From assembly GCA_947034885.2 (NCBI GenBank), contig OZ019759.1:10976501-11040500 (forward strand): DNA of 64,000 bases. Reading direction: 5' to 3'. This stretch comes from Thuidium tamariscinum (Eukaryota; Streptophyta; Bryopsida; Hypnales; Thuidiaceae). Positions 1-64,000 of the stretch are shown one piece after another. Under the pieces are notes generated by a model that saw only the letters and a program-made list of their open reading frames with translations, had not been told where the DNA came from and ran no database searches. The position numbers and the translations under genes are program-made. Position 1 is the first letter of the stretch. The number at the start of each line of letters is the position of its first letter.

Positions 1-364
1 AGTATTTCCACTTACGCATGTCCCGATTGTTGTATTTTCATGTAGCACTTCTTTTACTCTGCTGCACTTCATCTTTTGTTTTAGGTGTCTTCCATCTTCC
101 TCACTCCGTATGATTTGTTAATGTCACAGCACATTTCGTTTCTGAACTTACGATTCCTGTTGTTAGTTTGTGTTAATCTTCTCTAAGTATTGATACCACA
201 ACATGTTTGTTTTTTTCTTGTACGTGTCGTATGTGTCTCGCGAAAGCATTGAAACATGAGTGAGTTCATTATGCTCTTATCTGTCGTGAGAGTGGAAGGC
301 AGAGCCTTGCGAAAATTACGCCATGAAATTCGGAACAGTGTTTCAGACAAAAGAACTCCTGGAA

Positions 365-1275
365 TTTATCTTTGTCTCGAAGATAAAATGTGAAGTACCC
401 TCTCCTCTCCCCGGTGATCAGGAAATACTTAACCTTTCCGGGAAGACAATACGAGAAGTATCCTCGCCTCGAAGATAAACTAGTACTTATCCTCGATTCA
501 AAGATCAATTGAATAGTATCAGTACCTAGTGGAAATATTGGATAATATACTTTCTCCATTTATCCTTGAGTCGAAGATAGATGAAATGTATGGAGACTTA
601 ATACAGCATCAAGTAAGATCGGATTATGCCGTAACACAATAATTAAAGTAATTAAATGCAGTAAACACATACAAGTACACAATACAAGAAGTATCCTCGC
701 CTCGAAGATAAACTAGTACTTATCCTCGATTAGAGGATAAATTGAATAGTATCTGTACCTAGTGGAAGAATTGGATAATATACTTTCTCCATTTATCTTT
801 GAGTCGAAGATAGATGAAATGTATGGAGACTTAATACAGCATTAAGTATGATTGGACTATGCCGTAACACGATAATTAAAAGTAATTAAATGCAGTAAAC
901 ACATACAAGTACATACGTCCTTACGACTTCAGATATCTTCGAGTCGAACATAATTTATTCTTATGTGAACCCTCTACAGAAATGTAGAAGAATATCTTTT
1001 CGGAAAAAGACATTTAGAAGTATGAAATAACTACCTTTCCTTAGTTATCTTCGAATTGAGGATAATTGTGAGTTTGTGACGTGGGGAATATTTGTCACCG
1101 GTATTCAAAACGTTCCTCTATTTCATTATGCAATTTTGATATAAATAATTCTGATGGTTAATATTGTTTGTTATTTTTTGGGGAGTGTTGCAGATTTGGT
1201 CAACTGTAAGAGTTGCTTTATTCAATTAAATGTTCAGAAGATTCTTCTGAAGAATTTATCCTCGAATCGAGGATA
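365..1275. repeat. Palindrome cluster of copy A (TATCNTCGANTCGANGATA family)
   Basis: About ten imperfect to near-perfect dyads lie upstream of the transposase start, at roughly 365-387, 459-477, 487-508, 559-579, 692-710, 720-740, 793-813, 934-952, 1045-1065 and 1256-1275. The last, centred on 1266, has perfect arms TATCCTCGA and TCGAGGATA. They end just before an AG splice acceptor (1313-1314), so most probably lie in a 5' leader intron. The same arrangement is seen before both genes of copy C. Their function is unknown; protein-binding sites are the simplest idea. Confidence 0.8.
451..915. repeat. Tandem duplication, about 234-bp unit
   Basis: Two adjacent copies of about 234 bp (roughly 451-684 and 685-915) carry the same order of landmarks: the palindrome at 459/692, a second palindrome at 487/720, a third at 559/793, and the string GCAGTAAACACATACAAGTAC-like end at 658/892. 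The duplication multiplied the palindromes in copy A's leader. The copies differ at scattered bases, so the event is not very recent. Confidence 0.8.
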
Positions 1276-1316
1276 CGTTTCATTCTCTGACAAATGATGC
1301 TCTGTGTTGCGCAGAA

Positions 1317-4163
1317 ATGGCTACCCCCGAGATGAGTGATTTCATAGGATCTTTGCCAACGTTGCCGGATGGTGTTTCTGCTTGCGAGGGGATCCCTCGA
1401 TCTTCTTGGATCACTAAAGGCGTTACTTTGACGAATGAAGCTGGAGTTGAGGTAGCAAGAGCAATTTGCCACAGCGTCGATGCGTCCCTTGTGATCGACA
1501 TGGATGGGAATCCACTTGGAGATGACCGTGTTGCAGTTCAAATCGCACAGTCTCTAAATGAGGCTAATGTTCTGTCTACTTGGATGTGGTCCATGCGATC
1601 GTGGCCCATTTCACGTGTCTTCCTTCGAGGTGCTAGTTTGTATGATCATGACCAAACTCACATATTCAAGACTGCAACAACTGCATCAGGTTGGCCTGTT
1701 CGAACAGGCGTTTGAACTTATGAGAGCTCTCGTGAGAGAAAGGAGTCAGCAAGTACGCCAAAGAAAGAAGCTCTTTTAATTACTCGAGCCATTTTTGAGG
1801 TGTCCACGGTGGTTTGTTGTAGGTAGAATTGCTTGCAACCATTTCCTCGTGGGGAGATTCAAGCCATATGAAACCAATTGTATGTTCAAGGTGGTGTTTA
1901 CAATCGTCAATCTTGTTTGCTTGGTGTACACAAGCAAATCCACTATGACTCTAATGGAAGGGAGATGATCACTTTAGCATCTTGTGAGGTTTGTCCTACA
2001 GCTTGGTGTGTCATCTACGGAGTTCATAAATCTACCTACTACAGGTACAGAGAGCAAGCAAGAAATGGTAAACAACCTGAGCACCATGGTAATGTTGGCT
2101 TGAAGAAGCCACGCACTCAAACATTGCAAGCAACCGCCACGCTTTGATTACTTCTAGAGAGGAGTGCGGACCAAATGCCTCACAAATCAAGGACTCTTCC
2201 ATCTGGAGAGAAAGTTCCTTCAATGGCCCTCCCTTCAGCATTTCGATGGAGTGAAACATTGCCTGAGATTAATAGCATCAATTCCTCCTTCCAATTGAAA
2301 CATGTTTCAGCAAGTGGATTGAGCAACATCCGTCGTGCTTCTTTTCCAGAATACGCTCCCAAAGCTCGTGGGGACAGTTTTGCTCGCTGTGGGCAATGTG
2401 ATAGATTGAAGTAGTTGAAGAATGCATGTACTCCACGTTCGCATGCTCAAGAAGTGTGGACTAAAAAACTGAAAGTTCACCTAGCAGGGCAGCAAGCACA
2501 TCGGGAGTTGTATTATGCCAATCGTCTGACATCAGAGAAGTCCCCCGACAAGATGCTCACCATAATTCATGACAGAATGGATCACTCAAAGACTGCTTCT
2601 CCTCATTTCTCTCATAAGAACAAGGGAACTGATTCGTTCATGAAGATGCCACTTTCTGTTACAGGCATGATTGCGTATGGACATAGAGATGTTCGGTACG
2701 CGCACTATGGTCTGGATATCTTTCCAACAGACTCAAACCACACAATTGGATCTATTGCAAAATTGTTGCGTGATTTGGAGTCTGAACGTAAAGTTTCATC
2801 TCAAAAGGTGTTTGAGAAGGATGATCCTATTCATCCTTTATCAGTTGCAATTTTAGAGGGGTCACAAATCTATGAAGACTCACTTGCTCCTTGTCCTCAG
2901 GAAGTCATTCCAATTCAAAGTCTTCCTCCAACATTGACACTTTAGCTTGATAATGCATCAGGTGACAACAAAAACCATTGGGTTTTTGCATTTTGCTCCC
3001 TACTTGTCTATAGAGCAATTTTTTGTGAAATCTACATCAATTTTCTCATTGTTGGACACACTCATGAAGACATCGATGCTCTTTTCGGTCGATGGAGTAC
3101 TAAGTTAAAGACAAATGACTACCCTACAATTCCAAGGTTGATGAAGTCCTTCATGGATTGTGAGACACAACTAGTGATTCCACATTTCATTGAAGAGGTT
3201 CCTGATTTCAAAGGCTATGTAGAAGGTTATTTGCATACAAGTGATGATTCTTTACAAGGCCATTCTCAAGCCCAACAATTCAAATTTTACAAAGACTCCA
3301 ACGGATGGCCATTGATGCAGTACAAGATTCTTTGCACAGATAGTGATTGGTTGCCGATTGAAGGTGGAGGGATTCGATTGTGGAAAGAGACTGCAGATGG
3401 GCGTCCAAATTTTCCAAGGGGTACTCCGAAACCATTGGCTCCCCAACATATGCGTTGCTTTGATGAGGTTATGAAGGGTTTAGATGGCTACATTGATTTG
3501 TGGAGTGCAATGGCTAATCAAGACTTGTCAAGAGAATTTCGAAGGAAGATTGAACCGGTGAAAAAATATTGGGAAGGTGTGCGAAATGCATTACTTGAAC
3601 CACTTGTAAGGCGGGAGACCTTGCGAGATGGATTTTGGCCACATTCAATTACCTCCATTGAGGAGGTAGATCACTACCTTGACAATGGCACAATGTGTGA
3701 GGAGTTTGTAGAAGATGCTCCTTTTGTTGGACGAAGACGTGATCGTCCACTTCCTTCATTTTGTGTTGGCCATGATGTGTATGCACGTTATTTTGTGGCT
3801 GTGCATCTTGCTGATGGTGATTTGCATCCATTTTGGCTTGCTCGGGCATTGACAAATCCTAGTCCCGATCCTGCGCATGTTAATTTCATTCAGCTACAGT
3901 ATTGGACACCTACATCTTTTCAACACATTGATGAGAACACCTATACTGGATGGGATACTAAACAAGGGAATGTTTGGAGCGAAGATAAGGCCATATCTTC
4001 GAGTTGGGTACACACTGATTGCATCATGACTGGATGGAAGCCACATGTGAGAGTAGGAACTTCGGATCCAAAGATCCAAATTCCCAAGAATCAGGTGGCT
4101 ATCATCAAAGCATCAGTACATGCATATGTGTCCAGCGAAGGCAACAATGCATCAACGGCGTGA
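1317..4163 (+). pseudogene. Transposase-like gene of copy A (DUF7869-like), decayed
   Basis: This region aligns along its whole length with the 860-residue protein of copy C. Shared strings include GDDRVAV, SLYDH, VHKQIH, EVCPTAW, RTLPSGEKV-like, SGLSNIRR, RCGQCD, DRMDHSKTASPHFSHK, LDIFPTDSNHTIGSIA, LDN-SGDNKN, INFLIVGHTHEDIDALFGRW and DAPFVGRRRDRP. The start at 1317 follows an AG acceptor directly, as in C. The C-terminus runs about 90 residues beyond C's stop and probably shows the ancestral end. The frame is broken by at least three in-frame stops (near 2145, 2412 and 2943) and a disrupted stretch around 1700-1880. Two of the stops replace CAG glutamine codons and one replaces a CGA. The GHTHEDID catalytic-like block is intact. 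The gene is not expected to make full-length protein. Confidence 0.8.
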
Positions 4164-4622
4164 AGATGTTTATTTTTTAGTTACAAATATTAGGTAGCTA
4201 TTACTACAAGTTTTTGGTATGATTTATTATTTGTGGAAAAAAAATTTTAAAAACATAAAAAGTTTTCTAGTAGAATTATTAGTTTTTATATTATTTTGGT
4301 AGTGAGTGAAGAAATATTTATAAAGATTTAGTCTGCAAATTATTTCTTAAATTGATTGTATTGATCTTTTCTGAATATCGAAAGCAACAATGTTCCATCC
4401 TATTAAAATTTTGTGTTTCTCGTGTCTCTATTATATTGTTTGATATGTAGTGGTTTATTTTTTTAATTTACATTGTCAATGTTTGTTTGTTTGAAATGCA
4501 AACTTAGACTTGCTATGTATTCTTTGATTGTTTATTAATTTAGAACTCAATATGTCTATTGTGAATTCTTCATATTATGCTTCACATCTCATTCATTTCT
4601 AAAATGAATTTGGCATCTCATT

Positions 4623-4731
4623 GTCTTAATTTATTGAAATGTCTCAATTTAAAGAACACTTCCACTTTCTAAATTTAGGCTTGCGATTAAAAAGAGATTG
4701 CACATTTTCCCAATTTAACGAATATGGCCTT
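4623..4731. repeat. Right terminal inverted repeat and subterminal units of copy A
   Basis: The last 20 bases (about 4712-4731) read AATTTAACGAATATGGCCTT, the counterpart of C's terminus. Two related 16-17 bp units precede it at 4623-4639 and 4641-4657. The base after the terminus starts AAGAAG, so a 4-bp target duplication would be AAGA if the other end could be seen. Confidence 0.7.
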
Positions 4732-7700
4732 AAGAAGTTATGTCAATTGTTACTAGATGACACTGAAGTAAAGAAGATGTTAATGAATTTTTATTTCTAT
4801 AGATTGTAGTTCATTGGAACAAGCATATCCTGCACGTGATTGTAGAAGCTCTAAAAGTACTAAATGAGTAGTTGTGCCTGACAGAAGTGGGAAGTATGGT
4901 TGCTGGGAACGTAGACAGTAATGTGAATCGGCTTTGTTTTCAAGTTCTGATAAACAAAGTGAGGGCATGATTAATTTGTCTGGTATGCCAATATATTGTT
5001 TTAGGTTTGTTTTGCTTTTTGAATGAAGGGCGGACTTTGACAATGTCAGAGTTCTTTTGAAGGGGAACCTAAAAAGAGAAGAATTGAAATAAGTGAGAAA
5101 AAAAACTTGGAAGTTAGAACTGCAATGTTCTTCATGATGTTCATGGAGTTTGTTATTTTTGGTTAGGTTGTTCCCCTTGAATGTGTATTGATAGTTTTTT
5201 TTGCTATTAGGTTTGGAAGAAGTCCTTCTACTGCTTTAAAATAGGAACATATTTTTCTGGGACATGGTGAAATGCATAGAAGTCCTAAATTGTTTTGTTT
5301 TTGATGCAGATTTTGGAGAAGTACATTGAGTAGGGAGGGATATAAGTAACGGGACATTGAGTTGTGATGATGGTGGGTGAATTGTATCACAGCGTGACTA
5401 TGGTCATTGATGTTGTGTTAGCATATGCAAATATGGTTTGCAACTAATGACGTGGAAGTCATTCTGATTGAATGTAATGAATGGCAATGTTTCATTGTGT
5501 TTTGCAGTGGCAAATTATTGTCAAAGGCCGTAGTGTTGTGTGACTAAATCCTCATTTGCAAAGGTAATGGAGGATAAAAAAAGTGATTGGTTGTTTAGTA
5601 ATGTGAGTGTTATGATAGGAAGGTAATTTGCGAATGCAGTGGAGTTTAAGTAGAATTTAGCGTAGGCCGTATTGAGAAAACAATAACAGTGCATTGGTAG
5701 TAGAACTATAGGAGTGCAATGTGATATTCAAATGAAGAATGAGGACCAATGTGTGTGATGCAAGGTATGTTCGAAAATGCATTCTACAAACCAATTTTTT
5801 GTGCTTCAAAGTTGTTATTAGTGAGTGTAAATATTCATTCGAAGTCATGTCGGGTGGGATTTGGAGAAGTCTAGAAGTACTTGTTCTGTCAAAATGCAAA
5901 GAAGTAGTTGATGTGAGGTGAAGAAGCATTGTAATGTTGTATTATTTTGAAGAGGTGATTTGCATATTTGTATATGGAAGTTCTTAAGTTTGTGGTCCTA
6001 TTAATTACTTTGACTTCTTGTTTCAGAATGTACCGTGTTGTAGTATGTGTAGCTGCATTCATTGAGTAGAGGGATTTCTCTAGTGAACTCATGGAAGTAT
6101 TGTTAGTAGACTGCAGTTGGAAAACAATTTAAATGAAACATAATTGTAGGGATTGGCATGAAGCTACAGGTATGGCAATAAATCTGCAAAGGAGGAAAAA
6201 TGCTGACAACAATGGATGCGCACATCAATGGATTAGGAAGGAAGTGAATGAAGCATCTACAATTATCCAGAGATGTACTTCAAATGATAGGTGAATTTGT
6301 AGAAGTGAGTGGAAATGATCAGTTATGGAAGTTATTCAGTTATGTAGTTCATATTTGATATTCACGATCCCTTATACCAACGTGTGTATTGTCTTTTAGT
6401 GAGGGGCGGTAGGAATTAGTCTTAGAAGGGGGTGTTGTAATGTTTGGGAAGTGGTGTTGTAACAAGTGTGTAGTGCTTAGTAAGGAAATGAAGGAAGGGA
6501 GTTCGTAGTACTAGAAAACAATATCGCATGTGTTGTTCTGTTTGAATGGAAGTGAATGTTCAATGCATGCTGACAAACATGTCATCAAAGCAATTCATGT
6601 GTCCATGTCTTTTTAGTTAAGTGTACTATTTCTAGTCAGTAGGAACATGTTAGGGAAAATGAAGTCGGCCAACTAGATCTTGGAAGTTCTGTTATGGAGA
6701 ACATAATGGCCTATGAAATGGAAACCATTGGCAGACACTGTAGCCGTTGCATTTGACATGATTTTTGACGACAATGTTATTGTCAACGTAAAAATGGTGA
6801 TATAGAAAACGAACACGTGAATTACAGTACGTTAGAATTTGCAATAGTATAGAAGATTCTCCGTTTTGAATATCACTAAAATCATGTTAGTAACGTAACC
6901 ATTAAATTCCACGAAAGCAACCGCAGTTACGAACATCAGGCACGTTAGAATGTATGCACAATACAGAAAGCAACACCTGTCATGGCAAAGTGAAGACACA
7001 TGTCTCCAAAGCATTGGCTACAAACTCTGCCGCGAATACAGCCACGTCATATGCCACATGGAAAAAGGAAGAAAACAAATTTACACGTGGATTATAACTT
7101 CCGTAACGACTTGTGTTAGTGGAAACGCAAAAAATAGGATAACTAACAGCACATTAAATACTGCAATGTATCCCAGACAGTGATGTTGGGAACGCGGAAT
7201 TCAACTAATTTCACTTAATGTTCTACATTTCAAAAAATCATTTCTACAAACGTGTTTTTCGCGTTAAAACTTCATTGACAGGAACAGGTTTTTCTTCCAG
7301 TGTTGTTTGCCAAAGCTTGTGCATAATTTCTTTTAGATTTTAACTTTTGTATTGAAAAACTTAGTTACTTAGGTTTACAGCTTAGAGAAGAGGTTGCTTG
7401 CATGTACCTAGTTTTGCTTCTAAGTATGAGGCTGGGTGATTGTAAGAAACACTTGTTCTTTTTTTTGTCCCCTTGGTCTTTAGGAGGTAGTTTTTTGCTC
7501 ATAACTTTTGCATCTTTTGTTCATTTGACTTGAAACTTGAAATGAAGGTGCCTACAAAAGTTTTACATCTTGTGTAATTTTTTCAATTTTTTCTAAATTA
7601 GTTTACTATTTTTAAACTTCCCCCAATTGGGTGTCTACTTTGGCCATTTTGGGGGTTTTAGTCCTATTTTTGACCCCAAAATGCAAATTTTGAGCTGAAA

Positions 7701-8415
7701 ATTGGTATGCAAGGACCTCACCTAAAGTTACAGAAGACCACGAAGAGATTTTTTGAAAATACTATACTATTCAACCTCCACATGTTGTCAAAGTGGCTAA
7801 CTTTGCATAAGTGTAGAGAATAGAATTTATTTTTTCCAAAGATGAAATTTGTTGGAAAAGAAAGACCTTTACTTCAAGAAAAAATGGATTTTTCATTTTT
7901 ATTTTTTGAATTTTTTTACTATTTTTATCATATTAGTGAAAAGAAGAGCTATTTTCATTGTATTTTCCATTGTCTATAACATTTAGAGAAAAATTTCTTA
8001 GGTCTGAATTTCAAGAGACATGATATTCTCATTGCTCTTCAAATTATCCATATTTTTTTCAATTTAAAAAAAATTTATTTCAAAGGATCACAGGACTCAC
8101 AAGACTCATTGATTTTGAGACATTTTGAGACAAAACCGGTAAGTATTTCTTGCAATGACCCAGCTGTGGTTATATTGCATCTGGAGAATTTTGTGTGTAT
8201 GACTATTTTTTTATTGATCTTGTGTATATTGTTTGGTAATGCAAAGAGGGGAGACTTTGATGAGATTAGCAAAGATACGGGATGAGAGAGGTGGCCGTAA
8301 AAGATTGCTTCTACAAGATCAAGCATTGCAGGACGTTCAAAAATCTCTGCAGCGAAAATTAGGCTATGCCAAAGAGACAGATCGACTGGCATCTCAAAAT
8401 GCCAAAAAAACCAAG
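4732..8415. other. Gene-free spacer between copies A and B, partly GAAGT-rich
   Basis: No coding region is supported here. From about 4800 to 6750 the plus strand is G/T-rich and carries about twenty GAAGT words, often as GGAAGT. This is the mirror image of the ACTTC-rich strand at 24.9-33 kb, and may be CACTA subterminal sequence in the opposite orientation. From 7300 to 8100 the DNA is AT-rich with T-runs and nothing recognisable. Confidence 0.4.
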
Positions 8416-8439
8416 AACGCAATATTCATTAAAACGAGA
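8416..8439. repeat. Left terminal inverted repeat of copy B
   Basis: Over 24 positions aligned with C's left end, about 19 agree by eye, including the block TATTCRTTAAAA and the following GAGA. It lies 362 bp from the stop of the tail exon. In copy C the equivalent distance is 435 bp. Confidence 0.65.
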
Positions 8440-8777
8440 GTTTTCCATTGAAATGGGATACTGTGAATATAGTATTTGATGACAAAAATATGAATAAACT
8501 AGCAAAATGAACAACAATATAATCATGAATGTAGGAAATGAACAAGTGCGCTGATCTAGACAAAATATGCACCATCAATAGAAACTCTTGTATTTATAGA
8601 TAGCTGGGTATTTCCAACATGTTTTCAACAAATGACAATCTGATGTGTGGTAATTGTCATGATTGTGTATGTTTTTGGTAGTGAGTTTGATTTACTCACA
8701 GAATATAAACTATATGAGCCCTGAACAATGTTAATATATACTTAGAATACTGTTCAACTGTACAATATATAGAATTG

Positions 8778-9380
8778 CTACATGCTTGATTGAGTATGAA
8801 GTATCGCGATTGCTTTCAAAATTTCTGGCCCACGACTATAACCACTATCAAGTTTCTTGTATTCATGAAGCTCTTGTAACCTTTGCTGTTGTATGTACTT
8901 CCGATCCCATACATCCTGAATTGAATGAGTGGATCGACTTTGAGGCAAACCATCGTGTGTTTTCGTCCTTCTTACATTAAGGGATGCGGCTTGCACATCA
9001 GGATGCAAGACACCATGAGAATGCACACGGCTCTTGCCCTCCCTTGACTCAAAGGGCCTAGGAGAGTGTGGCTTAAATGCAGGTTCGAGGAGCTCAAATT
9101 TGTCATAAAGCTTTCTCTGCGTCAACTTGTCGGAAGAAGAAGGTGACATCCCCGATGTGAAAGGTTCCCGAGACTGAAGAGGTGAAGGAGAGCACGATTT
9201 AGGGTTAAAAGGTGTCCTACTTGGCGGACTCTCGACAACACCATCATCCACAGGCATCACTGAGAAGTCCATTGTAGAGTTGGTCGTGGCTGCCGAGTAC
9301 AGAAAATTCCCTGTACTCAAGATTGCGTTCTGTCCGTACTCAAGGAAGGAGTCAATGGACGTGGAGCAAGGAAGAACGGC
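8778..9380 (-). CDS. Ser/Pro-rich tail exon of the accessory gene, copy B
   Basis: An open frame of about 200 residues follows a good acceptor (TTTTTCCAG, exon from about 9380). It has no known domain. It is rich in Ser, Pro and basic residues, so probably disordered. It matches the last exon of copy C at DDGVVESPPS (C: EDGVVNSPPS), CSPSPL and K-ELL. The minus-strand stop is at 8778. Palindromes of the TTAGGTCGA type lie just outside it at 9491-9509 and 9595-9615. It may be a separate small gene or the last exon of the long accessory gene; I could not place a convincing donor. Confidence 0.55.
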   Translation of the reverse strand, partial: AVLPCSTSIDSFLEYGQNAILSTGNFLYSAATTNSTMDFSVMPVDDGVVESPPSRTPFNPKSCSPSPLQSREPFTSGMSPSSSDKLTQRKLYDKFELLEPAFKPHSPRPFESREGKSRVHSHGVLHPDVQAASLNVRRTKTHDGLPQSRSTHSIQDVWDRKYIQQQRLQELHEYKKLDSGYSRGPEILKAIAILHTQSSM

Positions 9381-9692
9381 CTGGAAAAAGTAGATTACAG
9401 ATCAAACATTGACAAGAATACATTCACAATTTGCATACAAACTCAAAAGCAATCATTAACAAAAGAACAAAGAATACAATGTAAATCGAAATAGGTCGAG
9501 TCGAGCTATATAGTGAACCCATCAGAAGAAAAAACTTCCAATTCATATTTTATCCGTCTCATCACAGTCTAAAAACACAAAAACCTACGACCAATTTAGG
9601 TCGGGCCGATCTAAAATGGCAAATAAGACGATATTGCCACAAAATAACGAAGGATGAAAGATGAAAGGAAATATAGAACTAGCAAGGAGCCC

Positions 9693-10619
9693 CTATCTCA
9701 GAGTACTTGAATGCCTAACCGCTTCCATCAATCTATTGTACTCCCTACGGTTTTTCTCATCGCAAAGCATTCGGCACCCCAATTTCCCCGAACTATTTTC
9801 CCGAAAACTCTTAATGCCGTCTTCACGAGCAAGATGAAGGCGTTGGAACCAAGAAAGGAGGTTTTCCATGAGTAACGTGTCCCTCAGACCATTTCCCTTG
9901 TTGGTCCACGTGTCCGGTAGAACCACATTCTCTAGTCTGTTCAAAATGTGTTTCATCGGATTGTCGTCAACCATGACTGTGTTAGCACTAGTGAACTTCC
10001 CTCGATGATTACTAAAAAGCTAATTTAGGTCCTTCAAGAATAGCTCCTTAGTTGTTCCTGGTTCCTTGAACGTCGTGAGGTACCCATTGTTTTCCCGGCA
10101 TTTCAGTGTGGTGCACGAGTTCTGCCCGAGTATAAAATCTGGAAATTGTAAACCCTCAAAAAGGAAAAGACAAATTTCCTCAACCGTGGGCTTCTTCATG
10201 GAGCTCCACACCGAGACGTGTGCAATGGAAGATAATTGCTGAAAGAATTTTGAGCAGTTCGGACGTACATACACTAGCTTCGGTCCCACCAGTGCAGGAT
10301 GAGCAGCCGAATGCGTCTGCCTAGCGTCACGCAGTGACTTTGCCCAACCCTTTGACTTTGCGTCTTCGGTTACACAAAGGATCCCATTCGGGTCCAGGAT
10401 GACATTCAACCACTTATCAAGCACCCTGGAACTCAATGGACAAGGACATCCTCCGACGTTCCTCCATGATGATATGTAGGGTCTGATCCCTACTATGAAA
10501 CGGAGAAATGGCAGCCTAGTCACTATTGGTTTCTCATGATTGACCACTAACGATTCAAAAAACATAAAAAAACCTTCCGCAGAAAAGAAAAGAGAACAAG
10601 AGGAAATTTTGCCATTCAA
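9693..10619 (-). pseudogene. FCP1-like phosphatase domain exon, copy B (one in-frame stop)
   Basis: The HAD/FCP1 signature reads KWLNVILDPNGILC (motif I, a D-x-N form), then VSVWSSM (motif II), and TVMVDDNP (motif III, about 9963-9986). It is collinear with copy C's exon: LGQNSCTT against LGQE-stop-CTK, and ELFLKDLN against KLFMKVLED. One TAG at 10020 interrupts an otherwise continuous frame between motifs II and III. FCP1-like proteins classically dephosphorylate Ser/Thr of the RNA polymerase II tail through DxDx(T/V). Here the second Asp is Asn, as in a plant LDxNG subgroup I recall, so catalysis is doubtful. The exon start is uncertain; about 10485 or upstream is possible. Confidence 0.65.
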
Positions 10620-10666
10620 AAAATAAATTTTACAACCACATTACACACCTACACTGGTTGAACTAT

Positions 10667-10765
10667 CACTAGAAGAAAAGCCTGAAATTTTGTGTTTGTT
10701 TCAACACAACTCACTTGACGTGTTGTGTTGAAACAAACACAAAATTTCAGGCTTTTCTTCTAGTG
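10667..10765. mobile_element. CACTA-type MITE, 99 bp, with TAT target duplication
   Basis: The ends are CACTAGAAGAAAAGCC and GGCTTTTCTTCTAGTG, and the element is nearly one perfect inverted repeat with a short centre near 10716. It is flanked by TAT at 10664-10666 and TAT at 10766-10768. A 3-bp duplication and CACTA ends place it with CACTA (En/Spm) elements. The near-perfect arms and intact duplication indicate a young insertion. Confidence 0.95.
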
Positions 10766-11010
10766 TATTATGACTTGATCAGCAACCACAGTCGCTGGCC
10801 TTGGGATCTCCACCTCCAAGATGGCCGCGTCCGTGACTGGAAGTCCACCTAAAGTTGGAGACACCGCTTCCAGGGATTCAACTTCATCTGGAAAAGCTAG
10901 ATCGTCCTTGTTGATAGAATGTTCTTGTTCAGATGGCATTGACGAAAACAATTCAACAGATTTGTCTTTTTTAGATGGAGATGGAACAACGTCAAGATCA
11001 TTGAAGGCAT
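10766..11010 (-). CDS. Acidic C-terminal exon of accessory protein, copy B, altered by MITE
   Basis: The minus-strand open frame (up to 11047 if read from a Met) is rich in Asp, Glu, Ser and Pro. A candidate acceptor, ACTGCAG, lies at about 11003-11009. Its last codons run into the MITE, whose CACTAG supplies His-stop. Without the insertion the frame would read VIIVQPV and then stop. A palindrome-bearing gap (11221-11241) separates it from the upstream exon. No homologue in copy C could be assigned with confidence. Confidence 0.45.
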
Positions 11011-11264
11011 GTGCAACGTCTGCAGTTTTAAGTATTCCAGGAGACATAAAATGTAAGAAAGCCGTGTATTAATATCTCAAAATGAGTTCTATAGTACAAA
11101 ATTGATTTTCAAAAATCAAAAAGAAGAACTCCATGGTTTGGATCCACTTGGAGATCTGTATAAAACCTCAGAAGCACAAATGCTATCATCCTCTTTGCCT
11201 ACGTACAAACTATCATACAACTTAGGTCGAGTCGACCTAAGACGCCAAGAAGCACATGAGAGTG

Positions 11265-12307
11265 TCAGTTGGAAGCACCTGCGGACGCATTCGTGGGATC
11301 CGAGGAAGGTTGCTCGTCCACTAACTCTGCAGTGATTACATCAACCATTTCGCCTTCAATGACCTCTGGGGAGGCTAATGGTTGTATTGATGCTGGGTCG
11401 ATGTCCATTCCGGCTGCCTCAGTTTCAGCTGCAGGAGGCGGTGGAGGAGCGTCCGGTGCAGGATCTGACGACGAAAGGGGTGGAGCCTCCGTAGTAGGTC
11501 CCCCTGAAACTGGCGGTGTATTGAGAAGACCCTGCAATGCCAGATTGGAAGGCTCTGTGTTCGCAAGACTAAGCCCAAGGTCACTCATTGACCCGAATCC
11601 TGAACCTTGAATCGCATTGGGCTACTACCTGCAACGGGGAAAATCCAGGATATAGGCCGAACACCTATCAGGTGGTTTACGACCGCTTGTTTGAAGACCT
11701 TGTTCTGTGCATCACTGTTAATCATGAAGGTCTTGATCTCGTCGAGCTGCTCGCTAGTTTGGACATACAACGCTAGATTTTGAGCTCGATCCTTCTTCCT
11801 GCTCTCCTTGATCCTCAGCAATTGGGTCTGGAGATCCTCCTCATCTTCATCGTCGTCGTCCCTTCTTCTCTTCTTCTGGGCTGCCCTAGGAACTAGTGTT
11901 GCAGCAACGAGCGTTTCTAGGGGTTGCCCTGAAGACGCAGATGAACCCCTGACACTCTGCGAGAGGTTTATCGGAGGTGTGCAATGTTTTTCGTTCAACA
12001 GAGTTGGATCAATGCCACGTGACTCTTCGTCCGAGCTTTCGTTGTCACTGGACAACTCCTCCACCTCTGTCACTACTTTCTTGGACCTCGATGAAGGTTT
12101 CTTCGGCAGGTCCCAGGCGTACTTCTTCCGCCTTGAGGATGAGGGCGTTGATCCTTCCAAAGGCTTGCACGGATGGAATTCTTCGTCCACGAAATATCCT
12201 TTCAAGAGGAAGTCATTCTTGTCAAGTGATTTGCCAAGCTCGACGACGTTAGTCCAGTCCTCCAACTCCTCAGATGCGCCAACGGCGAAGATGTTGTGGT
12301 TTGTCAT
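11265..12307 (-). pseudogene. Acidic, coiled-coil exon of accessory protein, copy B (frameshifted)
   Basis: The exon starts after the acceptor CATCTTACAG and begins MTNHNIFAVG. Copy C's exon begins MFGVHFYGF and shares the later KKMDKNDYMF / KSLDKNDFLL block. It contains acidic runs (SSDNESSDEESRG, DDDDEDEEDL) and a short charged helix (RIKESRKKDRAQNLAL). The open frame ends near 11585 and continues in another frame to 11265, so at least one frameshift is present. A candidate donor, GCAG-GTGCTT, lies near 11275. Probably nuclear, judging only by the acidic and basic blocks. Confidence 0.6.
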
Positions 12308-12394
12308 CTGTAAGATGACACGCCAACAAATGTAATTAGAAAAATGAAAAGATAAGAACTCAAAGAAAGTAGAGCTGTAAAAATAGTAAGACAT

Positions 12395-12472
12395 CTTAGG
12401 TCGACTTGACCTAAGTTGAGTACCCTAGCAGTCACAAATGGTAGTCGATCAGATAAGGTCGACTCGACCTAA
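12395..12472. repeat. Two TTAGGTCGA palindromes in intron 3, copy B
   Basis: Palindromes at 12395-12415 and 12454-12472 lie between the donor at 12484 (minus strand, ATG-GTAAG) and the acceptor at 12308. The intron is only about 176 bp, so palindromes make up a quarter of it. Copy C's equivalent intron also has two, at 54754 and 54834. Confidence 0.85.
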
Positions 12473-12483
12473 ATAGTTCTTAC

Positions 12484-13836
12484 CATGAGGGCACATGTAA
12501 GCTTGGAGCCAGCGAACAGTGTTAAAACATGCCTTGACCCCAGGGCAAATTTCCTCACTATTTCGAGGTAAAATTCCATCCGCAACTCCATGTTATGAAT
12601 CCGGTACGACGTCTCATTGTACAGTCTTGGCTTGTTGAAAACGTCGGTGTCGGGGGCTCGATACGCTGGTCATGGCAACATCCAGTCAATCCTCGATTTA
12701 TCCTAAAGGAACGTGAGGTAGACTTTCTCAAGAGCCTTGCTGTTACTTGCTGAATAGTCTCCCATCCTCTCGTTCTTCGCAGGATAGTAGTCAGAGTACT
12801 CGATGTGATACTCCTTCAGCGTGACGTTCTGGGTTATGAAGCTCACAACCTATGTCTGCTCGATGAAATCGCCACAAATGAAGAGCTAACTTGGAATATC
12901 CTCCAAGCTTGGTTTCTTCATCTCCTGAAACAACTTCATAACAGAGGCAAAGTATGGCTCTAATGGCGTGCACTTGCCCTTGTTCAAGACTACTGGAGTG
13001 TACCGAAAGTCTATCACCCCGAACTTCATGTTCTCAAGAGTATTCGGTCGACATGCTCCGACGAGCCAGTCATAGTTCTTGTCTTCAGAAGTGTTATACG
13101 CTCTGTAGTGTGCGGTTGACTGAGGTTTTACAAAATTGCTCCTCTGCTCCAAGAAGACCTTGAAGAACTCTGCCGCATAGGGTGACAAGTCCACTGCTGT
13201 TTTGTTCTTCGCCTTCGTCTGCTTCGTGTCCTTCCAGAAATCATCACATGGTTGCTTGAGCAGCACAGCCATGGTCGCGCTCGTAATGCTACGGCTGCTC
13301 TTGAATTCCCTCCATTTCAAGGGATTCAACTCATTGAGCGCATTGAGTAGACCAAGCGAAGGGTCGATGATGTGCAGCTCCCTCTTCACCAGGTACTTCC
13401 TCTTTCGACGCTCGACCCAGTCTTTCGTTGTATAGCAGCACTCTAGTACCGACCCGATCATCTTCACAGTCACCTTTGGGTATAATTTATTCTGCCTGTT
13501 TGGGTTGATGTGCAGAATGTGTTGGGCGAGCTTTTTGAAGTCGTCATAGGAGAGATTTTCTAGCCACTTAAAAAACTCATGAGTGAGGTTCCCACTCTCG
13601 GACTTCCACCCCGATTTCTCATTGAATTTCATCAGAGTGTCGGGGTCTAAGAGCTCCCCGTGCGCCGCGCTGGAAATCACCTCACTCCAAAGTTCGAAGA
13701 CATCGTCGGGGGCTGTGATGATTTTTAACTCGTTTGTAATTTTGAGGTTCTCTTCACTACTTTTCCCCCGTGACGATTTTTGAGATTTGACGACGTCAAG
13801 CATTGCGAAACGGATGTTCATTGCCTTGGTAAATTC
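12484..13836 (-). pseudogene. Conserved exon 3 of accessory protein, copy B (unknown domain)
   Basis: The exon runs from the acceptor TGTGCAG at 13837 to the donor GTAAG at 12483; its length is a multiple of three. It is collinear with copy C's 442-residue exon. Matches include NELKIIT against NEIQIIT, AQHILHINP against AQHLLAETP, YPKVTV, WVERRKRK and LRMEFYLEI. The frame is open from 13836 to 12886, then has several in-frame stops before the well-conserved NMELRMEFYLEI block. I do not recognise the domain. The strict conservation of WVERRKRK, which is strongly basic, suggests nucleic-acid contact or a nuclear signal; that is inference. Confidence 0.65.
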
Positions 13837-13875
13837 CTGCACACAATGGTTGCAAGTTCTATGAGTATGAGAACA

Positions 13876-13962
13876 TTTAGGTCGAACCAACCTAAACAGA
13901 CATGTTTACGGTATTATATTTAAAATGAAAACAGAGTCAATTTAGGTCAACGTGATCTAAAT
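13876..13962. repeat. Two palindromes in intron 2, copy B
   Basis: Diverged TTTAGGTCGAACCAACCTAA at about 13876-13896 and TTTAGGTCAACGTGATCTAA at about 13940-13962 lie in the 134-bp intron between exons 2 and 3. Copy C's equivalent intron has one, at 53232-53252. Retention at the same introns in both copies is notable given that the intron sequences otherwise do not align. Confidence 0.8.
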
Positions 13963-13970
13963 GTGGTTAC

Positions 13971-15409
13971 CTTAAATTTCTTTGCGTTCTTCTTGGCCTC
14001 AACATTGTGCCTTGCAATAGACAATGTCCCCACTGGAGCAGCATCCTTTGGGGTTTTTGGGCTTCCCATATTCACCCAGCAAGTTCTGGCACCCAAAATA
14101 TTTGTTGACCAAGAGGGCTTCAACGCAACAAAATGATTCACACGGTTGTAGTACGCCGAAATGGTCCTAAGTATTGCATTTTTATTGGACCACACAATGT
14201 AGCAATCCCACTCGCGGAAATGCTTGAGGATGCTCTCATCGACCTGCTTCTCTACCATCATCTTACTAGCCGAAACACTGTGCTGACTGTTCATAATGTA
14301 GAATTCACTTCGGCTAAGTCGTTCCCAGTCTTCCTCTGTAGGCTTAGTTGCCTCACCTTTAGGCATCACGCAAAGAGTCTGCTTCCTGGTCTTGTCCGGC
14401 ATTTGCATGAGGAAGTGAAACATGTCCTCAACGAGCTTGTCCTCATGGCTGCGAATATTAACATCAGTCGGTGCGGAAATGAGCTTGTCAATTGAAATTT
14501 TCTTCTTCACCTCGATGTCAAAGACATATGCGTTGCTACAATTCGCCCAATAATTCTTGTAGGCCTTGGTTGACTGTTGATAGTCAACTTCTTTCTTTGG
14601 ATCATGTGCGGTTGGGACCTGAGTTACAGCTGACGCATAACTGAGGTTTGGCTTCAGGGGACCAGCCTCGCCTTTCTCAGGAGTCTCTCTTGCTGAAGAG
14701 GAGGCAAGGTTTCTCCTTCGTGCTGCTGTAGGTGGTGTCCCCCCCCAGCTTTGGCCTTCTGGTCCCTCGACTCTGCTGGGTCCCGGGAGTCCTATGCGAA
14801 CTCTACCCCTCAATATGACTTGGCGGATCGTGGGACACCGACCGTCCAGCATTCTGTGTTTTTTTAAGGTCCAATTTCCCTTTTAGGACCGCCAAGTCTA
14901 CGAACAGCTGCCGCAGCCTGTTGCACAAATTCTTCCCTATTACCTACAATCCTTTCTTGGTCCTCCAGTAGCCACTGTCTACCTTCTTCTCCAGCTCTGG
15001 AATCTCACCGATGTACTTAGTATCCTCCAGACTTTCAATGAAATGGGTTATGTAGAATGGGATCTTTAGGGAGTCAATCACGAGAGTGAAATGGTACTGT
15101 TCTTCGGCTTTCTTGCCGATGATTGCTGTAACACAATGAATTTTAATCATAGTACCAAGGTCTGGAGAAACCATTTTAATTTTCTCCTCGTACGATACTG
15201 AATGAAAAATGTTCTGGTCTTTGTACTTTCTGCAGAAACAGTACATGTGCGTCATGGGGATCATTTTCAAACTCCAGCATTCAACGACGCTTGGGTCGAT
15301 GAGTTCCCAATACTCGCCTTCATTGTTGAAGTCATCACTGTCTTCATCATCTCCAATAATGTCAACTCTCTTGAAGAATTGTTCAAGTTTTGGAACGTAC
15401 TCTTCCATG
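13971..15409 (-). pseudogene. NSQHS-domain exon 2 of accessory protein, copy B
   Basis: The start codon at 15408 lies one base after the acceptor TTTTGCAG. The first 154 residues (MEEYVPKLEQFF...) are open to 14944. A shifted frame then continues to the donor AAG-GTAACC at 13970. The second part carries RKQTLCVMPKG, SEFYIMNSQHSVSAS and FREWDCYIVW. It is collinear with copy C's RQKVCLTPVN, GKFMIINGQHSITAS and LQEWDAFIVW. The (N/D)xQHxxxAS block resembles the core of ParB/DGQHR-type domains by eye, but this is unverified. The exon length is not a multiple of three, consistent with a frameshift around 14850-14940. Confidence 0.65.
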
Positions 15410-15443
15410 CTGCAAAAGAAGACAATGGAAGTGAGTTGTCTAG

Positions 15444-15837
15444 TTAGGTCGACTCGACCTAATTCAGTAGACCTTATCTAAGTCTGTATTTCACATACTT
15501 TTTCTCTCTAAGACATCTAAGTTAACAGTATATGATGGTTTAGGTCGACTCGACCTAACTGGCTTCAGCTTAATTTTCTTTCTGCCTTAAGACTGGTGTT
15601 TTTGAAGGAACTTAGTAGTGATCGTATTTTTAGACATTCTCTTAATAAGTACCCAACATCTACTGGTGATTTGGAATTGGCTTCTCTGATATATGCAATG
15701 TTGAATCATTTAGGTCAAATCGACCTAAATGAACCTTCTCTGATTATTATTTGTTAATTCATTGAATAATTTATTCGGAATTTCTTATCTATTTGTCTGC
15801 AATTTCAAGTTTGTTCGATTAGGTCGACCTGACCTAA
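15444..15837. repeat. Palindrome cluster in leader intron of copy B (TTAGGTCGACTCGACCTAA)
   Basis: Dyads lie at 15444-15462 and 15540-15558 (both perfect TTAGGTCGACTCGACCTAA), 15708-15730 and 15819-15837. Half-site-like words follow at about 15883-15915. All fall within about 500 bp upstream of the first coding exon, inside the predicted 5' leader intron (15410-17064). The core TCGA-C-TCGA is the one used by copies A and C, but the arms differ. Confidence 0.9.
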
Positions 15838-17064
15838 ACGACCTAGTGTACTGCTACATTTCTAGACTTTGCTTTTCAATGATAATCGACCTAAAGTGAC
15901 ATCGAGCTAAACTGCTATGACTGAAAATTCTCGGTTGCTCCAATTACATAAGGCAGCTTCTGTTTCAGTTGAAGGAATTACTTGATCCCAAAAGAAGACC
16001 GCCCACAAGTTCTACAGATTTTGCTTCAACACCTTGATAATGCACAATACAATAATGGTGTACATCAGTAAACCATTGAAATGCAAAAACAACGTAACAC
16101 TCAATCACTTACAGATTCATACTATAGGAGCAAGGGAATAGGCTCCTTTACTTTAACGAGACTCAAAATTCCACACTTTTAAGTGAATGGTTGCTGAAAT
16201 ATGAGTTCCTACTTTCAGGATTGCAGAAACAAGCAATGAATGCTATGCAAAATGCAGTCACCTTACCGATACTATCACAAGCCAATCAACTTCAACACAC
16301 CCTCACAAACACAACAATAAACCACATAATGATGCTTCAATCTAGATCTGAATTCAGAGCCATCACAAATCCTAAAATAGGATACTGAATCAACTACTCG
16401 ATTGCATTCCACATTGTGCACTGAAAGTGTCTTCACCTGTATGTTTGGTTGCTCTCTCAGCAGAAGACAATAACAATCTCCCGATCAATTAATCCTTGCG
16501 AGCTTCAGCTCTTATACTTGAACACACACACAACCAAAGCTATCATGGTTAACTTAGCTAAGAAACAAAGAAGAATTAATTCCATTTAGGGTACAATCAG
16601 GATAGAAAGCCGCTAATTCCAATTCCTATCAATCCAACAAGATTAACTAAAAATACCAACCTCAACACGCTGAATCACAGACCAAAACTTGCATCAAAAA
16701 ATACTAAACCCTAACGCACAAAAGCCACTCAGCAGTACAGAATGAATGTAACTACAAACTAACAAAAACCTCAAGTCCTCCACCATCAACGATTTTGTAA
16801 GCTTTCTAGAAGCAATTCACATTTGTATCTACTTCCATTAGATAAAGCAGACTAATTAAACACAACTAGTTTTCTTTAGTTTAATGTTGTATCTGTGAGA
16901 TCTAACAGCTACCTAAACACAACAGCATGAGGTTACAACAGCCAGATCTGAGCACACCCAAACCCTAAACCCACACCAACCGTAATTGCTACACATTAAT
17001 CAAAATGCATCAAAACAAAAAACTTCAAAACTCAGAGTTTGGAAAGAAGGGGGAGATCACATAC

Positions 17065-17290
17065 CACTAGCTTCAGCGGCAACGGAGGCAGCGACCACGG
17101 AGGCTGCGACGTCGACGCTCCGCACAGACTGGGGCCTTCGCTGATTCCCTTCACTCCCCGACTCAAAACTTCAAGAGCAAATGCAAAACCCACAAACCCA
17201 ACAATTTGAAGTACGAATCCCAGAGGCGCGGAGAGCAAACCACAAATCCCACAACATGTGATAACAAACAAGCTTGAACGCGCTACTCTC
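17065..17290 (-). promoter_or_regulatory. GC-rich noncoding leader exon and promoter area of accessory gene, copy B
   Basis: On the minus strand a GC-rich stretch ends in a good donor, AGTG-GTATGTG, at 17065/17064. The next acceptor is at 15410, giving a 1.65-kb intron. Copy C has the same arrangement, with a donor at 50496 and an acceptor at 51773. The stretch also holds an 88-residue open frame, which I take as chance. The transcription start is not determined. Confidence 0.5.
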
Positions 17291-17329
17291 ACATGCATTT
17301 AGGGCTGCAAATTGTTTCCCATCTGTGAG

Positions 17330-17510
17330 CGCCCTCCGAGACACGCCCAGACCTGCCTCACCTCCTGAGACCCGCCTCTACCTCCCGATACCCGCCCCCA
17401 CCTCGCGATACCTGCCTCCACCTCTTGATGCCCGCCCCCACTTCCCGATACCCGCCCTCTACCTCCGGATACCCGCTATTGACTTGCCAATACCCAGGCT
17501 CAAACGACCT
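17330..17510. repeat. Minisatellite, about 20-21 bp unit (CCTCCCGATACCCGCC)
   Basis: Roughly eight degenerate units of the CACCTCCCGATACCCGCCCC type lie directly upstream of the leader exon. It may be a promoter-proximal expansion. The run gives a chance open frame on the plus strand. Confidence 0.8.
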
Positions 17511-17639
17511 CCCAATACCCTCAATCTCCGTGTATTAGCCCCCCTCCCTCTCTCCAAAATATTAGAGGCCGTTGATTTCTTTCAGCTTTTAATTCCTCCC
17601 GAACAATTGGAAGCCATTGATCTTTTATTTTTTTAGTTC

Positions 17640-19060
17640 CTTCCCTTGCAAAAGTGTAGTGTCAAATCCTACATTCAAAGGTGGGCCCACATACTAGATT
17701 TATCACAAGGGAGAACACTGAAAGTTTTATTTTTTTATTTTTTTTATCTTTCAAATTTTGAATTGATATTCGTAATCAAAGACATCAAATTAGCGAAGAA
17801 GCATCAAAACAAACACAAATAACTATCACATATATGAACCTCAAAATTAATCTCTTTCAATCCTTGGTAAAACACGATTTATCCTACTAAGACCACCTAC
17901 GACTATAGGAATGAAATTGTGCTTTCCAAAATGCCTCATTCATCTCATGAAAAATGAAAAGCCATTGACCATCACCAAATTTGATTTAAGTTGTTCAAAT
18001 ACAAAAACAACTACAAATATCGTACCTCATATAAATGTGTAAAATAATTTGAATAGATAAATTTAAATGCTAATATAGATATACAAATATAAATATGAGA
18101 TATGGATTACAAATACATGATACAAATACAGAATATGGAATATGAGATAAATTGTCCTAAATTCGTTTTCAAATTAATTGGATTCTAAAAATTATAAAAA
18201 AACAGAAACGCGAAAGGGTAATCATGTAAAATTTTGTATTTCAAACCTCAAACTAGAAATTGAAATTAATTGTACAAATATTGTACCTCATATAAACCTG
18301 TAAGATAATTCGAATAGATAAAATTAAATGCTAATATGGATATACAAATATAAATATGGAATTATATAGATTACAAATACGTGTTACAAATACAAAATAT
18401 GGGATATGAGATGAATTGTCCTAAATTGATTGTCAAAGCAATTGGATTCTAAAAATTACAAAAAAACGGGAATGCGGGAAGGTAATGTAAAATTTTGTAT
18501 TTAAAACCTCAAACTAGAAATTGAAGTAAACTTTTTTTAATTTGATCGACGAAAAAGACACAAAATTGTTACTGAATGCATCATGTAGGCATTGTAATAA
18601 GTTACCCAAAATGTACTTCAAAATACTTCATTGAAATTGTCAATCAATTCATGGGAATAAAAAAAACCCGGATATTTTGTTAAAATGGCGGTATGCCACA
18701 AACTTGGCAATTTCAAGGTTTAGACCATGTGGTCTTCATTGTACACCTCTTCTAGATTTCTAGAATTTGAAGTCTCAAATCTATACCAATCCTAGAAATT
18801 GAATGGAAAAGTGGTGTAGCAATACCATCATTTTAACGAAATAGCTGTTAAAGTATGGTTCCTTGAAGTAATTATCAGAAGTGTATGGCCATTATTTTCC
18901 ATCATGTACCATGAAAGATTGAGGAACTTCATAGCCTAAGGTAGAAGTCATTTGAGTGCTTTGCAATAAAATAAAGTATAGAGAGTCCTATTTTATAATG
19001 AAATCATTCATCCCTCATGAACCTCTGCAATTTCGTGCATTTTCTTCTAGATTGCCTATT
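17640..19060. other. AT-rich noncoding stretch with a ~250-bp tandem duplication
   Basis: No gene is seen. Two copies of an AT-rich unit of about 250 bp lie at roughly 18025-18275 and 18276-18530. They share GTACCTCATATAAA, GCTAATATRGATATACAAAT, GAATTGTCCTAAATT-like and AAAATTTTGTATTT. Position and orientation put this inside copy B, between the leader exon and the satellite array. Confidence 0.6.
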
Positions 19061-20625
19061 AAATTGAAAATCAACTTGAAAGAGGGACCCAAAAAAATAT
19101 GGAGAAGTTAGAATGTCATAGAACATTCACAGTCTATGACAAATTCCCATTCCAAACATAAAATTGTCTACTTTTTGTTGAATTTCAAAAAATAGACTAC
19201 CCTGCCATTTCTTGCGTTAATTTTCGAATGGCCTATAGAATTGGAAATCAATATGAATGGAGAATAAAAAAAATATGAAGAATTTGAAATTTCATAGAGC
19301 ATTCATATTCTATGACAAATTTTCATTCCTAACTTAAAATTGTCTACCTTTTGTTGGATTTGAAAAAACAACTACCCAGCCCTTTTTTGGGTTTTTCTCT
19401 AAAATGGCTTAAACACTTGAAAATCAACATGAAGGGGGGACGAAAAAAACATGGGGAACTTGAAATACTATAGAACATTCATGTTCTATGAAAAATTTTC
19501 ATTTTAAATTCTAAACCCTAAACCATTTGTTGGATTTGGAAAAAAAAACTACCCTGCCATTTTTTGGGTTTCTTTTAAAAATGGCTTAAAGAGTTGAAAA
19601 TCAACGTGAAGAGGGGGACAAAAAGAATATGGGGAAGTTGGAATGTCATAGAACATTCATTTTCTATAACAAATTCCCATTCCAAACTTCAAATTGTCTA
19701 CCTTTTGTTGAATTTCAAAAAATGGACTACCCTTCTATTTTTTGGATTTTCCCTAAATGGTCTAAAGAGTTGGAAATCTACGTAAAGGGGGACAAAAAAA
19801 AATATGCGGAAGTTGGAATGTTATAGAACATTCATGTTCTATAACAAATTTCCATTCCAAACTTCAAATTCTCTACCTTTTGTTGGATTTGGAGAAAAGA
19901 ACTACCCGGCCATTTTCTAGTTTTTTAAAAAAATGGCTTAAAGAATTGAAAATGAACTTGAAGTTATGACAAAAAAATATATGGGGAATTTGGAATGTCA
20001 TAGAGCATTCATGTTCTATGACAAATTCCCATGACAAACTTAAAATTGTCTATTTTTTGTTGAATTTCAAAAAATAGACTACCGTGCCATTTCTTGGGTT
20101 TTTCTCTAAATCGCCTAAAGAATTAGAAATCAACGTAAAGGGTAGACAAGAAAAATATGGGGAAGTTTGAATGTCATAAAACATTCATATTCTATGATAA
20201 ATTTCCATTCCAAACTTCAAATTGTCCACCTCTTGTTAGATTGGGGAAAAAAACTACCCGACCATTTTCTGTTTTTTTTTAAAAACGGCTTAAAGAATTG
20301 GAAATGAACGTGAAGTGATGACAAAAAAAAATATGGGAAACTTGGAATGTCATAGATCATTCATGTTCTATGACAAATTTTCATTCTTAGCATGAAATTC
20401 TTTTTTTTTTTGTTTAATTTCAAACAATAGACTACCTTGTCATTTCTTGGGTTTATTTGTAAATGGCCAAAAGAATTGAAAATCAACGTAAAGGGTGGAC
20501 AAAAAAAAATGGGGAAGTTGGAATGACATAGAACATTCATATTCTATGAAAAATTTCCATTTCAAACTTCAAATTCTCTACTTTTTGTTGGATTTGGAGA
20601 AAAGAACTATCCAGCCATTTCTTGG
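19060..20625. repeat. Satellite-like array of copy B, about 175-bp monomers
   Basis: About nine monomers are spaced 172-179 bp apart, as judged by the recurring box CATAGAACATTCATGTTCTA near 19122, 19298, 19472, 19650, 19828, 20003, 20177, 20353 and 20527. The box is itself a dyad (TCATAGAACAT, TC, ATGTTCTATGA). Two alternating subtypes (TTTCAAAAAATAGACTAC and TTTGGAGAAAAGAACTAC) suggest a dimeric period of about 350 bp. The array ends abruptly at a CACTA-like terminus. Small open frames in it are not genes. Confidence 0.85.
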
Positions 20626-20700
20626 CACTATAAGAAAGCATCGTCATTTGTGATAGGTAGCAAAACAAGCGTCCTTCATTCTGAAAACATCCATCCATGT
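20626..20700 (+). mobile_element. CACTA-like left terminus interrupting the copy B array
   Basis: The sequence CACTATAAGAAAGCATCGTC begins exactly where the array stops. This is a typical CACTA start, but I could not find a matching right end, so the extent of the element is unknown. The TGG just before it would be the target duplication. Confidence 0.4.
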
Positions 20701-20839
20701 GAACAAAGGTGTCACCTAAAATCCCTTTTAACTAACACGCTGAAAACAAGGGTCAATTTCATGGAACAAGGCATCTCAGTGCCCTGTTCTGGTATTACAT
20801 CAGTCGGAGCACATGTGAGCCCCGTCATTGTCACTCAGG

Positions 20840-22450
20840 CCTCGGATTTTTCTTTTTTTCGCTTATTGCTTGAATTTAGGGTTATTATGGTTAAAAATCA
20901 ACTAAAAAGAGTGTTTGTAGTAGGATTGATACAATTCCCGGGGAGGATACGGAATTGGTTAGTATTACACCAGAGTACCTTAACGGACCCTTTTGAGCCA
21001 CGTTCTACATCTTATGAGGTGATTAGGCATAATATTACGCGATTACCAGGAGATAGCATGAACTAATAGTCGAAAGACGATTTAGTACAAAAGTGTCAAG
21101 ACAAGCCCTATCGGACTTTCGAGAAGAATCTTAGCGGAATTTGGCTAAGTGCAGGTCATGGGATTCCGGTAGTCACTCAAGAGCGTCATGGCGAAGCCAA
21201 TTCATGGAGATTCCCTCGTACGGGAATGATTCTTCCCCGGAGGAATTAATTCCGCCTTAGTACAATTTCTACTTTAATTAGACAGTGTATGTTTCTAGCA
21301 GAACTTTGCACTTGTCATTAGGGGGTTCTCTAGAAGATCCCCTAAAAGTTTCGTAGTTTTCTGGATTACAGAAATGACTCCATGGGAAGTCAACTGCTTT
21401 TACCGGCAATGGGAAATTCATAGAAAATTCCACGGTGATGGTAAAATCCCACTAAAAATTAGGATAGCATGTTTTAGCATAAATAAGCGTCCCGCCAAAT
21501 TTCAAGACATTGTGACAGCGGCAAGTACCAGAATCAACGGCGGCAATCACTTTCTAGGGTTTTACCAAAACTCTTGCGAGTTGACCGACGCACGGGGAGC
21601 ATACGGAGTCCGATTTGGGTCAACTTAGACTCTTTTCCAACATTCTTGGACCTTCCCGACAACCCGGGCTAGTCAAAACCTTTGGGAAAAATCAATTCCA
21701 AAAGATAGATTTTCCACCCTTTTTACCGGTTCATGAATGTTAGCTTTGGAGCGCATTTGGGCTTCGAGAGTAAGGGGTAGGGGTTCCCTTAGACTAATTT
21801 GGGTCTTCTGGAGCTAATGGCATTGTCCGTTTGGCGTTCGGACTATTTCTCCAAAAGATAGAGTAATCACAGCAGTAGTGTAGATTTTTAAAGGTTAAAG
21901 TTGACTTTTTAGATTACTTAGCAAGTAATTTGAGGGGGGAGGAGGCCTTGGAAATGTATAAAAGGCTTCCCCTTCCCCTCACTTCACACCATTAGCAACT
22001 CAATATGCATATACCACTTCAATACCATTGCAAACCTTAGTCATTATCAAATCATTCTACACTATTTTCAAATACCATTATCATCCTACAACCTTCTCAT
22101 TCTATTCTCTTAGTCTACACCAACTTACAAGTCTTGGATTTTTGGTGTACTCAAGGGTCAAGAGCTTCACCAACCTTGTTGGTACACTTCAAAGCCTTTC
22201 TATACTTGTGTTTTGAAGAGTATTTTGAACAACTTGTGGTGTTCGAAATTCATTAGTACATCATTGCTAACTTTTCTAAGTTCACGTGGAGTTTAGAGTC
22301 TTTTGCATTGTGATATCATAATTCTTTGTGACTAGTCTCTTCGGGCGGATTTACAACCTGGATTGGTTTATCAAAAATCCCCCTCGGGCCTAGCCATTGC
22401 ATTGTGATCCAAGTGTGGTTTTGGGTTCTATCTCAAAACTCCAAGGACTA
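20840..22450 (+). mobile_element. LTR-like fossil (possible Ty3/gypsy-type LTR)
   Basis: A TATA box (TGTATAAAAGG, about 21956-21966) is followed by a CTTCCCCTTCCCCTCACTTC leader, and preceded by a GC-richer stretch with the GACGCACGGGGAGCATACGGAGTCCGA type of sequence. Both are common in plant LTRs. No gag or pol frame, paired LTR or primer-binding site was recognised. It is a fragment or solo LTR at best, and its ends are not determined. Confidence 0.3.
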
Positions 22451-22689
22451 ATTTCTAGCCTGACCCTTGCGAAATTTTGACAGAATCCGAGGACAAATCC
22501 TCTAAGACGGCGAAGCTTTCGTCCTAGAGCTTGTTTTTTTTTGCAACACAACCTCAAAAGGTAAAGTTGTGAGAGAATTGAGCTATTTTCGCTTTGGTTT
22601 AAATTCATTCCAATTTGGATTTTGTTAAAGGGTCCCCAAAAGAGACCTTGTTAAAGTTGGCAAACCATCGCCAAAATATTAAAATTGTG

Positions 22690-22835
22690 TACACAGCAGC
22701 CAGGCCACTTCGGCAGCAGACCACCTCGGTAGCCCAGGCCACCTCTAGTAACAGGCCACTTCGGTAGCCCGGCCACCTCGGCAGTTCAGGCCACCTCGGC
22801 AGCCCAGGCCACCTCTGGCAGCATTTGGTTCTCAT
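22690..22835. repeat. Minisatellite, ~18-bp unit (GGCCACCTCGGCAGCCCA)
   Basis: Seven or so degenerate units of the GGCCACCTCGGYAGCCCA type occur in an otherwise AT-rich region. No gene can be assigned to the GC-rich open frames they create. Confidence 0.8.
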
Positions 22836-23143
22836 TAAACCCCAAGTGGCCAGACCCAAATTGGGTTCTGGACCCAAGGGAAAAAAGACAGGCAAGGACC
22901 ATACATGCCCATATCCGAATTTGGGGTAAGTTTGGGAAACTATTTTATGTTCTTTGAATTTTTGACAAAGGAGTGTGAGACAGGTTCTAGGTCCAGAAAG
23001 TTAGAATTATTTTAAAAAAACATACAAACCAAGAGAGGAGCCAGAGAGTCTCAGACCCAAGCCATTGCAAACGAGGATAGTATAAATTATAGTTTGATTT
23101 CAAAGAGAGGAAGCCTATTAGGCATTCCAATTACAAGCGGAAT

Positions 23144-23385
23144 TCAGTCAAACTGAGTTGACCAGCTGACCTCTTATCCAGAGCTGCATGTTTAAAACTC
23201 CAGGGTTGCGAGTTTCCTATCACTCAGAGAAATCAGATTTTGATTCCAAGTTGGGCTCACCCAAAAGGGCTGAACTGACCTAAGGGCCTCAAAATCTGAA
23301 GTCAAACTAGGTTGACCAGTAGCCTCATAACCCAGCCTAACAAGGCAGCCTCACAGAGCCTCAAATCTGAAGTCAAACCGGTTTG
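23144..23385. repeat. Three palindromic GTCAAAC...GTTTGAC boxes
   Basis: The boxes are GTCAAACTGAGTTGACCAG (about 23147), GTCAAACTAGGTTGACCAG (about 23302) and GTCAAACCGGTTTGACCAG (about 23372). The last contains a perfect 16-bp palindrome. Each sits in a repeated CTGAAGTCAAAC context. A related TTTGACTTTGGAACCATTT repeat follows at 23680-23890. This looks like noncoding repetitive sequence of an unidentified element. Confidence 0.6.
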
Positions 23386-23399
23386 ACCAGCCCTCCCCC

Positions 23400-24900
23400 T
23401 TTGGGAGGCCACCTGCCTTCAACCCACCAGTACCAACACTCAGTCTTGCAACCAGGACCCCAAAATCAGCCCATGCTGGACCTCCAGCAATCGAGCCAAG
23501 CTCCCCATTTTTGAAGCCTTGAACCTGCAAAATACAATCTGGTTCCAACTCCAACTCAACTCAAAGTCTCTCACAATCCTCTCACAATCCTCAAACTCTA
23601 GAATAATAGAAAAGTGAACCCCAATTGTTGTTTAGAAGGAAGAGAGGGAGAGAGATGATGGAATCTTGAGCCATTTTGACTTTGGAAACCATATTTTAGT
23701 TTGACAAAAACAAATAGAAAAGACAAGAAGAAGAATATTTTGACTTAGAGACCATTTAGAAGTTTGCCAATTTAGGGAAAAATTTAGAAAGGCTTAGTTG
23801 TAGGAAGGTTTGACTTTGGAACCATTTAGTTAGTAATAAGAGTTTAGATTTTATTAGGATTTTTTATAGGTTGACTTTGGAACCTCACCCAAAAGAAAAG
23901 AAAGGAAATTGGAAAGAAAAAGAGACACTCGAAGGAAGAAAGAAAGACCAAAAGCTTCAAGACTCACAAGGGTACACCACATACCACAATTACGCGCAAA
24001 TCAAAGGGATGGAAGGAGAACTCATGCACCGGGAGGAGTTATTCGGTGGATACAAGGATTTGAAGTCAACATGATCACCGTAAGTTTGTAAAACCCTTTT
24101 TTCCATTATTTCCACGTGACTAGAATTTAGAAGTCGGAATTTGCTTCACAATCAGGATTAGACCAAACAAGTCAAAGATAGGTAAAAGCACTTAGATGGT
24201 AATTTCCAAGCAAAAGTAAAAGCTTAGTCAAGATTAGAAAATATTACCAATCAACTAGGAATTAGGAAATCGATTCTGAAATATCGCCGAATGAAAAACA
24301 TGCATTGATTGGACTCTACCGTGCATCAATCAAAAGAAAATAAAAGATAGAATAATTAGACTAAGTGAAACCATTCAAGGACCATGTAGTGCTAAGTTAG
24401 TAGAAAGTTTAACCATCATTACCCAAAGTTTCTTAGATAAGTGAGGGAAAACCCTTAAGCAATTATTTCGAGGAAAGAAGTAGGAGTAGCGGTTAGAAGA
24501 TCCATTGCTTGGAAGGCAAAACTGGACCAAACGTAGGTAAACACCCACTAGGAATTAGACTTCATAGAACTGAGCCTGGTTGTGTACACTTTATTCCAAG
24601 GGTGGGAATAAAGCGCCCACAACACGCTGTTTGAAGCATCGGTCAAAGTCAGGACGACTTGCCACGTTAGTGCCACCTCGGCTCTCAGGAATGACACGTC
24701 ATGGACTTTGAATACTGGGCAGACCCTGCCCGGGAAGTGAAATTGAAGACCCCGAAAAAAAAAAGGGGATACGTGTCGTGTGCTCAGTCCAAGTTTCTTT
24801 CAGGTTCTGCTGTTTTCTTCTCGTCCTGCTTGGCACGCTGGCACTTCATGACCTGCCCTCGTGCATGTCACCGCAACATTTTGAGTATTAGAATGAAGGC
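23400..24900. other. No gene recognised
   Basis: Mixed repetitive, purine-rich plus-strand sequence. It has short chance open frames only and no splice-supported coding structure. Confidence 0.5.
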
Positions 24901-26676
24901 TTCACAGGTTTACGCTGACGAAGTTCGTAGACACAACTTGAACATCTATAATTCCTTGAACACGGTACAGTGCTTGTCAACCGCTTCATTGCAGTTGCAT
25001 GTCACAATGGATTGAACAGTATAGAGTCTTACTGTGCTCTGTGATCACGTCATCATCGAGTGTTCAAAAACATCTCATGCTCGACTACCCCTGACAAATG
25101 TTTCTCTCACTGTCTGCTGTCGACATGCTCGCTGAAATAAATGCTCACAATTCTGCTTACTTGCTTCTTGAACATGGAGATACCGACCTACAGGTAGTTG
25201 GTTTTAAGGTCGAAGGTGGCATACACATTAGTGAGACCTTCATGGTGACCTCTGCAATCGGAGTATAAGTGTCACTGATGCAGACTTGACCACTGCAGTC
25301 GACATCGAGAACATGCTATGTCGGCGCTCAAGAAAACAAAGGCTGCTCGTGCAAACGTTCAGTGAATTCTGAGTCGCTTCAGGTACTCGATGTGCAGAAC
25401 GACGGACTGAGGTATTCGTGATGCTCGTTTTGAACGTTGAACACGACTTCCATGCAGAAATGAACATGTCTACCGTACACGTGGTCCTCTCAATTCAGAA
25501 GCCCTCGTTTGTTTAAAAAACAGTTTCATGGCATTCTATGTTATAGGTGCTCATGTCTGCTGGAGCTGTGCTCGTCTGTCTGAAGGAGACACTTACATTT
25601 TTCATAAGAACTCAGCAGCTCTCGGTGCACTTCGCCAATGTCGGATAAGACTAAAACAAGGCACACACGATGCGGGAAAGCAGTACCATGAGGGCCGAAG
25701 AATTTCTTAGGGTGCATTACGAACGCACCCTGTCCTTTCACCACAATGCAACTGAGCACTACCTCATGTAATCTTCTAATAGAGGGAAGACCGCGAATTT
25801 GCATTCAATAAACTTATGTGAAATTAGGAATATGAGACAATGCTGTTTTTTTGTACAAACGATGCAGTGTTGGGCCTTTATTAGATCCAAAACGTTTGCT
25901 ATAAACAAAAAGGTCAACGCCCTATAGAAACCAGCATGCTACTTCTAGAAAAATGAAATTTTTTTTTGTCTTAATATCCTTGTGGTACCTGTGTCTGCCA
26001 AATCACAAAGTACCTACCACTTGCACATGAACTACAGCTGCCCGCTCTATTCACACTGTTCACGCACATATTGAGATGAGGCCATCGTGAGTGCATGTCT
26101 TCCTTTCCATGTATGCACTCCCCAAAATTGTGAGCTCCTCGTCAACCTGCTGTCCCTGAAGTACAGTTCCATGGCAGCACAAACAAGGCATTAGTATTCC
26201 TCCGTTAACTACTCTCAATGGCATAGCCTGTGTCTAGTACATACAGAATTTGACATTGCAATTTCAGAACTCCTCCGGTGAACACTTGCATCAAAAATGC
26301 ATGACTTAACCACTGCACGCACATTGTGATCCATTGAACCCTTTATACAGAGACACTCACTCCAGTGAATGTGCAAGGTAACTTCAAAATGCGGTAGAAT
26401 GGAAGAAGTCACTCACAGCAACGTTGCTGACGCCTCCAAGCTTCACTTTTTCTTCGACGACTCAAACTTCTTCCTAGACAGTGACTACATGGATACCCAC
26501 AGCACAACGTCAATTAAGACACGCGCTCCATTGCCGTGATTAGGAGAATTTTAGTTGAACTTCCACTAACAAAAACTACATCAACATTGCTTACGACACA
26601 ACTAATGAAGACACAGAACTTGCACCTTCCTGGGAATACTGCAGTGACTTAGAACATGACTTCCAAAGAACATCGA

Positions 26677-27293
26677 CTACTGTGTCATCGCCAAAGCATT
26701 ACACGCCTTCCCAGCATTACTTTTGGTCGGCTTCGTTGGTACAGCTTGCGATGTAGGCTTCATCAGCTGCATTTGAATTAAGCTTCGCCTTGGACACGAT
26801 GCAGGTTCGGCGATGGCATCCACTTCCTGCCATGGTTCAGGAATACAAGGACAAGACAGAACATTGATCATGATCTTCGTATAGCACTTTCACATTGCCA
26901 ACATCAAGCAAACTCTGCTAATTCCTATATGTAACTCACCTGAACTACTACAGTATACAAGTCGTAAGTGTCACTGAGCTACTGCATCTGTGGCACCTTC
27001 CTCAATATACCGTAACATCCTTGTCTAGGTCATGCATGTGTATCACGCAGCTTAAAACACACCTGCTCTGGTAGCATGGCTGGAGTGCTCTTGCCTCCCT
27101 TTGCAGGTGACACGTTTGACGCTTGCACTTCGACCATTCCTTCTCTACAGACATCTTTGGGAAGGTCATCTACTTGGCCACTCAATATTACCGTGTCTGG
27201 AGACTTCGAGCCATCTGCAAAGCCCATAACTACATTGGGATCTTGTAAGAGATCCTTGATGAATTCCTCGTCCCGACTATCTAAGCTTGGCAT
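26677..27293 (-). CDS. Predicted two-exon small gene of unknown function
   Basis: Exon 1 (about 27063-27293) encodes 77 residues starting MPSLDSRDEEFIKDLLQDPN and ends at the donor GAGCAG-GTGTG. A second exon (about 26677-26827) begins after the acceptor CCATGGCAG and encodes EVDAIAEPASCPRRS... to a TAG stop. The splice is in phase and gives about 126 residues. The acidic N-terminus and Pro/Lys-rich C-terminus match no family I know. The start codon lies about 10 bp from a CACTA-like terminus (27304), so it may be a captured exon or an accessory gene of the CACTA element. It could also be chance. Confidence 0.35.
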
Positions 27294-27303
27294 TTTGCGT
27301 ATG

Positions 27304-27376
27304 CACTATAACAAAACATGGTAAAAAAAGACCCCACTCGGAAGTTGAGTGTCGGTCTTTTTACCATGTTTTTGTG
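27304..27376 (+). mobile_element. CACTA-like terminus with long hairpin
   Basis: It begins CACTATAACAAAACATGG. An inverted repeat follows, with arms about 27313-27333 and 27354-27376 (ACATGGTAAAAA and TTTTTACCATGT) and an inner ACTC/GAGT stem. It could be the left end of the CACTA element whose transposase lies at 31.9-36.6 kb. It could also be a small hairpin element; the right side ends GTG but lacks a matching target duplication. The mirror terminus TTATAGTG was not found. Confidence 0.45.
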
Positions 27377-30300
27377 CGCATGGTTTTCACTACGATACGC
27401 AATTGATTTTCAACAGGTTTAGTGACTGTCGACCTTTTTTTTCGCATTGCAATTTTGTTTTCGTACATTGTTTACGTGTACGTGAAGTTCAAGGTCAATG
27501 CATGTACGTAGCATGTTCAAAGCTGTAGTTGCGGATAATGACTACACACATTGTTTGCACTTGTCACTTCATACGTACGCTCCATAGAATTTTCATTGTT
27601 GCTCTCAGCAATTGTGCGTGCATTAATTGCTTTTCATATGTGTATGTACTTACAAACACATTGTACGTTTACTTCACATTCAAATATAATCTGCCTTCAT
27701 GTTCTGTGACATATAAACATACAACGGTATCACATTCTATATCTGGGTTTGCTTTCCTATGCTCTCTATAGCATGATTTGCATTACGGCCTTCTGTAATC
27801 ACGCGCACGCGCATGAGATTTTCTTTTCAATTAGGGTTCTAGGGTGAAGCGCAGCAACTGTCTTTTTGCCTTACCCTACCACAGTTCATACCATGATGAC
27901 AAACAAACAAATGTACTATTCCTGTGCATGCATAACTTCATGTACACTTTTACATATTTGAATATAAATTCAAGATTTGCGTGCATGCCCTGTGAATGCT
28001 TCACGTACTACAAGACTACAAGCACGCATGCAGTACATCTGTGCATGCACGCATTCATGTCAATAATGCATGCTCATGAAATTCCATAGAACTCATACCT
28101 GTAGACTTCTGTACTCGGTCATGCACGCGTACAAAAACTACTCTCACAACATTTGCAGGCACACGCACCCTATTTTCAATACCGCGTACACGCACGCAGG
28201 CCAAATAATAAATGATTACTGTGCACGTATAGAGCATCATGCTTCCATACATAGTGCGCGCACTGAACTCACATACACTTAGCACATGTAGACAATGCAT
28301 ATGCCGTACTTGAAGCTCTTCACAGTTCTGCTTGACTGCCATATATGTAAGTGAAAGCCAAGCAATTACAGTGCATAACCTACTACACTTTGCGCATTAC
28401 TCAAACGTAATACATGACTCCTCTGAATGCCTGCGCCAATGTGATTTCTACTACAACCTCCTCACCCACCTAAACCATCTCACTGCTCCTTCCTCTGCAC
28501 TACTCTGTTACTCCCTGGACAGGATTGTGCATTTGCTGTGACAAAAGTCACAGCTACTGTTGATGACCTCCACGTCTATCTTCCACTGATTCAGGTATTC
28601 ATTCTAAGCCCCTTCCCTATCCAGTTTTGGGACTACCTTGTTCATCTAAATGACTGTCACGTCGAACACGTAGGCCACATGCACTGAGGTGACGACGACT
28701 TCACTTCAATTTTCGTTGCACTTCCACTTCTCTTCTCCCATTTCCTCATACAATGTCCGCTCCGTCTGCTCTGACCTTCTGACCTTATAGCACGAAACAT
28801 GTACACCGTCAAGCACTCACAGTTCCCTACTAAACTAAGCAACGCTAACAAATCCTCTCTCCCAAATACCACATACTTTTGACATCTGCACAATCACTCT
28901 ATGAAGGTAATCACCTCATACTGCGTGTGCAAGTCTTCACCTGGAACTGACCCTGCGATACATTTGAAAGTCGTCTTCCTTTCTTCATAACCGTTGAGAT
29001 ATACCCGTCATGCTTTCCACTTCACTCTCCACCTTCACTGAAGATGACATGAAGATTCGAGTCACTCACGATCGCTTCTGACCTATACTGCATTCGCAAT
29101 TGCAGTTGCCACAGTCCTTTTGCGAAAACCTGTTTGTGCCGGCAGACGTCATCTGCCTATTCCTTTCTGCAACAATGCGGTACATGCCAAAACAATTAAC
29201 ATGTTCTCACCAAGACTTCCATCCGCATAGAGACAATGCCCCTTCAATTTCAGGAAAAAAAAAAAAAGTGCACACATACATGACCGACTTAGCATTCACT
29301 TCCGAACTCCCTCATAAAATGTCAACCCTTCTTCCATTCAACTGATGTCACAGAAACCGTCATTGAGAACGTTGAAGTCTTTCGGAGGACTCCTGGAACC
29401 CCCGAATTCAAGAAAGAAAAACTCATTCCACTGTCACACACTCTTCTTCATGTTTATGAACTCTATCGCCTAAGGCGGAATATCAAACTCACCTCGCCCA
29501 TCCACTGCTTCCTCCTCCAAGAGCTCATCACGGCATCCAAAAACGCTCCAAACATTTCTTATCATTGCGGGCTCTAACGTACATTGACATGCACATCAAC
29601 TTTCGTACCACACATTTTCTTTTGAAGAACTCACTTATTCCACAAGTGTAAAGTCACGCGCCGAAAACTCAAAATAACCAATTCAAATGATCTATGGCGA
29701 GTCACATAAATCCAAATACTTCATGAAGCCTACCAACTGGAGTCCTTGACACTTACCTCACCGGAGTCCTTCATATATCTCACTCCTTTGCACTTCACGC
29801 ACACGGGCAAAGCAATAGCATTTTCTCATACCACATGCACATCGGCTGACCTCTTATTATCCCCTTCGTCCACCTCTTCTCATCCTCTTAAGTGTCCACT
29901 AGAGACTTCTGAACGAACGAATAAGTCATTCACGACGTACTCTGTTCCTCAAATGCTGCACTCGTGGACCTCCACTGTGTCCACTCGCTCACCTCGTCAA
30001 CAGTCATTGCGATTTCTATGTCATTTGGGATTGCCTGAGAATTTAGGCTACCACTTAGGACTTCACCCATTCAGTTCAATTCTCCCTCACCTTCAATTAC
30101 TCCATGAACTTAACAAGAAGACATAAAGGCACAGCACTCACCACTTCTACTCTTCCTTCCATACTTCCTCGTCCGACGTTGGGACTCCTGAGGATAGAGA
30201 ATGAAATTACATCTTCTTCATGTACTATCCTTTGGGTCACAGACTGATTACTCCAACAATACGTCTTCTGTTCATGTTCCTCCCTACCATTCACGTACAC

Positions 30301-31944
30301 AAAAGAGTTCCTTTCAATTTAGGGTGTGGGATTTCCACTTCCACGACACGCACAAACAGCCACGCACTCATTATTACGTACCTGTGATTCGAGACCCTTC
30401 TGCTCAGCCACGGTGTTCTCCTCCCCAACGTCGAAGTCAGCGACGTGCATTCAGCTCGACAACGGCAACTGCGAAATAATAGGGCACTCCCAAGGCTGCG
30501 GACTACTATTTCCACGACAAACAGAGGAACTCTGAAGTACGTGTCAGCCGTCACGACTATCGCGTCCGAAAACTACAACTGCTTTACACACTGCAACTTC
30601 TTCCGCCTCCCTGCCAAGTCTCAAAAACTCCTCCCTGAAACCTTGAATCCCATAACAAACAGCATGTTCGGTTCACGTCCAACACGTCCTATCCATGCAC
30701 TTCATACATTCCCCATGACATGGTATGACTTCTCTCACAGTCAGAAGCCACGTTCCGACAACTTCTAAGAGCGAATGCTACCATGACATGTCCACTTCTG
30801 CCTTCCACTCAAAGTACAGAACAAATAAAATATGTTCTATAGCATACATTGTAACCACCGTGCACCATGTGTCAATTCTTTCCATTCCGCGTGCACTGCA
30901 GCGTATTCAATATTAGCTGAACAATGCATTCCGAGACTTAGTGGTAGTCCACAGAATACATTGCAAGTGAGGACGCCCTAGTGCCTCTTCCATGCAAGCC
31001 AAATCCATTTTTCCATCAGAAGAGAACGTCAACGGTGTCAATAAAAATTCCATTTACCATGGTTCCACCTTCTCTGTACTATTCCACATATGACTTCATG
31101 TACGGAGAAGGGTAAGACCATGTTCCATCATCTTTGTTTCCATGCACTTCTGAGAATTGAATTCCTGGAAACCCAGATTCCTATAAAACTCAAACACATA
31201 TTCTGAACAACATACGACTTCTGTTAATCCTACAAAGTTATTTCCTAATCGGACCACCATTTAAGACATGACTTCTCCAATTACGACGCTAAGTGCTGCA
31301 CTGCTGCGGATATCGTAATTCCCAGCAACGACAACCACATACACGACTTCATTGATTCCTTGAAATTGCACACGCCCGACTGCCGCGGCTCTTCATCTTA
31401 CTTCCTATGTCTCTCTAATTCAGTGGTACCCTGCACCTCAGTGAATATCAGAACACCTAAAAAAATCTTCATCGACTTCTGAAATGAGCCTGCACTTGTA
31501 CTTCCACTCTCGCATATGTCACCACAATTTTCAACGCCAATCCACGATGACTTACACACTTGGATTCATGAGTACGGGTTTCCCCTACAATGCATTCAAA
31601 ATTCAAAATCCACTACGCAAGAAACGTCCCAAGACACCGAAACTGGTTTCCTCCGTTCTAGTCTACACTCCTAAGCCCTATCACAGTCCTCCTCCCGGTA
31701 CTCTCCAATTTCACAGCAGCACCATGGTCATCTGCATGTGCTCTCTCAGACGCCTCACAGAACACTCAAGTACTTCTGCCAGGAATTACCACTATTTAGA
31801 AGGCCTACAGGAAAGTTTCTTACCTGTCCTGCTGAAATCCAAACTCTTCTCCAACCGTCCATTTCACTTCAATAAGACATGTACTACCTGCAAACCACAT
31901 GGCAATATTGAACATGACGAGCTCCTGCCCCACATGTCTCGCTA

Positions 31945-34900
31945 TCATTGACGTCGTTGAACACGCCCACGTCTGCCTCCACGCTGTATGTTGGGCGGCC
32001 GCTTCCCATTCACTAAAGCGTTAAGTCGACCTACTTCCGCTTTCGGAATAGCCTCTCCATCAAAACGAATGCCTGGCCTGAAAATATTGGCGTCGAGGTC
32101 TGCTGGCAGATTCAATCCTCCATAATTTGCGGAAATTCCGAGAATTTGTTCGTCGCTTCCATCCACCACATGCCCTGACCAAGGTTCCTTCTGTAACACT
32201 ACTTTCCACCCCGGATGCCTCCAATCGTCAATGAAAAAAACCTGAGCACACAGAAGTCAAAGCATTTGTGGTCAATGCGTTCAACAGTGCACATCTCCTT
32301 CGACATTTTCGGAAACCAATGACACGAGATCCCTCTAATTACGACGTCGTTTCAGAGGACAACAACTCCATCCTCCAGTATTCCATGTCCCTGCCCACCA
32401 TTGACAACTGTGTCCCGCATACTAATTACAATGTCCTCCAGGCATTCCCCTTCATACGCGACTAATGTACGTGACTTCCTTAAACAAACACTTGAACATG
32501 AAAAAACACATCCGTGCTCTATGTACGCTATTGAGGACTTCTTCATGCAAAAAATGACTCCCCCTCTTGTGCTGGACATTAAAAACAATTAGTGCTTCAA
32601 GGTTCACCTGTCGCACTGTTGCTGGCAACATGTACGGTTCGCGGCCACCTGCAACCCTGTCATTGAAACGAACGACTGTGAATCCATACTCATCCACCCT
32701 TGTAGACGACCACTCTCCGGCAGAGTTCCAAATCCACGAACCTTGCATTACTACTCTTTGTCGAGCAGAATACCAAACTACCAATATCTTCTTCAACACC
32801 CCTACCATGCTAACCCCTGCACTTCGTCCTTCTTCAGCTCCAAAAACATAGGCTATTCCAAAATCCTGTGTTACATACCCCTGTTCGGCTCCCTCTTCTT
32901 GAATTCTGTAGTGGTTGCCATAGGCCCACATCTACTTGTAAGTTTCAGCGTAGGCGCTGGGTAATTCAGATAACCTCCTCAACTCGATGTCCACATTTAC
33001 CAATCCACGTTCATGTATGAGTGAACGTGTGTAGTCACTAAGCCACTCAATGAAATCTGGAAGATCTTCTCAAATGTGCTCTGGGTATATCTGCTGCTGC
33101 CTTCTTGTCATCCCCAACGCCACGGCTCCTCTCTCGTACAATTCCCTGTCTCTCCGCAATGTCTCCTGACGTTCACAGTACACTCTGCACAGTCACCGCA
33201 CTCATTAGTGTTGTTCCATTACCTCATGGAAACTACCCTCGCTGCTTTCACTTCTTCATGGAATTGCGACTCTCTGCATGTGCATCTGCATAATTACATA
33301 TCATCAAATGCAAACTCCGTCCACTCTTTCACATGCTCCACAGACTCAGCCATGTGGTACCGTTTCGCAGCAAAAAAAAATGCAATGAAGAACGACTACT
33401 TCTACTACTGGAACCTATTCTACCAAACATTTCACTTCCTCCTCACTGTACAGTTCATCTTCTTCACACAAATTATTGAAACAAAGCTCTGTTACCTCCA
33501 AGGTTCACGAGTGGCCGCCGAATTCCGTATAATCCAAGAGTGAATTGATCTTCGCTCTTCATCTGATAAAAACTTGTCTTCGGCAACGCCCACTAGTAAT
33601 TCGCTACAATCACTGGATTCCTCATCATCGTCCCATACTCTCCTTTTTGTGTGCTTGTACAATCTGAAGTACTCCGTGCAGAAACCCAATGCTTCCTCGT
33701 ATATATATGCATTCGCTATGCATGCCTCAGGCCTTGACCTCTTTCGAATATACTTCTTTAAAAAACCCAAGTGTCTCTCGATAGGGTAACACCAAGTATT
33801 CGCTATTGACATGCATTGCTTTATTTGCTTCGCCAAATGAATTGGCAGATGCCACATAATATCAAACACTAATGGTGGAAACCATACCTCCAACAAACAC
33901 ATAGTCTCTGCAGCGTAGACATCCAGACTTTCTAACTCTTCGACACTTAGAACTTTCTTGCACAACATCGTGAACAAGCGCCCCAATCTGATAATTGTTG
34001 TCCGTGGTCCTGGATGCATTATATGTCTTAAACAAACAGGAAGAATAAATTGTAGGAACATGTGATAGTCATGCGATTTCATGTTCCCCAGTTTATTCTT
34101 TAAAATATGCTTCTTCAAATCTCCGCAATACCTAGTGGGAACACTAATTTTCTCGATTTGTTCTAGCAACAGCTTCTGCTCATCTTTCGTTAAGACATAT
34201 GGGGCGGGTGGCTTCACAAAATTACCTTCCTCTTCATTATTCCTCCGTACCCATAAATGAGGTCTAATGCCCTCCTCCTCCATATCTCGGCAACTTGCAG
34301 CTGTGTCCGTGATCCCGAATAATAACTTCAATATGCTTTCACATATGTTCCTCTCGATGTCCATAACATCCAGTAAGTGCCGAAAAGGGAGTTTCTGCAT
34401 GGCATTGCAACCCCAAATGCAATTAGTTCATGTGAATTCTTACTTCCTTCCAAAGAGATGCATGTCACTCAATCTATGGGAAAGACAGCATTCCGTAGCA
34501 GTAGTTATAGTTTCACCATGATCTGACCACAATTCTGCCGTCCTTCCATTCATAAATATTCATTTCAACTTACCCGCCAATACGGTAGTTGGAATAATGC
34601 TGAAACCCGCTTCACGCCATGGCATCTTCCTGGAAAATCTCTATGCCTTTCAGCGCCTCCACTGTCGAGGAAATCCTCACTTTCCCTTCCCCTTCGGATG
34701 GTTGTATTTCCTGAAAGAGCATGACGACTAACCCCCAATTCCGCACCATAATCGAATGCCGCAAAATCTCCTCTGAAATAATGATTAGCCATAAGGTAAC
34801 GCCGATGCTGGTTACAATACACATTTTTCCGAAGCACCTTCGAATACCTTGACACTGTATGAGGACCACATAATGGACATCCTTTAAAACCTTTCGTTGC

Positions 34901-36624
34901 TAATCCGCCCACCAAACCATATCCAGGAAAGTCGTGCAATGTCCACATTAGACAAGCACATAGTCCAAAATTGTGCACACCTTCAGGGGCCCTGGCATCT
35001 CTGGTTTCCACACCCTCCGGCTTCCACAATTCTTGTAACTCGTCAATGGCTGGCTGCAAGAAGACGTCAAAATTTTTGCCAGTTACACTCACTTTCGTTG
35101 GAATCAGCAAGCACAACAAAATAAAGAACTTCTTGGTCACCAACCATGGTGGCAAATTATAGTTAAGAAACATAACAAGCCACATACTGTCTGTACTCCT
35201 CTTCTCCGACCACGGATTAAAACCATTCGTTGCCATTCCCAAGTGGATGTGCTTGGGATCAAGTCCAAATCTATTGGGTGCTCCCTCCGCTTCTAACTCA
35301 GTGTCCACGAATTTCCACTACGGTGAATCGGTTGTATGCCGCATCTTGCCATCCCGGCTTCGATTGGCAAAATGCCAAACGTTCAACTCAGCCAATTTCT
35401 TTGAACTGAACAACCGCTGCAATCTGGGAATTAACAGGAAATGGCGCAACACAAGCTGCGGAACTAACGACCGGCCACACCGTCGATAGCAACTGCTCCC
35501 ACACTGTGGACAACTCTGCTCACCCTCCAAAGTTCCCCTGAACAGAACACAGCCATTCGGGCAGGCATGTATAATGTCGTACGCCAAACCGAAGGTCTTC
35601 AGCATCTTACTTGCTTCATACTCAGTTCTAGGTAAAACATTCCCCATCGGTAGAATGCTCATGCTCAAAATCCTCAGCATTTTGTTCACAAACGCATTTG
35701 ACACATTATGTGTTCGGAAACAATTCATTAACAGTAACGTTGCACTTAACATAGATAATGTCAATCCTTCAAACAACGGAAGAGTTGCTGCGAAATCAGC
35801 TCCTGGATTTTGTCCCACAGGTCCATTTGGTATGCGTCCAAACAATTCCTCGAGGTCGTCCTCTTCATTGTCTGAATCGCAGACACCTTCGGACGCCGCG
35901 CGTCCTGAGGACGTTGAATCATCCCCCGCGCGCTCAAATGCAGCCTCTGCATCCTTGTAAGCATCTTCAATGTCGTCCTCTGATAATCATCCTGCAGAGT
36001 CATCGGACACGTCCATTTCCTCCTCCGATTGAGAGGGTTGTCCTCCATTCGAGACTTCCCTTCCCTCTCCTTCGCTCAAGGAAGGACCGTCCATATTGTC
36101 CATTGCAGCTTCATGCAAATCATCTGCTCTTTGCAGGACATGTCTCACCATGCGATCCACACTGAATCCTTCATCCAATGGAATTTCTTGAACAGGTTCG
36201 TTCAACCCATAAAATGCCCGTGCATTCTGACCCACGTGGGCCTCCCACTCATCGTCCGATGAGTCGTATTCATCGCCCTAAAAAATGAATCGTACACATT
36301 TACCAATCAGTGCGACTTGAGGGAAGATTTCACATCCTTTAACGTCCTATTGCTGTTCATCGATCAAAGACAAAACGTGTGACATTGACGTACCTTAGTC
36401 CAGCCTCTAAGAGAGCCATGTCTTCCTGTACGCTTCAAATGTATCAAGATGATGCGCCTGCTCACGGGTCTCCTACGTCCGCCATACAGATTGCATGGAC
36501 ATCTGTAAGTGCTCCTTCCATTTCTGGCAGCTCTCTCTTCATCCCTCCTATAGAGCTTCAGATCCCTCGCTTCTATACGATCTTTGTGATTCAATGGCAT
36601 CCTCCGTCGTCCTCCGCCTTCCAT
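31945..36624 (-). pseudogene. CACTA (En/Spm) TNP2-type transposase, five exons, decayed
   Basis: Exons on the minus strand with consensus splice sites lie at about 36394-36624, 34574-36277, 33496-34394, 32608-33090 and 31945-32241. Exon 1 has the N-terminal YRCPCNLYGG..RPVSRRIILIHLKR zinc-region motif. Exon 2 carries an acidic stretch, CPNGCVLFRG...CPQCG and the transposase core (MATNGFNPWSE, NLPPWL, LLIPTKVS, DVFLQPAIDELQELW, LMWTLHDFPGYG, TKGFKGCPLCG). Exon 3 is DUF4218-like (KSHDYHMFLQFILPV, FDIMWHLPIHLA, YPIERHLGFLKKYIRKRSRPEACIA). Exons 4-5 are DUF4216-like (VDEYGFTVVRFN, then WRHPGWKVVLQ). In-frame stops occur in exons 2 and 4 (near 35988, 35325, 33070 and 32932), so it is inactive. The gene structure is otherwise complete and typical of plant CACTA elements. 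Confidence 0.9.
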
Positions 36625-38869
36625 GTTTCAGGGCTTCTCAGTCGCCAAATTATTGACACAAACGGCTTTTCAACCTGGACAAAGAACTATTTCAACCACT
36701 GAAATCAGACTACTGTCACTTCCTGTAGTTACTGACAGTTCACTTTCTTGTTCTGTAAACTTTCAAGGACAAAAACTGTTGAAACATCTGCTCCTTCCTA
36801 ATACATTCGTTGAGCACACCAACAGTTCACATACTTGTTCAATAAACATTCAAGGACACAGACAGTCGGAACATGTGCTCCATCCTAATACATACGTAAT
36901 GTCAACCTCAACATAGGAAAAGCACGATGTAATTGATAAAGAAGGCCTAAACCTCATCCTCATGCACACTACATCGGAGTACCCTGCCCCCCTACCTCAA
37001 TTCTTCAGAGTCTATTTAGACATACTCGCTGCAATGCACGGTTCTGGAATATGAGTTCACTGCAGTTGTCGTTCTCTGGAATGCCCTGTCACAACATCAC
37101 AAAGCCCATGAAATTCCTCGCTACTTTCTCACTGAAATGACCAGGAACACGTTACAGCTAATGAGGAAGTTCCGGACTAAGAACAAAGCTTCTACTGAAC
37201 CATTCTGCACGTTTTCTTCATGTACATTGTTTTCATTTAATTTTACCTCCAGCACACGCAATAACGGAAGCCAAGTACAGCTTCTTTCACGTGTCAGTAA
37301 AAATTGGAATCACACATTACCATTCCCATTTCTACTTGCGCAGGCGAACACAGGCTACTTCTGGTGTTCCTCCTCACTGACGTGGCACACTTGGACGTAC
37401 AAGTAGTCCTTGTAATCCTGCTCCCATTTGTCAAAAGGATACTCTCCAAAGTAGAAACTGGAGATGGTGTACATGTTCTCCCTGTACCAATCTTCCACCG
37501 TGTGCGGCCAGAACTCACTGCCTCCAACGATGCCTTCACTACATAAAAGGTGGTGCTCCTTGTACAGCATAGCAAGGTCTTCTAAATAACGTTCCTCTGC
37601 AGTATTGAAATCTTCAAAACCGAAGTCCACTTCATCGTCGTCCGTCTCAGTATGTGTCAATGAATCCTCTAAAACTGGATTGTTCTCGCCTACTGATTCC
37701 TGGGTCCATCACTCCAACAAACAATGACATTGTCTTCATGTGCAACCCGCACGATGATACTAGGATATGCAAAGTATCATGGTATGACGACATTGCCATA
37801 GGGAGGTATACATTTTCAAATATATGAACGTCCACCCCCCCCCTTCAACAGTGTGGACATCATGAACTTCAGAACGCTCACATTACCTGCAACGGTGCCG
37901 TCTCTGCGACTGAGAACAGTGTTGAATAGCCAACTGAAGAATGAAAGCACACGATGCTTTGAGCAAGCTCCATATACGTTCCAGAAACTGCCAAACAAGA
38001 AGCATCCACAACTCAGTAATGCTGTAAAGAATCACTACATAATTCGGTCCTCCACTGCCGACCTCTCTACGCTTCTTCTAGTGCAGGCACGTTTTCCGAT
38101 GTCAGATCACTGCTTCCTACTCTACATGATCCTCAAAGGAGTAACGGAGACCTCCACTTCCGGAATGAGATTTCATAGTGGAATCTCCCTAGTGATGGAA
38201 GTATTCAGTTGCCACAAGGGCTTACGTGCTTATGCGATCACAAACAGTATACACGTATGGTCATTCACAAATGCAGACGCACTGGTCAATACCAATTCCT
38301 TACTCCGTCCAGCAATTTCTCCTCAACATTTTTTCCACGATTTTAACACTTGGTCCCATGCACTTACTCTCTTCTCTGTGATTTCCTTCACATTCAACCA
38401 ATGCTTTCCCTTATTGCAGTGTCCCTTCAGAACTGTCAACTTCAAAAGCAAAACGAGATAATGCACTCCACCTGAATTATCCTACATGAACTGCATGCAT
38501 CTCTAAACAGTAGACCTGAAATACAACATCCACTAATCCACATGCATAACACTTATGTCGTATTGTATAGAAATCTACTAAGGTCAAGAGGCAACGCTTA
38601 CCATTGACAATTACAATGTCGCTCTCTCCCTATGAACGCATTTCTGAACGAATGCTGGAAGAAGACAACCTTCCGCAAACGTAGGCCACGACTGCCCGTC
38701 ATTACTCTGCGACGATAACTCCGTCGCTCTGTTGCCTGACAACGCCAAGTGACGACAACTTAGCATTCACGAGCCCGGCAATTCGGGCGGCCAAATTTCT
38801 CTAAATAAACAGAAATATGCTCTGTGGCCCACAGCAGGGAAAAGAACATTCTGCTGCTCTTCCACTTAC
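36625..38869. other. CACTA upstream/subterminal region; one possible acidic exon
   Basis: No confident gene is present. A minus-strand open frame at 37355-37700 (DDDEVDFGFEDFNTAEERYLEDLAMLYKEHH...) has protein-like composition and may be a CACTA accessory exon or captured exon; I do not recognise it. The 202-codon plus-strand frame at 37853-38461 has low-complexity Ser/Thr/Phe content and is probably a product of the skewed composition. Confidence 0.35.
38866..38869. repeat. Target-site duplication TTAC, left
   Basis: TTAC lies directly before the AAGGCCTT end at 38870. The same four bases follow the other end at 59454-59457. Confidence 0.75.
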
Positions 38870-38966
38870 AAGGCCTTATTCGTTAAAATGAGACAAGTTG
38901 TGGTCTCATTTCTATTTTAAGGCAAAAAAAGATTTCATTAAATTGAGACTTTCATTAAATTGAGAC
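38870..38966. repeat. Left TIR and subterminal units of copy C
   Basis: The terminal repeat (38870-38896) contains ATTCGTTAAAATGAGAC (38878-38894). The same 17-bp word recurs twice in tandem as TTTCATTAAATTGAGAC at 38933-38949 and 38950-38966. This resembles subterminal transposase-binding repeats of other DNA transposons. Confidence 0.85.
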
Positions 38967-39435
38967 TCAAAAATGTCCCAAACATTATTTTATAATTGCT
39001 TTTTTATTATTATAAGTGGCATAATTCTTCATAAACATTCAAATTTAGTTTTTGAACTATTTTATTATTAAACAGAATAACTCAAATTATTTTAATCTTA
39101 CATGTTTTTTTAAATGAGAAGTTCTACATCATACAACATACATTTGAAGAGTACGATATGGTATTCAACTTCACAAATTTATGAACTACTATTGTATGCC
39201 AAAAAAAAATTTGCACAACTTTCTCTTGCAAATGACAAAACATAATTTCTATTAATAGAATTCAACCTCTTTTCTTCAGTCACAATATTTGTAATGAAAG
39301 GCATTTCTATATGTAGTACATTATATGTACTCAAAAATCATTTTCATAATTTGTAACTACAATACAAAAAGTAATCTATTCCTTCAAATTCAACAACAAA
39401 AACCTATAGAACTAACTATTACAACTACAAAATAC

Positions 39436-39708
39436 TCATTCTTCCTCCATAGACTCATTTGCCTCATCGTTGCGTTCTTCGATTCTTAAGGCCGTTACTG
39501 ATGCCTTAATGATGCCAATTTGTAAATTTGGAATCGACACTTTTGGTTTCTTAGTGTTCTCTCAGAAACGAGGCTTCCAAGCCGTTAAGATACAACCCGT
39601 GCTTGACCATGTTGGCTTGATCACAATGTCTTCACGCCACACATTCCCTTGTTTCGTGTCCCATCCCTCATACGTATCCATATTTATGTGTCGATTTGAA
39701 GCAGGAGT
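39436..39708 (-). pseudogene. Decayed C-terminal extension of the copy C transposase
   Basis: Beyond the stop at 39709 the minus strand still aligns with copy A's C-terminus: EGWDTKQGNVW against TGWDTKQGNVW, and IGIIKASV against VAIIKASV. It reaches a stop at about 39436. A second in-frame stop lies within it. So the annotated protein is about 90 residues shorter than the ancestral one. Confidence 0.75.
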
Positions 39709-42291
39709 CTAATACTGAATTCTGATCATATGCATATGTCCTGGATCTGGACTTGGAGCCGTAATAGCCCAAGCTAGCCAAAATGGTTTAGGATCACCAT
39801 CAGCAGGGCGCACTGCAATAAAAGAACCTTCGTGCGTATCAACGTTAACACGGAATGAAGGACGCGGTCGATCACGTCTACGTCCAACGAATGGCACATC
39901 TTCTGCGTCTTCCTCATGCAATATGCTGTCTCTTTGCATGCGATCAGTCTCATCAGGGGTAATCCTAGAAGCTGGCCAAAATCCATCGAGTAATGACTCA
40001 CGAAGCTGAAGAGGTGCATCTAGAGCCGTTCGAACGCCTTTCCAATAATCTTCCAAGGTGCCATTTTTTCGCCTGAATTCCCCTGTATAATCGTCAGCTG
40101 CCATCTTCTTCCAGTACGCAACAAAACCGTTCAAACCCTTCTTTATGTCTTGAAGGGCTTTCATCGGTTCAGGAACTAGAGGTCGAGGATTACCCGTTGG
40201 CACTTTGGGAAGGCCGTGTGCAGTCTCGGACCACAATCTAATTCCCTTGCCACCCTCGGGCAACCACTTATCATCTGTACACAAATTCTTGTATTCCATC
40301 AAAGGCCATCCATTTGAATCCTTGAAAAACTTAAATTGTTGGAATCTAGAATGACCCTCTAGGAAGTCCCCACCCATGCCGAGGTATCCATGTACGAACG
40401 CCTTGAAGTCAGAAACCTCTTCAATGAGATGAGGAATCACAGGGTGCTCTTCAGTATCCATAAAAGACTTCATAAGCCTAGGAATTGTTGGATAGTTATT
40501 TGTCTTCAATCTCGAGCTCCATCGACCAAAAAGAGCATCAATGTCTTCATGAGTGTGCCCCACAATGAGGAAGTTGATGTACACCTCCCGAAAAATGCCT
40601 TTGTATACAAGCATAGAGCAAAAACCAAAAACATAACGATTCTTGTTGTCCCCTGAACAATTGTCGAGTTGTAACATTAGAACAGGGGGAAGAGGTTTAG
40701 GTGGAAGTGGTTCATCCGGAGGTGGCAGAAGCGAGTCCAAGCAAGTTACCGCTCCATCTAAAACTGCCTTTGTAAGGGTGGATTGGTTATCTTCTACTGA
40801 AAATAACGTGCGCCATGAATTCTTTGGCGCTCCTTCCAAATCACGCAACAACCTTGCAATAGATCCAATGGTATGATTTGAATCAGTTGGATAAATGTCT
40901 AAACCATAGTGTGCATATCGCACATCACCATGCCCATGAGCAATCATACTTGTTACCGCTACAGGCATTTTCATGAATGATTCAATGACCTTGGTTTTGT
41001 GAGAGAAGTGTGGAGAAGCAGTCTTTGAATGATCCATCTTGTCATGAATAATGCACAACACTTTATCAGGCGATTTTACTGATTCGTCTCGATGTCCGTA
41101 GTACAGGTGCCTATGAGCCAATTGCCCCTGATTATGGGTTTTCTTCAATTCTATCCACTTAGATTTTGCCTCCTCACCTACACAAGCGCTTCTCAATTGA
41201 TTGTACTTGTCACACAATCCACATCTAGCAAATGTACCTCCACGCGCCTTTGCAGCGAACTCAAGAAATGAATTACGACGAATATTGCTCAAACCACTAG
41301 AAGAAATGGGTGGTAAATTGAAGCTTGCATTGGATTCATTGATTGTTTTCAACTGATCACTCCATCGAAACGAGGATGGGAGAACCATGGCAGTAACCTT
41401 CTCCCCGGACTCCAGTGTCCTCGTCTTGTGTAGCATCTTATCAGCATCCGCCTCAATTAACTTTCGAAGTGTGGCAGTTGCTTGAATAGTTTCCATGCAT
41501 GGCTTTTTGGATCCCAGATTTCCATGCACATCAGCTTCTTTCCCAGTTTTGGCTTTGTCTTTGTACCTATAGAATGTACACTTTGCTATTCCATGAATGA
41601 TCCACCACGCTGTAGGACAGACTTCCCTCTCTTTCAAGGTGATCCACTCTTTATCATTAACATCTTTATGGATTTGCTTATGCACCTCCAACAAAGTCTT
41701 GTTGCGAGCTTTGAAGTCACCACCACCATACAGCTCGGTCCGTATTGCTTGAACTTGTGCACGAGGAAAATGCTGCACACAAATCTTTCTATAATAAGTT
41801 TTTGTGGAAACTGCTGTGATCGATTCCATAGTCAAGAGAAGTTGTTTCTTGGGAGGGACCTCAGGATCAATTCTCACACGAGTTGTTTCGTACGATCGTA
41901 ACCCCTTTCGAGCTCTTTTGGGATTCATGGCCGTGTTGTATTTTTGTGTTTCATTATGGTCATACAAAGAAGCACCATCGTACATAAACACATTCCTAAT
42001 GTGCCAAGAACGTATAGACCACATATTCGACGAAGAAAAGAGCTCTTCATTCAAAGACTCCGCAATGTGTACAGCAACACGGTCATCGCCTAGAGATTTT
42101 CCATTCTGATCAAAGATCATGTTAGGGTCAATGTTCTGAATGACTCCCCTCGCAACGTCCACTCCGTCTTCATCTTGAAGAGTGACCGGCTGCATGACCC
42201 ATTTCGCACGAGGAAGTCCCTCGCATAAGCGAACATCAAGTGGAAGTGTTGCCACTGGATTCGCAAAATCCTCAGGGCCATGGTAATCCAT
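39709..42291 (-). CDS. Transposase-like protein of copy C, DUF7869-like (860 aa, C-terminally truncated)
   Basis: I chose the start at 42291 because an acceptor-like GTCTGTAG ends one base before it, as in copy A; the frame itself extends 11 codons further. Visible parts are: a possible helix-turn-helix around residues 230-250 (CPTAWWIIHGIAKCTFYRYK); a Cys cluster near 358 (CGLCD...AC); IIHDKMDHSKTASPHF near 417; LQLDNCSGDNKN near 544; and INFLIVGHTHEDIDALF near 580. The D..D..GHTHxDID pattern is shared by a widespread family of eukaryotic proteins annotated DUF7869. An RNase-H-like transposase fold is my inference. It is the only gene here likely to move the element, and it points outwards to the nearer terminus. 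Its stop is a TAG where copy A has TGG. Confidence 0.75.
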   Translation of the reverse strand: MDYHGPEDFANPVATLPLDVRLCEGLPRAKWVMQPVTLQDEDGVDVARGVIQNIDPNMIFDQNGKSLGDDRVAVHIAESLNEELFSSSNMWSIRSWHIRNVFMYDGASLYDHNETQKYNTAMNPKRARKGLRSYETTRVRIDPEVPPKKQLLLTMESITAVSTKTYYRKICVQHFPRAQVQAIRTELYGGGDFKARNKTLLEVHKQIHKDVNDKEWITLKEREVCPTAWWIIHGIAKCTFYRYKDKAKTGKEADVHGNLGSKKPCMETIQATATLRKLIEADADKMLHKTRTLESGEKVTAMVLPSSFRWSDQLKTINESNASFNLPPISSSGLSNIRRNSFLEFAAKARGGTFARCGLCDKYNQLRSACVGEEAKSKWIELKKTHNQGQLAHRHLYYGHRDESVKSPDKVLCIIHDKMDHSKTASPHFSHKTKVIESFMKMPVAVTSMIAHGHGDVRYAHYGLDIYPTDSNHTIGSIARLLRDLEGAPKNSWRTLFSVEDNQSTLTKAVLDGAVTCLDSLLPPPDEPLPPKPLPPVLMLQLDNCSGDNKNRYVFGFCSMLVYKGIFREVYINFLIVGHTHEDIDALFGRWSSRLKTNNYPTIPRLMKSFMDTEEHPVIPHLIEEVSDFKAFVHGYLGMGGDFLEGHSRFQQFKFFKDSNGWPLMEYKNLCTDDKWLPEGGKGIRLWSETAHGLPKVPTGNPRPLVPEPMKALQDIKKGLNGFVAYWKKMAADDYTGEFRRKNGTLEDYWKGVRTALDAPLQLRESLLDGFWPASRITPDETDRMQRDSILHEEDAEDVPFVGRRRDRPRPSFRVNVDTHEGSFIAVRPADGDPKPFWLAWAITAPSPDPGHMHMIRIQY

Positions 42292-42323
42292 TCTACAGAC
42301 AACAAGTTCCAAATGAAAAAACA

Positions 42324-42988
42324 TATCATCGACTCGATGATAAAGATTTTAAGTAAACACTCTTTGCGGTGGAAGATTCTATGATTGTAACATACTATCA
42401 TGTCTGATGATAGTCAATAAAGAAACATTGTACGGATTATGAAAACGTTAGTCTTAAGAAACTATATGAGCAAAGTAGGTCACGAGGGGAACCACTTCAT
42501 GACATATATGTAGTGGCAGTCCGTACTTATTGTCGACTCGAGGATAACCAGGAAAATGATGTGTCGACAAATATTTAAAAGTTAAAACATTTCTTCATAT
42601 CTTCGGTGAAATGGAACATTTAATATGCTGCGAGCCAGAAACTACACAGCAGGCAAAGACCCGATTATGAGGTAATCAATGCAAACATTGTCCTCCACCA
42701 ATGACCTGTCCCTGATATCGTCGAATCGAGGATATCATCCAAGACAAAATATTATTCTCTATGAGCAGAAACTTAAGAAACTATGTGCACAGTTCAATTA
42801 AATCCATTAGGACCTTCGCATGAACAAAAAAATTGACGCGTTCATTACGTACTATTGTCAACTCGACGATAATAAATATTTGTTTCAAATCAGTGTACTT
42901 GTGTATGTTCAGGTACGCAGGACAGAAGCTAAAGCCTGCAAGTACTCTATAACATTACAGTTTTGAATTATCTTCGAGTCGACAATAA
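42324..42988. repeat. Palindrome cluster in the transposase leader of copy C
   Basis: Six dyads lie at 42324-42342 (perfect TATCATCGACTCGATGATA), 42395-42413, 42527-42547, 42714-42736, 42853-42871 and 42968-42988. All are in the 700 bp upstream of the transposase start. Most keep the TCGA-N-TCGA core, and the arm base next to it varies (A, G, C or T), often with compensating change on the other arm. Confidence 0.9.
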
Positions 42989-42989
42989 G

Positions 42990-44300
42990 CTTTTATCTCC
43001 GTCTTTTCCGGCATGTTTTCCGGAATTCCAAAATGTCCCGAATGCATGTTCCACTTTACATAAACGACTACTACACAAAAAAGTGCACATGACATCGCAT
43101 GCTTCAATCATTCTGTGAACAAATGAGAACCTAACGACCCAAACAAAGAGATGATATGTAATACAAAGAATGTCACAGACTACACATAGGACTGCCATGC
43201 ATACTGCCTAGTACAATCTCTGTCGCCGACGAAGCATTGCAAACCCTACACTCTATGCACTGTATCACAACTAAGCCCCCTCATTACCTGCAGATTCGAA
43301 AGGAAACAATGTGCTGTGAGAAACCACGCACTGCGTGCTCTACAAGTTTAACGACTGCTACAGAAGCATCAAATATGTCACTCCAGAGAGAAACCACGCA
43401 AAGAACAAAGCGACGACACCGATGCCCTGCAAAATGACGTAGAAGAAAAACAATGACCACGGGCCCGATAGGGAAGACGCATCCAAGCAAAATACACTGT
43501 AGGCGGGAAATTCAGAGCGGGAAATTTAGAGTGCGAAAATCCGAAGTTCAAAAATCCCTCCACGTCCCAACACTACAGTGCACATGTGTCATGCGAGCAG
43601 ATTTAGGGCGCCTTCCGCAGCTTTTCGGGGTAACTTTACTAATTGCGCTTATCAGTCTAAAGGAGATGCTTCCCTACATGGACAGGTACAGTACTACCTC
43701 TGCCATTCCAGCACTTTTGCCCCGCATTTAGGAGATTCGTAGCACTTTTCACCGTTGGCTTCTCCGGCAGTATTTTCCCCCCATTCCAATTGCGTAAATA
43801 TTCTGGGTCCATGTTTAGAAATCCAAAATCTGCACCGCCCGGGTTTAGGCTTTTTGCGGGCGAGGGTCTATCTTCCTACGGGTTAAGACATTTAGAATAG
43901 TTATGGGTTTTAATGGATTTAAGGTTTGGATGTCTAACAAAAATTAGAAGCTGAACAAAGATGAAATTCAAAATGAGTATTTTTAAAGAGTTCATGCTTC
44001 CAAGTTTAGTCCCTCCGATCCTACTAAACCCTAAATCCTAAACCCCAAACCATAACATATCATTGTGCATCCTAAACCCTAAATCTAAACTTTGAAGTCT
44101 AAGAATGCTAAACTTTAGAGCAGCAACATTAATCCTACCTTCTGAAGTAATAAGGAGTAACGAATGGCCATAAACCATAAAACACAAACATCCAAACCCT
44201 AAGCCAGAAAAATTTACTTATAAGCCTTGAATCCTAAATTTTTTCTATAAAGCTCAATAAATGTAATCTTTGAACCACCCAAATTTTTCAAAACTTCAAA
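42990..44300. other. Central spacer of copy C, possible transposase leader exon
   Basis: No coding region is supported. The GC-richer part (about 43200-43870), with CCGCCCGGG and similar words, could hold the promoter and a noncoding first exon for the minus-strand transposase, by symmetry with the accessory gene. From 43900 it is AT-rich with telomere-like AAACCCTAAA words. Confidence 0.35.
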
Positions 44301-47300
44301 ATTAGACTAGTATGCTAAATTGTTTGTCAAATCATGTATGAAATGAAGTATTGCTAAATTTTTTTTCTTTTAAAAAAAACCCTTCATGGACAAATGTTCA
44401 GAGTTTAGCTGCCAATAAGTATTAAATTAAAAAAAGGTACTAAGTAGATCGAATATTCACCCACTTTACTCTCCAATAATCAATCTCAAGTATAATTAGT
44501 TTGTTCAGGAAATCCCATTGAATTCCAAAAAATACTGAGTCACTCTAAACATTGTCAAATCCCATTGAATTCATGTTTCTAAATGAATATGAACAATAGC
44601 CAAATTAAAACAAAATATTTCATAAGTTACATAAACCTTCACAATTATACTGTCTAAAAGATTTAGGCTAAATCAGTTCAGTTCCTTGCAAAAACCGCAT
44701 TGCATTCTAAAGAAGACGTAGTCCTACCATTGTTTTTATAAATTTCATTCTACAAATGTTTCAAAATTTATATGAATAATACCCCAAGAAAAATGTAGAA
44801 GTAGGAATACACCTCCAAATTCATTTTCCACAGTCGATTTGCAAGGACATTTTACTTTCTTCCGAAAATGTCATTGAATTGTATTGAACATCCCATTAGT
44901 GCAGGCACTGTGAACTTCGATTTCATGGATGCTTCAGAATTGATATGGGAAACGGCCCAAAATTTTGTATTTACACTACAATACATCCACAATTATTCTC
45001 ATGTAGGGTCAATTTGCTAAATCGTATTGTTGTGTTCGAAAAATGTCATTCAATTCCTTTGAAGACATTGTGTAGGCATTGTGAAGTTCAAATTCATGGA
45101 TGTTTCAAAATTATCGTCAAACATAGAGAACCAAAATATTGTAGAAGTTCAAAAGTAACTATACAATTGTTTTGTAAGCTCATTTTCGTAAAATCATATA
45201 CATTTGTCCCGAAATGTCATTCAATTCCATAAAAATGAAGTCCACACATTGAAAGTTAACTTCTATTTTGATGGATGTTTTGAAATTCAGATTCAAAATA
45301 GGAAAAAAGAAATGTACAAGTTGGAATGTACCTCCACTACTATAATTTGTAGTCCATTCACTCAACCATATGCTTTCATTGTTAGAAAAACGTCATTGAA
45401 TTCTTTAAAAGACCCCGTGTAGGCATTGTCAAGTTCAAACTCATGCATGTTTCAAAATCCACGTAGAACATGGCGAACCAAAAATTTGTAGACTTTGGAA
45501 TATACCTACAAAATTAGACTGCAAACTTCATTTGGTAAAATTGTTTAATTTTTTCAAAACTGTCATTGAATGCCATAAAAAAAAAAGTCCACACTTTGAA
45601 TGCAAACTTCCATTTCTGTGGATGTTTCCAAATTGACGTCGGAAATGGCTAAAAAAAAATCTAGAAGTTGGAATATATGTCCTCAACTATATTCTATGGT
45701 CAATTTCTTGAATCAAATTGTTTTGTTCCAAAAAATTCATTGAATTATTCAAAAGACCCGCTACATCCATTGTCGAGTTTAAATATATGCATGTTTCAAA
45801 ACTCACGTCCAACATGGCGAAGAAAGAAATTGGACAAGTTGGAATATACCTACAAAATTAGAGTGTAAGTTCAATTTGGAGAATCATGTACATTTGTTCC
45901 ACAATTGTCATTGAATTCTTTAAAAAATCAAGTGCAGACATTGAGTGTGAACCACCATTTTTAGGCATGCTTCCAATTTTGACGTTGGAAATGGCCAAAA
46001 AAAATATGTAGAAGTTGGAATATATGTCCTCAACTATATTCTATGGTCAATTTCTTGAATCATATTGTTTTGTTCCAAAAATTCCATTGAATTATTTAAA
46101 AGACCCGCTACAGCCATTGTCGAGTTTAAATTCATGCATGTTTCAAAACTCACGTCCAACATGGCGAAGAAAGAAATTATACGAGTTGGAATATACCTCT
46201 AAAATTAGAGTGTAAGTTCAATTTGGAGAATCATGTACATTTGTTCCACAATTATCATTGAATTCTTTAAAAAATCAAGTGCAGACATTGAGTGTGAACC
46301 ACCATTTTTAGGCATGCTTCCAATTTTGACGTTGGAAATGGCCAAAAAAAATATGTAGAAGTTGGAATATATGTCCTCAACTATATTCTATGGTCAATTT
46401 CTTGAATCATATTGTTTTGTTCCAAAAATTCCATTGAATTATTTAAAAGACCCGCTACAGCCATTGTCGGGTTAAAATTCATGCATGTTTCAAAACTCAC
46501 GTCCAACATGACGAAGAAAGAAATTATACGAGTTGGAATATACCTCTAAAATTAGAGTGTAAGTTCAATTTGGAGAATCATGTACATTTGTTCCACAAAT
46601 GTCATTGAATTCTTTAAAAAATCAAGTGCAGACATTGAGTGTGAACCACCATTTTTAGGCATGCTTCCAATTTTGACGTTGGAAATGGCCAAAAAAAATA
46701 TGTAGAAGTTGGAATATACATCCTCAACTATATTCTATGGTCAATTTCTTGAATCATATTGTTTTGTTGCAAAAAATTCATTGAATTATTCAAAAGACCT
46801 GCTACAGCCATTATCGGGTTTAAATTCATGCATGTTTCAAAACTCACGTCCAACATGGCGAAGAAAGAAATTGGACAAGTTGGAATATACCTACAAAATT
46901 AGAGTGTAAGTTCAATTTGGAGAATCATGTACATTTGTTCCACAAATGTCATTGAATTCTTTAAAAAATCAAGTGCAGACATTGAGTGTGAACCACCATT
47001 TTTAGGCATGCTTCCAATTTTGACGTTGGAAATGGCCAAAAAAAATATGTAGAAGTTGGAATATACGTCCTCAACTATATTCTATGGTCAATTTCTTGAA
47101 TCATATTGTTTTGTTGCAAAAAATTCATTGAATTATTCAAAAGACCTGCTACAGCCATTGTCGGGTTTAAATTCATGCATGTTTCAAAACTCACGTCCAA
47201 CATGGCGAAGAAAGAAATTGGACAAGTTGGAGTATACCTACAAAATTAGAGTGTAAGTTCAATTTGGAGAATCATGTACATTTGTTCCACAAATGTCATT

Positions 47301-48450
47301 GAATTCTTTAAAAAATCAAGTGCAGACATTGAGTGTGAACCACCATTTTTAGGCATGCTTCCAATTTTGACATTGGAAATGGCCAAAAATTAGATTGTAA
47401 GTTCAATTTGGAGAATCATGTACATTTGTTCCACAAATGTCATTGAATTCTTTAAAAAATCAAGTGCAGACATTGAGTGTGAACCACCATTTTTAGGCAT
47501 GCTTCCAATTTTGACGTTGGAAATGGCCAAAAAAAATATGTAGAAGTTGGAATATACATCCTCAACTATATTCTATGGTCAATTTCTTGAATCATATTGT
47601 TTTGTTGCAAAAAATTCATTGAATTATTCAAAAGACCTGCTACAGCCATTATCGGGTTTAAATTCATGCATGTTTCAAAACTCACGTCCAACATGGCGAA
47701 ACACAAAATTGGACAAGTTGGATTATACCTCTAAAATTAGATTATAAGGTCAATTTGGAGAGTCATATACATTTGTTCCACTAATGTCATTGAATTTCAA
47801 CAAAGACCCAACGAAATGAATTAGTCTAGAAAATCTGTTGTGAAGTTAGTTGAATTGTATGGATGTTTCAAAATTGACATTGAAAACGGTCCACTAAAAA
47901 AGGATACGTATGATTGTACCTATAAAATAATATTTCAAGCACAATTTCCAATCATATTAATGTGTTCAAAAAAAGTCATTGCATTCCATAAAAGTTGAGA
48001 GAGTCCACACAATCATTCTGAAGTTCAATTATCATAGATGTTTCAAAATTCTAATAAAATAAGGCCAAAAAGAAGATGTACAAGTTGAAATATACCTTGA
48101 AAACTACATTATAACCACAATTTCCAAAATCATTTCGGTTCATTGCACAAATCTCATTGAATTTCCAGAGAGATGTAGTCCAACCATTGGGAACTTCAGT
48201 TTCACAAATTTTTTAAAAGTCACGTCAAAGAAGGTTGAAGAGAAATCTAGAATTCAGAATAAACCTCCACAACTACATTTTATGTTTGATATGCATAATC
48301 GTATTTGTTTGTTGGAAAAATTGCATTGAATTGTGTAATTCAAGTCATTGTCATTGTGAAGTTCTATTTTGGAGATGCTTCCAATTTCACATCAAATGGA
48401 TTCAAATGGAATCAAATTCAACACAATTGACCCTCTATCTAATACAAAAA
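44300..48450. repeat. Satellite-like array of copy C, ~174-bp monomers with 347-bp higher-order unit
   Basis: A homogeneous core begins at 45665 and repeats exactly every 347 bp (45665, 46012, 46359, 46706, 47053). It is then disturbed by an extra 144-bp partial unit before 47544. Each 347-bp unit is a dimer of two related halves, each starting near GTTGGAATATA and containing CATTGAATT. Diverged single monomers extend on both sides. The 66-codon frames in each unit are by-products. The array has the size and dimer logic of plant satellites but lies inside a transposon. Confidence 0.9.
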
Positions 48451-50170
48451 GATTGAACAAAGAATTGAGAACAACTGAAATTCCAAAAAAACATTCTTCA
48501 ACCCCTTGGCTCATACATTTCTGTTCTATACGAATGTAAAGATTTTATATCCTTATATCATTTAGAGAAGAAAAAAATTTGAGTACTTGTGTTTCCATTC
48601 TTCAAGACTCTTGGATCAATATTATACTAATGTGTGGATTAATTTAATTCTCGCATGAGGTTGTTTTGTTATATTTAGTTTGGACATATAGTGTTGCAAT
48701 GGTGTTTTTTTATAATAATAGGAATTAATTAATGTTTATGTCAACTGATATGAGTTCCTGTAATATTTTTCGTGGAATGTAAAGAGCTATAAAATGGTTC
48801 AGGGTTAAGGTTGCAAGGTTTGAGAGAAAATTTTAATTCATCATAAATACATAATGCTACCAATGTAGTCTTTACAATTTTCTCTTCTTCATATTCATTA
48901 ATTCTGTCAATTCCAGAACCGTTGACCCGAAACTTCTTATATTTCCAATATAGTTCCGATACCTTTGAAGCAGTCACCCTGAATCTTGAATTCAGTAGGG
49001 TTCTATTCCTTTAGTAAATTTCATTGTAAGTTCAATTTTTTGTAAAGTTCGTTTTTCGTAATTTTGTCCTTGTTATCTTCTTCTTGTTTGACTAAAACAT
49101 TTTGAAGATGCGATGACCAGAAATAAGAAGAAGGAATTGAAGTACTAGACCTAAATATTCAATTGAACAACGACTTGTAATCAATAAATTATATGCAAGA
49201 AATACTAAAATAATAATAGTTACAATGAAAAGTATCAAGTGAAACCTTATAGACCTAGGAAACTCTAATTTTGAAATTAAGAAATAGCTGTCGTAAGAAC
49301 AAAGAGACCTGGACCATAAGAAACATGTGTAATAAATCCAAAAACAAACTTTCTAACTTTAACCAATGAAACCTATACTATGTATTTCACTTACTCAAAT
49401 AGAGAGTAATTTTGTTTCAAATATGTCATGCCTCAATAATCGTACAAATGTTAGTTTCTAGGATTGCTGAAGTTGGGTACATATGCATAGTAGCTACTCC
49501 AGTAGTAATTTCTGAAATTTTAGAATTACTGAGGATGGTACTAGTACCCCTAATTGTTAATTCTTGATTGTGGAGTTTTATTGAAGTGTTGTCTGATGTG
49601 CCTTGCATCTATGCCAATGCTTGATTGTAGTGTGGGGTGGGCTATGTTTTTAAGATTTCGGTTTAGGATTCAGGCAAATGCACTAGAGTATGGCTTAAGG
49701 TGCATTCTACAGTAGTTGCCTAAAAATTCATAGGAATTTTATAGTTTTCTACAAATTTTTATTTTTTCTCTCAGATTCATGATTTCCAATTCTTATTGTA
49801 GTGAACATGAGTTCTTCGAAGAGAAAACTGTCTAACTTAAAGTATGTGAACATTGTAGAACGCTAAATCCTTCAAGTACGTTCCCAGACCTCCTACCTCT
49901 TTGAAGTACGTTCCATGTTCCGACAAAACCCTTCACTTATGTTTCCCGAACCTACAGGCTCGGATACTCCGAAGCTACATGGGCGGCGCCTTCTTCCCGG
50001 GCCTACCCACCGATCCTGAGCTCCGGATCCGAAGCTGTACGTTCGGCATCTCCGAACCTGCCTGCGAGCCTCGGCAGTTAGGGCTGGGGATCATCTCTCC
50101 CCGACATACGAGGACACTCACTTGGTCGCGCTTGGTCGGAGGTTCATCGCGCTCGGTCGGAGGTTAATTG
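48450..50170. other. No gene recognised; AT-rich, then GC-rich promoter-side sequence
   Basis: From 48450 to 49860 the DNA is AT-rich without supported features. From about 49880 it becomes GC-rich, with repeated CCGAA/GCTCCGGATCCGAAGC-like words. It may form the upstream promoter of the accessory gene. Confidence 0.35.
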
Positions 50171-50496
50171 GGCTGCATTTAGCCTTGTTCAGTCGCTGGG
50201 TTTCTGCATTGTTTGTGTCTTCTTCTTCAAGTTCAGTGTTCTCTTCGTCGTGTGTGTTCTTCTTTTGATTGTGTTTTCTTGGGAGTGTACTGTTGAGGGA
50301 GGTGCGTCCGTGAGGGCGGAGAGTGTGTTGCGTGCGCTCGTGGTGAGCCTGCCACCTTCGGCCATTCTTCGGAGCGCACGCGTTGCTGTGGAGGGAGAGG
50401 GTTTACGGTGGCGGAGCTTGCGCATGTGTCAAGGGAGCTGCGACCGCACAGCTTGCGGGACTTGGAGGTTCGATTTCGGCAGCGTTCTCTCTTGCG
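50170..50496 (+). promoter_or_regulatory. Noncoding leader exon of accessory gene, copy C
   Basis: A GC-rich stretch ends in a strong donor, CTTGCG-GTAAGT, at 50496/50497. The next acceptor, TATATTGCAG, is at 51773, six bases before the start codon. This gives a 1.28-kb leader intron. Copy B has the same layout. The 5' end is a guess. Confidence 0.5.
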
Positions 50497-51058
50497 GTAA
50501 GTGCTTCCACCTCTCTCCTGATTTTGCGGGTTTGGGGTGCATGCAATTGGCTTGCAAGTTGAGGGTGCTGTGGCTTCATCTTTGACGTGCCCTCACTACT
50601 TTTGCTTCAGGGTTTGGAGTATGTTCATCGTAATTTTTTGTGTAGGCGTTTTGTGAGTGCCCCGTCCGTGAGTGCCCCGTCGTGAAGTTTTCTGATGTGG
50701 TGCATGCTTTCTCAGAGGAGACTTACATGTTATGTGTGTAATTTAGGGTATACAATCAGGGTTTTAGGAGGGAGTTTTCAATGCATGAAAGTCCATGGGA
50801 ATTAAGATTTTCTGGTTTTCAGACTTTGAGGGTAGCATTGAAGATCTGTGAGGCACATTGGGGTTTAGGGTTTAGGTTCCAATTGACAGAAAGTAGCACC
50901 GTGAACCTCCTAATACAATTAGGGTTTAGGTTTCAGAGCAGATCAATTCCCTGGTGATGACCAAAATTAGGGTTTTGGGTTTTCAAGACGCCCGAATGCA
51001 CCCCAAAAGGACGATTTTGAACAGAGTTTTTATTAATTTCCGACAGCTAGTATTGGAT

Positions 51059-51739
51059 GTTATCCTCGAATCGAGGATAACCACCGAGTAGTCTTTCAGA
51101 AACTGTTCTGGAAGACCTAAATTCGGTCCATGTGCTTCAAAAAACAAAGAACCCTCCTAAAACTAACGTTTCTTAGTTACTCCGTAACGTTTTACTTCAT
51201 CCAATCTGGAAAAAGAGGCTATCCTCGAATCAAGGATAACCAGGACGTAGTAATAGAATTCTCTACATAGACCTCATTGTAACCAAAACAATGTTCATTA
51301 GTCGATATTGATTCCTAGATTCTGTAGCATTATCTTCGGATCGACGATAGCTACAGTCCGCTGTGCAACGCACTATTATTCAATAGTTCGAAAATAGGAT
51401 CCTTATCCAACACTTAACCGGAGAAGAACTCAATCGAAATGCTACCAATGGTATCAGTTTTAACGAGGGACCCATTGAAACTTACCAACCCTTATCATCG
51501 AGTCGATGATAACAATCTCAACCCTGCGAAGCCATACGCACATCTGAGACCTTAAGATGGATATGATTAGTTTTCTGACCTTGAAATATAGTTGTTATCC
51601 GCGACCCATCGACTCTACACACTACTAATCCATAAGGAATTAAACCGTCCGTATTAATGATTATGGAAAACACAATAATCAACAAGTACCAGTAGAACAC
51701 GTTCTGAACGTTCTGAACGTTATAGTCGAGTCGACGATA
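51059..51739. repeat. Palindrome cluster in the accessory-gene leader intron, copy C
   Basis: Five dyads lie at 51059-51081 (perfect over 23 bp), 51219-51240, 51330-51350, 51492-51512 (perfect) and 51720-51739. The consensus is TATCNTCGANTCGANGATA. They occupy the last 720 bp of the leader intron, the same relative position as in copy B. Confidence 0.95.
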
Positions 51740-51773
51740 CAATCACTAACAGTCGTTGGCCTATATATTGCAG

Positions 51774-53210
51774 CTCGATATGATGGCGAGTGAAGACAAC
51801 TACGATTACTCGAAGAACTCCGCTCACCTTAAGGAATTTATAAATCCCATAAATGATGGGCCTTTCATATCTGAAATGGAAGAAAGCTACGGGCAGCTTT
51901 GGGAGTTCAAAGACCACGTAGCTTCCTGGACATTCGGTGTGAGCAGGTGGAAGGATTACGTATACCTGCGTTACCGTATTCACGGTACTGAGAATTACCT
52001 GCCCTGGAATATACATGAGAAGGTGTCAGTGGTAGAAGATCACCAACACAGTTACGTTGTCATCGTCCTCCGAGATGTCGACGACACAGGCAGGGAAAGA
52101 GGTCACTGCCATTCACTCGTCATAAACGTGCACGCCCGGTGCGCAAAGTTCGACCTCGAGACTTTAATGGACTCAATGGACGGGTCGCCCATGGAGTCCC
52201 TAAATGATGATTTTCGAAGAATGGGATACGTGCCATGGAAAGACGGGTCGGCGAGGTCCATTGCACAGAGGCTCCGTTTGATTTGGCAGTCTCTGGATAG
52301 GTACGCCTACAAAAATAAAGAGACGAGGCCTATAGTTGGAGGAATTGCCACAGGTGGATCTAGAGGTCCCGAAGTTCCACAAGCTCGAGCACCTGCATCT
52401 GCGTCCTTAGGGAGAAGCCAACCAACGCATTTGCAACCAAGGTCGCAACCCCAGAAACGAAGCGCAACAGCATCGGAACCAGGGGAATCCAGCAGGAAGA
52501 GGCGGAAGTCTACTGCATAGGCTTTGGCTTCAGCGGCTGCGTCTGGGTCAGCGTCAGGACTGACAAATGTGTCCGCATCTGCAGAGAAAGACGAAACTGC
52601 GATGAAAGACCACAAGAAGTTTGCCATAATCCGGCGTGACTTCTGGGCACAACATAAGGACTATTTTCTGCTCGACATGGAGATAGTTTCTGTCCCGATT
52701 TCGCAATGTATGATTGCTGATGATCGATATATCATTCGTACGTTGCAGAAAGATATTGTGGAAGCTGTAAAGAATCAGCTTATACAGCTCAGTGACATCA
52801 AGCAACGACAGAAGGTTTGCCTTACTCCCGTCAACGAACACAACAATCTCCTTGACAGAAAACCTGAGCGATGGGACGAAATCAAGCGGGGCAAGTTTAT
52901 GATCATCAACGGGCAACACAGTATTACAGCCTCCGAGCAACTTCAAGACGTCCTCCCTCATGGAGAGAAGCGCAGAACTGAGCTGCAAGAGTGGGATGCG
53001 TTTATTGTGTGGACTCTGGATGCCGCGAAGCTGAGGAATATTTCACGGTTCTACAACTGTACGAACCATCTGAATCTTGTTCAGCCCACTTGGGGGAACC
53101 AGGTAATCAGCTGCCGCAAGATTTGGCTTGCTTGCGATCGGCCGATGGACATCGAATCCGAGGGTGAAACGCGGCAGAACGGTGCCATTTTCGATTGTAC
53201 CAAATTTACG
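51774..53210 (+). pseudogene. Exon 2 of accessory gene, copy C: NGQHS (ParB/DGQHR-like?) domain; one in-frame TAG
   Basis: The start is at 51780 (or 51783), just after the acceptor. The first 246 codons end in a basic Ser/Pro-rich tail (RKRRKSTA). A TAG at 52518 interrupts, and the same frame continues to the donor ACG-GTACAT at 53211. The second part carries RRDFWAQHKDYFLLDM, QRQKVCLTPVN, KRGKFMIINGQHSITASEQL (52908-52922 encodes NGQHS) and LQEWDAFIVW. Copy B keeps this block. By eye it recalls the (D/N)GxHR core of ParB/sulfiredoxin and DGQHR proteins, some of which bind DNA; this is unproven. The exon joins in phase to exon 3. Confidence 0.7.
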
Positions 53211-53231
53211 GTACATGTTATTGTGTGAGGT

Positions 53232-53252
53232 TTATCGTCGGGTCGATGATAA
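53232..53252. repeat. Palindrome in intron 2, copy C
   Basis: TATCGTCGGGTCGATGATA with its flanking T and A lies in the 194-bp intron (53211-53404). It corresponds to the two palindromes of copy B's intron 2. Confidence 0.85.
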
Positions 53253-53404
53253 CTCTTGTAGCTTGTGGAACTAGAGTATGCTAGCTTTACCTTGTTTTGT
53301 GTGCTCTCTCTTCCTTGTAGTGAAGACAAAGTCGTCGTCCAGTATTACGAATATATACTGAACTGTGTCTGTTAAATTGATCTGACTTTATCTGATGTGC
53401 ACAG

Positions 53405-54730
53405 AAATTTGCGGATGCCGTTATCCAGCGGTTTCAAAACATCAATCCTGTGAGAGATGGTGCCTCAATCAAAGGGCCCACTGATCTGAAAAATGAAATT
53501 CAAATAATAACTCTGGCGGATGACGCATGGGATTTCTGGGAGCGCTTTCTCACGAAGCATGCGGATGGCGATCTAATTGATCCCGTGACCTTAAACCGTT
53601 ACAAGGTTATAAAGGGATACAAAGCGAAGACCGCCTCCCTCAATAGGGAGTTCTTCAGGCATTGTGGGCGATTTACAGACGTGGACTACAAAGTCCTTGC
53701 ACAGCATTTGTTGGCCGAAACACCAGGGCGGAAAGCTGTGTACCCAAAAGTAACGGTACCGAAGAACAGAATCATGGTGCCTAATAGTCTCTCCCATGGA
53801 GAATGGGTAGAGCGACGGAAGCGGAAGAAAATCGTCCTTCAAGACTTAATGGCCATAAATCCAGATCTCAATTTTTTTGAAGTCGGAGGAGAGGTTTCCA
53901 ATAGAACGTGGAAAGCTTGGAAGGCTAGACATCACTTCTCTTCCGGGACGTGGGACTTCCTGTTGTCGTACCCGAAGGCGGGATATTTTGCTCTTCGTCT
54001 GAAGAATGAAGCATGGTTGAAGCGGGCTAAGGACTTGGAGAAGGCGTATCCGGAGATCTTCTACATGTTCTGCTGCTTCATGAAGTTGAAGTACCAACTG
54101 CCGGATCCGTTGGGTGGAGTTCAAACGTGTGGCATTGATGTCGCGGCAAGGGCCCTTGTGAAGAGCTCACAGTACCGGTACGTTCCCCGGAATGTGAATC
54201 TAGCTGTGCTGGACGCAAGAGAGATTCCAAGCGTGGATCCCTTGGAAAAGGTGGCGGAATTGGATCCGTTCTTGACTTTCCTTCGGGAAAAGCTTGACCC
54301 AAAAATGACAGAGCCCAACGTGTGGCTCTTCATTTTGCGGGGAAGAGATGATGTGAAGGCGGCGATGAAGTTTGTGACGTACAGATTTAAAGAGTACGAT
54401 TACCTGAAGGCCCTTTACGTCCCAAGCAAGGGGGAGATGATGGGGACCAGCACCAGTCGAACGATAGCTCCCGACGTACCACTGTTTTTCCTCTTCAAGA
54501 GAGCGAGCGCGTTTGCGACGAAGGTCCGAGGATACGTGAAGGCTGAGTACGACACACCAGCTTCATGCATTTACTATACGGATGCCTCAAGGAATACGGA
54601 GGCGAAGTGGAGGATACAACCATCAGAACTCAGAATGGAGTTCTACCTGGAGATCCTCCAAAATTTTGCAGTACCTGACGAAAATGTCCTCGGCCTTTAC
54701 ACAGGCCCTAAATTCATGTTGGCATCAAAG
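53405..54730 (+). CDS. Exon 3 of accessory gene, copy C: conserved unknown domain, 442 codons
   Basis: The exon is bounded by the acceptor TGTGCACAG and the donor CAAAG-GTATGT, open throughout and phase 0 at both ends. It begins KFADAVIQRFQNINP, matching copy B's EFTKAMNIRFAML. Conserved blocks are KNEIQIIT, DDAWDFWE, LIDPVTL, AQHLL, YPKVTV, EWVERRKRKKIV and LRMEFYLEIL. No known domain was recognised. WVERRKRKK is strongly basic. The intact frame here, against stops in copy B, shows C is the better preserved copy. Confidence 0.7.
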
Positions 54731-54753
54731 GTATGTATCTTACTTCTGAGCAC

Positions 54754-54854
54754 TTATCATCGAGTCGACGATAACTAGGTGTGTTATGTCTTGTTCTTGT
54801 CATACGAGTTTTCTGGGCTTATTTCTCTTTTTCATATTGTCGAGTCGACGATAT
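54754..54854. repeat. Two palindromes in intron 3, copy C
   Basis: Palindromes at 54754-54774 and 54834-54854 (ATATTGTCGAGTCGACGATA) lie in the 174-bp intron between exons 3 and 4. This matches two palindromes in copy B's intron 3. Confidence 0.9.
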
Positions 54855-54904
54855 CAGGGACTGTTTATGTGTGTGTAATTAACTCCTCACCCAAACTCTT
54901 GCAG

Positions 54905-56575
54905 ATGTTTGGGGTGCATTTTTACGGATTCAGTGATCATGATGACGCGAAGTCCTTACTCAAGATCTCATACTTGGCGAAGAAAATGGACAAGAACGAT
55001 TACATGTTCTCCAACTCGCCCTACACCGTGACATACATTCGCCCCATTTCTGAAGATGCAGCGGAAGTAAACTCCCCTGCACCTGCAGACTTCAACTTCA
55101 TGTCTCCAGTTGACGTGCCGGAACAAAGGCAGGACAGGGGGCAGTCCAGCGGCCAACAAGTTAGCCATGATGCAGGGGTGGAGGGCATCGATGAGTATGG
55201 AACAAATACGTTCCAAGTGCATTCGTGGATGGCCACTCTGGCTTTCTTACCTGATGTACCAATTCGGACTAAGGGTACTCAAGGCGACCCCATGGACACA
55301 CAGGGCGGCCCAAGCGAATCTAGGCGTCATTCGGAGCCTCGGAATCAGCCTCAGGAGTCTCAGACCGTACTGCCTCCGTTTCAACCGGTGAACTTGGACA
55401 ACGAGTTCGACGACAACACGGAATTCGACCAATTCCTTCGTCAAGATAGAGTTCAGTGTCGAAGGAGAGGTTCGCGAAGTGTTCTCGACGAGGACGTGGA
55501 GATGCAGCCTCTGGAGCCAGAGGCAGCTCCACCGATGGAGGTGGAGAATGTGGTTGACACCAGGCCTCCAACGGTGGAGGCAGAACAAGGTGGGGGAGAA
55601 AACGCGGTTCAAATGGAGGACCCCATTCTGAACGCGGAGGAGGAGACCACAGAAGAAGTGGCAAGACCCCCACCCGTGATCCACGAGCTGAGCAATGACT
55701 CCTCCGATGAGGAAGACCTCAACAAGCCCCACGAGTCGGACGACGACGACGAAGTCATGGATGCGCCTCCCAAGGTGAAGGAGATGAAGCCCCTTCTTGC
55801 ACCAGATGGCACAGTCGTCAAAGCACGTGATGGCAAAGTCATCAAGATCGAGAAGGGGTACTGGAAGGAACAGGAGGACCTCAGGGCGAGGCGGAAGGCG
55901 AGGAGGGACGAGGCAGCCCAGACGAAGAAAGCCCTGGCAGAAGCAAAGGCTCAGAGCGTTGCTTCGCAGCAGAAGATGGAGAAGTTGGAGGCAAGGCTGT
56001 CCCAAATTACGACCATTCTGGAGTCCCAGAATATGTTCTCCCAACTAGCTCCGTTCTCTCAACAGTCTGGTGCAAGTCAGGAGGCGCCAGCGGGTCCATC
56101 TGTCCTCCCGACCCCTAGTCAGGTCGCGCAGCAGGAGAGCCAGATCCCTTATCGTCGACTCGACGATAACGTGGACACCGTGGCCATAGCAGAGGTGCAA
56201 GCAACGTCCTCCATTCTGCTCTCTGACCCACCCAGGCACGTCTCTCCGGGTCCTGCAGCATTTGAGGTCGTCATCCCAAAGACGCAGGATCTCGCATCTC
56301 TGGACTCCGAAGTCCCTACTGCGGAGGAGTATCGTCAACTCGACGATAGATCTGAGGCAGAGGCGAGTCCGTCGCGTGTGGTGGCACCAAGAAATGACAA
56401 TATTGAAGTGCCACCATGTTCCATGTCGGAACAGGATGTGGTGCAGCACGAGACAGAATCCCACAGACAGGAAGATCTCGTGGATTATGAGGATGACGAG
56501 ATTGTGGGTGCTGGAGATGAAGTGGCCGACGACGCGACTCAGGTACTCGATTCGAATCCCTACAAGTTTGATTGA
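54905..56575 (+). CDS. Exon 4 of accessory gene, copy C: acidic region with coiled coil, 556 codons
   Basis: The exon starts after the acceptor CTCTTGCAG with MFGVHFYGFSDHDDAKS, in phase with exon 3. It then becomes Pro/Glu/Gln-rich, with an acidic run (SSDEEDLNKPHESDDDDE), a charged helix likely to form a coiled coil (DLRARRKARRDEAAQTKKALAEAK through LEARLSQITTILES), and an acidic end (DEVADDATQVLDSNPYKFD). Two family palindromes lie inside the coding sequence, at 56149-56169 (perfect) and 56330-56348, encoding RRLDD and RQLDD. It can end at 56575 with an AATAAA at 56826. Alternatively, the donor-like CAG-GTACTC at 56542 would splice in phase to the FCP1-like exon at 57061. Confidence 0.65.
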   Translation: MFGVHFYGFSDHDDAKSLLKISYLAKKMDKNDYMFSNSPYTVTYIRPISEDAAEVNSPAPADFNFMSPVDVPEQRQDRGQSSGQQVSHDAGVEGIDEYGTNTFQVHSWMATLAFLPDVPIRTKGTQGDPMDTQGGPSESRRHSEPRNQPQESQTVLPPFQPVNLDNEFDDNTEFDQFLRQDRVQCRRRGSRSVLDEDVEMQPLEPEAAPPMEVENVVDTRPPTVEAEQGGGENAVQMEDPILNAEEETTEEVARPPPVIHELSNDSSDEEDLNKPHESDDDDEVMDAPPKVKEMKPLLAPDGTVVKARDGKVIKIEKGYWKEQEDLRARRKARRDEAAQTKKALAEAKAQSVASQQKMEKLEARLSQITTILESQNMFSQLAPFSQQSGASQEAPAGPSVLPTPSQVAQQESQIPYRRLDDNVDTVAIAEVQATSSILLSDPPRHVSPGPAAFEVVIPKTQDLASLDSEVPTAEEYRQLDDRSEAEASPSRVVAPRNDNIEVPPCSMSEQDVVQHETESHRQEDLVDYEDDEIVGAGDEVADDATQVLDSNPYKFD

Positions 56576-56770
56576 GTCTGAACAACTTGAGGTCCTTTCT
56601 ATCTAATCAAAGGGAAATGGAAAATTGTAATTGTGTTGGACTCTCACTTCTGTTCATGATTCATGACAAGGTGGTGTCGCCTCATCTTGAATCCGTGGCG
56701 CTGACGGAGAATCCGTCTGTGGCCGAAGTTTCTATAGTATAGTGAAGCTTAGTCGTGACTGAGTGTACAG

Positions 56771-56831
56771 TTTTGTCGACTCGACGAAAAGAAAATTTTG
56801 TAATATGTACTTTATAACATGTGCAAATAAA
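56771..56831 (+). terminator. Palindrome and AATAAA polyadenylation signal after exon 4
   Basis: The dyad TTTTGTCGACTCGACGAAAA (56771-56790) precedes AATAAA (56826-56831), about 250 bp after the exon 4 stop. It supports a short transcript ending here, with the FCP1-like part reached only by splicing past it or from its own promoter. Confidence 0.45.
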
Positions 56832-57060
56832 GTATTCGGATGTTCTTAAAAAATCAAGTGTGGACTAGTCTAATTGTACATTTTCTTGATGCCCAGCTCC
56901 CAAAAAATGTTAGCGTGCTCCGCCCGATCCCAATGAAAGCTTTTCCTAACGGGGGACACCAGTCGATAAGTGGATTTCAATGCAAGTCTCCACTTCCTGG
57001 CTCTCCCGATTCTGCATTTCAACAGGTAACTCCATCTCATTGTTGTTTTGCTTTCGTCAG

Positions 57061-57888
57061 GTAGAGACGGAGGAGCGGAGAGAGGTCGTGTCGAGGAACG
57101 TGCCACCGTTAGTCCCTCCACCGCGAGGAAAATGGCTGAACATTGTCTTGGACTTGAACGGGGTGCTCTGCCAAAGCATGCAGAAGTGCTACGGGGACAA
57201 ACTGAAGTCCCACAACGTCGAAGACAATGTTTTGTGCCATAGGAACCCGACCAGCATCGGGTCCAAGTTCGTGTTCGCCCGGCAGAATGTCGGTGAGTTC
57301 TTGCGGCAGCTGTGGGAGATCGCGAACAGGGTGGTCGTGTGGACCACCATGCTCAAGAAGAATGCCGAACCCATCGCGGCGCACTTGTTCCATGGCTGCA
57401 AGGCCCCCTACGATATACTAGGGCAGGAGTAGTGCACCAAGATAGAAATGGCTCCGGGAAAATTCTTTCACCATGGGGGGAAAAAACTCTTCATGAAAGT
57501 CTTGGAGGACAGCCTCTTCCCCATCAACGATGGGAACAAGCCGTTCTACATGCACGAAACCATTCTCATTGACGATACTCCCGCGAAGGATATTTGCAAT
57601 GCGAATGGCAACTCCATTTTCCTAGAGTCTTGGAGTCACGCCAAGCGTAGGGACGACGTGCTCATGGGAGAGCTCCTCCCATGGTTGCGGCGTCTGCATG
57701 AGCATTGCCCTGAAGGCGAACTCATGGAGTACGTGGAGGACAACCGGATCGGCTTAGAGCCGCTCAATAACGATAACCCGTACTTCAAAGAAGTGGTCAA
57801 GGGCATGAAAGAGTCCGCGAAGGTCATGGGGGCGCGCTACGCCGTTTGTACCGGGAAAATAATCTATCCACGAAATCGTAAAAAATAG
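57061..57888 (+). pseudogene. FCP1-like phosphatase domain of accessory gene, copy C (one in-frame TAG)
   Basis: The acceptor TTTCGTCAG is followed by VETEERREVV, in phase with the optional donor at 56542. HAD/FCP1 motifs are WLNIVLDLNGVLC (motif I, DxN in place of DxD), RVVVWTTM (II) and ILIDDTPAKDI (III). A TAG at 57430 separates motifs II and III; copy B has Ser there (LGQNSC). Classical FCP1-like proteins act on phosphorylated RNA polymerase II. Whether the Asn variant is active is unknown. The association of such a domain with a transposon is unusual. Collinear conservation with copy B shows it is a fixed part of the element rather than a chance capture. Confidence 0.75.
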
Positions 57889-58133
57889 GCATGGCATAGG
57901 ACTCCAGTGACAAATTGTAGGACTACGTGTTGTGTGAAACTTGTGTACCATATATTATTTTGTAAATACTACTTTCGATTTCGGCTCATAACGTCTCTAA
58001 GTCTTTGTTTGTTTTCTTAGAGCAAGGATTCTTGTTGTCTGCCTTGCACTTCCGAAATTGTATTCATTGCATGTCTGCTTCTATAGTCTGCATGTGCATT
58101 TCTCTGCGTGAAAATGTCTTCTTCTTGCACCAG

Positions 58134-59018
58134 GTAGACTTACAGGATCCCTCTCGCAAGCCGACGAAAAAACAGCGACTCACGAGGAGTCTGCTTTCGG
58201 GGTCCGAGAAACCCCGTTCCGATGGGGGGGACTCTTGTGGAGGGAGTGGATGGTCGGCTCCCTCATCCAAACCGTATTTGCTGCGGTCTGCCGCGGACGC
58301 GGCCTCCGCGGCCATAGACTTCTCCAAGGGAGATGTCGAGGACGGCGTCGTCAACAGCCCGCCAAGCCACGGATGGTCCAAGTCGCGCACTTGCTCTCCG
58401 TCTCCACTGAAGCTGACATCGTCGACTCGAGGGGGGTCCATCTCTCCCACTTCGCGCGCGCAAGGTGGGACCAGCAGGAAGTTGGAGCTACTCGACGAGA
58501 ATGAAGGCACTCATCCTCGGGTCGACGATGTCGTGGCAGGCGCGTCGGATGCGCTACATCTCCAGGTCGCTGCTCCGACCTTTTCGGCCTTCGTTGCGAA
58601 CCACCGTCAGATCCCCCATGATCCAACGCTTACTCCTCGCCCTTTACCTCGACTCGAAGATAATCGACCACGACGTACCATGTCCGCGGGGGCTCGCCGG
58701 CTGCCCTCGTCGAACAGCCTCTTTCGTCAGAGGGTTCTCAGAGATCATCAGAGCTCGATGAGCTCCAAATCTGTTGGACACCTTGACATGTACAAAGACA
58801 ATGTAATTACATCAAAATTGAAACCGCCCATTGGAGGATCAAAATCACTTTCTGCTTCGGATCATGCGACAAGCAAGAGCACACAAAAGCGGAAGCATAA
58901 TATTTCGAGCAACGTGAAGTCCTGGGATAACCAGGACGGTAAGAGTGGGCCTCCGTATCCTTCTCGACGCGAGGATATCTTGAGAGCACTCGCGAAAAGC
59001 TCAAGTCATGGAAAATAG
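58134..59018 (+). CDS. Ser/Pro-rich tail exon of accessory gene, copy C
   Basis: The exon follows the acceptor TTGCACCAG and begins VDLQDPSRKPTKKQRLTRS, a basic, nuclear-signal-like start. It then becomes Ser/Pro/Arg-rich and probably disordered for about 290 residues, ending SSSHGK. It matches copy B at EDGVVNSPPS and CSPSPLK. Degenerate palindromes fall inside the coding sequence near 58417, 58511-58530, 58648-58667 and 58956-58979. It is the last exon before the right terminus. Whether it belongs to the same transcript as the FCP1-like exon is not settled. Confidence 0.6.
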   Translation, partial: VDLQDPSRKPTKKQRLTRSLLSGSEKPRSDGGDSCGGSGWSAPSSKPYLLRSAADAASAAIDFSKGDVEDGVVNSPPSHGWSKSRTCSPSPLKLTSSTRGGSISPTSRAQGGTSRKLELLDENEGTHPRVDDVVAGASDALHLQVAAPTFSAFVANHRQIPHDPTLTPRPLPRLEDNRPRRTMSAGARRLPSSNSLFRQRVLRDHQSSMSSKSVGHLDMYKDNVITSKLKPPIGGSKSLSASDHATSKSTQKRKHNISSNVKSWDNQDGKSGPPYPSRREDILRALAKSSSHGK

Positions 59019-59409
59019 CAAATGAGGAAAGGGACGTGGTACATTTTTCGAAGCCCTCGAAGCTTCTGAGTTCTCATTACTATAAATAGAAAGGCCATAT
59101 ATAGAACTCATACACTCAAAGTAGTAAAGAGTCACATGTACAGTGAGGCTCTTCATTTGTTCATTTTTGAAGATAAAATAAATGCAGACCGCACCTTGTG
59201 TATTGAGGCTTCATCTCATTCTCTATATTGTAAAAAGATGGCCCTTGTTTCCGACTAAGTTATTGGCTGTTCTGTTGTGCCTTCTTCATGTAAACTTTCA
59301 CTTGTTCACCCTAAATCCTTCAACACTCCAATTAATCTTGAATGCTTGATTATTATCGTAGAATTCAACAACTCTTCCATCAATGGAGCTTTTGCGCCCT
59401 ATTTCAAAA

Positions 59410-59453
59410 GTCTCATAATGGTCATTTTGTCTCAATATAATGAATAAGGCCTT
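59410..59453. repeat. Right TIR of copy C
   Basis: GTCTCAATATAATGAAT (59429-59445) followed by AAGGCCTT mirrors the left end with three or four mismatches over about 27 bp. A second GTCTCATAATGG word at 59410 may be a degenerate subterminal unit. Confidence 0.85.
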
Positions 59454-59457
59454 TTAC
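59454..59457. repeat. Target-site duplication TTAC, right
   Basis: TTAC lies directly after the right terminus. Removing the element and one copy would restore CCACTTACCTTGAA as the target. Confidence 0.75.
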
Positions 59458-61750
59458 CTTGAATTTAGGGTTACCCATTCGCGCCGTCAGAGCATGCACT
59501 GCTTAACGTGTTCTTCCTCAGTTTTCGGCAACTTTGTCATCCAATTTCAGCCTGCGCCTGACACATTTATAAAGATCATCAGTCATTAGAAATTCAAGAT
59601 GTCGTCTTGTACGGAAGAAACGGAAAAGAACTTTGTCCAAGGAACAGGTAAATGGTCGAAGAGTTCTGAGTTCAAAAACGTACCTGGAGCTCCATAAATC
59701 ACCACTTCGACTAAAAATCCGCGACTCATATGCATCGTCAAAACATAGATTCCCTTTAGGGCCCGATTTCACTGAAATTGCTTGCTCTGAATACAGGAGT
59801 CCCATATCTATTCAACTGATATACTTCCTGAAGAATAGGGATTCACGTCCCACCACCTGCAGGTGCCGTTGCCCTCAACAGTAATCCAAGTCTCCATGCT
59901 CACTTACCACCTCTTCCATGGTCTTACCTTTGTTCATTAGTTGCATCGGACCTGCACTGTTGCCCTTCCATTCCATACAAGCACGGCGACAGGGTTACAT
60001 GCAAGGGGAATGTTACCTTCTTTTCCTTCTGCAGACCTTGCTTTTATATGCTGTGCACTACTCTCTTCTGTTGTCCTGCCTATGTCCTCACTGTTTTTGT
60101 TCGCTTCTTCTGTGCAACTACTTCTCTATTTGTTATAATGAAAGTGAATAACAAAAATCCTTTGCCTTCTCTTTTTTGAAAAGTTGTTGACAAATTCTGT
60201 GGCAGAGGTAAAAGTACACACTACCAGAGACTAGAACCTCGAGAAGCATTACTTTTCCTTTCTCTAATATTATTAAATAATTGCACAAGAAGCCTAATAA
60301 TATTGCCTTCATTATTGCAGTCAAAGTTAATTAAGTGCATCCCCCCTCCTACACTTCAGTGTTTTTTTTTTCATTTCTTGTGAAGTGTCCAAGTGGCGAT
60401 ATTTCATTTTAACATGGAGCTCCAAATCTCAGCATTCATCAATATATTGAATAGAAAATATCATATGAGCACATAATACATATCTATCATTCAATTTCCA
60501 TCCATTATTTGGCGTTTTCATCCACTATTTTAAAAAAAATTGGAATTTATTGGCGATTTCATCCAAAATTTTACTGTTTTTCTCCTATAGGCTTGGTGCT
60601 AGGCCAAAAAACTTGGTGCAATTTTGTACCAAATCGCCACAATAAAAAAGCCTGCTACACTTCTAAGCAATATTAGTAACATTGTGGACCACTACTCTTC
60701 GTTTGCGAAGGAAGAGGAATGGGTCACACTATTCACAGTGTTGTTTCAGAGCGCAACCCTGAAGATGCTCTAAACAAATGGTATTGACTTCTTCTTCTCT
60801 AGTTGCATGGGGCATCATGGACTCAACGTAAAACATGTTCTCTTCTTCCTAGTACAAATAAGGTTCATGACAAATAAGAATTCCTTACTACTTTTCTCTT
60901 CATTTTGATTTCTTTCTTTAATTCGGATACAGAAGTGTTCCAATACAGAGGTCAATTATCCATGATCCCAATAGGAAAATAAATGTTCAAATGAAACGTA
61001 ATCTCTTCATTTTTTGGATGCACACCGAAGTTCTTTTTGATGAATTCATTAAACAACAGTCAATGGATACTACCTGATACAACAAAATTGTACTACACTA
61101 TCCTACAACGTTAAACGTGACCAACTTCAAAAATGCATTTGGCACAAAAAGAGCAGTGTCAAAATCTTGTGGTTACAGAATTGTGCATTCCCATAAATGT
61201 TTGGGTTCCCCGTTTTCGGTTTCAATTGTAACCCATGAAGCCCTGTGGGGCATTTTGGGGAATTACAAATTTTTGGGGGAACTCACTGCAAATGAAGTTT
61301 TTATTTGTTTTCGCTGCAATTGTTACAGAAAATTTGCTGAAGTAGTAGCTTTAACTCTTAATAATTTCCGTAACTTTCGCCTCTGCGGTTAAAAAGTTTT
61401 GGCATGATATGTCGTTTTCTTTACTGTAATTGCAGCCCGAGCAGCTGAAAAAACTTCTTGAACACTTTTTTTTTCCATAAGTGAAATTCCAAATTCATTC
61501 TTCAGGTTCTTACCGACATGGGAAGCTTTGTTTCATCGCATTTGGATGAAGGGCTCCAAAGTTTTGAGGAATTTCAGTTTACGGGTACGTAAGGAATTTT
61601 TGGAAACTATACCTACCTGCCAACTAAAAGTGCTCATAATTTCTGATCCTTAATCCAAATGGGATGAAACAAATTTTTTTATGTCTGTAAATACCTAAAT
61701 AATCAATTTGAAATTTCACTTCTGGAAAAATTGTTGTCTTCAAGAATTTT
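59458..61750. other. Flanking noncoding DNA, first part resembling the CACTA-skewed region
   Basis: From 59458 to about 60160 the plus strand is again C/T-rich, with TTCCA and CACTT words like the sequence left of 38870, as expected if copy C split one region. Beyond that it is AT-rich, and no gene is supported. A CACTACCAGAGACTAG word at about 60219 is CACTA-like but has no partner. Confidence 0.4.
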
Positions 61751-61754
61751 TTTC

Positions 61755-63600
61755 AGATGCCCAAGCTGCCCTTCAAGTTAAGAATATGACATATCATGCC
61801 ATTACTTTTTAAACACAAAGTTAGAAGCCACAGAAATTGTTGGGCCTTGAAGCTACTCCTTAAGCACATCTTGTGTAAAAATTTTACCAAAAATAAATAA
61901 AAATTCCATTTGTACTGAGCTGCACTAACAGTTTATAATGCCAAAAACAACACCTCATGACTTCAGGGGTTAAAAAAGTGTTCGTGCAGGTCCGTGCGTG
62001 CCGTGGGGCAATTCCCATGGCCAGGCACGGCTAAGGGCCCAGTTTGCGTCTCCTTTTGCGGAGACGTGCGGATGCTCTTACACTTGTAATATTTTTGGAA
62101 AGACATGGCAAGATCTGGTGTGCAGTGTTTACTCGAACTTCAATTCAAACTGTCTTTGGTACATGTTTTAATGACTTCTTCATAATGTACTATTCTGGAT
62201 CACTTTGTACTTTTTCCTACTTAGAATTCTTTTGGTATGTCTGGTTCTTTTTCAAATGGCATTGCAAAGTTCCAAGCATGTATCCAACTTCTTTTGAAAA
62301 TTTAATCCCAAGAGTTAGAAAAGATTTGGATATTTTGTCATAAAAATGTGGCCTCTGAAAGTGCACCAACATTGATTCCTGTAGTCATAACAAAATGATT
62401 TCTATTGCTTCAAACTCTCATATCTTGCAATTCACATTGTGATTATTGCTGAAATTCTCTTCACATATTCTTCAACTCCTGTTGTACAAAAATTTACGTT
62501 CACTCCTCTCATTTTCCTGTGGTCACATTTGTTAATTCTTATAGGATTTACAATTTCAAAATAGTTTGGGTGATAACATAGTCAAAAACCTTTTTATTTG
62601 GGATTACAAGTGAATTATTTGTAAAGTATCCTACACTGTTGTTTAACTCCTATGAGTTTTTGACTATGTTTTCAACGAAAATGCTCCAACACTGCCATTT
62701 CTAATGCAAGTGCAATTTTTTCCTTCAAACACGTTTTTGACTCATGTTAGCGTAGGACCTTGCACTAAAGTGGTCTGTAGATATGTGGAAAACATTTATT
62801 TGGATCTTTCAACCGTGTAGACTGCAACATATAAGCATTTCAATTAACAAAAACTGTTTTTTTATATCCCCCCCAAAATCCAGACACCTGCACTCCACAA
62901 GGTCACATTTCTGTGAAGAAGAAATTCAAAATGATGGTTAGTCTGTGAATTCATACTTCAACCCTAAACCGCTACATTCTAAACAAATTTCAAACCATTT
63001 GGAATTGTACAACACTTATGAACATATAAGTAATAACAAAGAAGAAAGAAATGAGCCAAAATACTAACTTGTGAACATGTTAGTCATGGAATTCAAAATT
63101 TCAAATCCCAATGGTCAAAATGTTGTAATAATCACTCTACACCTTCTGTTTTTATGTATTTCCAGAACAATGAAACATTTAAGAATTCCAAATTTTCTTT
63201 GTGCTGTACACATTCTGTAACTTGCCACAAACTACCCCAAGCTCTAAATCTTCAAAACTTTGGACTCATTGTTTGGAATGGATTCATCCAAAGCTTCCAA
63301 TGACTGTATAAAAATAAAGAAACAATTTGAAATTTAACTTTTAAAAAACAGTTTCTTTGAATAAGTTCTTCAAGCTGCCCGGCATGCCCGCTTAGTAAAG
63401 GAAACAACATTTCCTACCATAACTTTTTAACCGTGAAGTCAAAATTTATGAAAACTGTCTGGCCTTACAGCCACTCCTCGGGCTCACATTGTATTAAAAT
63501 GTGGAAGAAAAAAAATTAAACCTCCACCTGCAGTGAGTTGCCCAGTAAATTTATAATCTCAAAAAACGATGTTAAGGGCTTCAGTGGTTAAACCGATCAA
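61755..63600 (+). repeat. Diverged direct repeat pair, ~230 bp, 1.6 kb apart
   Basis: About 61765-61985 and about 63370-63595 share the order CAAGCTGCCC, CAT(A)ACTTTTTAA, GGCCTT-AGC-ACTCCT, the TTGT(G/A)T-AAAAT word and a TCAGGGGTTAAA/TCAGTGGTTAAA end. The copies are clearly diverged and noncoding. They may be remnants of one unidentified repeat family. Confidence 0.5.
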
Positions 63601-64000
63601 TTTCCTGAAGAAGCCGATTCAGTTACAGAACTCAAAAAAAACCCGGTAAGAAACTTTTTTTCCGATGCAAATGGTGCCTACAATAGTTTCCTCTCCACTT
63701 CTGTAGTCAGTTGACAGAAGCATCTCCCGCAACAGTTTGATGCTTCAACTACAGTTGCCTTCTCAACTTCAAAAAAAGGCATGCCCACATTGTGCGGAAA
63801 TTTTCAAGTCACGCAACTAACGCAAACAAGAATGTATTCACTCTATATGTAATTGAACTACACAAAATACACTGAATAATTACCCTCAGTACAAAGGCTC
63901 AGTGCTCCTGAAAGGTTAAATACGCAACTAGGTACAATAGGCAATACATTGGTAAGGCTCATTTCATTTATTGACATATTAACCTCTAAAGGACTACAGT
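63600..64000. other. No feature recognised
   Basis: AT-rich sequence without coding or repeat signals that I can support. Confidence 0.5.

Follow-up and report, generated by a model that had tools for sequence, protein, structure and literature searches.

Boundaries of the main element

The window, meaning the whole 64-kb stretch of DNA analysed, contains a main element at 38870-59453, with a length of 20,584 bp (about 20.6 kb) and ends of the terminal inverted repeat (TIR) type. Its boundaries and genes are given below.

38866..38869, no strand: left target-site duplication TTAC, read in the sequence
38870..38966, plus strand: left terminal inverted repeat, starting with AAGGCCTTATTC, with three exact subterminal copies of TTCNTTAAANTGAGAC
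39460..42291, minus strand: transposase-like gene (DUF7869), with an open frame at 39709-42348 and homology to copy A that reaches 39460 across two stops
44670..48387, no strand: AT-rich tandem array between the divergent genes, with a 347-bp period
51780..59018, plus strand: accessory gene, starting at ATG 51780, with at least one in-frame stop
52521-53228, plus strand: NGQHS domain of the accessory gene, preceded by an N-terminal domain
53396-54778, plus strand: middle domain of the accessory gene, of a type not recognised
54.9-56.6k, plus strand: acidic region of the accessory gene
56950-57888, plus strand: NIF phosphatase-like domain of the accessory gene, followed by a Ser/Pro tail
59429..59453, minus strand: right terminal inverted repeat
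59454..59457, no strand: right target-site duplication TTAC, read in the sequence

Both ends carry an exact copy of the 12-mer AAGGCCTTATTC, at 38870-38881 on the plus strand and at 59442-59453 on the minus strand (12/12 bases identical). Allowing one mismatch, three occurrences of the 12-mer are present in the window where 0.26 would be expected; the additional one is the end of copy A (4720-4731), one of the two partial copies described below. The similarity between the ends continues past the 12-mer via ..TTA.A.TGAGACAA, to about 27 bp. The 4-bp duplication TTAC/TTAC was seen for one insertion only, that of the main element. With its matched ends and direct target duplication, the main element is a TIR cut-and-paste DNA transposon.

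An element of about 20.6 kb with inverted ends and a TTAC duplication, and with two genes pointing to opposite ends, had been proposed in the preliminary description. Both points are borne out by the exact 12-mers at the two ends, the TTAC flanks, and the strands of the transposase-like gene (minus) and the accessory gene (plus).

In terms of subterminal repeats, TTCNTTAAANTGAGAC with up to 3 mismatches was found 18 times, with 12.1 expected, which is near chance. The five occurrences with 0-1 mismatch are all terminal: the main element has three on the left and one on the right, and copy A has one at its end.

Transposase-like gene

The left gene matches the Pfam family DUF7869 with an E-value of 8.6e-45, in agreement with the DUF7869-type motifs reported earlier, and this is its sole Pfam match at E up to 1. 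DUF7869 is a family without a name of its own in Pfam, and the word was not found in the open-licence PMC literature. A putative catalytic triad is formed by D436, D562 and the acidic residues of GHTHEDID (597-604); by eye, it is common to the main element, copy A and two relatives on MAG contigs. The AlphaFold model of the transposase is too poor to use (mean pLDDT 37), and an RNase H fold was not confirmed by it.

Those two relatives are DUF7869 matches on short contigs labelled as Bacteroidetes MAGs (L001, 3085-3438; L002, 6042-6287), with one match per genome, and the family is present in 0 of 14 control genomes. Both contigs are probably stray eukaryotic sequences. Relatives of the transposase were found neither in IMG/VR nor in phages, and it has no match in the PDB sequence search.

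An assignment to KDZ or CACTA was dropped, since the transposase has no Pfam match other than DUF7869 with E up to 1. KDZ was also set aside on the length of the duplication, since KDZ target duplications are longer than the 4 bp seen here.

Accessory gene

The NIF (FCP1/SCP-like) profile scores above its curated Pfam cut-off in the main element and in copy B (25.3 bits, E 1.4e-5; cut-off 21.8), so the earlier claim of a multi-domain accessory gene with an FCP1-like domain stands. The catalytic motif of NIF/FCP1-SCP proteins is DxDx(T/V). In the two copies it reads DLNG and DPNG, with the first Asp kept and Asn in place of the second acid. With Asn at this position in both copies, the accessory NIF domain may not be an active phosphatase, and may serve for binding instead of dephosphorylation.

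The NGQHS box resembles the GERR box of ParB by eye. No ParB-named match to the accessory protein was found in Pfam (E up to 10), or in NCBIfam, PHROGs and PADLOC (E up to 1). An hhalign comparison with one bacterial ParB gave a probability of 0.19% and a score of 14.8, with 9 of 30 shuffles scoring higher. As neither the profile searches nor hhalign lend support, the ParB label stays a lead. The AlphaFold model of the accessory protein, from two sequences, has a mean pLDDT of 32 and is too poor to use.

Further searches found no relatives of the NGQHS domain in IMG/VR, no match of the NIF profile in the PDB sequence search, and DndB (PF14072) in 0 of the 2 MAG genomes. In the accessory pieces searched there is no methyltransferase match, and no Pfam match to the DUF1985/DUF287 domains. 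Three PDB matches of the NGQHS profile (E 1 to 1.9) were disregarded. The weak matches to phrog_918 (E 0.039), phrog_4000 (E 0.29), PADLOC Csn2 (E 0.005) and NCBIfam blaP (E 0.013) were judged to be chance, as were the Pfam matches below cut-off in the accessory pieces.

Partial copies and decay

Two partial copies, A and B, accompany the main element in the window.

1..4731, plus strand: copy A, partial, running off the window, with its right terminus at 4731
1317-4163, plus strand: copy A transposase gene, broken
8416..15837, minus strand: copy B, partial, with a degenerate terminus at about 8416 and extending to at least 15837
15408-8778, minus strand: copy B accessory gene

The transposases of the main element and copy A have 56% amino acid identity over 884 aligned positions (56-61% across comparisons), and the nucleotides are 66% identical over 2.5 kb. 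The left part of copy A, including its accessory gene, falls outside the window. As for copy B, homology to it was found for five of the seven accessory pieces of the main element, at 15477-8778 on the minus strand (E-values of 1e-26, 5e-45, 1.5e-15, 5e-9 and 3e-7), with identities of 26-42% when both search directions are counted; the other two pieces gave no match to this copy. Within the window, neither a transposase of copy B nor its right border was found.

The terminus of copy B, at about 8416, is identical to the right end at 18 of 25 bases, counted by eye. Allowing up to 3 mismatches, the terminal 12-mer gives 58 matches against 56 expected, which is chance level and does not distinguish the copy B terminus. 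The distance from terminus to accessory gene is approximately 360 bp in copy B and 435 bp in the main element. Two further copies with matching termini and genes had been described previously: the genes match in both, and so does the terminus of copy A, while that of copy B is degenerate.

The main element and copies A and B are all decayed, with stops inside homologous coding sequence. The copy A transposase, aligned to the main element, crosses two stops at the C-terminal end of the main gene, where the 879-aa main frame ends early relative to copy A. In the opposite direction, the main transposase aligned to copy A crosses six stops. One stop is crossed by the NIF-domain piece of copy B when aligned to the main element, and one by the next piece of the main element when aligned to copy B. 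An extra apparent stop in the main element, between the frames 51750-52520 and 52521-53228, may lie in an intron.

The region of the copy B accessory gene also contains, at 10667-10765, a perfect inverted repeat whose 44-bp arms are 11 bp apart.

Two types of palindromes

The present analysis adds arrays of palindromes, which are absent from the earlier sequence-only reading. The main type, TATCNTCGANTCGANGATA, has 21 bases and the structure TTATCN-TCGANTCGA-NGATAA, and is found in the main element and copy A. The B type, TTAGGTCGANTCGACCTAA, has the structure TTTAGG-TCGANTCGA-CCTAAA and is found in copy B, where a palindrome scan detected it. The 9-base core TCGANTCGA is common to both types and the outer arms differ (NGATAA versus CCTAAA).

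With at most 3 mismatches, the main type occurs 28 times in the window against 0.25 expected, and none of 100 shuffles reaches this number. The sites are split between copy A (10) and the main element (18), with none in copy B. Three of the ten sites in copy A are second copies within a 233-bp tandem repeat (446-913), which leaves 25 distinct main-type sites. Under the same threshold, the B type has 10 sites against 0.04 expected, all ten in copy B. Exact TCGANTCGA cores number 21 in the window, with 0.86 expected from base composition, and all 21 are inside the three elements.

Both palindrome types are confined, within this window, to the transposon copies. In the 38.7 kb of the window that belong neither to copy A nor to the main element, nothing comes closer to the main type than 5 mismatches. 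For the B type, the nearest sequence outside 8416-17000 is at 56771, with 4 mismatches, and is itself a main-type site. Raising the limit to 4 mismatches adds three main-type sites, 3994 in copy A and 58417 and 58959 in the main element, of which 3994 and 58959 are less than 0.75 kb from an element end; for the B type it adds one, 13942, in copy B. In IMG/VR, the exact main palindrome is found in 8 stretches, with one site each and no arrays.

A search of the open-licence PMC literature found no paper on palindromic motifs together with accessory proteins in giant Sola transposons. As far as that literature shows, palindrome arrays with co-divergent arms are a new feature.

Placement of the palindromes

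The sites are grouped around the genes, as listed here.

42324..42987: five main-type palindromes upstream of the main transposase gene
51061..51739: five main-type palindromes upstream of the main accessory gene, the last one 40 nt before ATG 51780
53233..58662: eight main-type palindromes inside the main accessory gene
367..1275: ten main-type palindromes upstream of the copy A transposase gene
9491..15837: ten B-type palindromes, four upstream of the copy B accessory gene (15444-15837) and six in the gene

Inside the main accessory gene, the site at 53233 is in one intron, those at 54755 and 54835 are in another, and that at 56771 lies between open frames. The remaining four of the eight (56150, 56330, 58512 and 58644) fall in open frames.

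Upstream sites reach about 0.7-0.95 kb before the genes. The distance from palindrome to in-frame ATG is 32 nt for the main transposase, 41 nt for the copy A transposase, 40 nt for the main accessory gene and 35 nt for the copy B accessory gene. In the case of the main transposase it counts to the second in-frame ATG, the nearer one touching the palindrome. At the average density of the main element, a given ATG would have a site in the 60 nt before it with a chance of about 0.05, but sites are denser near promoters.

Palindromes occupy two homologous introns of the accessory gene in the main element as well as in copy B, and their arms differ between the two (splice sites read by eye). One of these introns separates the NGQHS domain from the middle domain, the other the middle domain from the acidic region. 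When the upstream regions are compared, alignments extend over 13-38 bp, mostly the palindromes themselves, and little else aligns. Positions that are kept while the arms change throughout are as co-divergence of a protein and its sites predicts.

With up to 3 mismatches, the terminal 3.4 kb on the left and 0.79 kb on the right are free of palindromes. A role as the sites where the transposase binds the ends was rejected on this ground. Such a role is unlikely, given this absence and the presence of all five TTCNTTAAANTGAGAC repeats with 0-1 mismatch at the ends.

Probable relationship to Sola transposons

The main element is probably of the Sola type. This classification rests on the transposase motifs, the 4-bp duplication, the size and the gene layout, each compared with published descriptions. 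Sola elements are described as having a DDD transposase and a 4-bp target-site duplication, with a length of mostly 2-9 kb and some over 15 kb, and as being present in Physcomitrella (PMC10741241); their features are also tabulated in PMC9033089, and PMC3627910 reports a Sola2 transposase 888 aa long, with duplications of 4 bp. At 20.6 kb, the main element falls in the published size range, among those over 15 kb.

The closest element is Sola1-1_Ec32 of Ectocarpus, with 21.5 kb and, on the opposite strand, an accessory gene whose product is reported to be ParB-like and to include a methyltransferase (PMC12477816). The authors of that work suggest that such ParB-like accessory proteins bind the transposon that encodes them and modify it (PMC12477816). 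The two elements are alike in their size of about 21 kb and in having the transposase and accessory genes on opposite strands. They may also be alike in the accessory protein, reported there as ParB-like and here with an NGQHS box that resembles ParB by eye. On the contrary, the Ectocarpus protein is described with a DNA methyltransferase, while the one here has a NIF/FCP1-SCP-like domain and, in the pieces searched, no methyltransferase match. Moreover, the available excerpts of that description (PMC12477816) name neither palindrome arrays nor binding sites, which are the subject here.

No known superfamily was thought, in the preliminary description, to have this combination of genes, size and 4-bp duplication. 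That view is not supported, as the published Sola features fit, including the 21.5-kb Sola1 with its accessory gene. We regard it as rather doubtful that the element belongs to a separate unnamed superfamily, with nothing beyond a DDD/E fold and the 4-bp duplication in common with Sola. Such a reading could appeal to DUF7869, which has no name in Pfam and does not appear as a word in the open-licence PMC literature, and to a Sola link drawn from published descriptions. However, the published Sola features fit, namely a DDD transposase (here a candidate triad), a 4-bp duplication, a length above 15 kb in some elements and, for a host that is probably a plant, occurrence in Physcomitrella; so does the 21.5-kb Sola1 with its opposite-strand accessory gene.

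Proposed role of the palindromes

Our main reading, to which we give a probability of about 0.55, is that of a giant Sola-like cut-and-paste transposon whose palindromes would be binding sites of an element-encoded protein, likely the accessory protein, that marks the element as self and controls its transcription. The DUF7869 protein would cut at the ends, via the TTCNTTAAANTGAGAC repeats beside the termini. The palindromes would be dimeric candidate sites of an element-encoded DNA-binding protein, and the accessory protein, as the most likely one, would mark the element and control its transcription while bound at both promoters and in the introns. The choice of the accessory protein draws on its NGQHS domain, similar to the ParB box by eye, and on the Ectocarpus Sola1 accessory protein, reported as ParB-like. 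It might counter host silencing, in the manner of VANC, or its FCP1/SCP-like domain might serve for local autoregulation, or it might do both. The divergence between families would correspond to a joint change in the specificity of the protein and in its sites.

We infer this division of labour, in which the transposase acts on the ends and the accessory protein on the palindromes, because sites with up to 3 mismatches avoid the ends and TTCNTTAAANTGAGAC marks them. With the accessory gene of copy A outside the window and no transposase found for copy B, the sequence alone cannot tell which protein fits the sites.

It is unlikely, in our view, that the palindromes are bound by the transposase, whole or as a fragment, acting as a repressor of its own promoter and of the accessory gene. 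The copy A sites are directly upstream of its transposase gene, and the main element and copy A have the same motif type together with transposases that are 56-61% identical, which speaks for it. Nevertheless, the termini, on which the transposase has to act, have no sites with up to 3 mismatches nearby, and a separate motif, TTCNTTAAANTGAGAC, clusters at the ends. Sites also occur in introns of the accessory gene, and in copy B, whose transposase was not found in the window, they surround the accessory gene.

Could the palindromes work as RNA hairpins or cruciforms in 5' leaders and introns, acting in splicing, translation or small RNA, with no DNA-binding protein involved? Many sites are in presumed leader or intron positions, and, for three of the four sites closest to an ATG, folding is stronger than in most shuffles (z of -2.6, -3.3 and -2.6; +0.5 for the fourth). 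The free arm position is complementary in 15 of 28 sites, against 7.7 expected (p 0.003), or in 13 of 25 when tandem copies are removed (p 0.01). The outermost pair is complementary in 27 of 28 sites against 25.1 expected, a slight excess (p 0.036). The excess complementarity at the free and outermost positions leaves room for a hairpin role. Still, TCGANTCGA is conserved as a sequence across both types, beyond mere pairing; the free position is unpaired in 13 of 28 sites; four conserved pairs are broken in 4-7 of the 28 sites with no sign of compensation; and the upstream sites extend as far as 0.7-0.95 kb before the genes. Overall, we hold this explanation to be improbable. A host transcription factor as the binding protein, with the arm differences reflecting two recruited host factors, is very improbable in our estimate. 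The position near promoters would suit it, but the best matches have 5 mismatches for the main type, outside copy A and the main element, and 4 for the B type, outside 8416-17000 and at a main-type site (one window being a small sample of the host), and a shared core with arms changed throughout, together with intronic sites, fits an element-borne protein better.

Returning to the accessory protein as the most likely binding protein, similar arrangements are known in other systems. ParB-parS and Noc-NBS have palindromic sites in arrays, with a conserved core and family-specific bases. The sites here are likewise arrays with a core and variable bases, and a short box (strand, [GN]-x-[QE], helix) is similar by eye. 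In contrast to those systems, the setting here is a eukaryotic transposon, and the profile and hhalign tests give no support for homology.

VANDAL transposons are Mutator-like elements. In Arabidopsis, they encode VANC, which binds family-specific motifs in introns and upstream regions (PMC5735166; also PMC10398659). Arrays of these motifs grow through tandem repeats, and related families do not have the same motifs (PMC5735166). The arrays described here are alike in being family-specific, in their position in introns and upstream regions, in growth by tandem duplication and in differing between related families. They are unlike in two respects: the DUF1985/DUF287 domains described for VANC have no Pfam match in our accessory pieces, and the VANC motifs are given as 8-9 bases long and non-palindromic, whereas the candidate motif here is a 21-bp palindrome.

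A more specific version of the main reading is tentative, and we lean against it as a whole. The accessory protein would bind the palindrome arrays and spread over or mark the element, its fused FCP1/SCP-like domain would counteract silencing at RNA polymerase II, and the specificities of protein and sites would switch together. If true, VANC would have a second counterpart, of independent origin, and the algal ParB-like accessory proteins would be linked to binding sites. Plant transposons would then have acquired sequence-specific anti-silencing or autoregulation on more than one occasion, protein and sites shifting their specificity together, as is the case for ParB and parS. The palindromes offer concrete candidate sites, in two naturally diverged versions, for the published idea that accessory proteins bind their own transposon, which makes that idea testable.

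Other repeats and neighbours in the window

A second AT-rich tandem array, with periods of 352/176 bp, is present at 18012-20625, near copy B. It has short segments in common with the array at 44670-48387, such as one of 25 bp at 92%; these are on the same strand, in contrast with the opposite orientation of copy B and the main element. The two arrays may represent a host satellite present in both elements, or else one array that the elements share in inverted form. A near-palindrome, CATAGAACATTCATGTTCTATGA, is repeated about every 176 bp at 19117-20549 and is unrelated to the TCGANTCGA type.

Remains of a CACTA/En-Spm-type transposase are found at 33492-35986 on the minus strand, with matches to Transposase_21 (E 9.6e-50) and DUF4218 (E 1.5e-29). 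Neighbours of this kind (CACTA tnp2/DUF4218) point to a host that is probably a plant. Lastly, the regions 61229-61947 and 63246-63590 contain diverged repeat pairs, inverted and direct, of about 67% identity.
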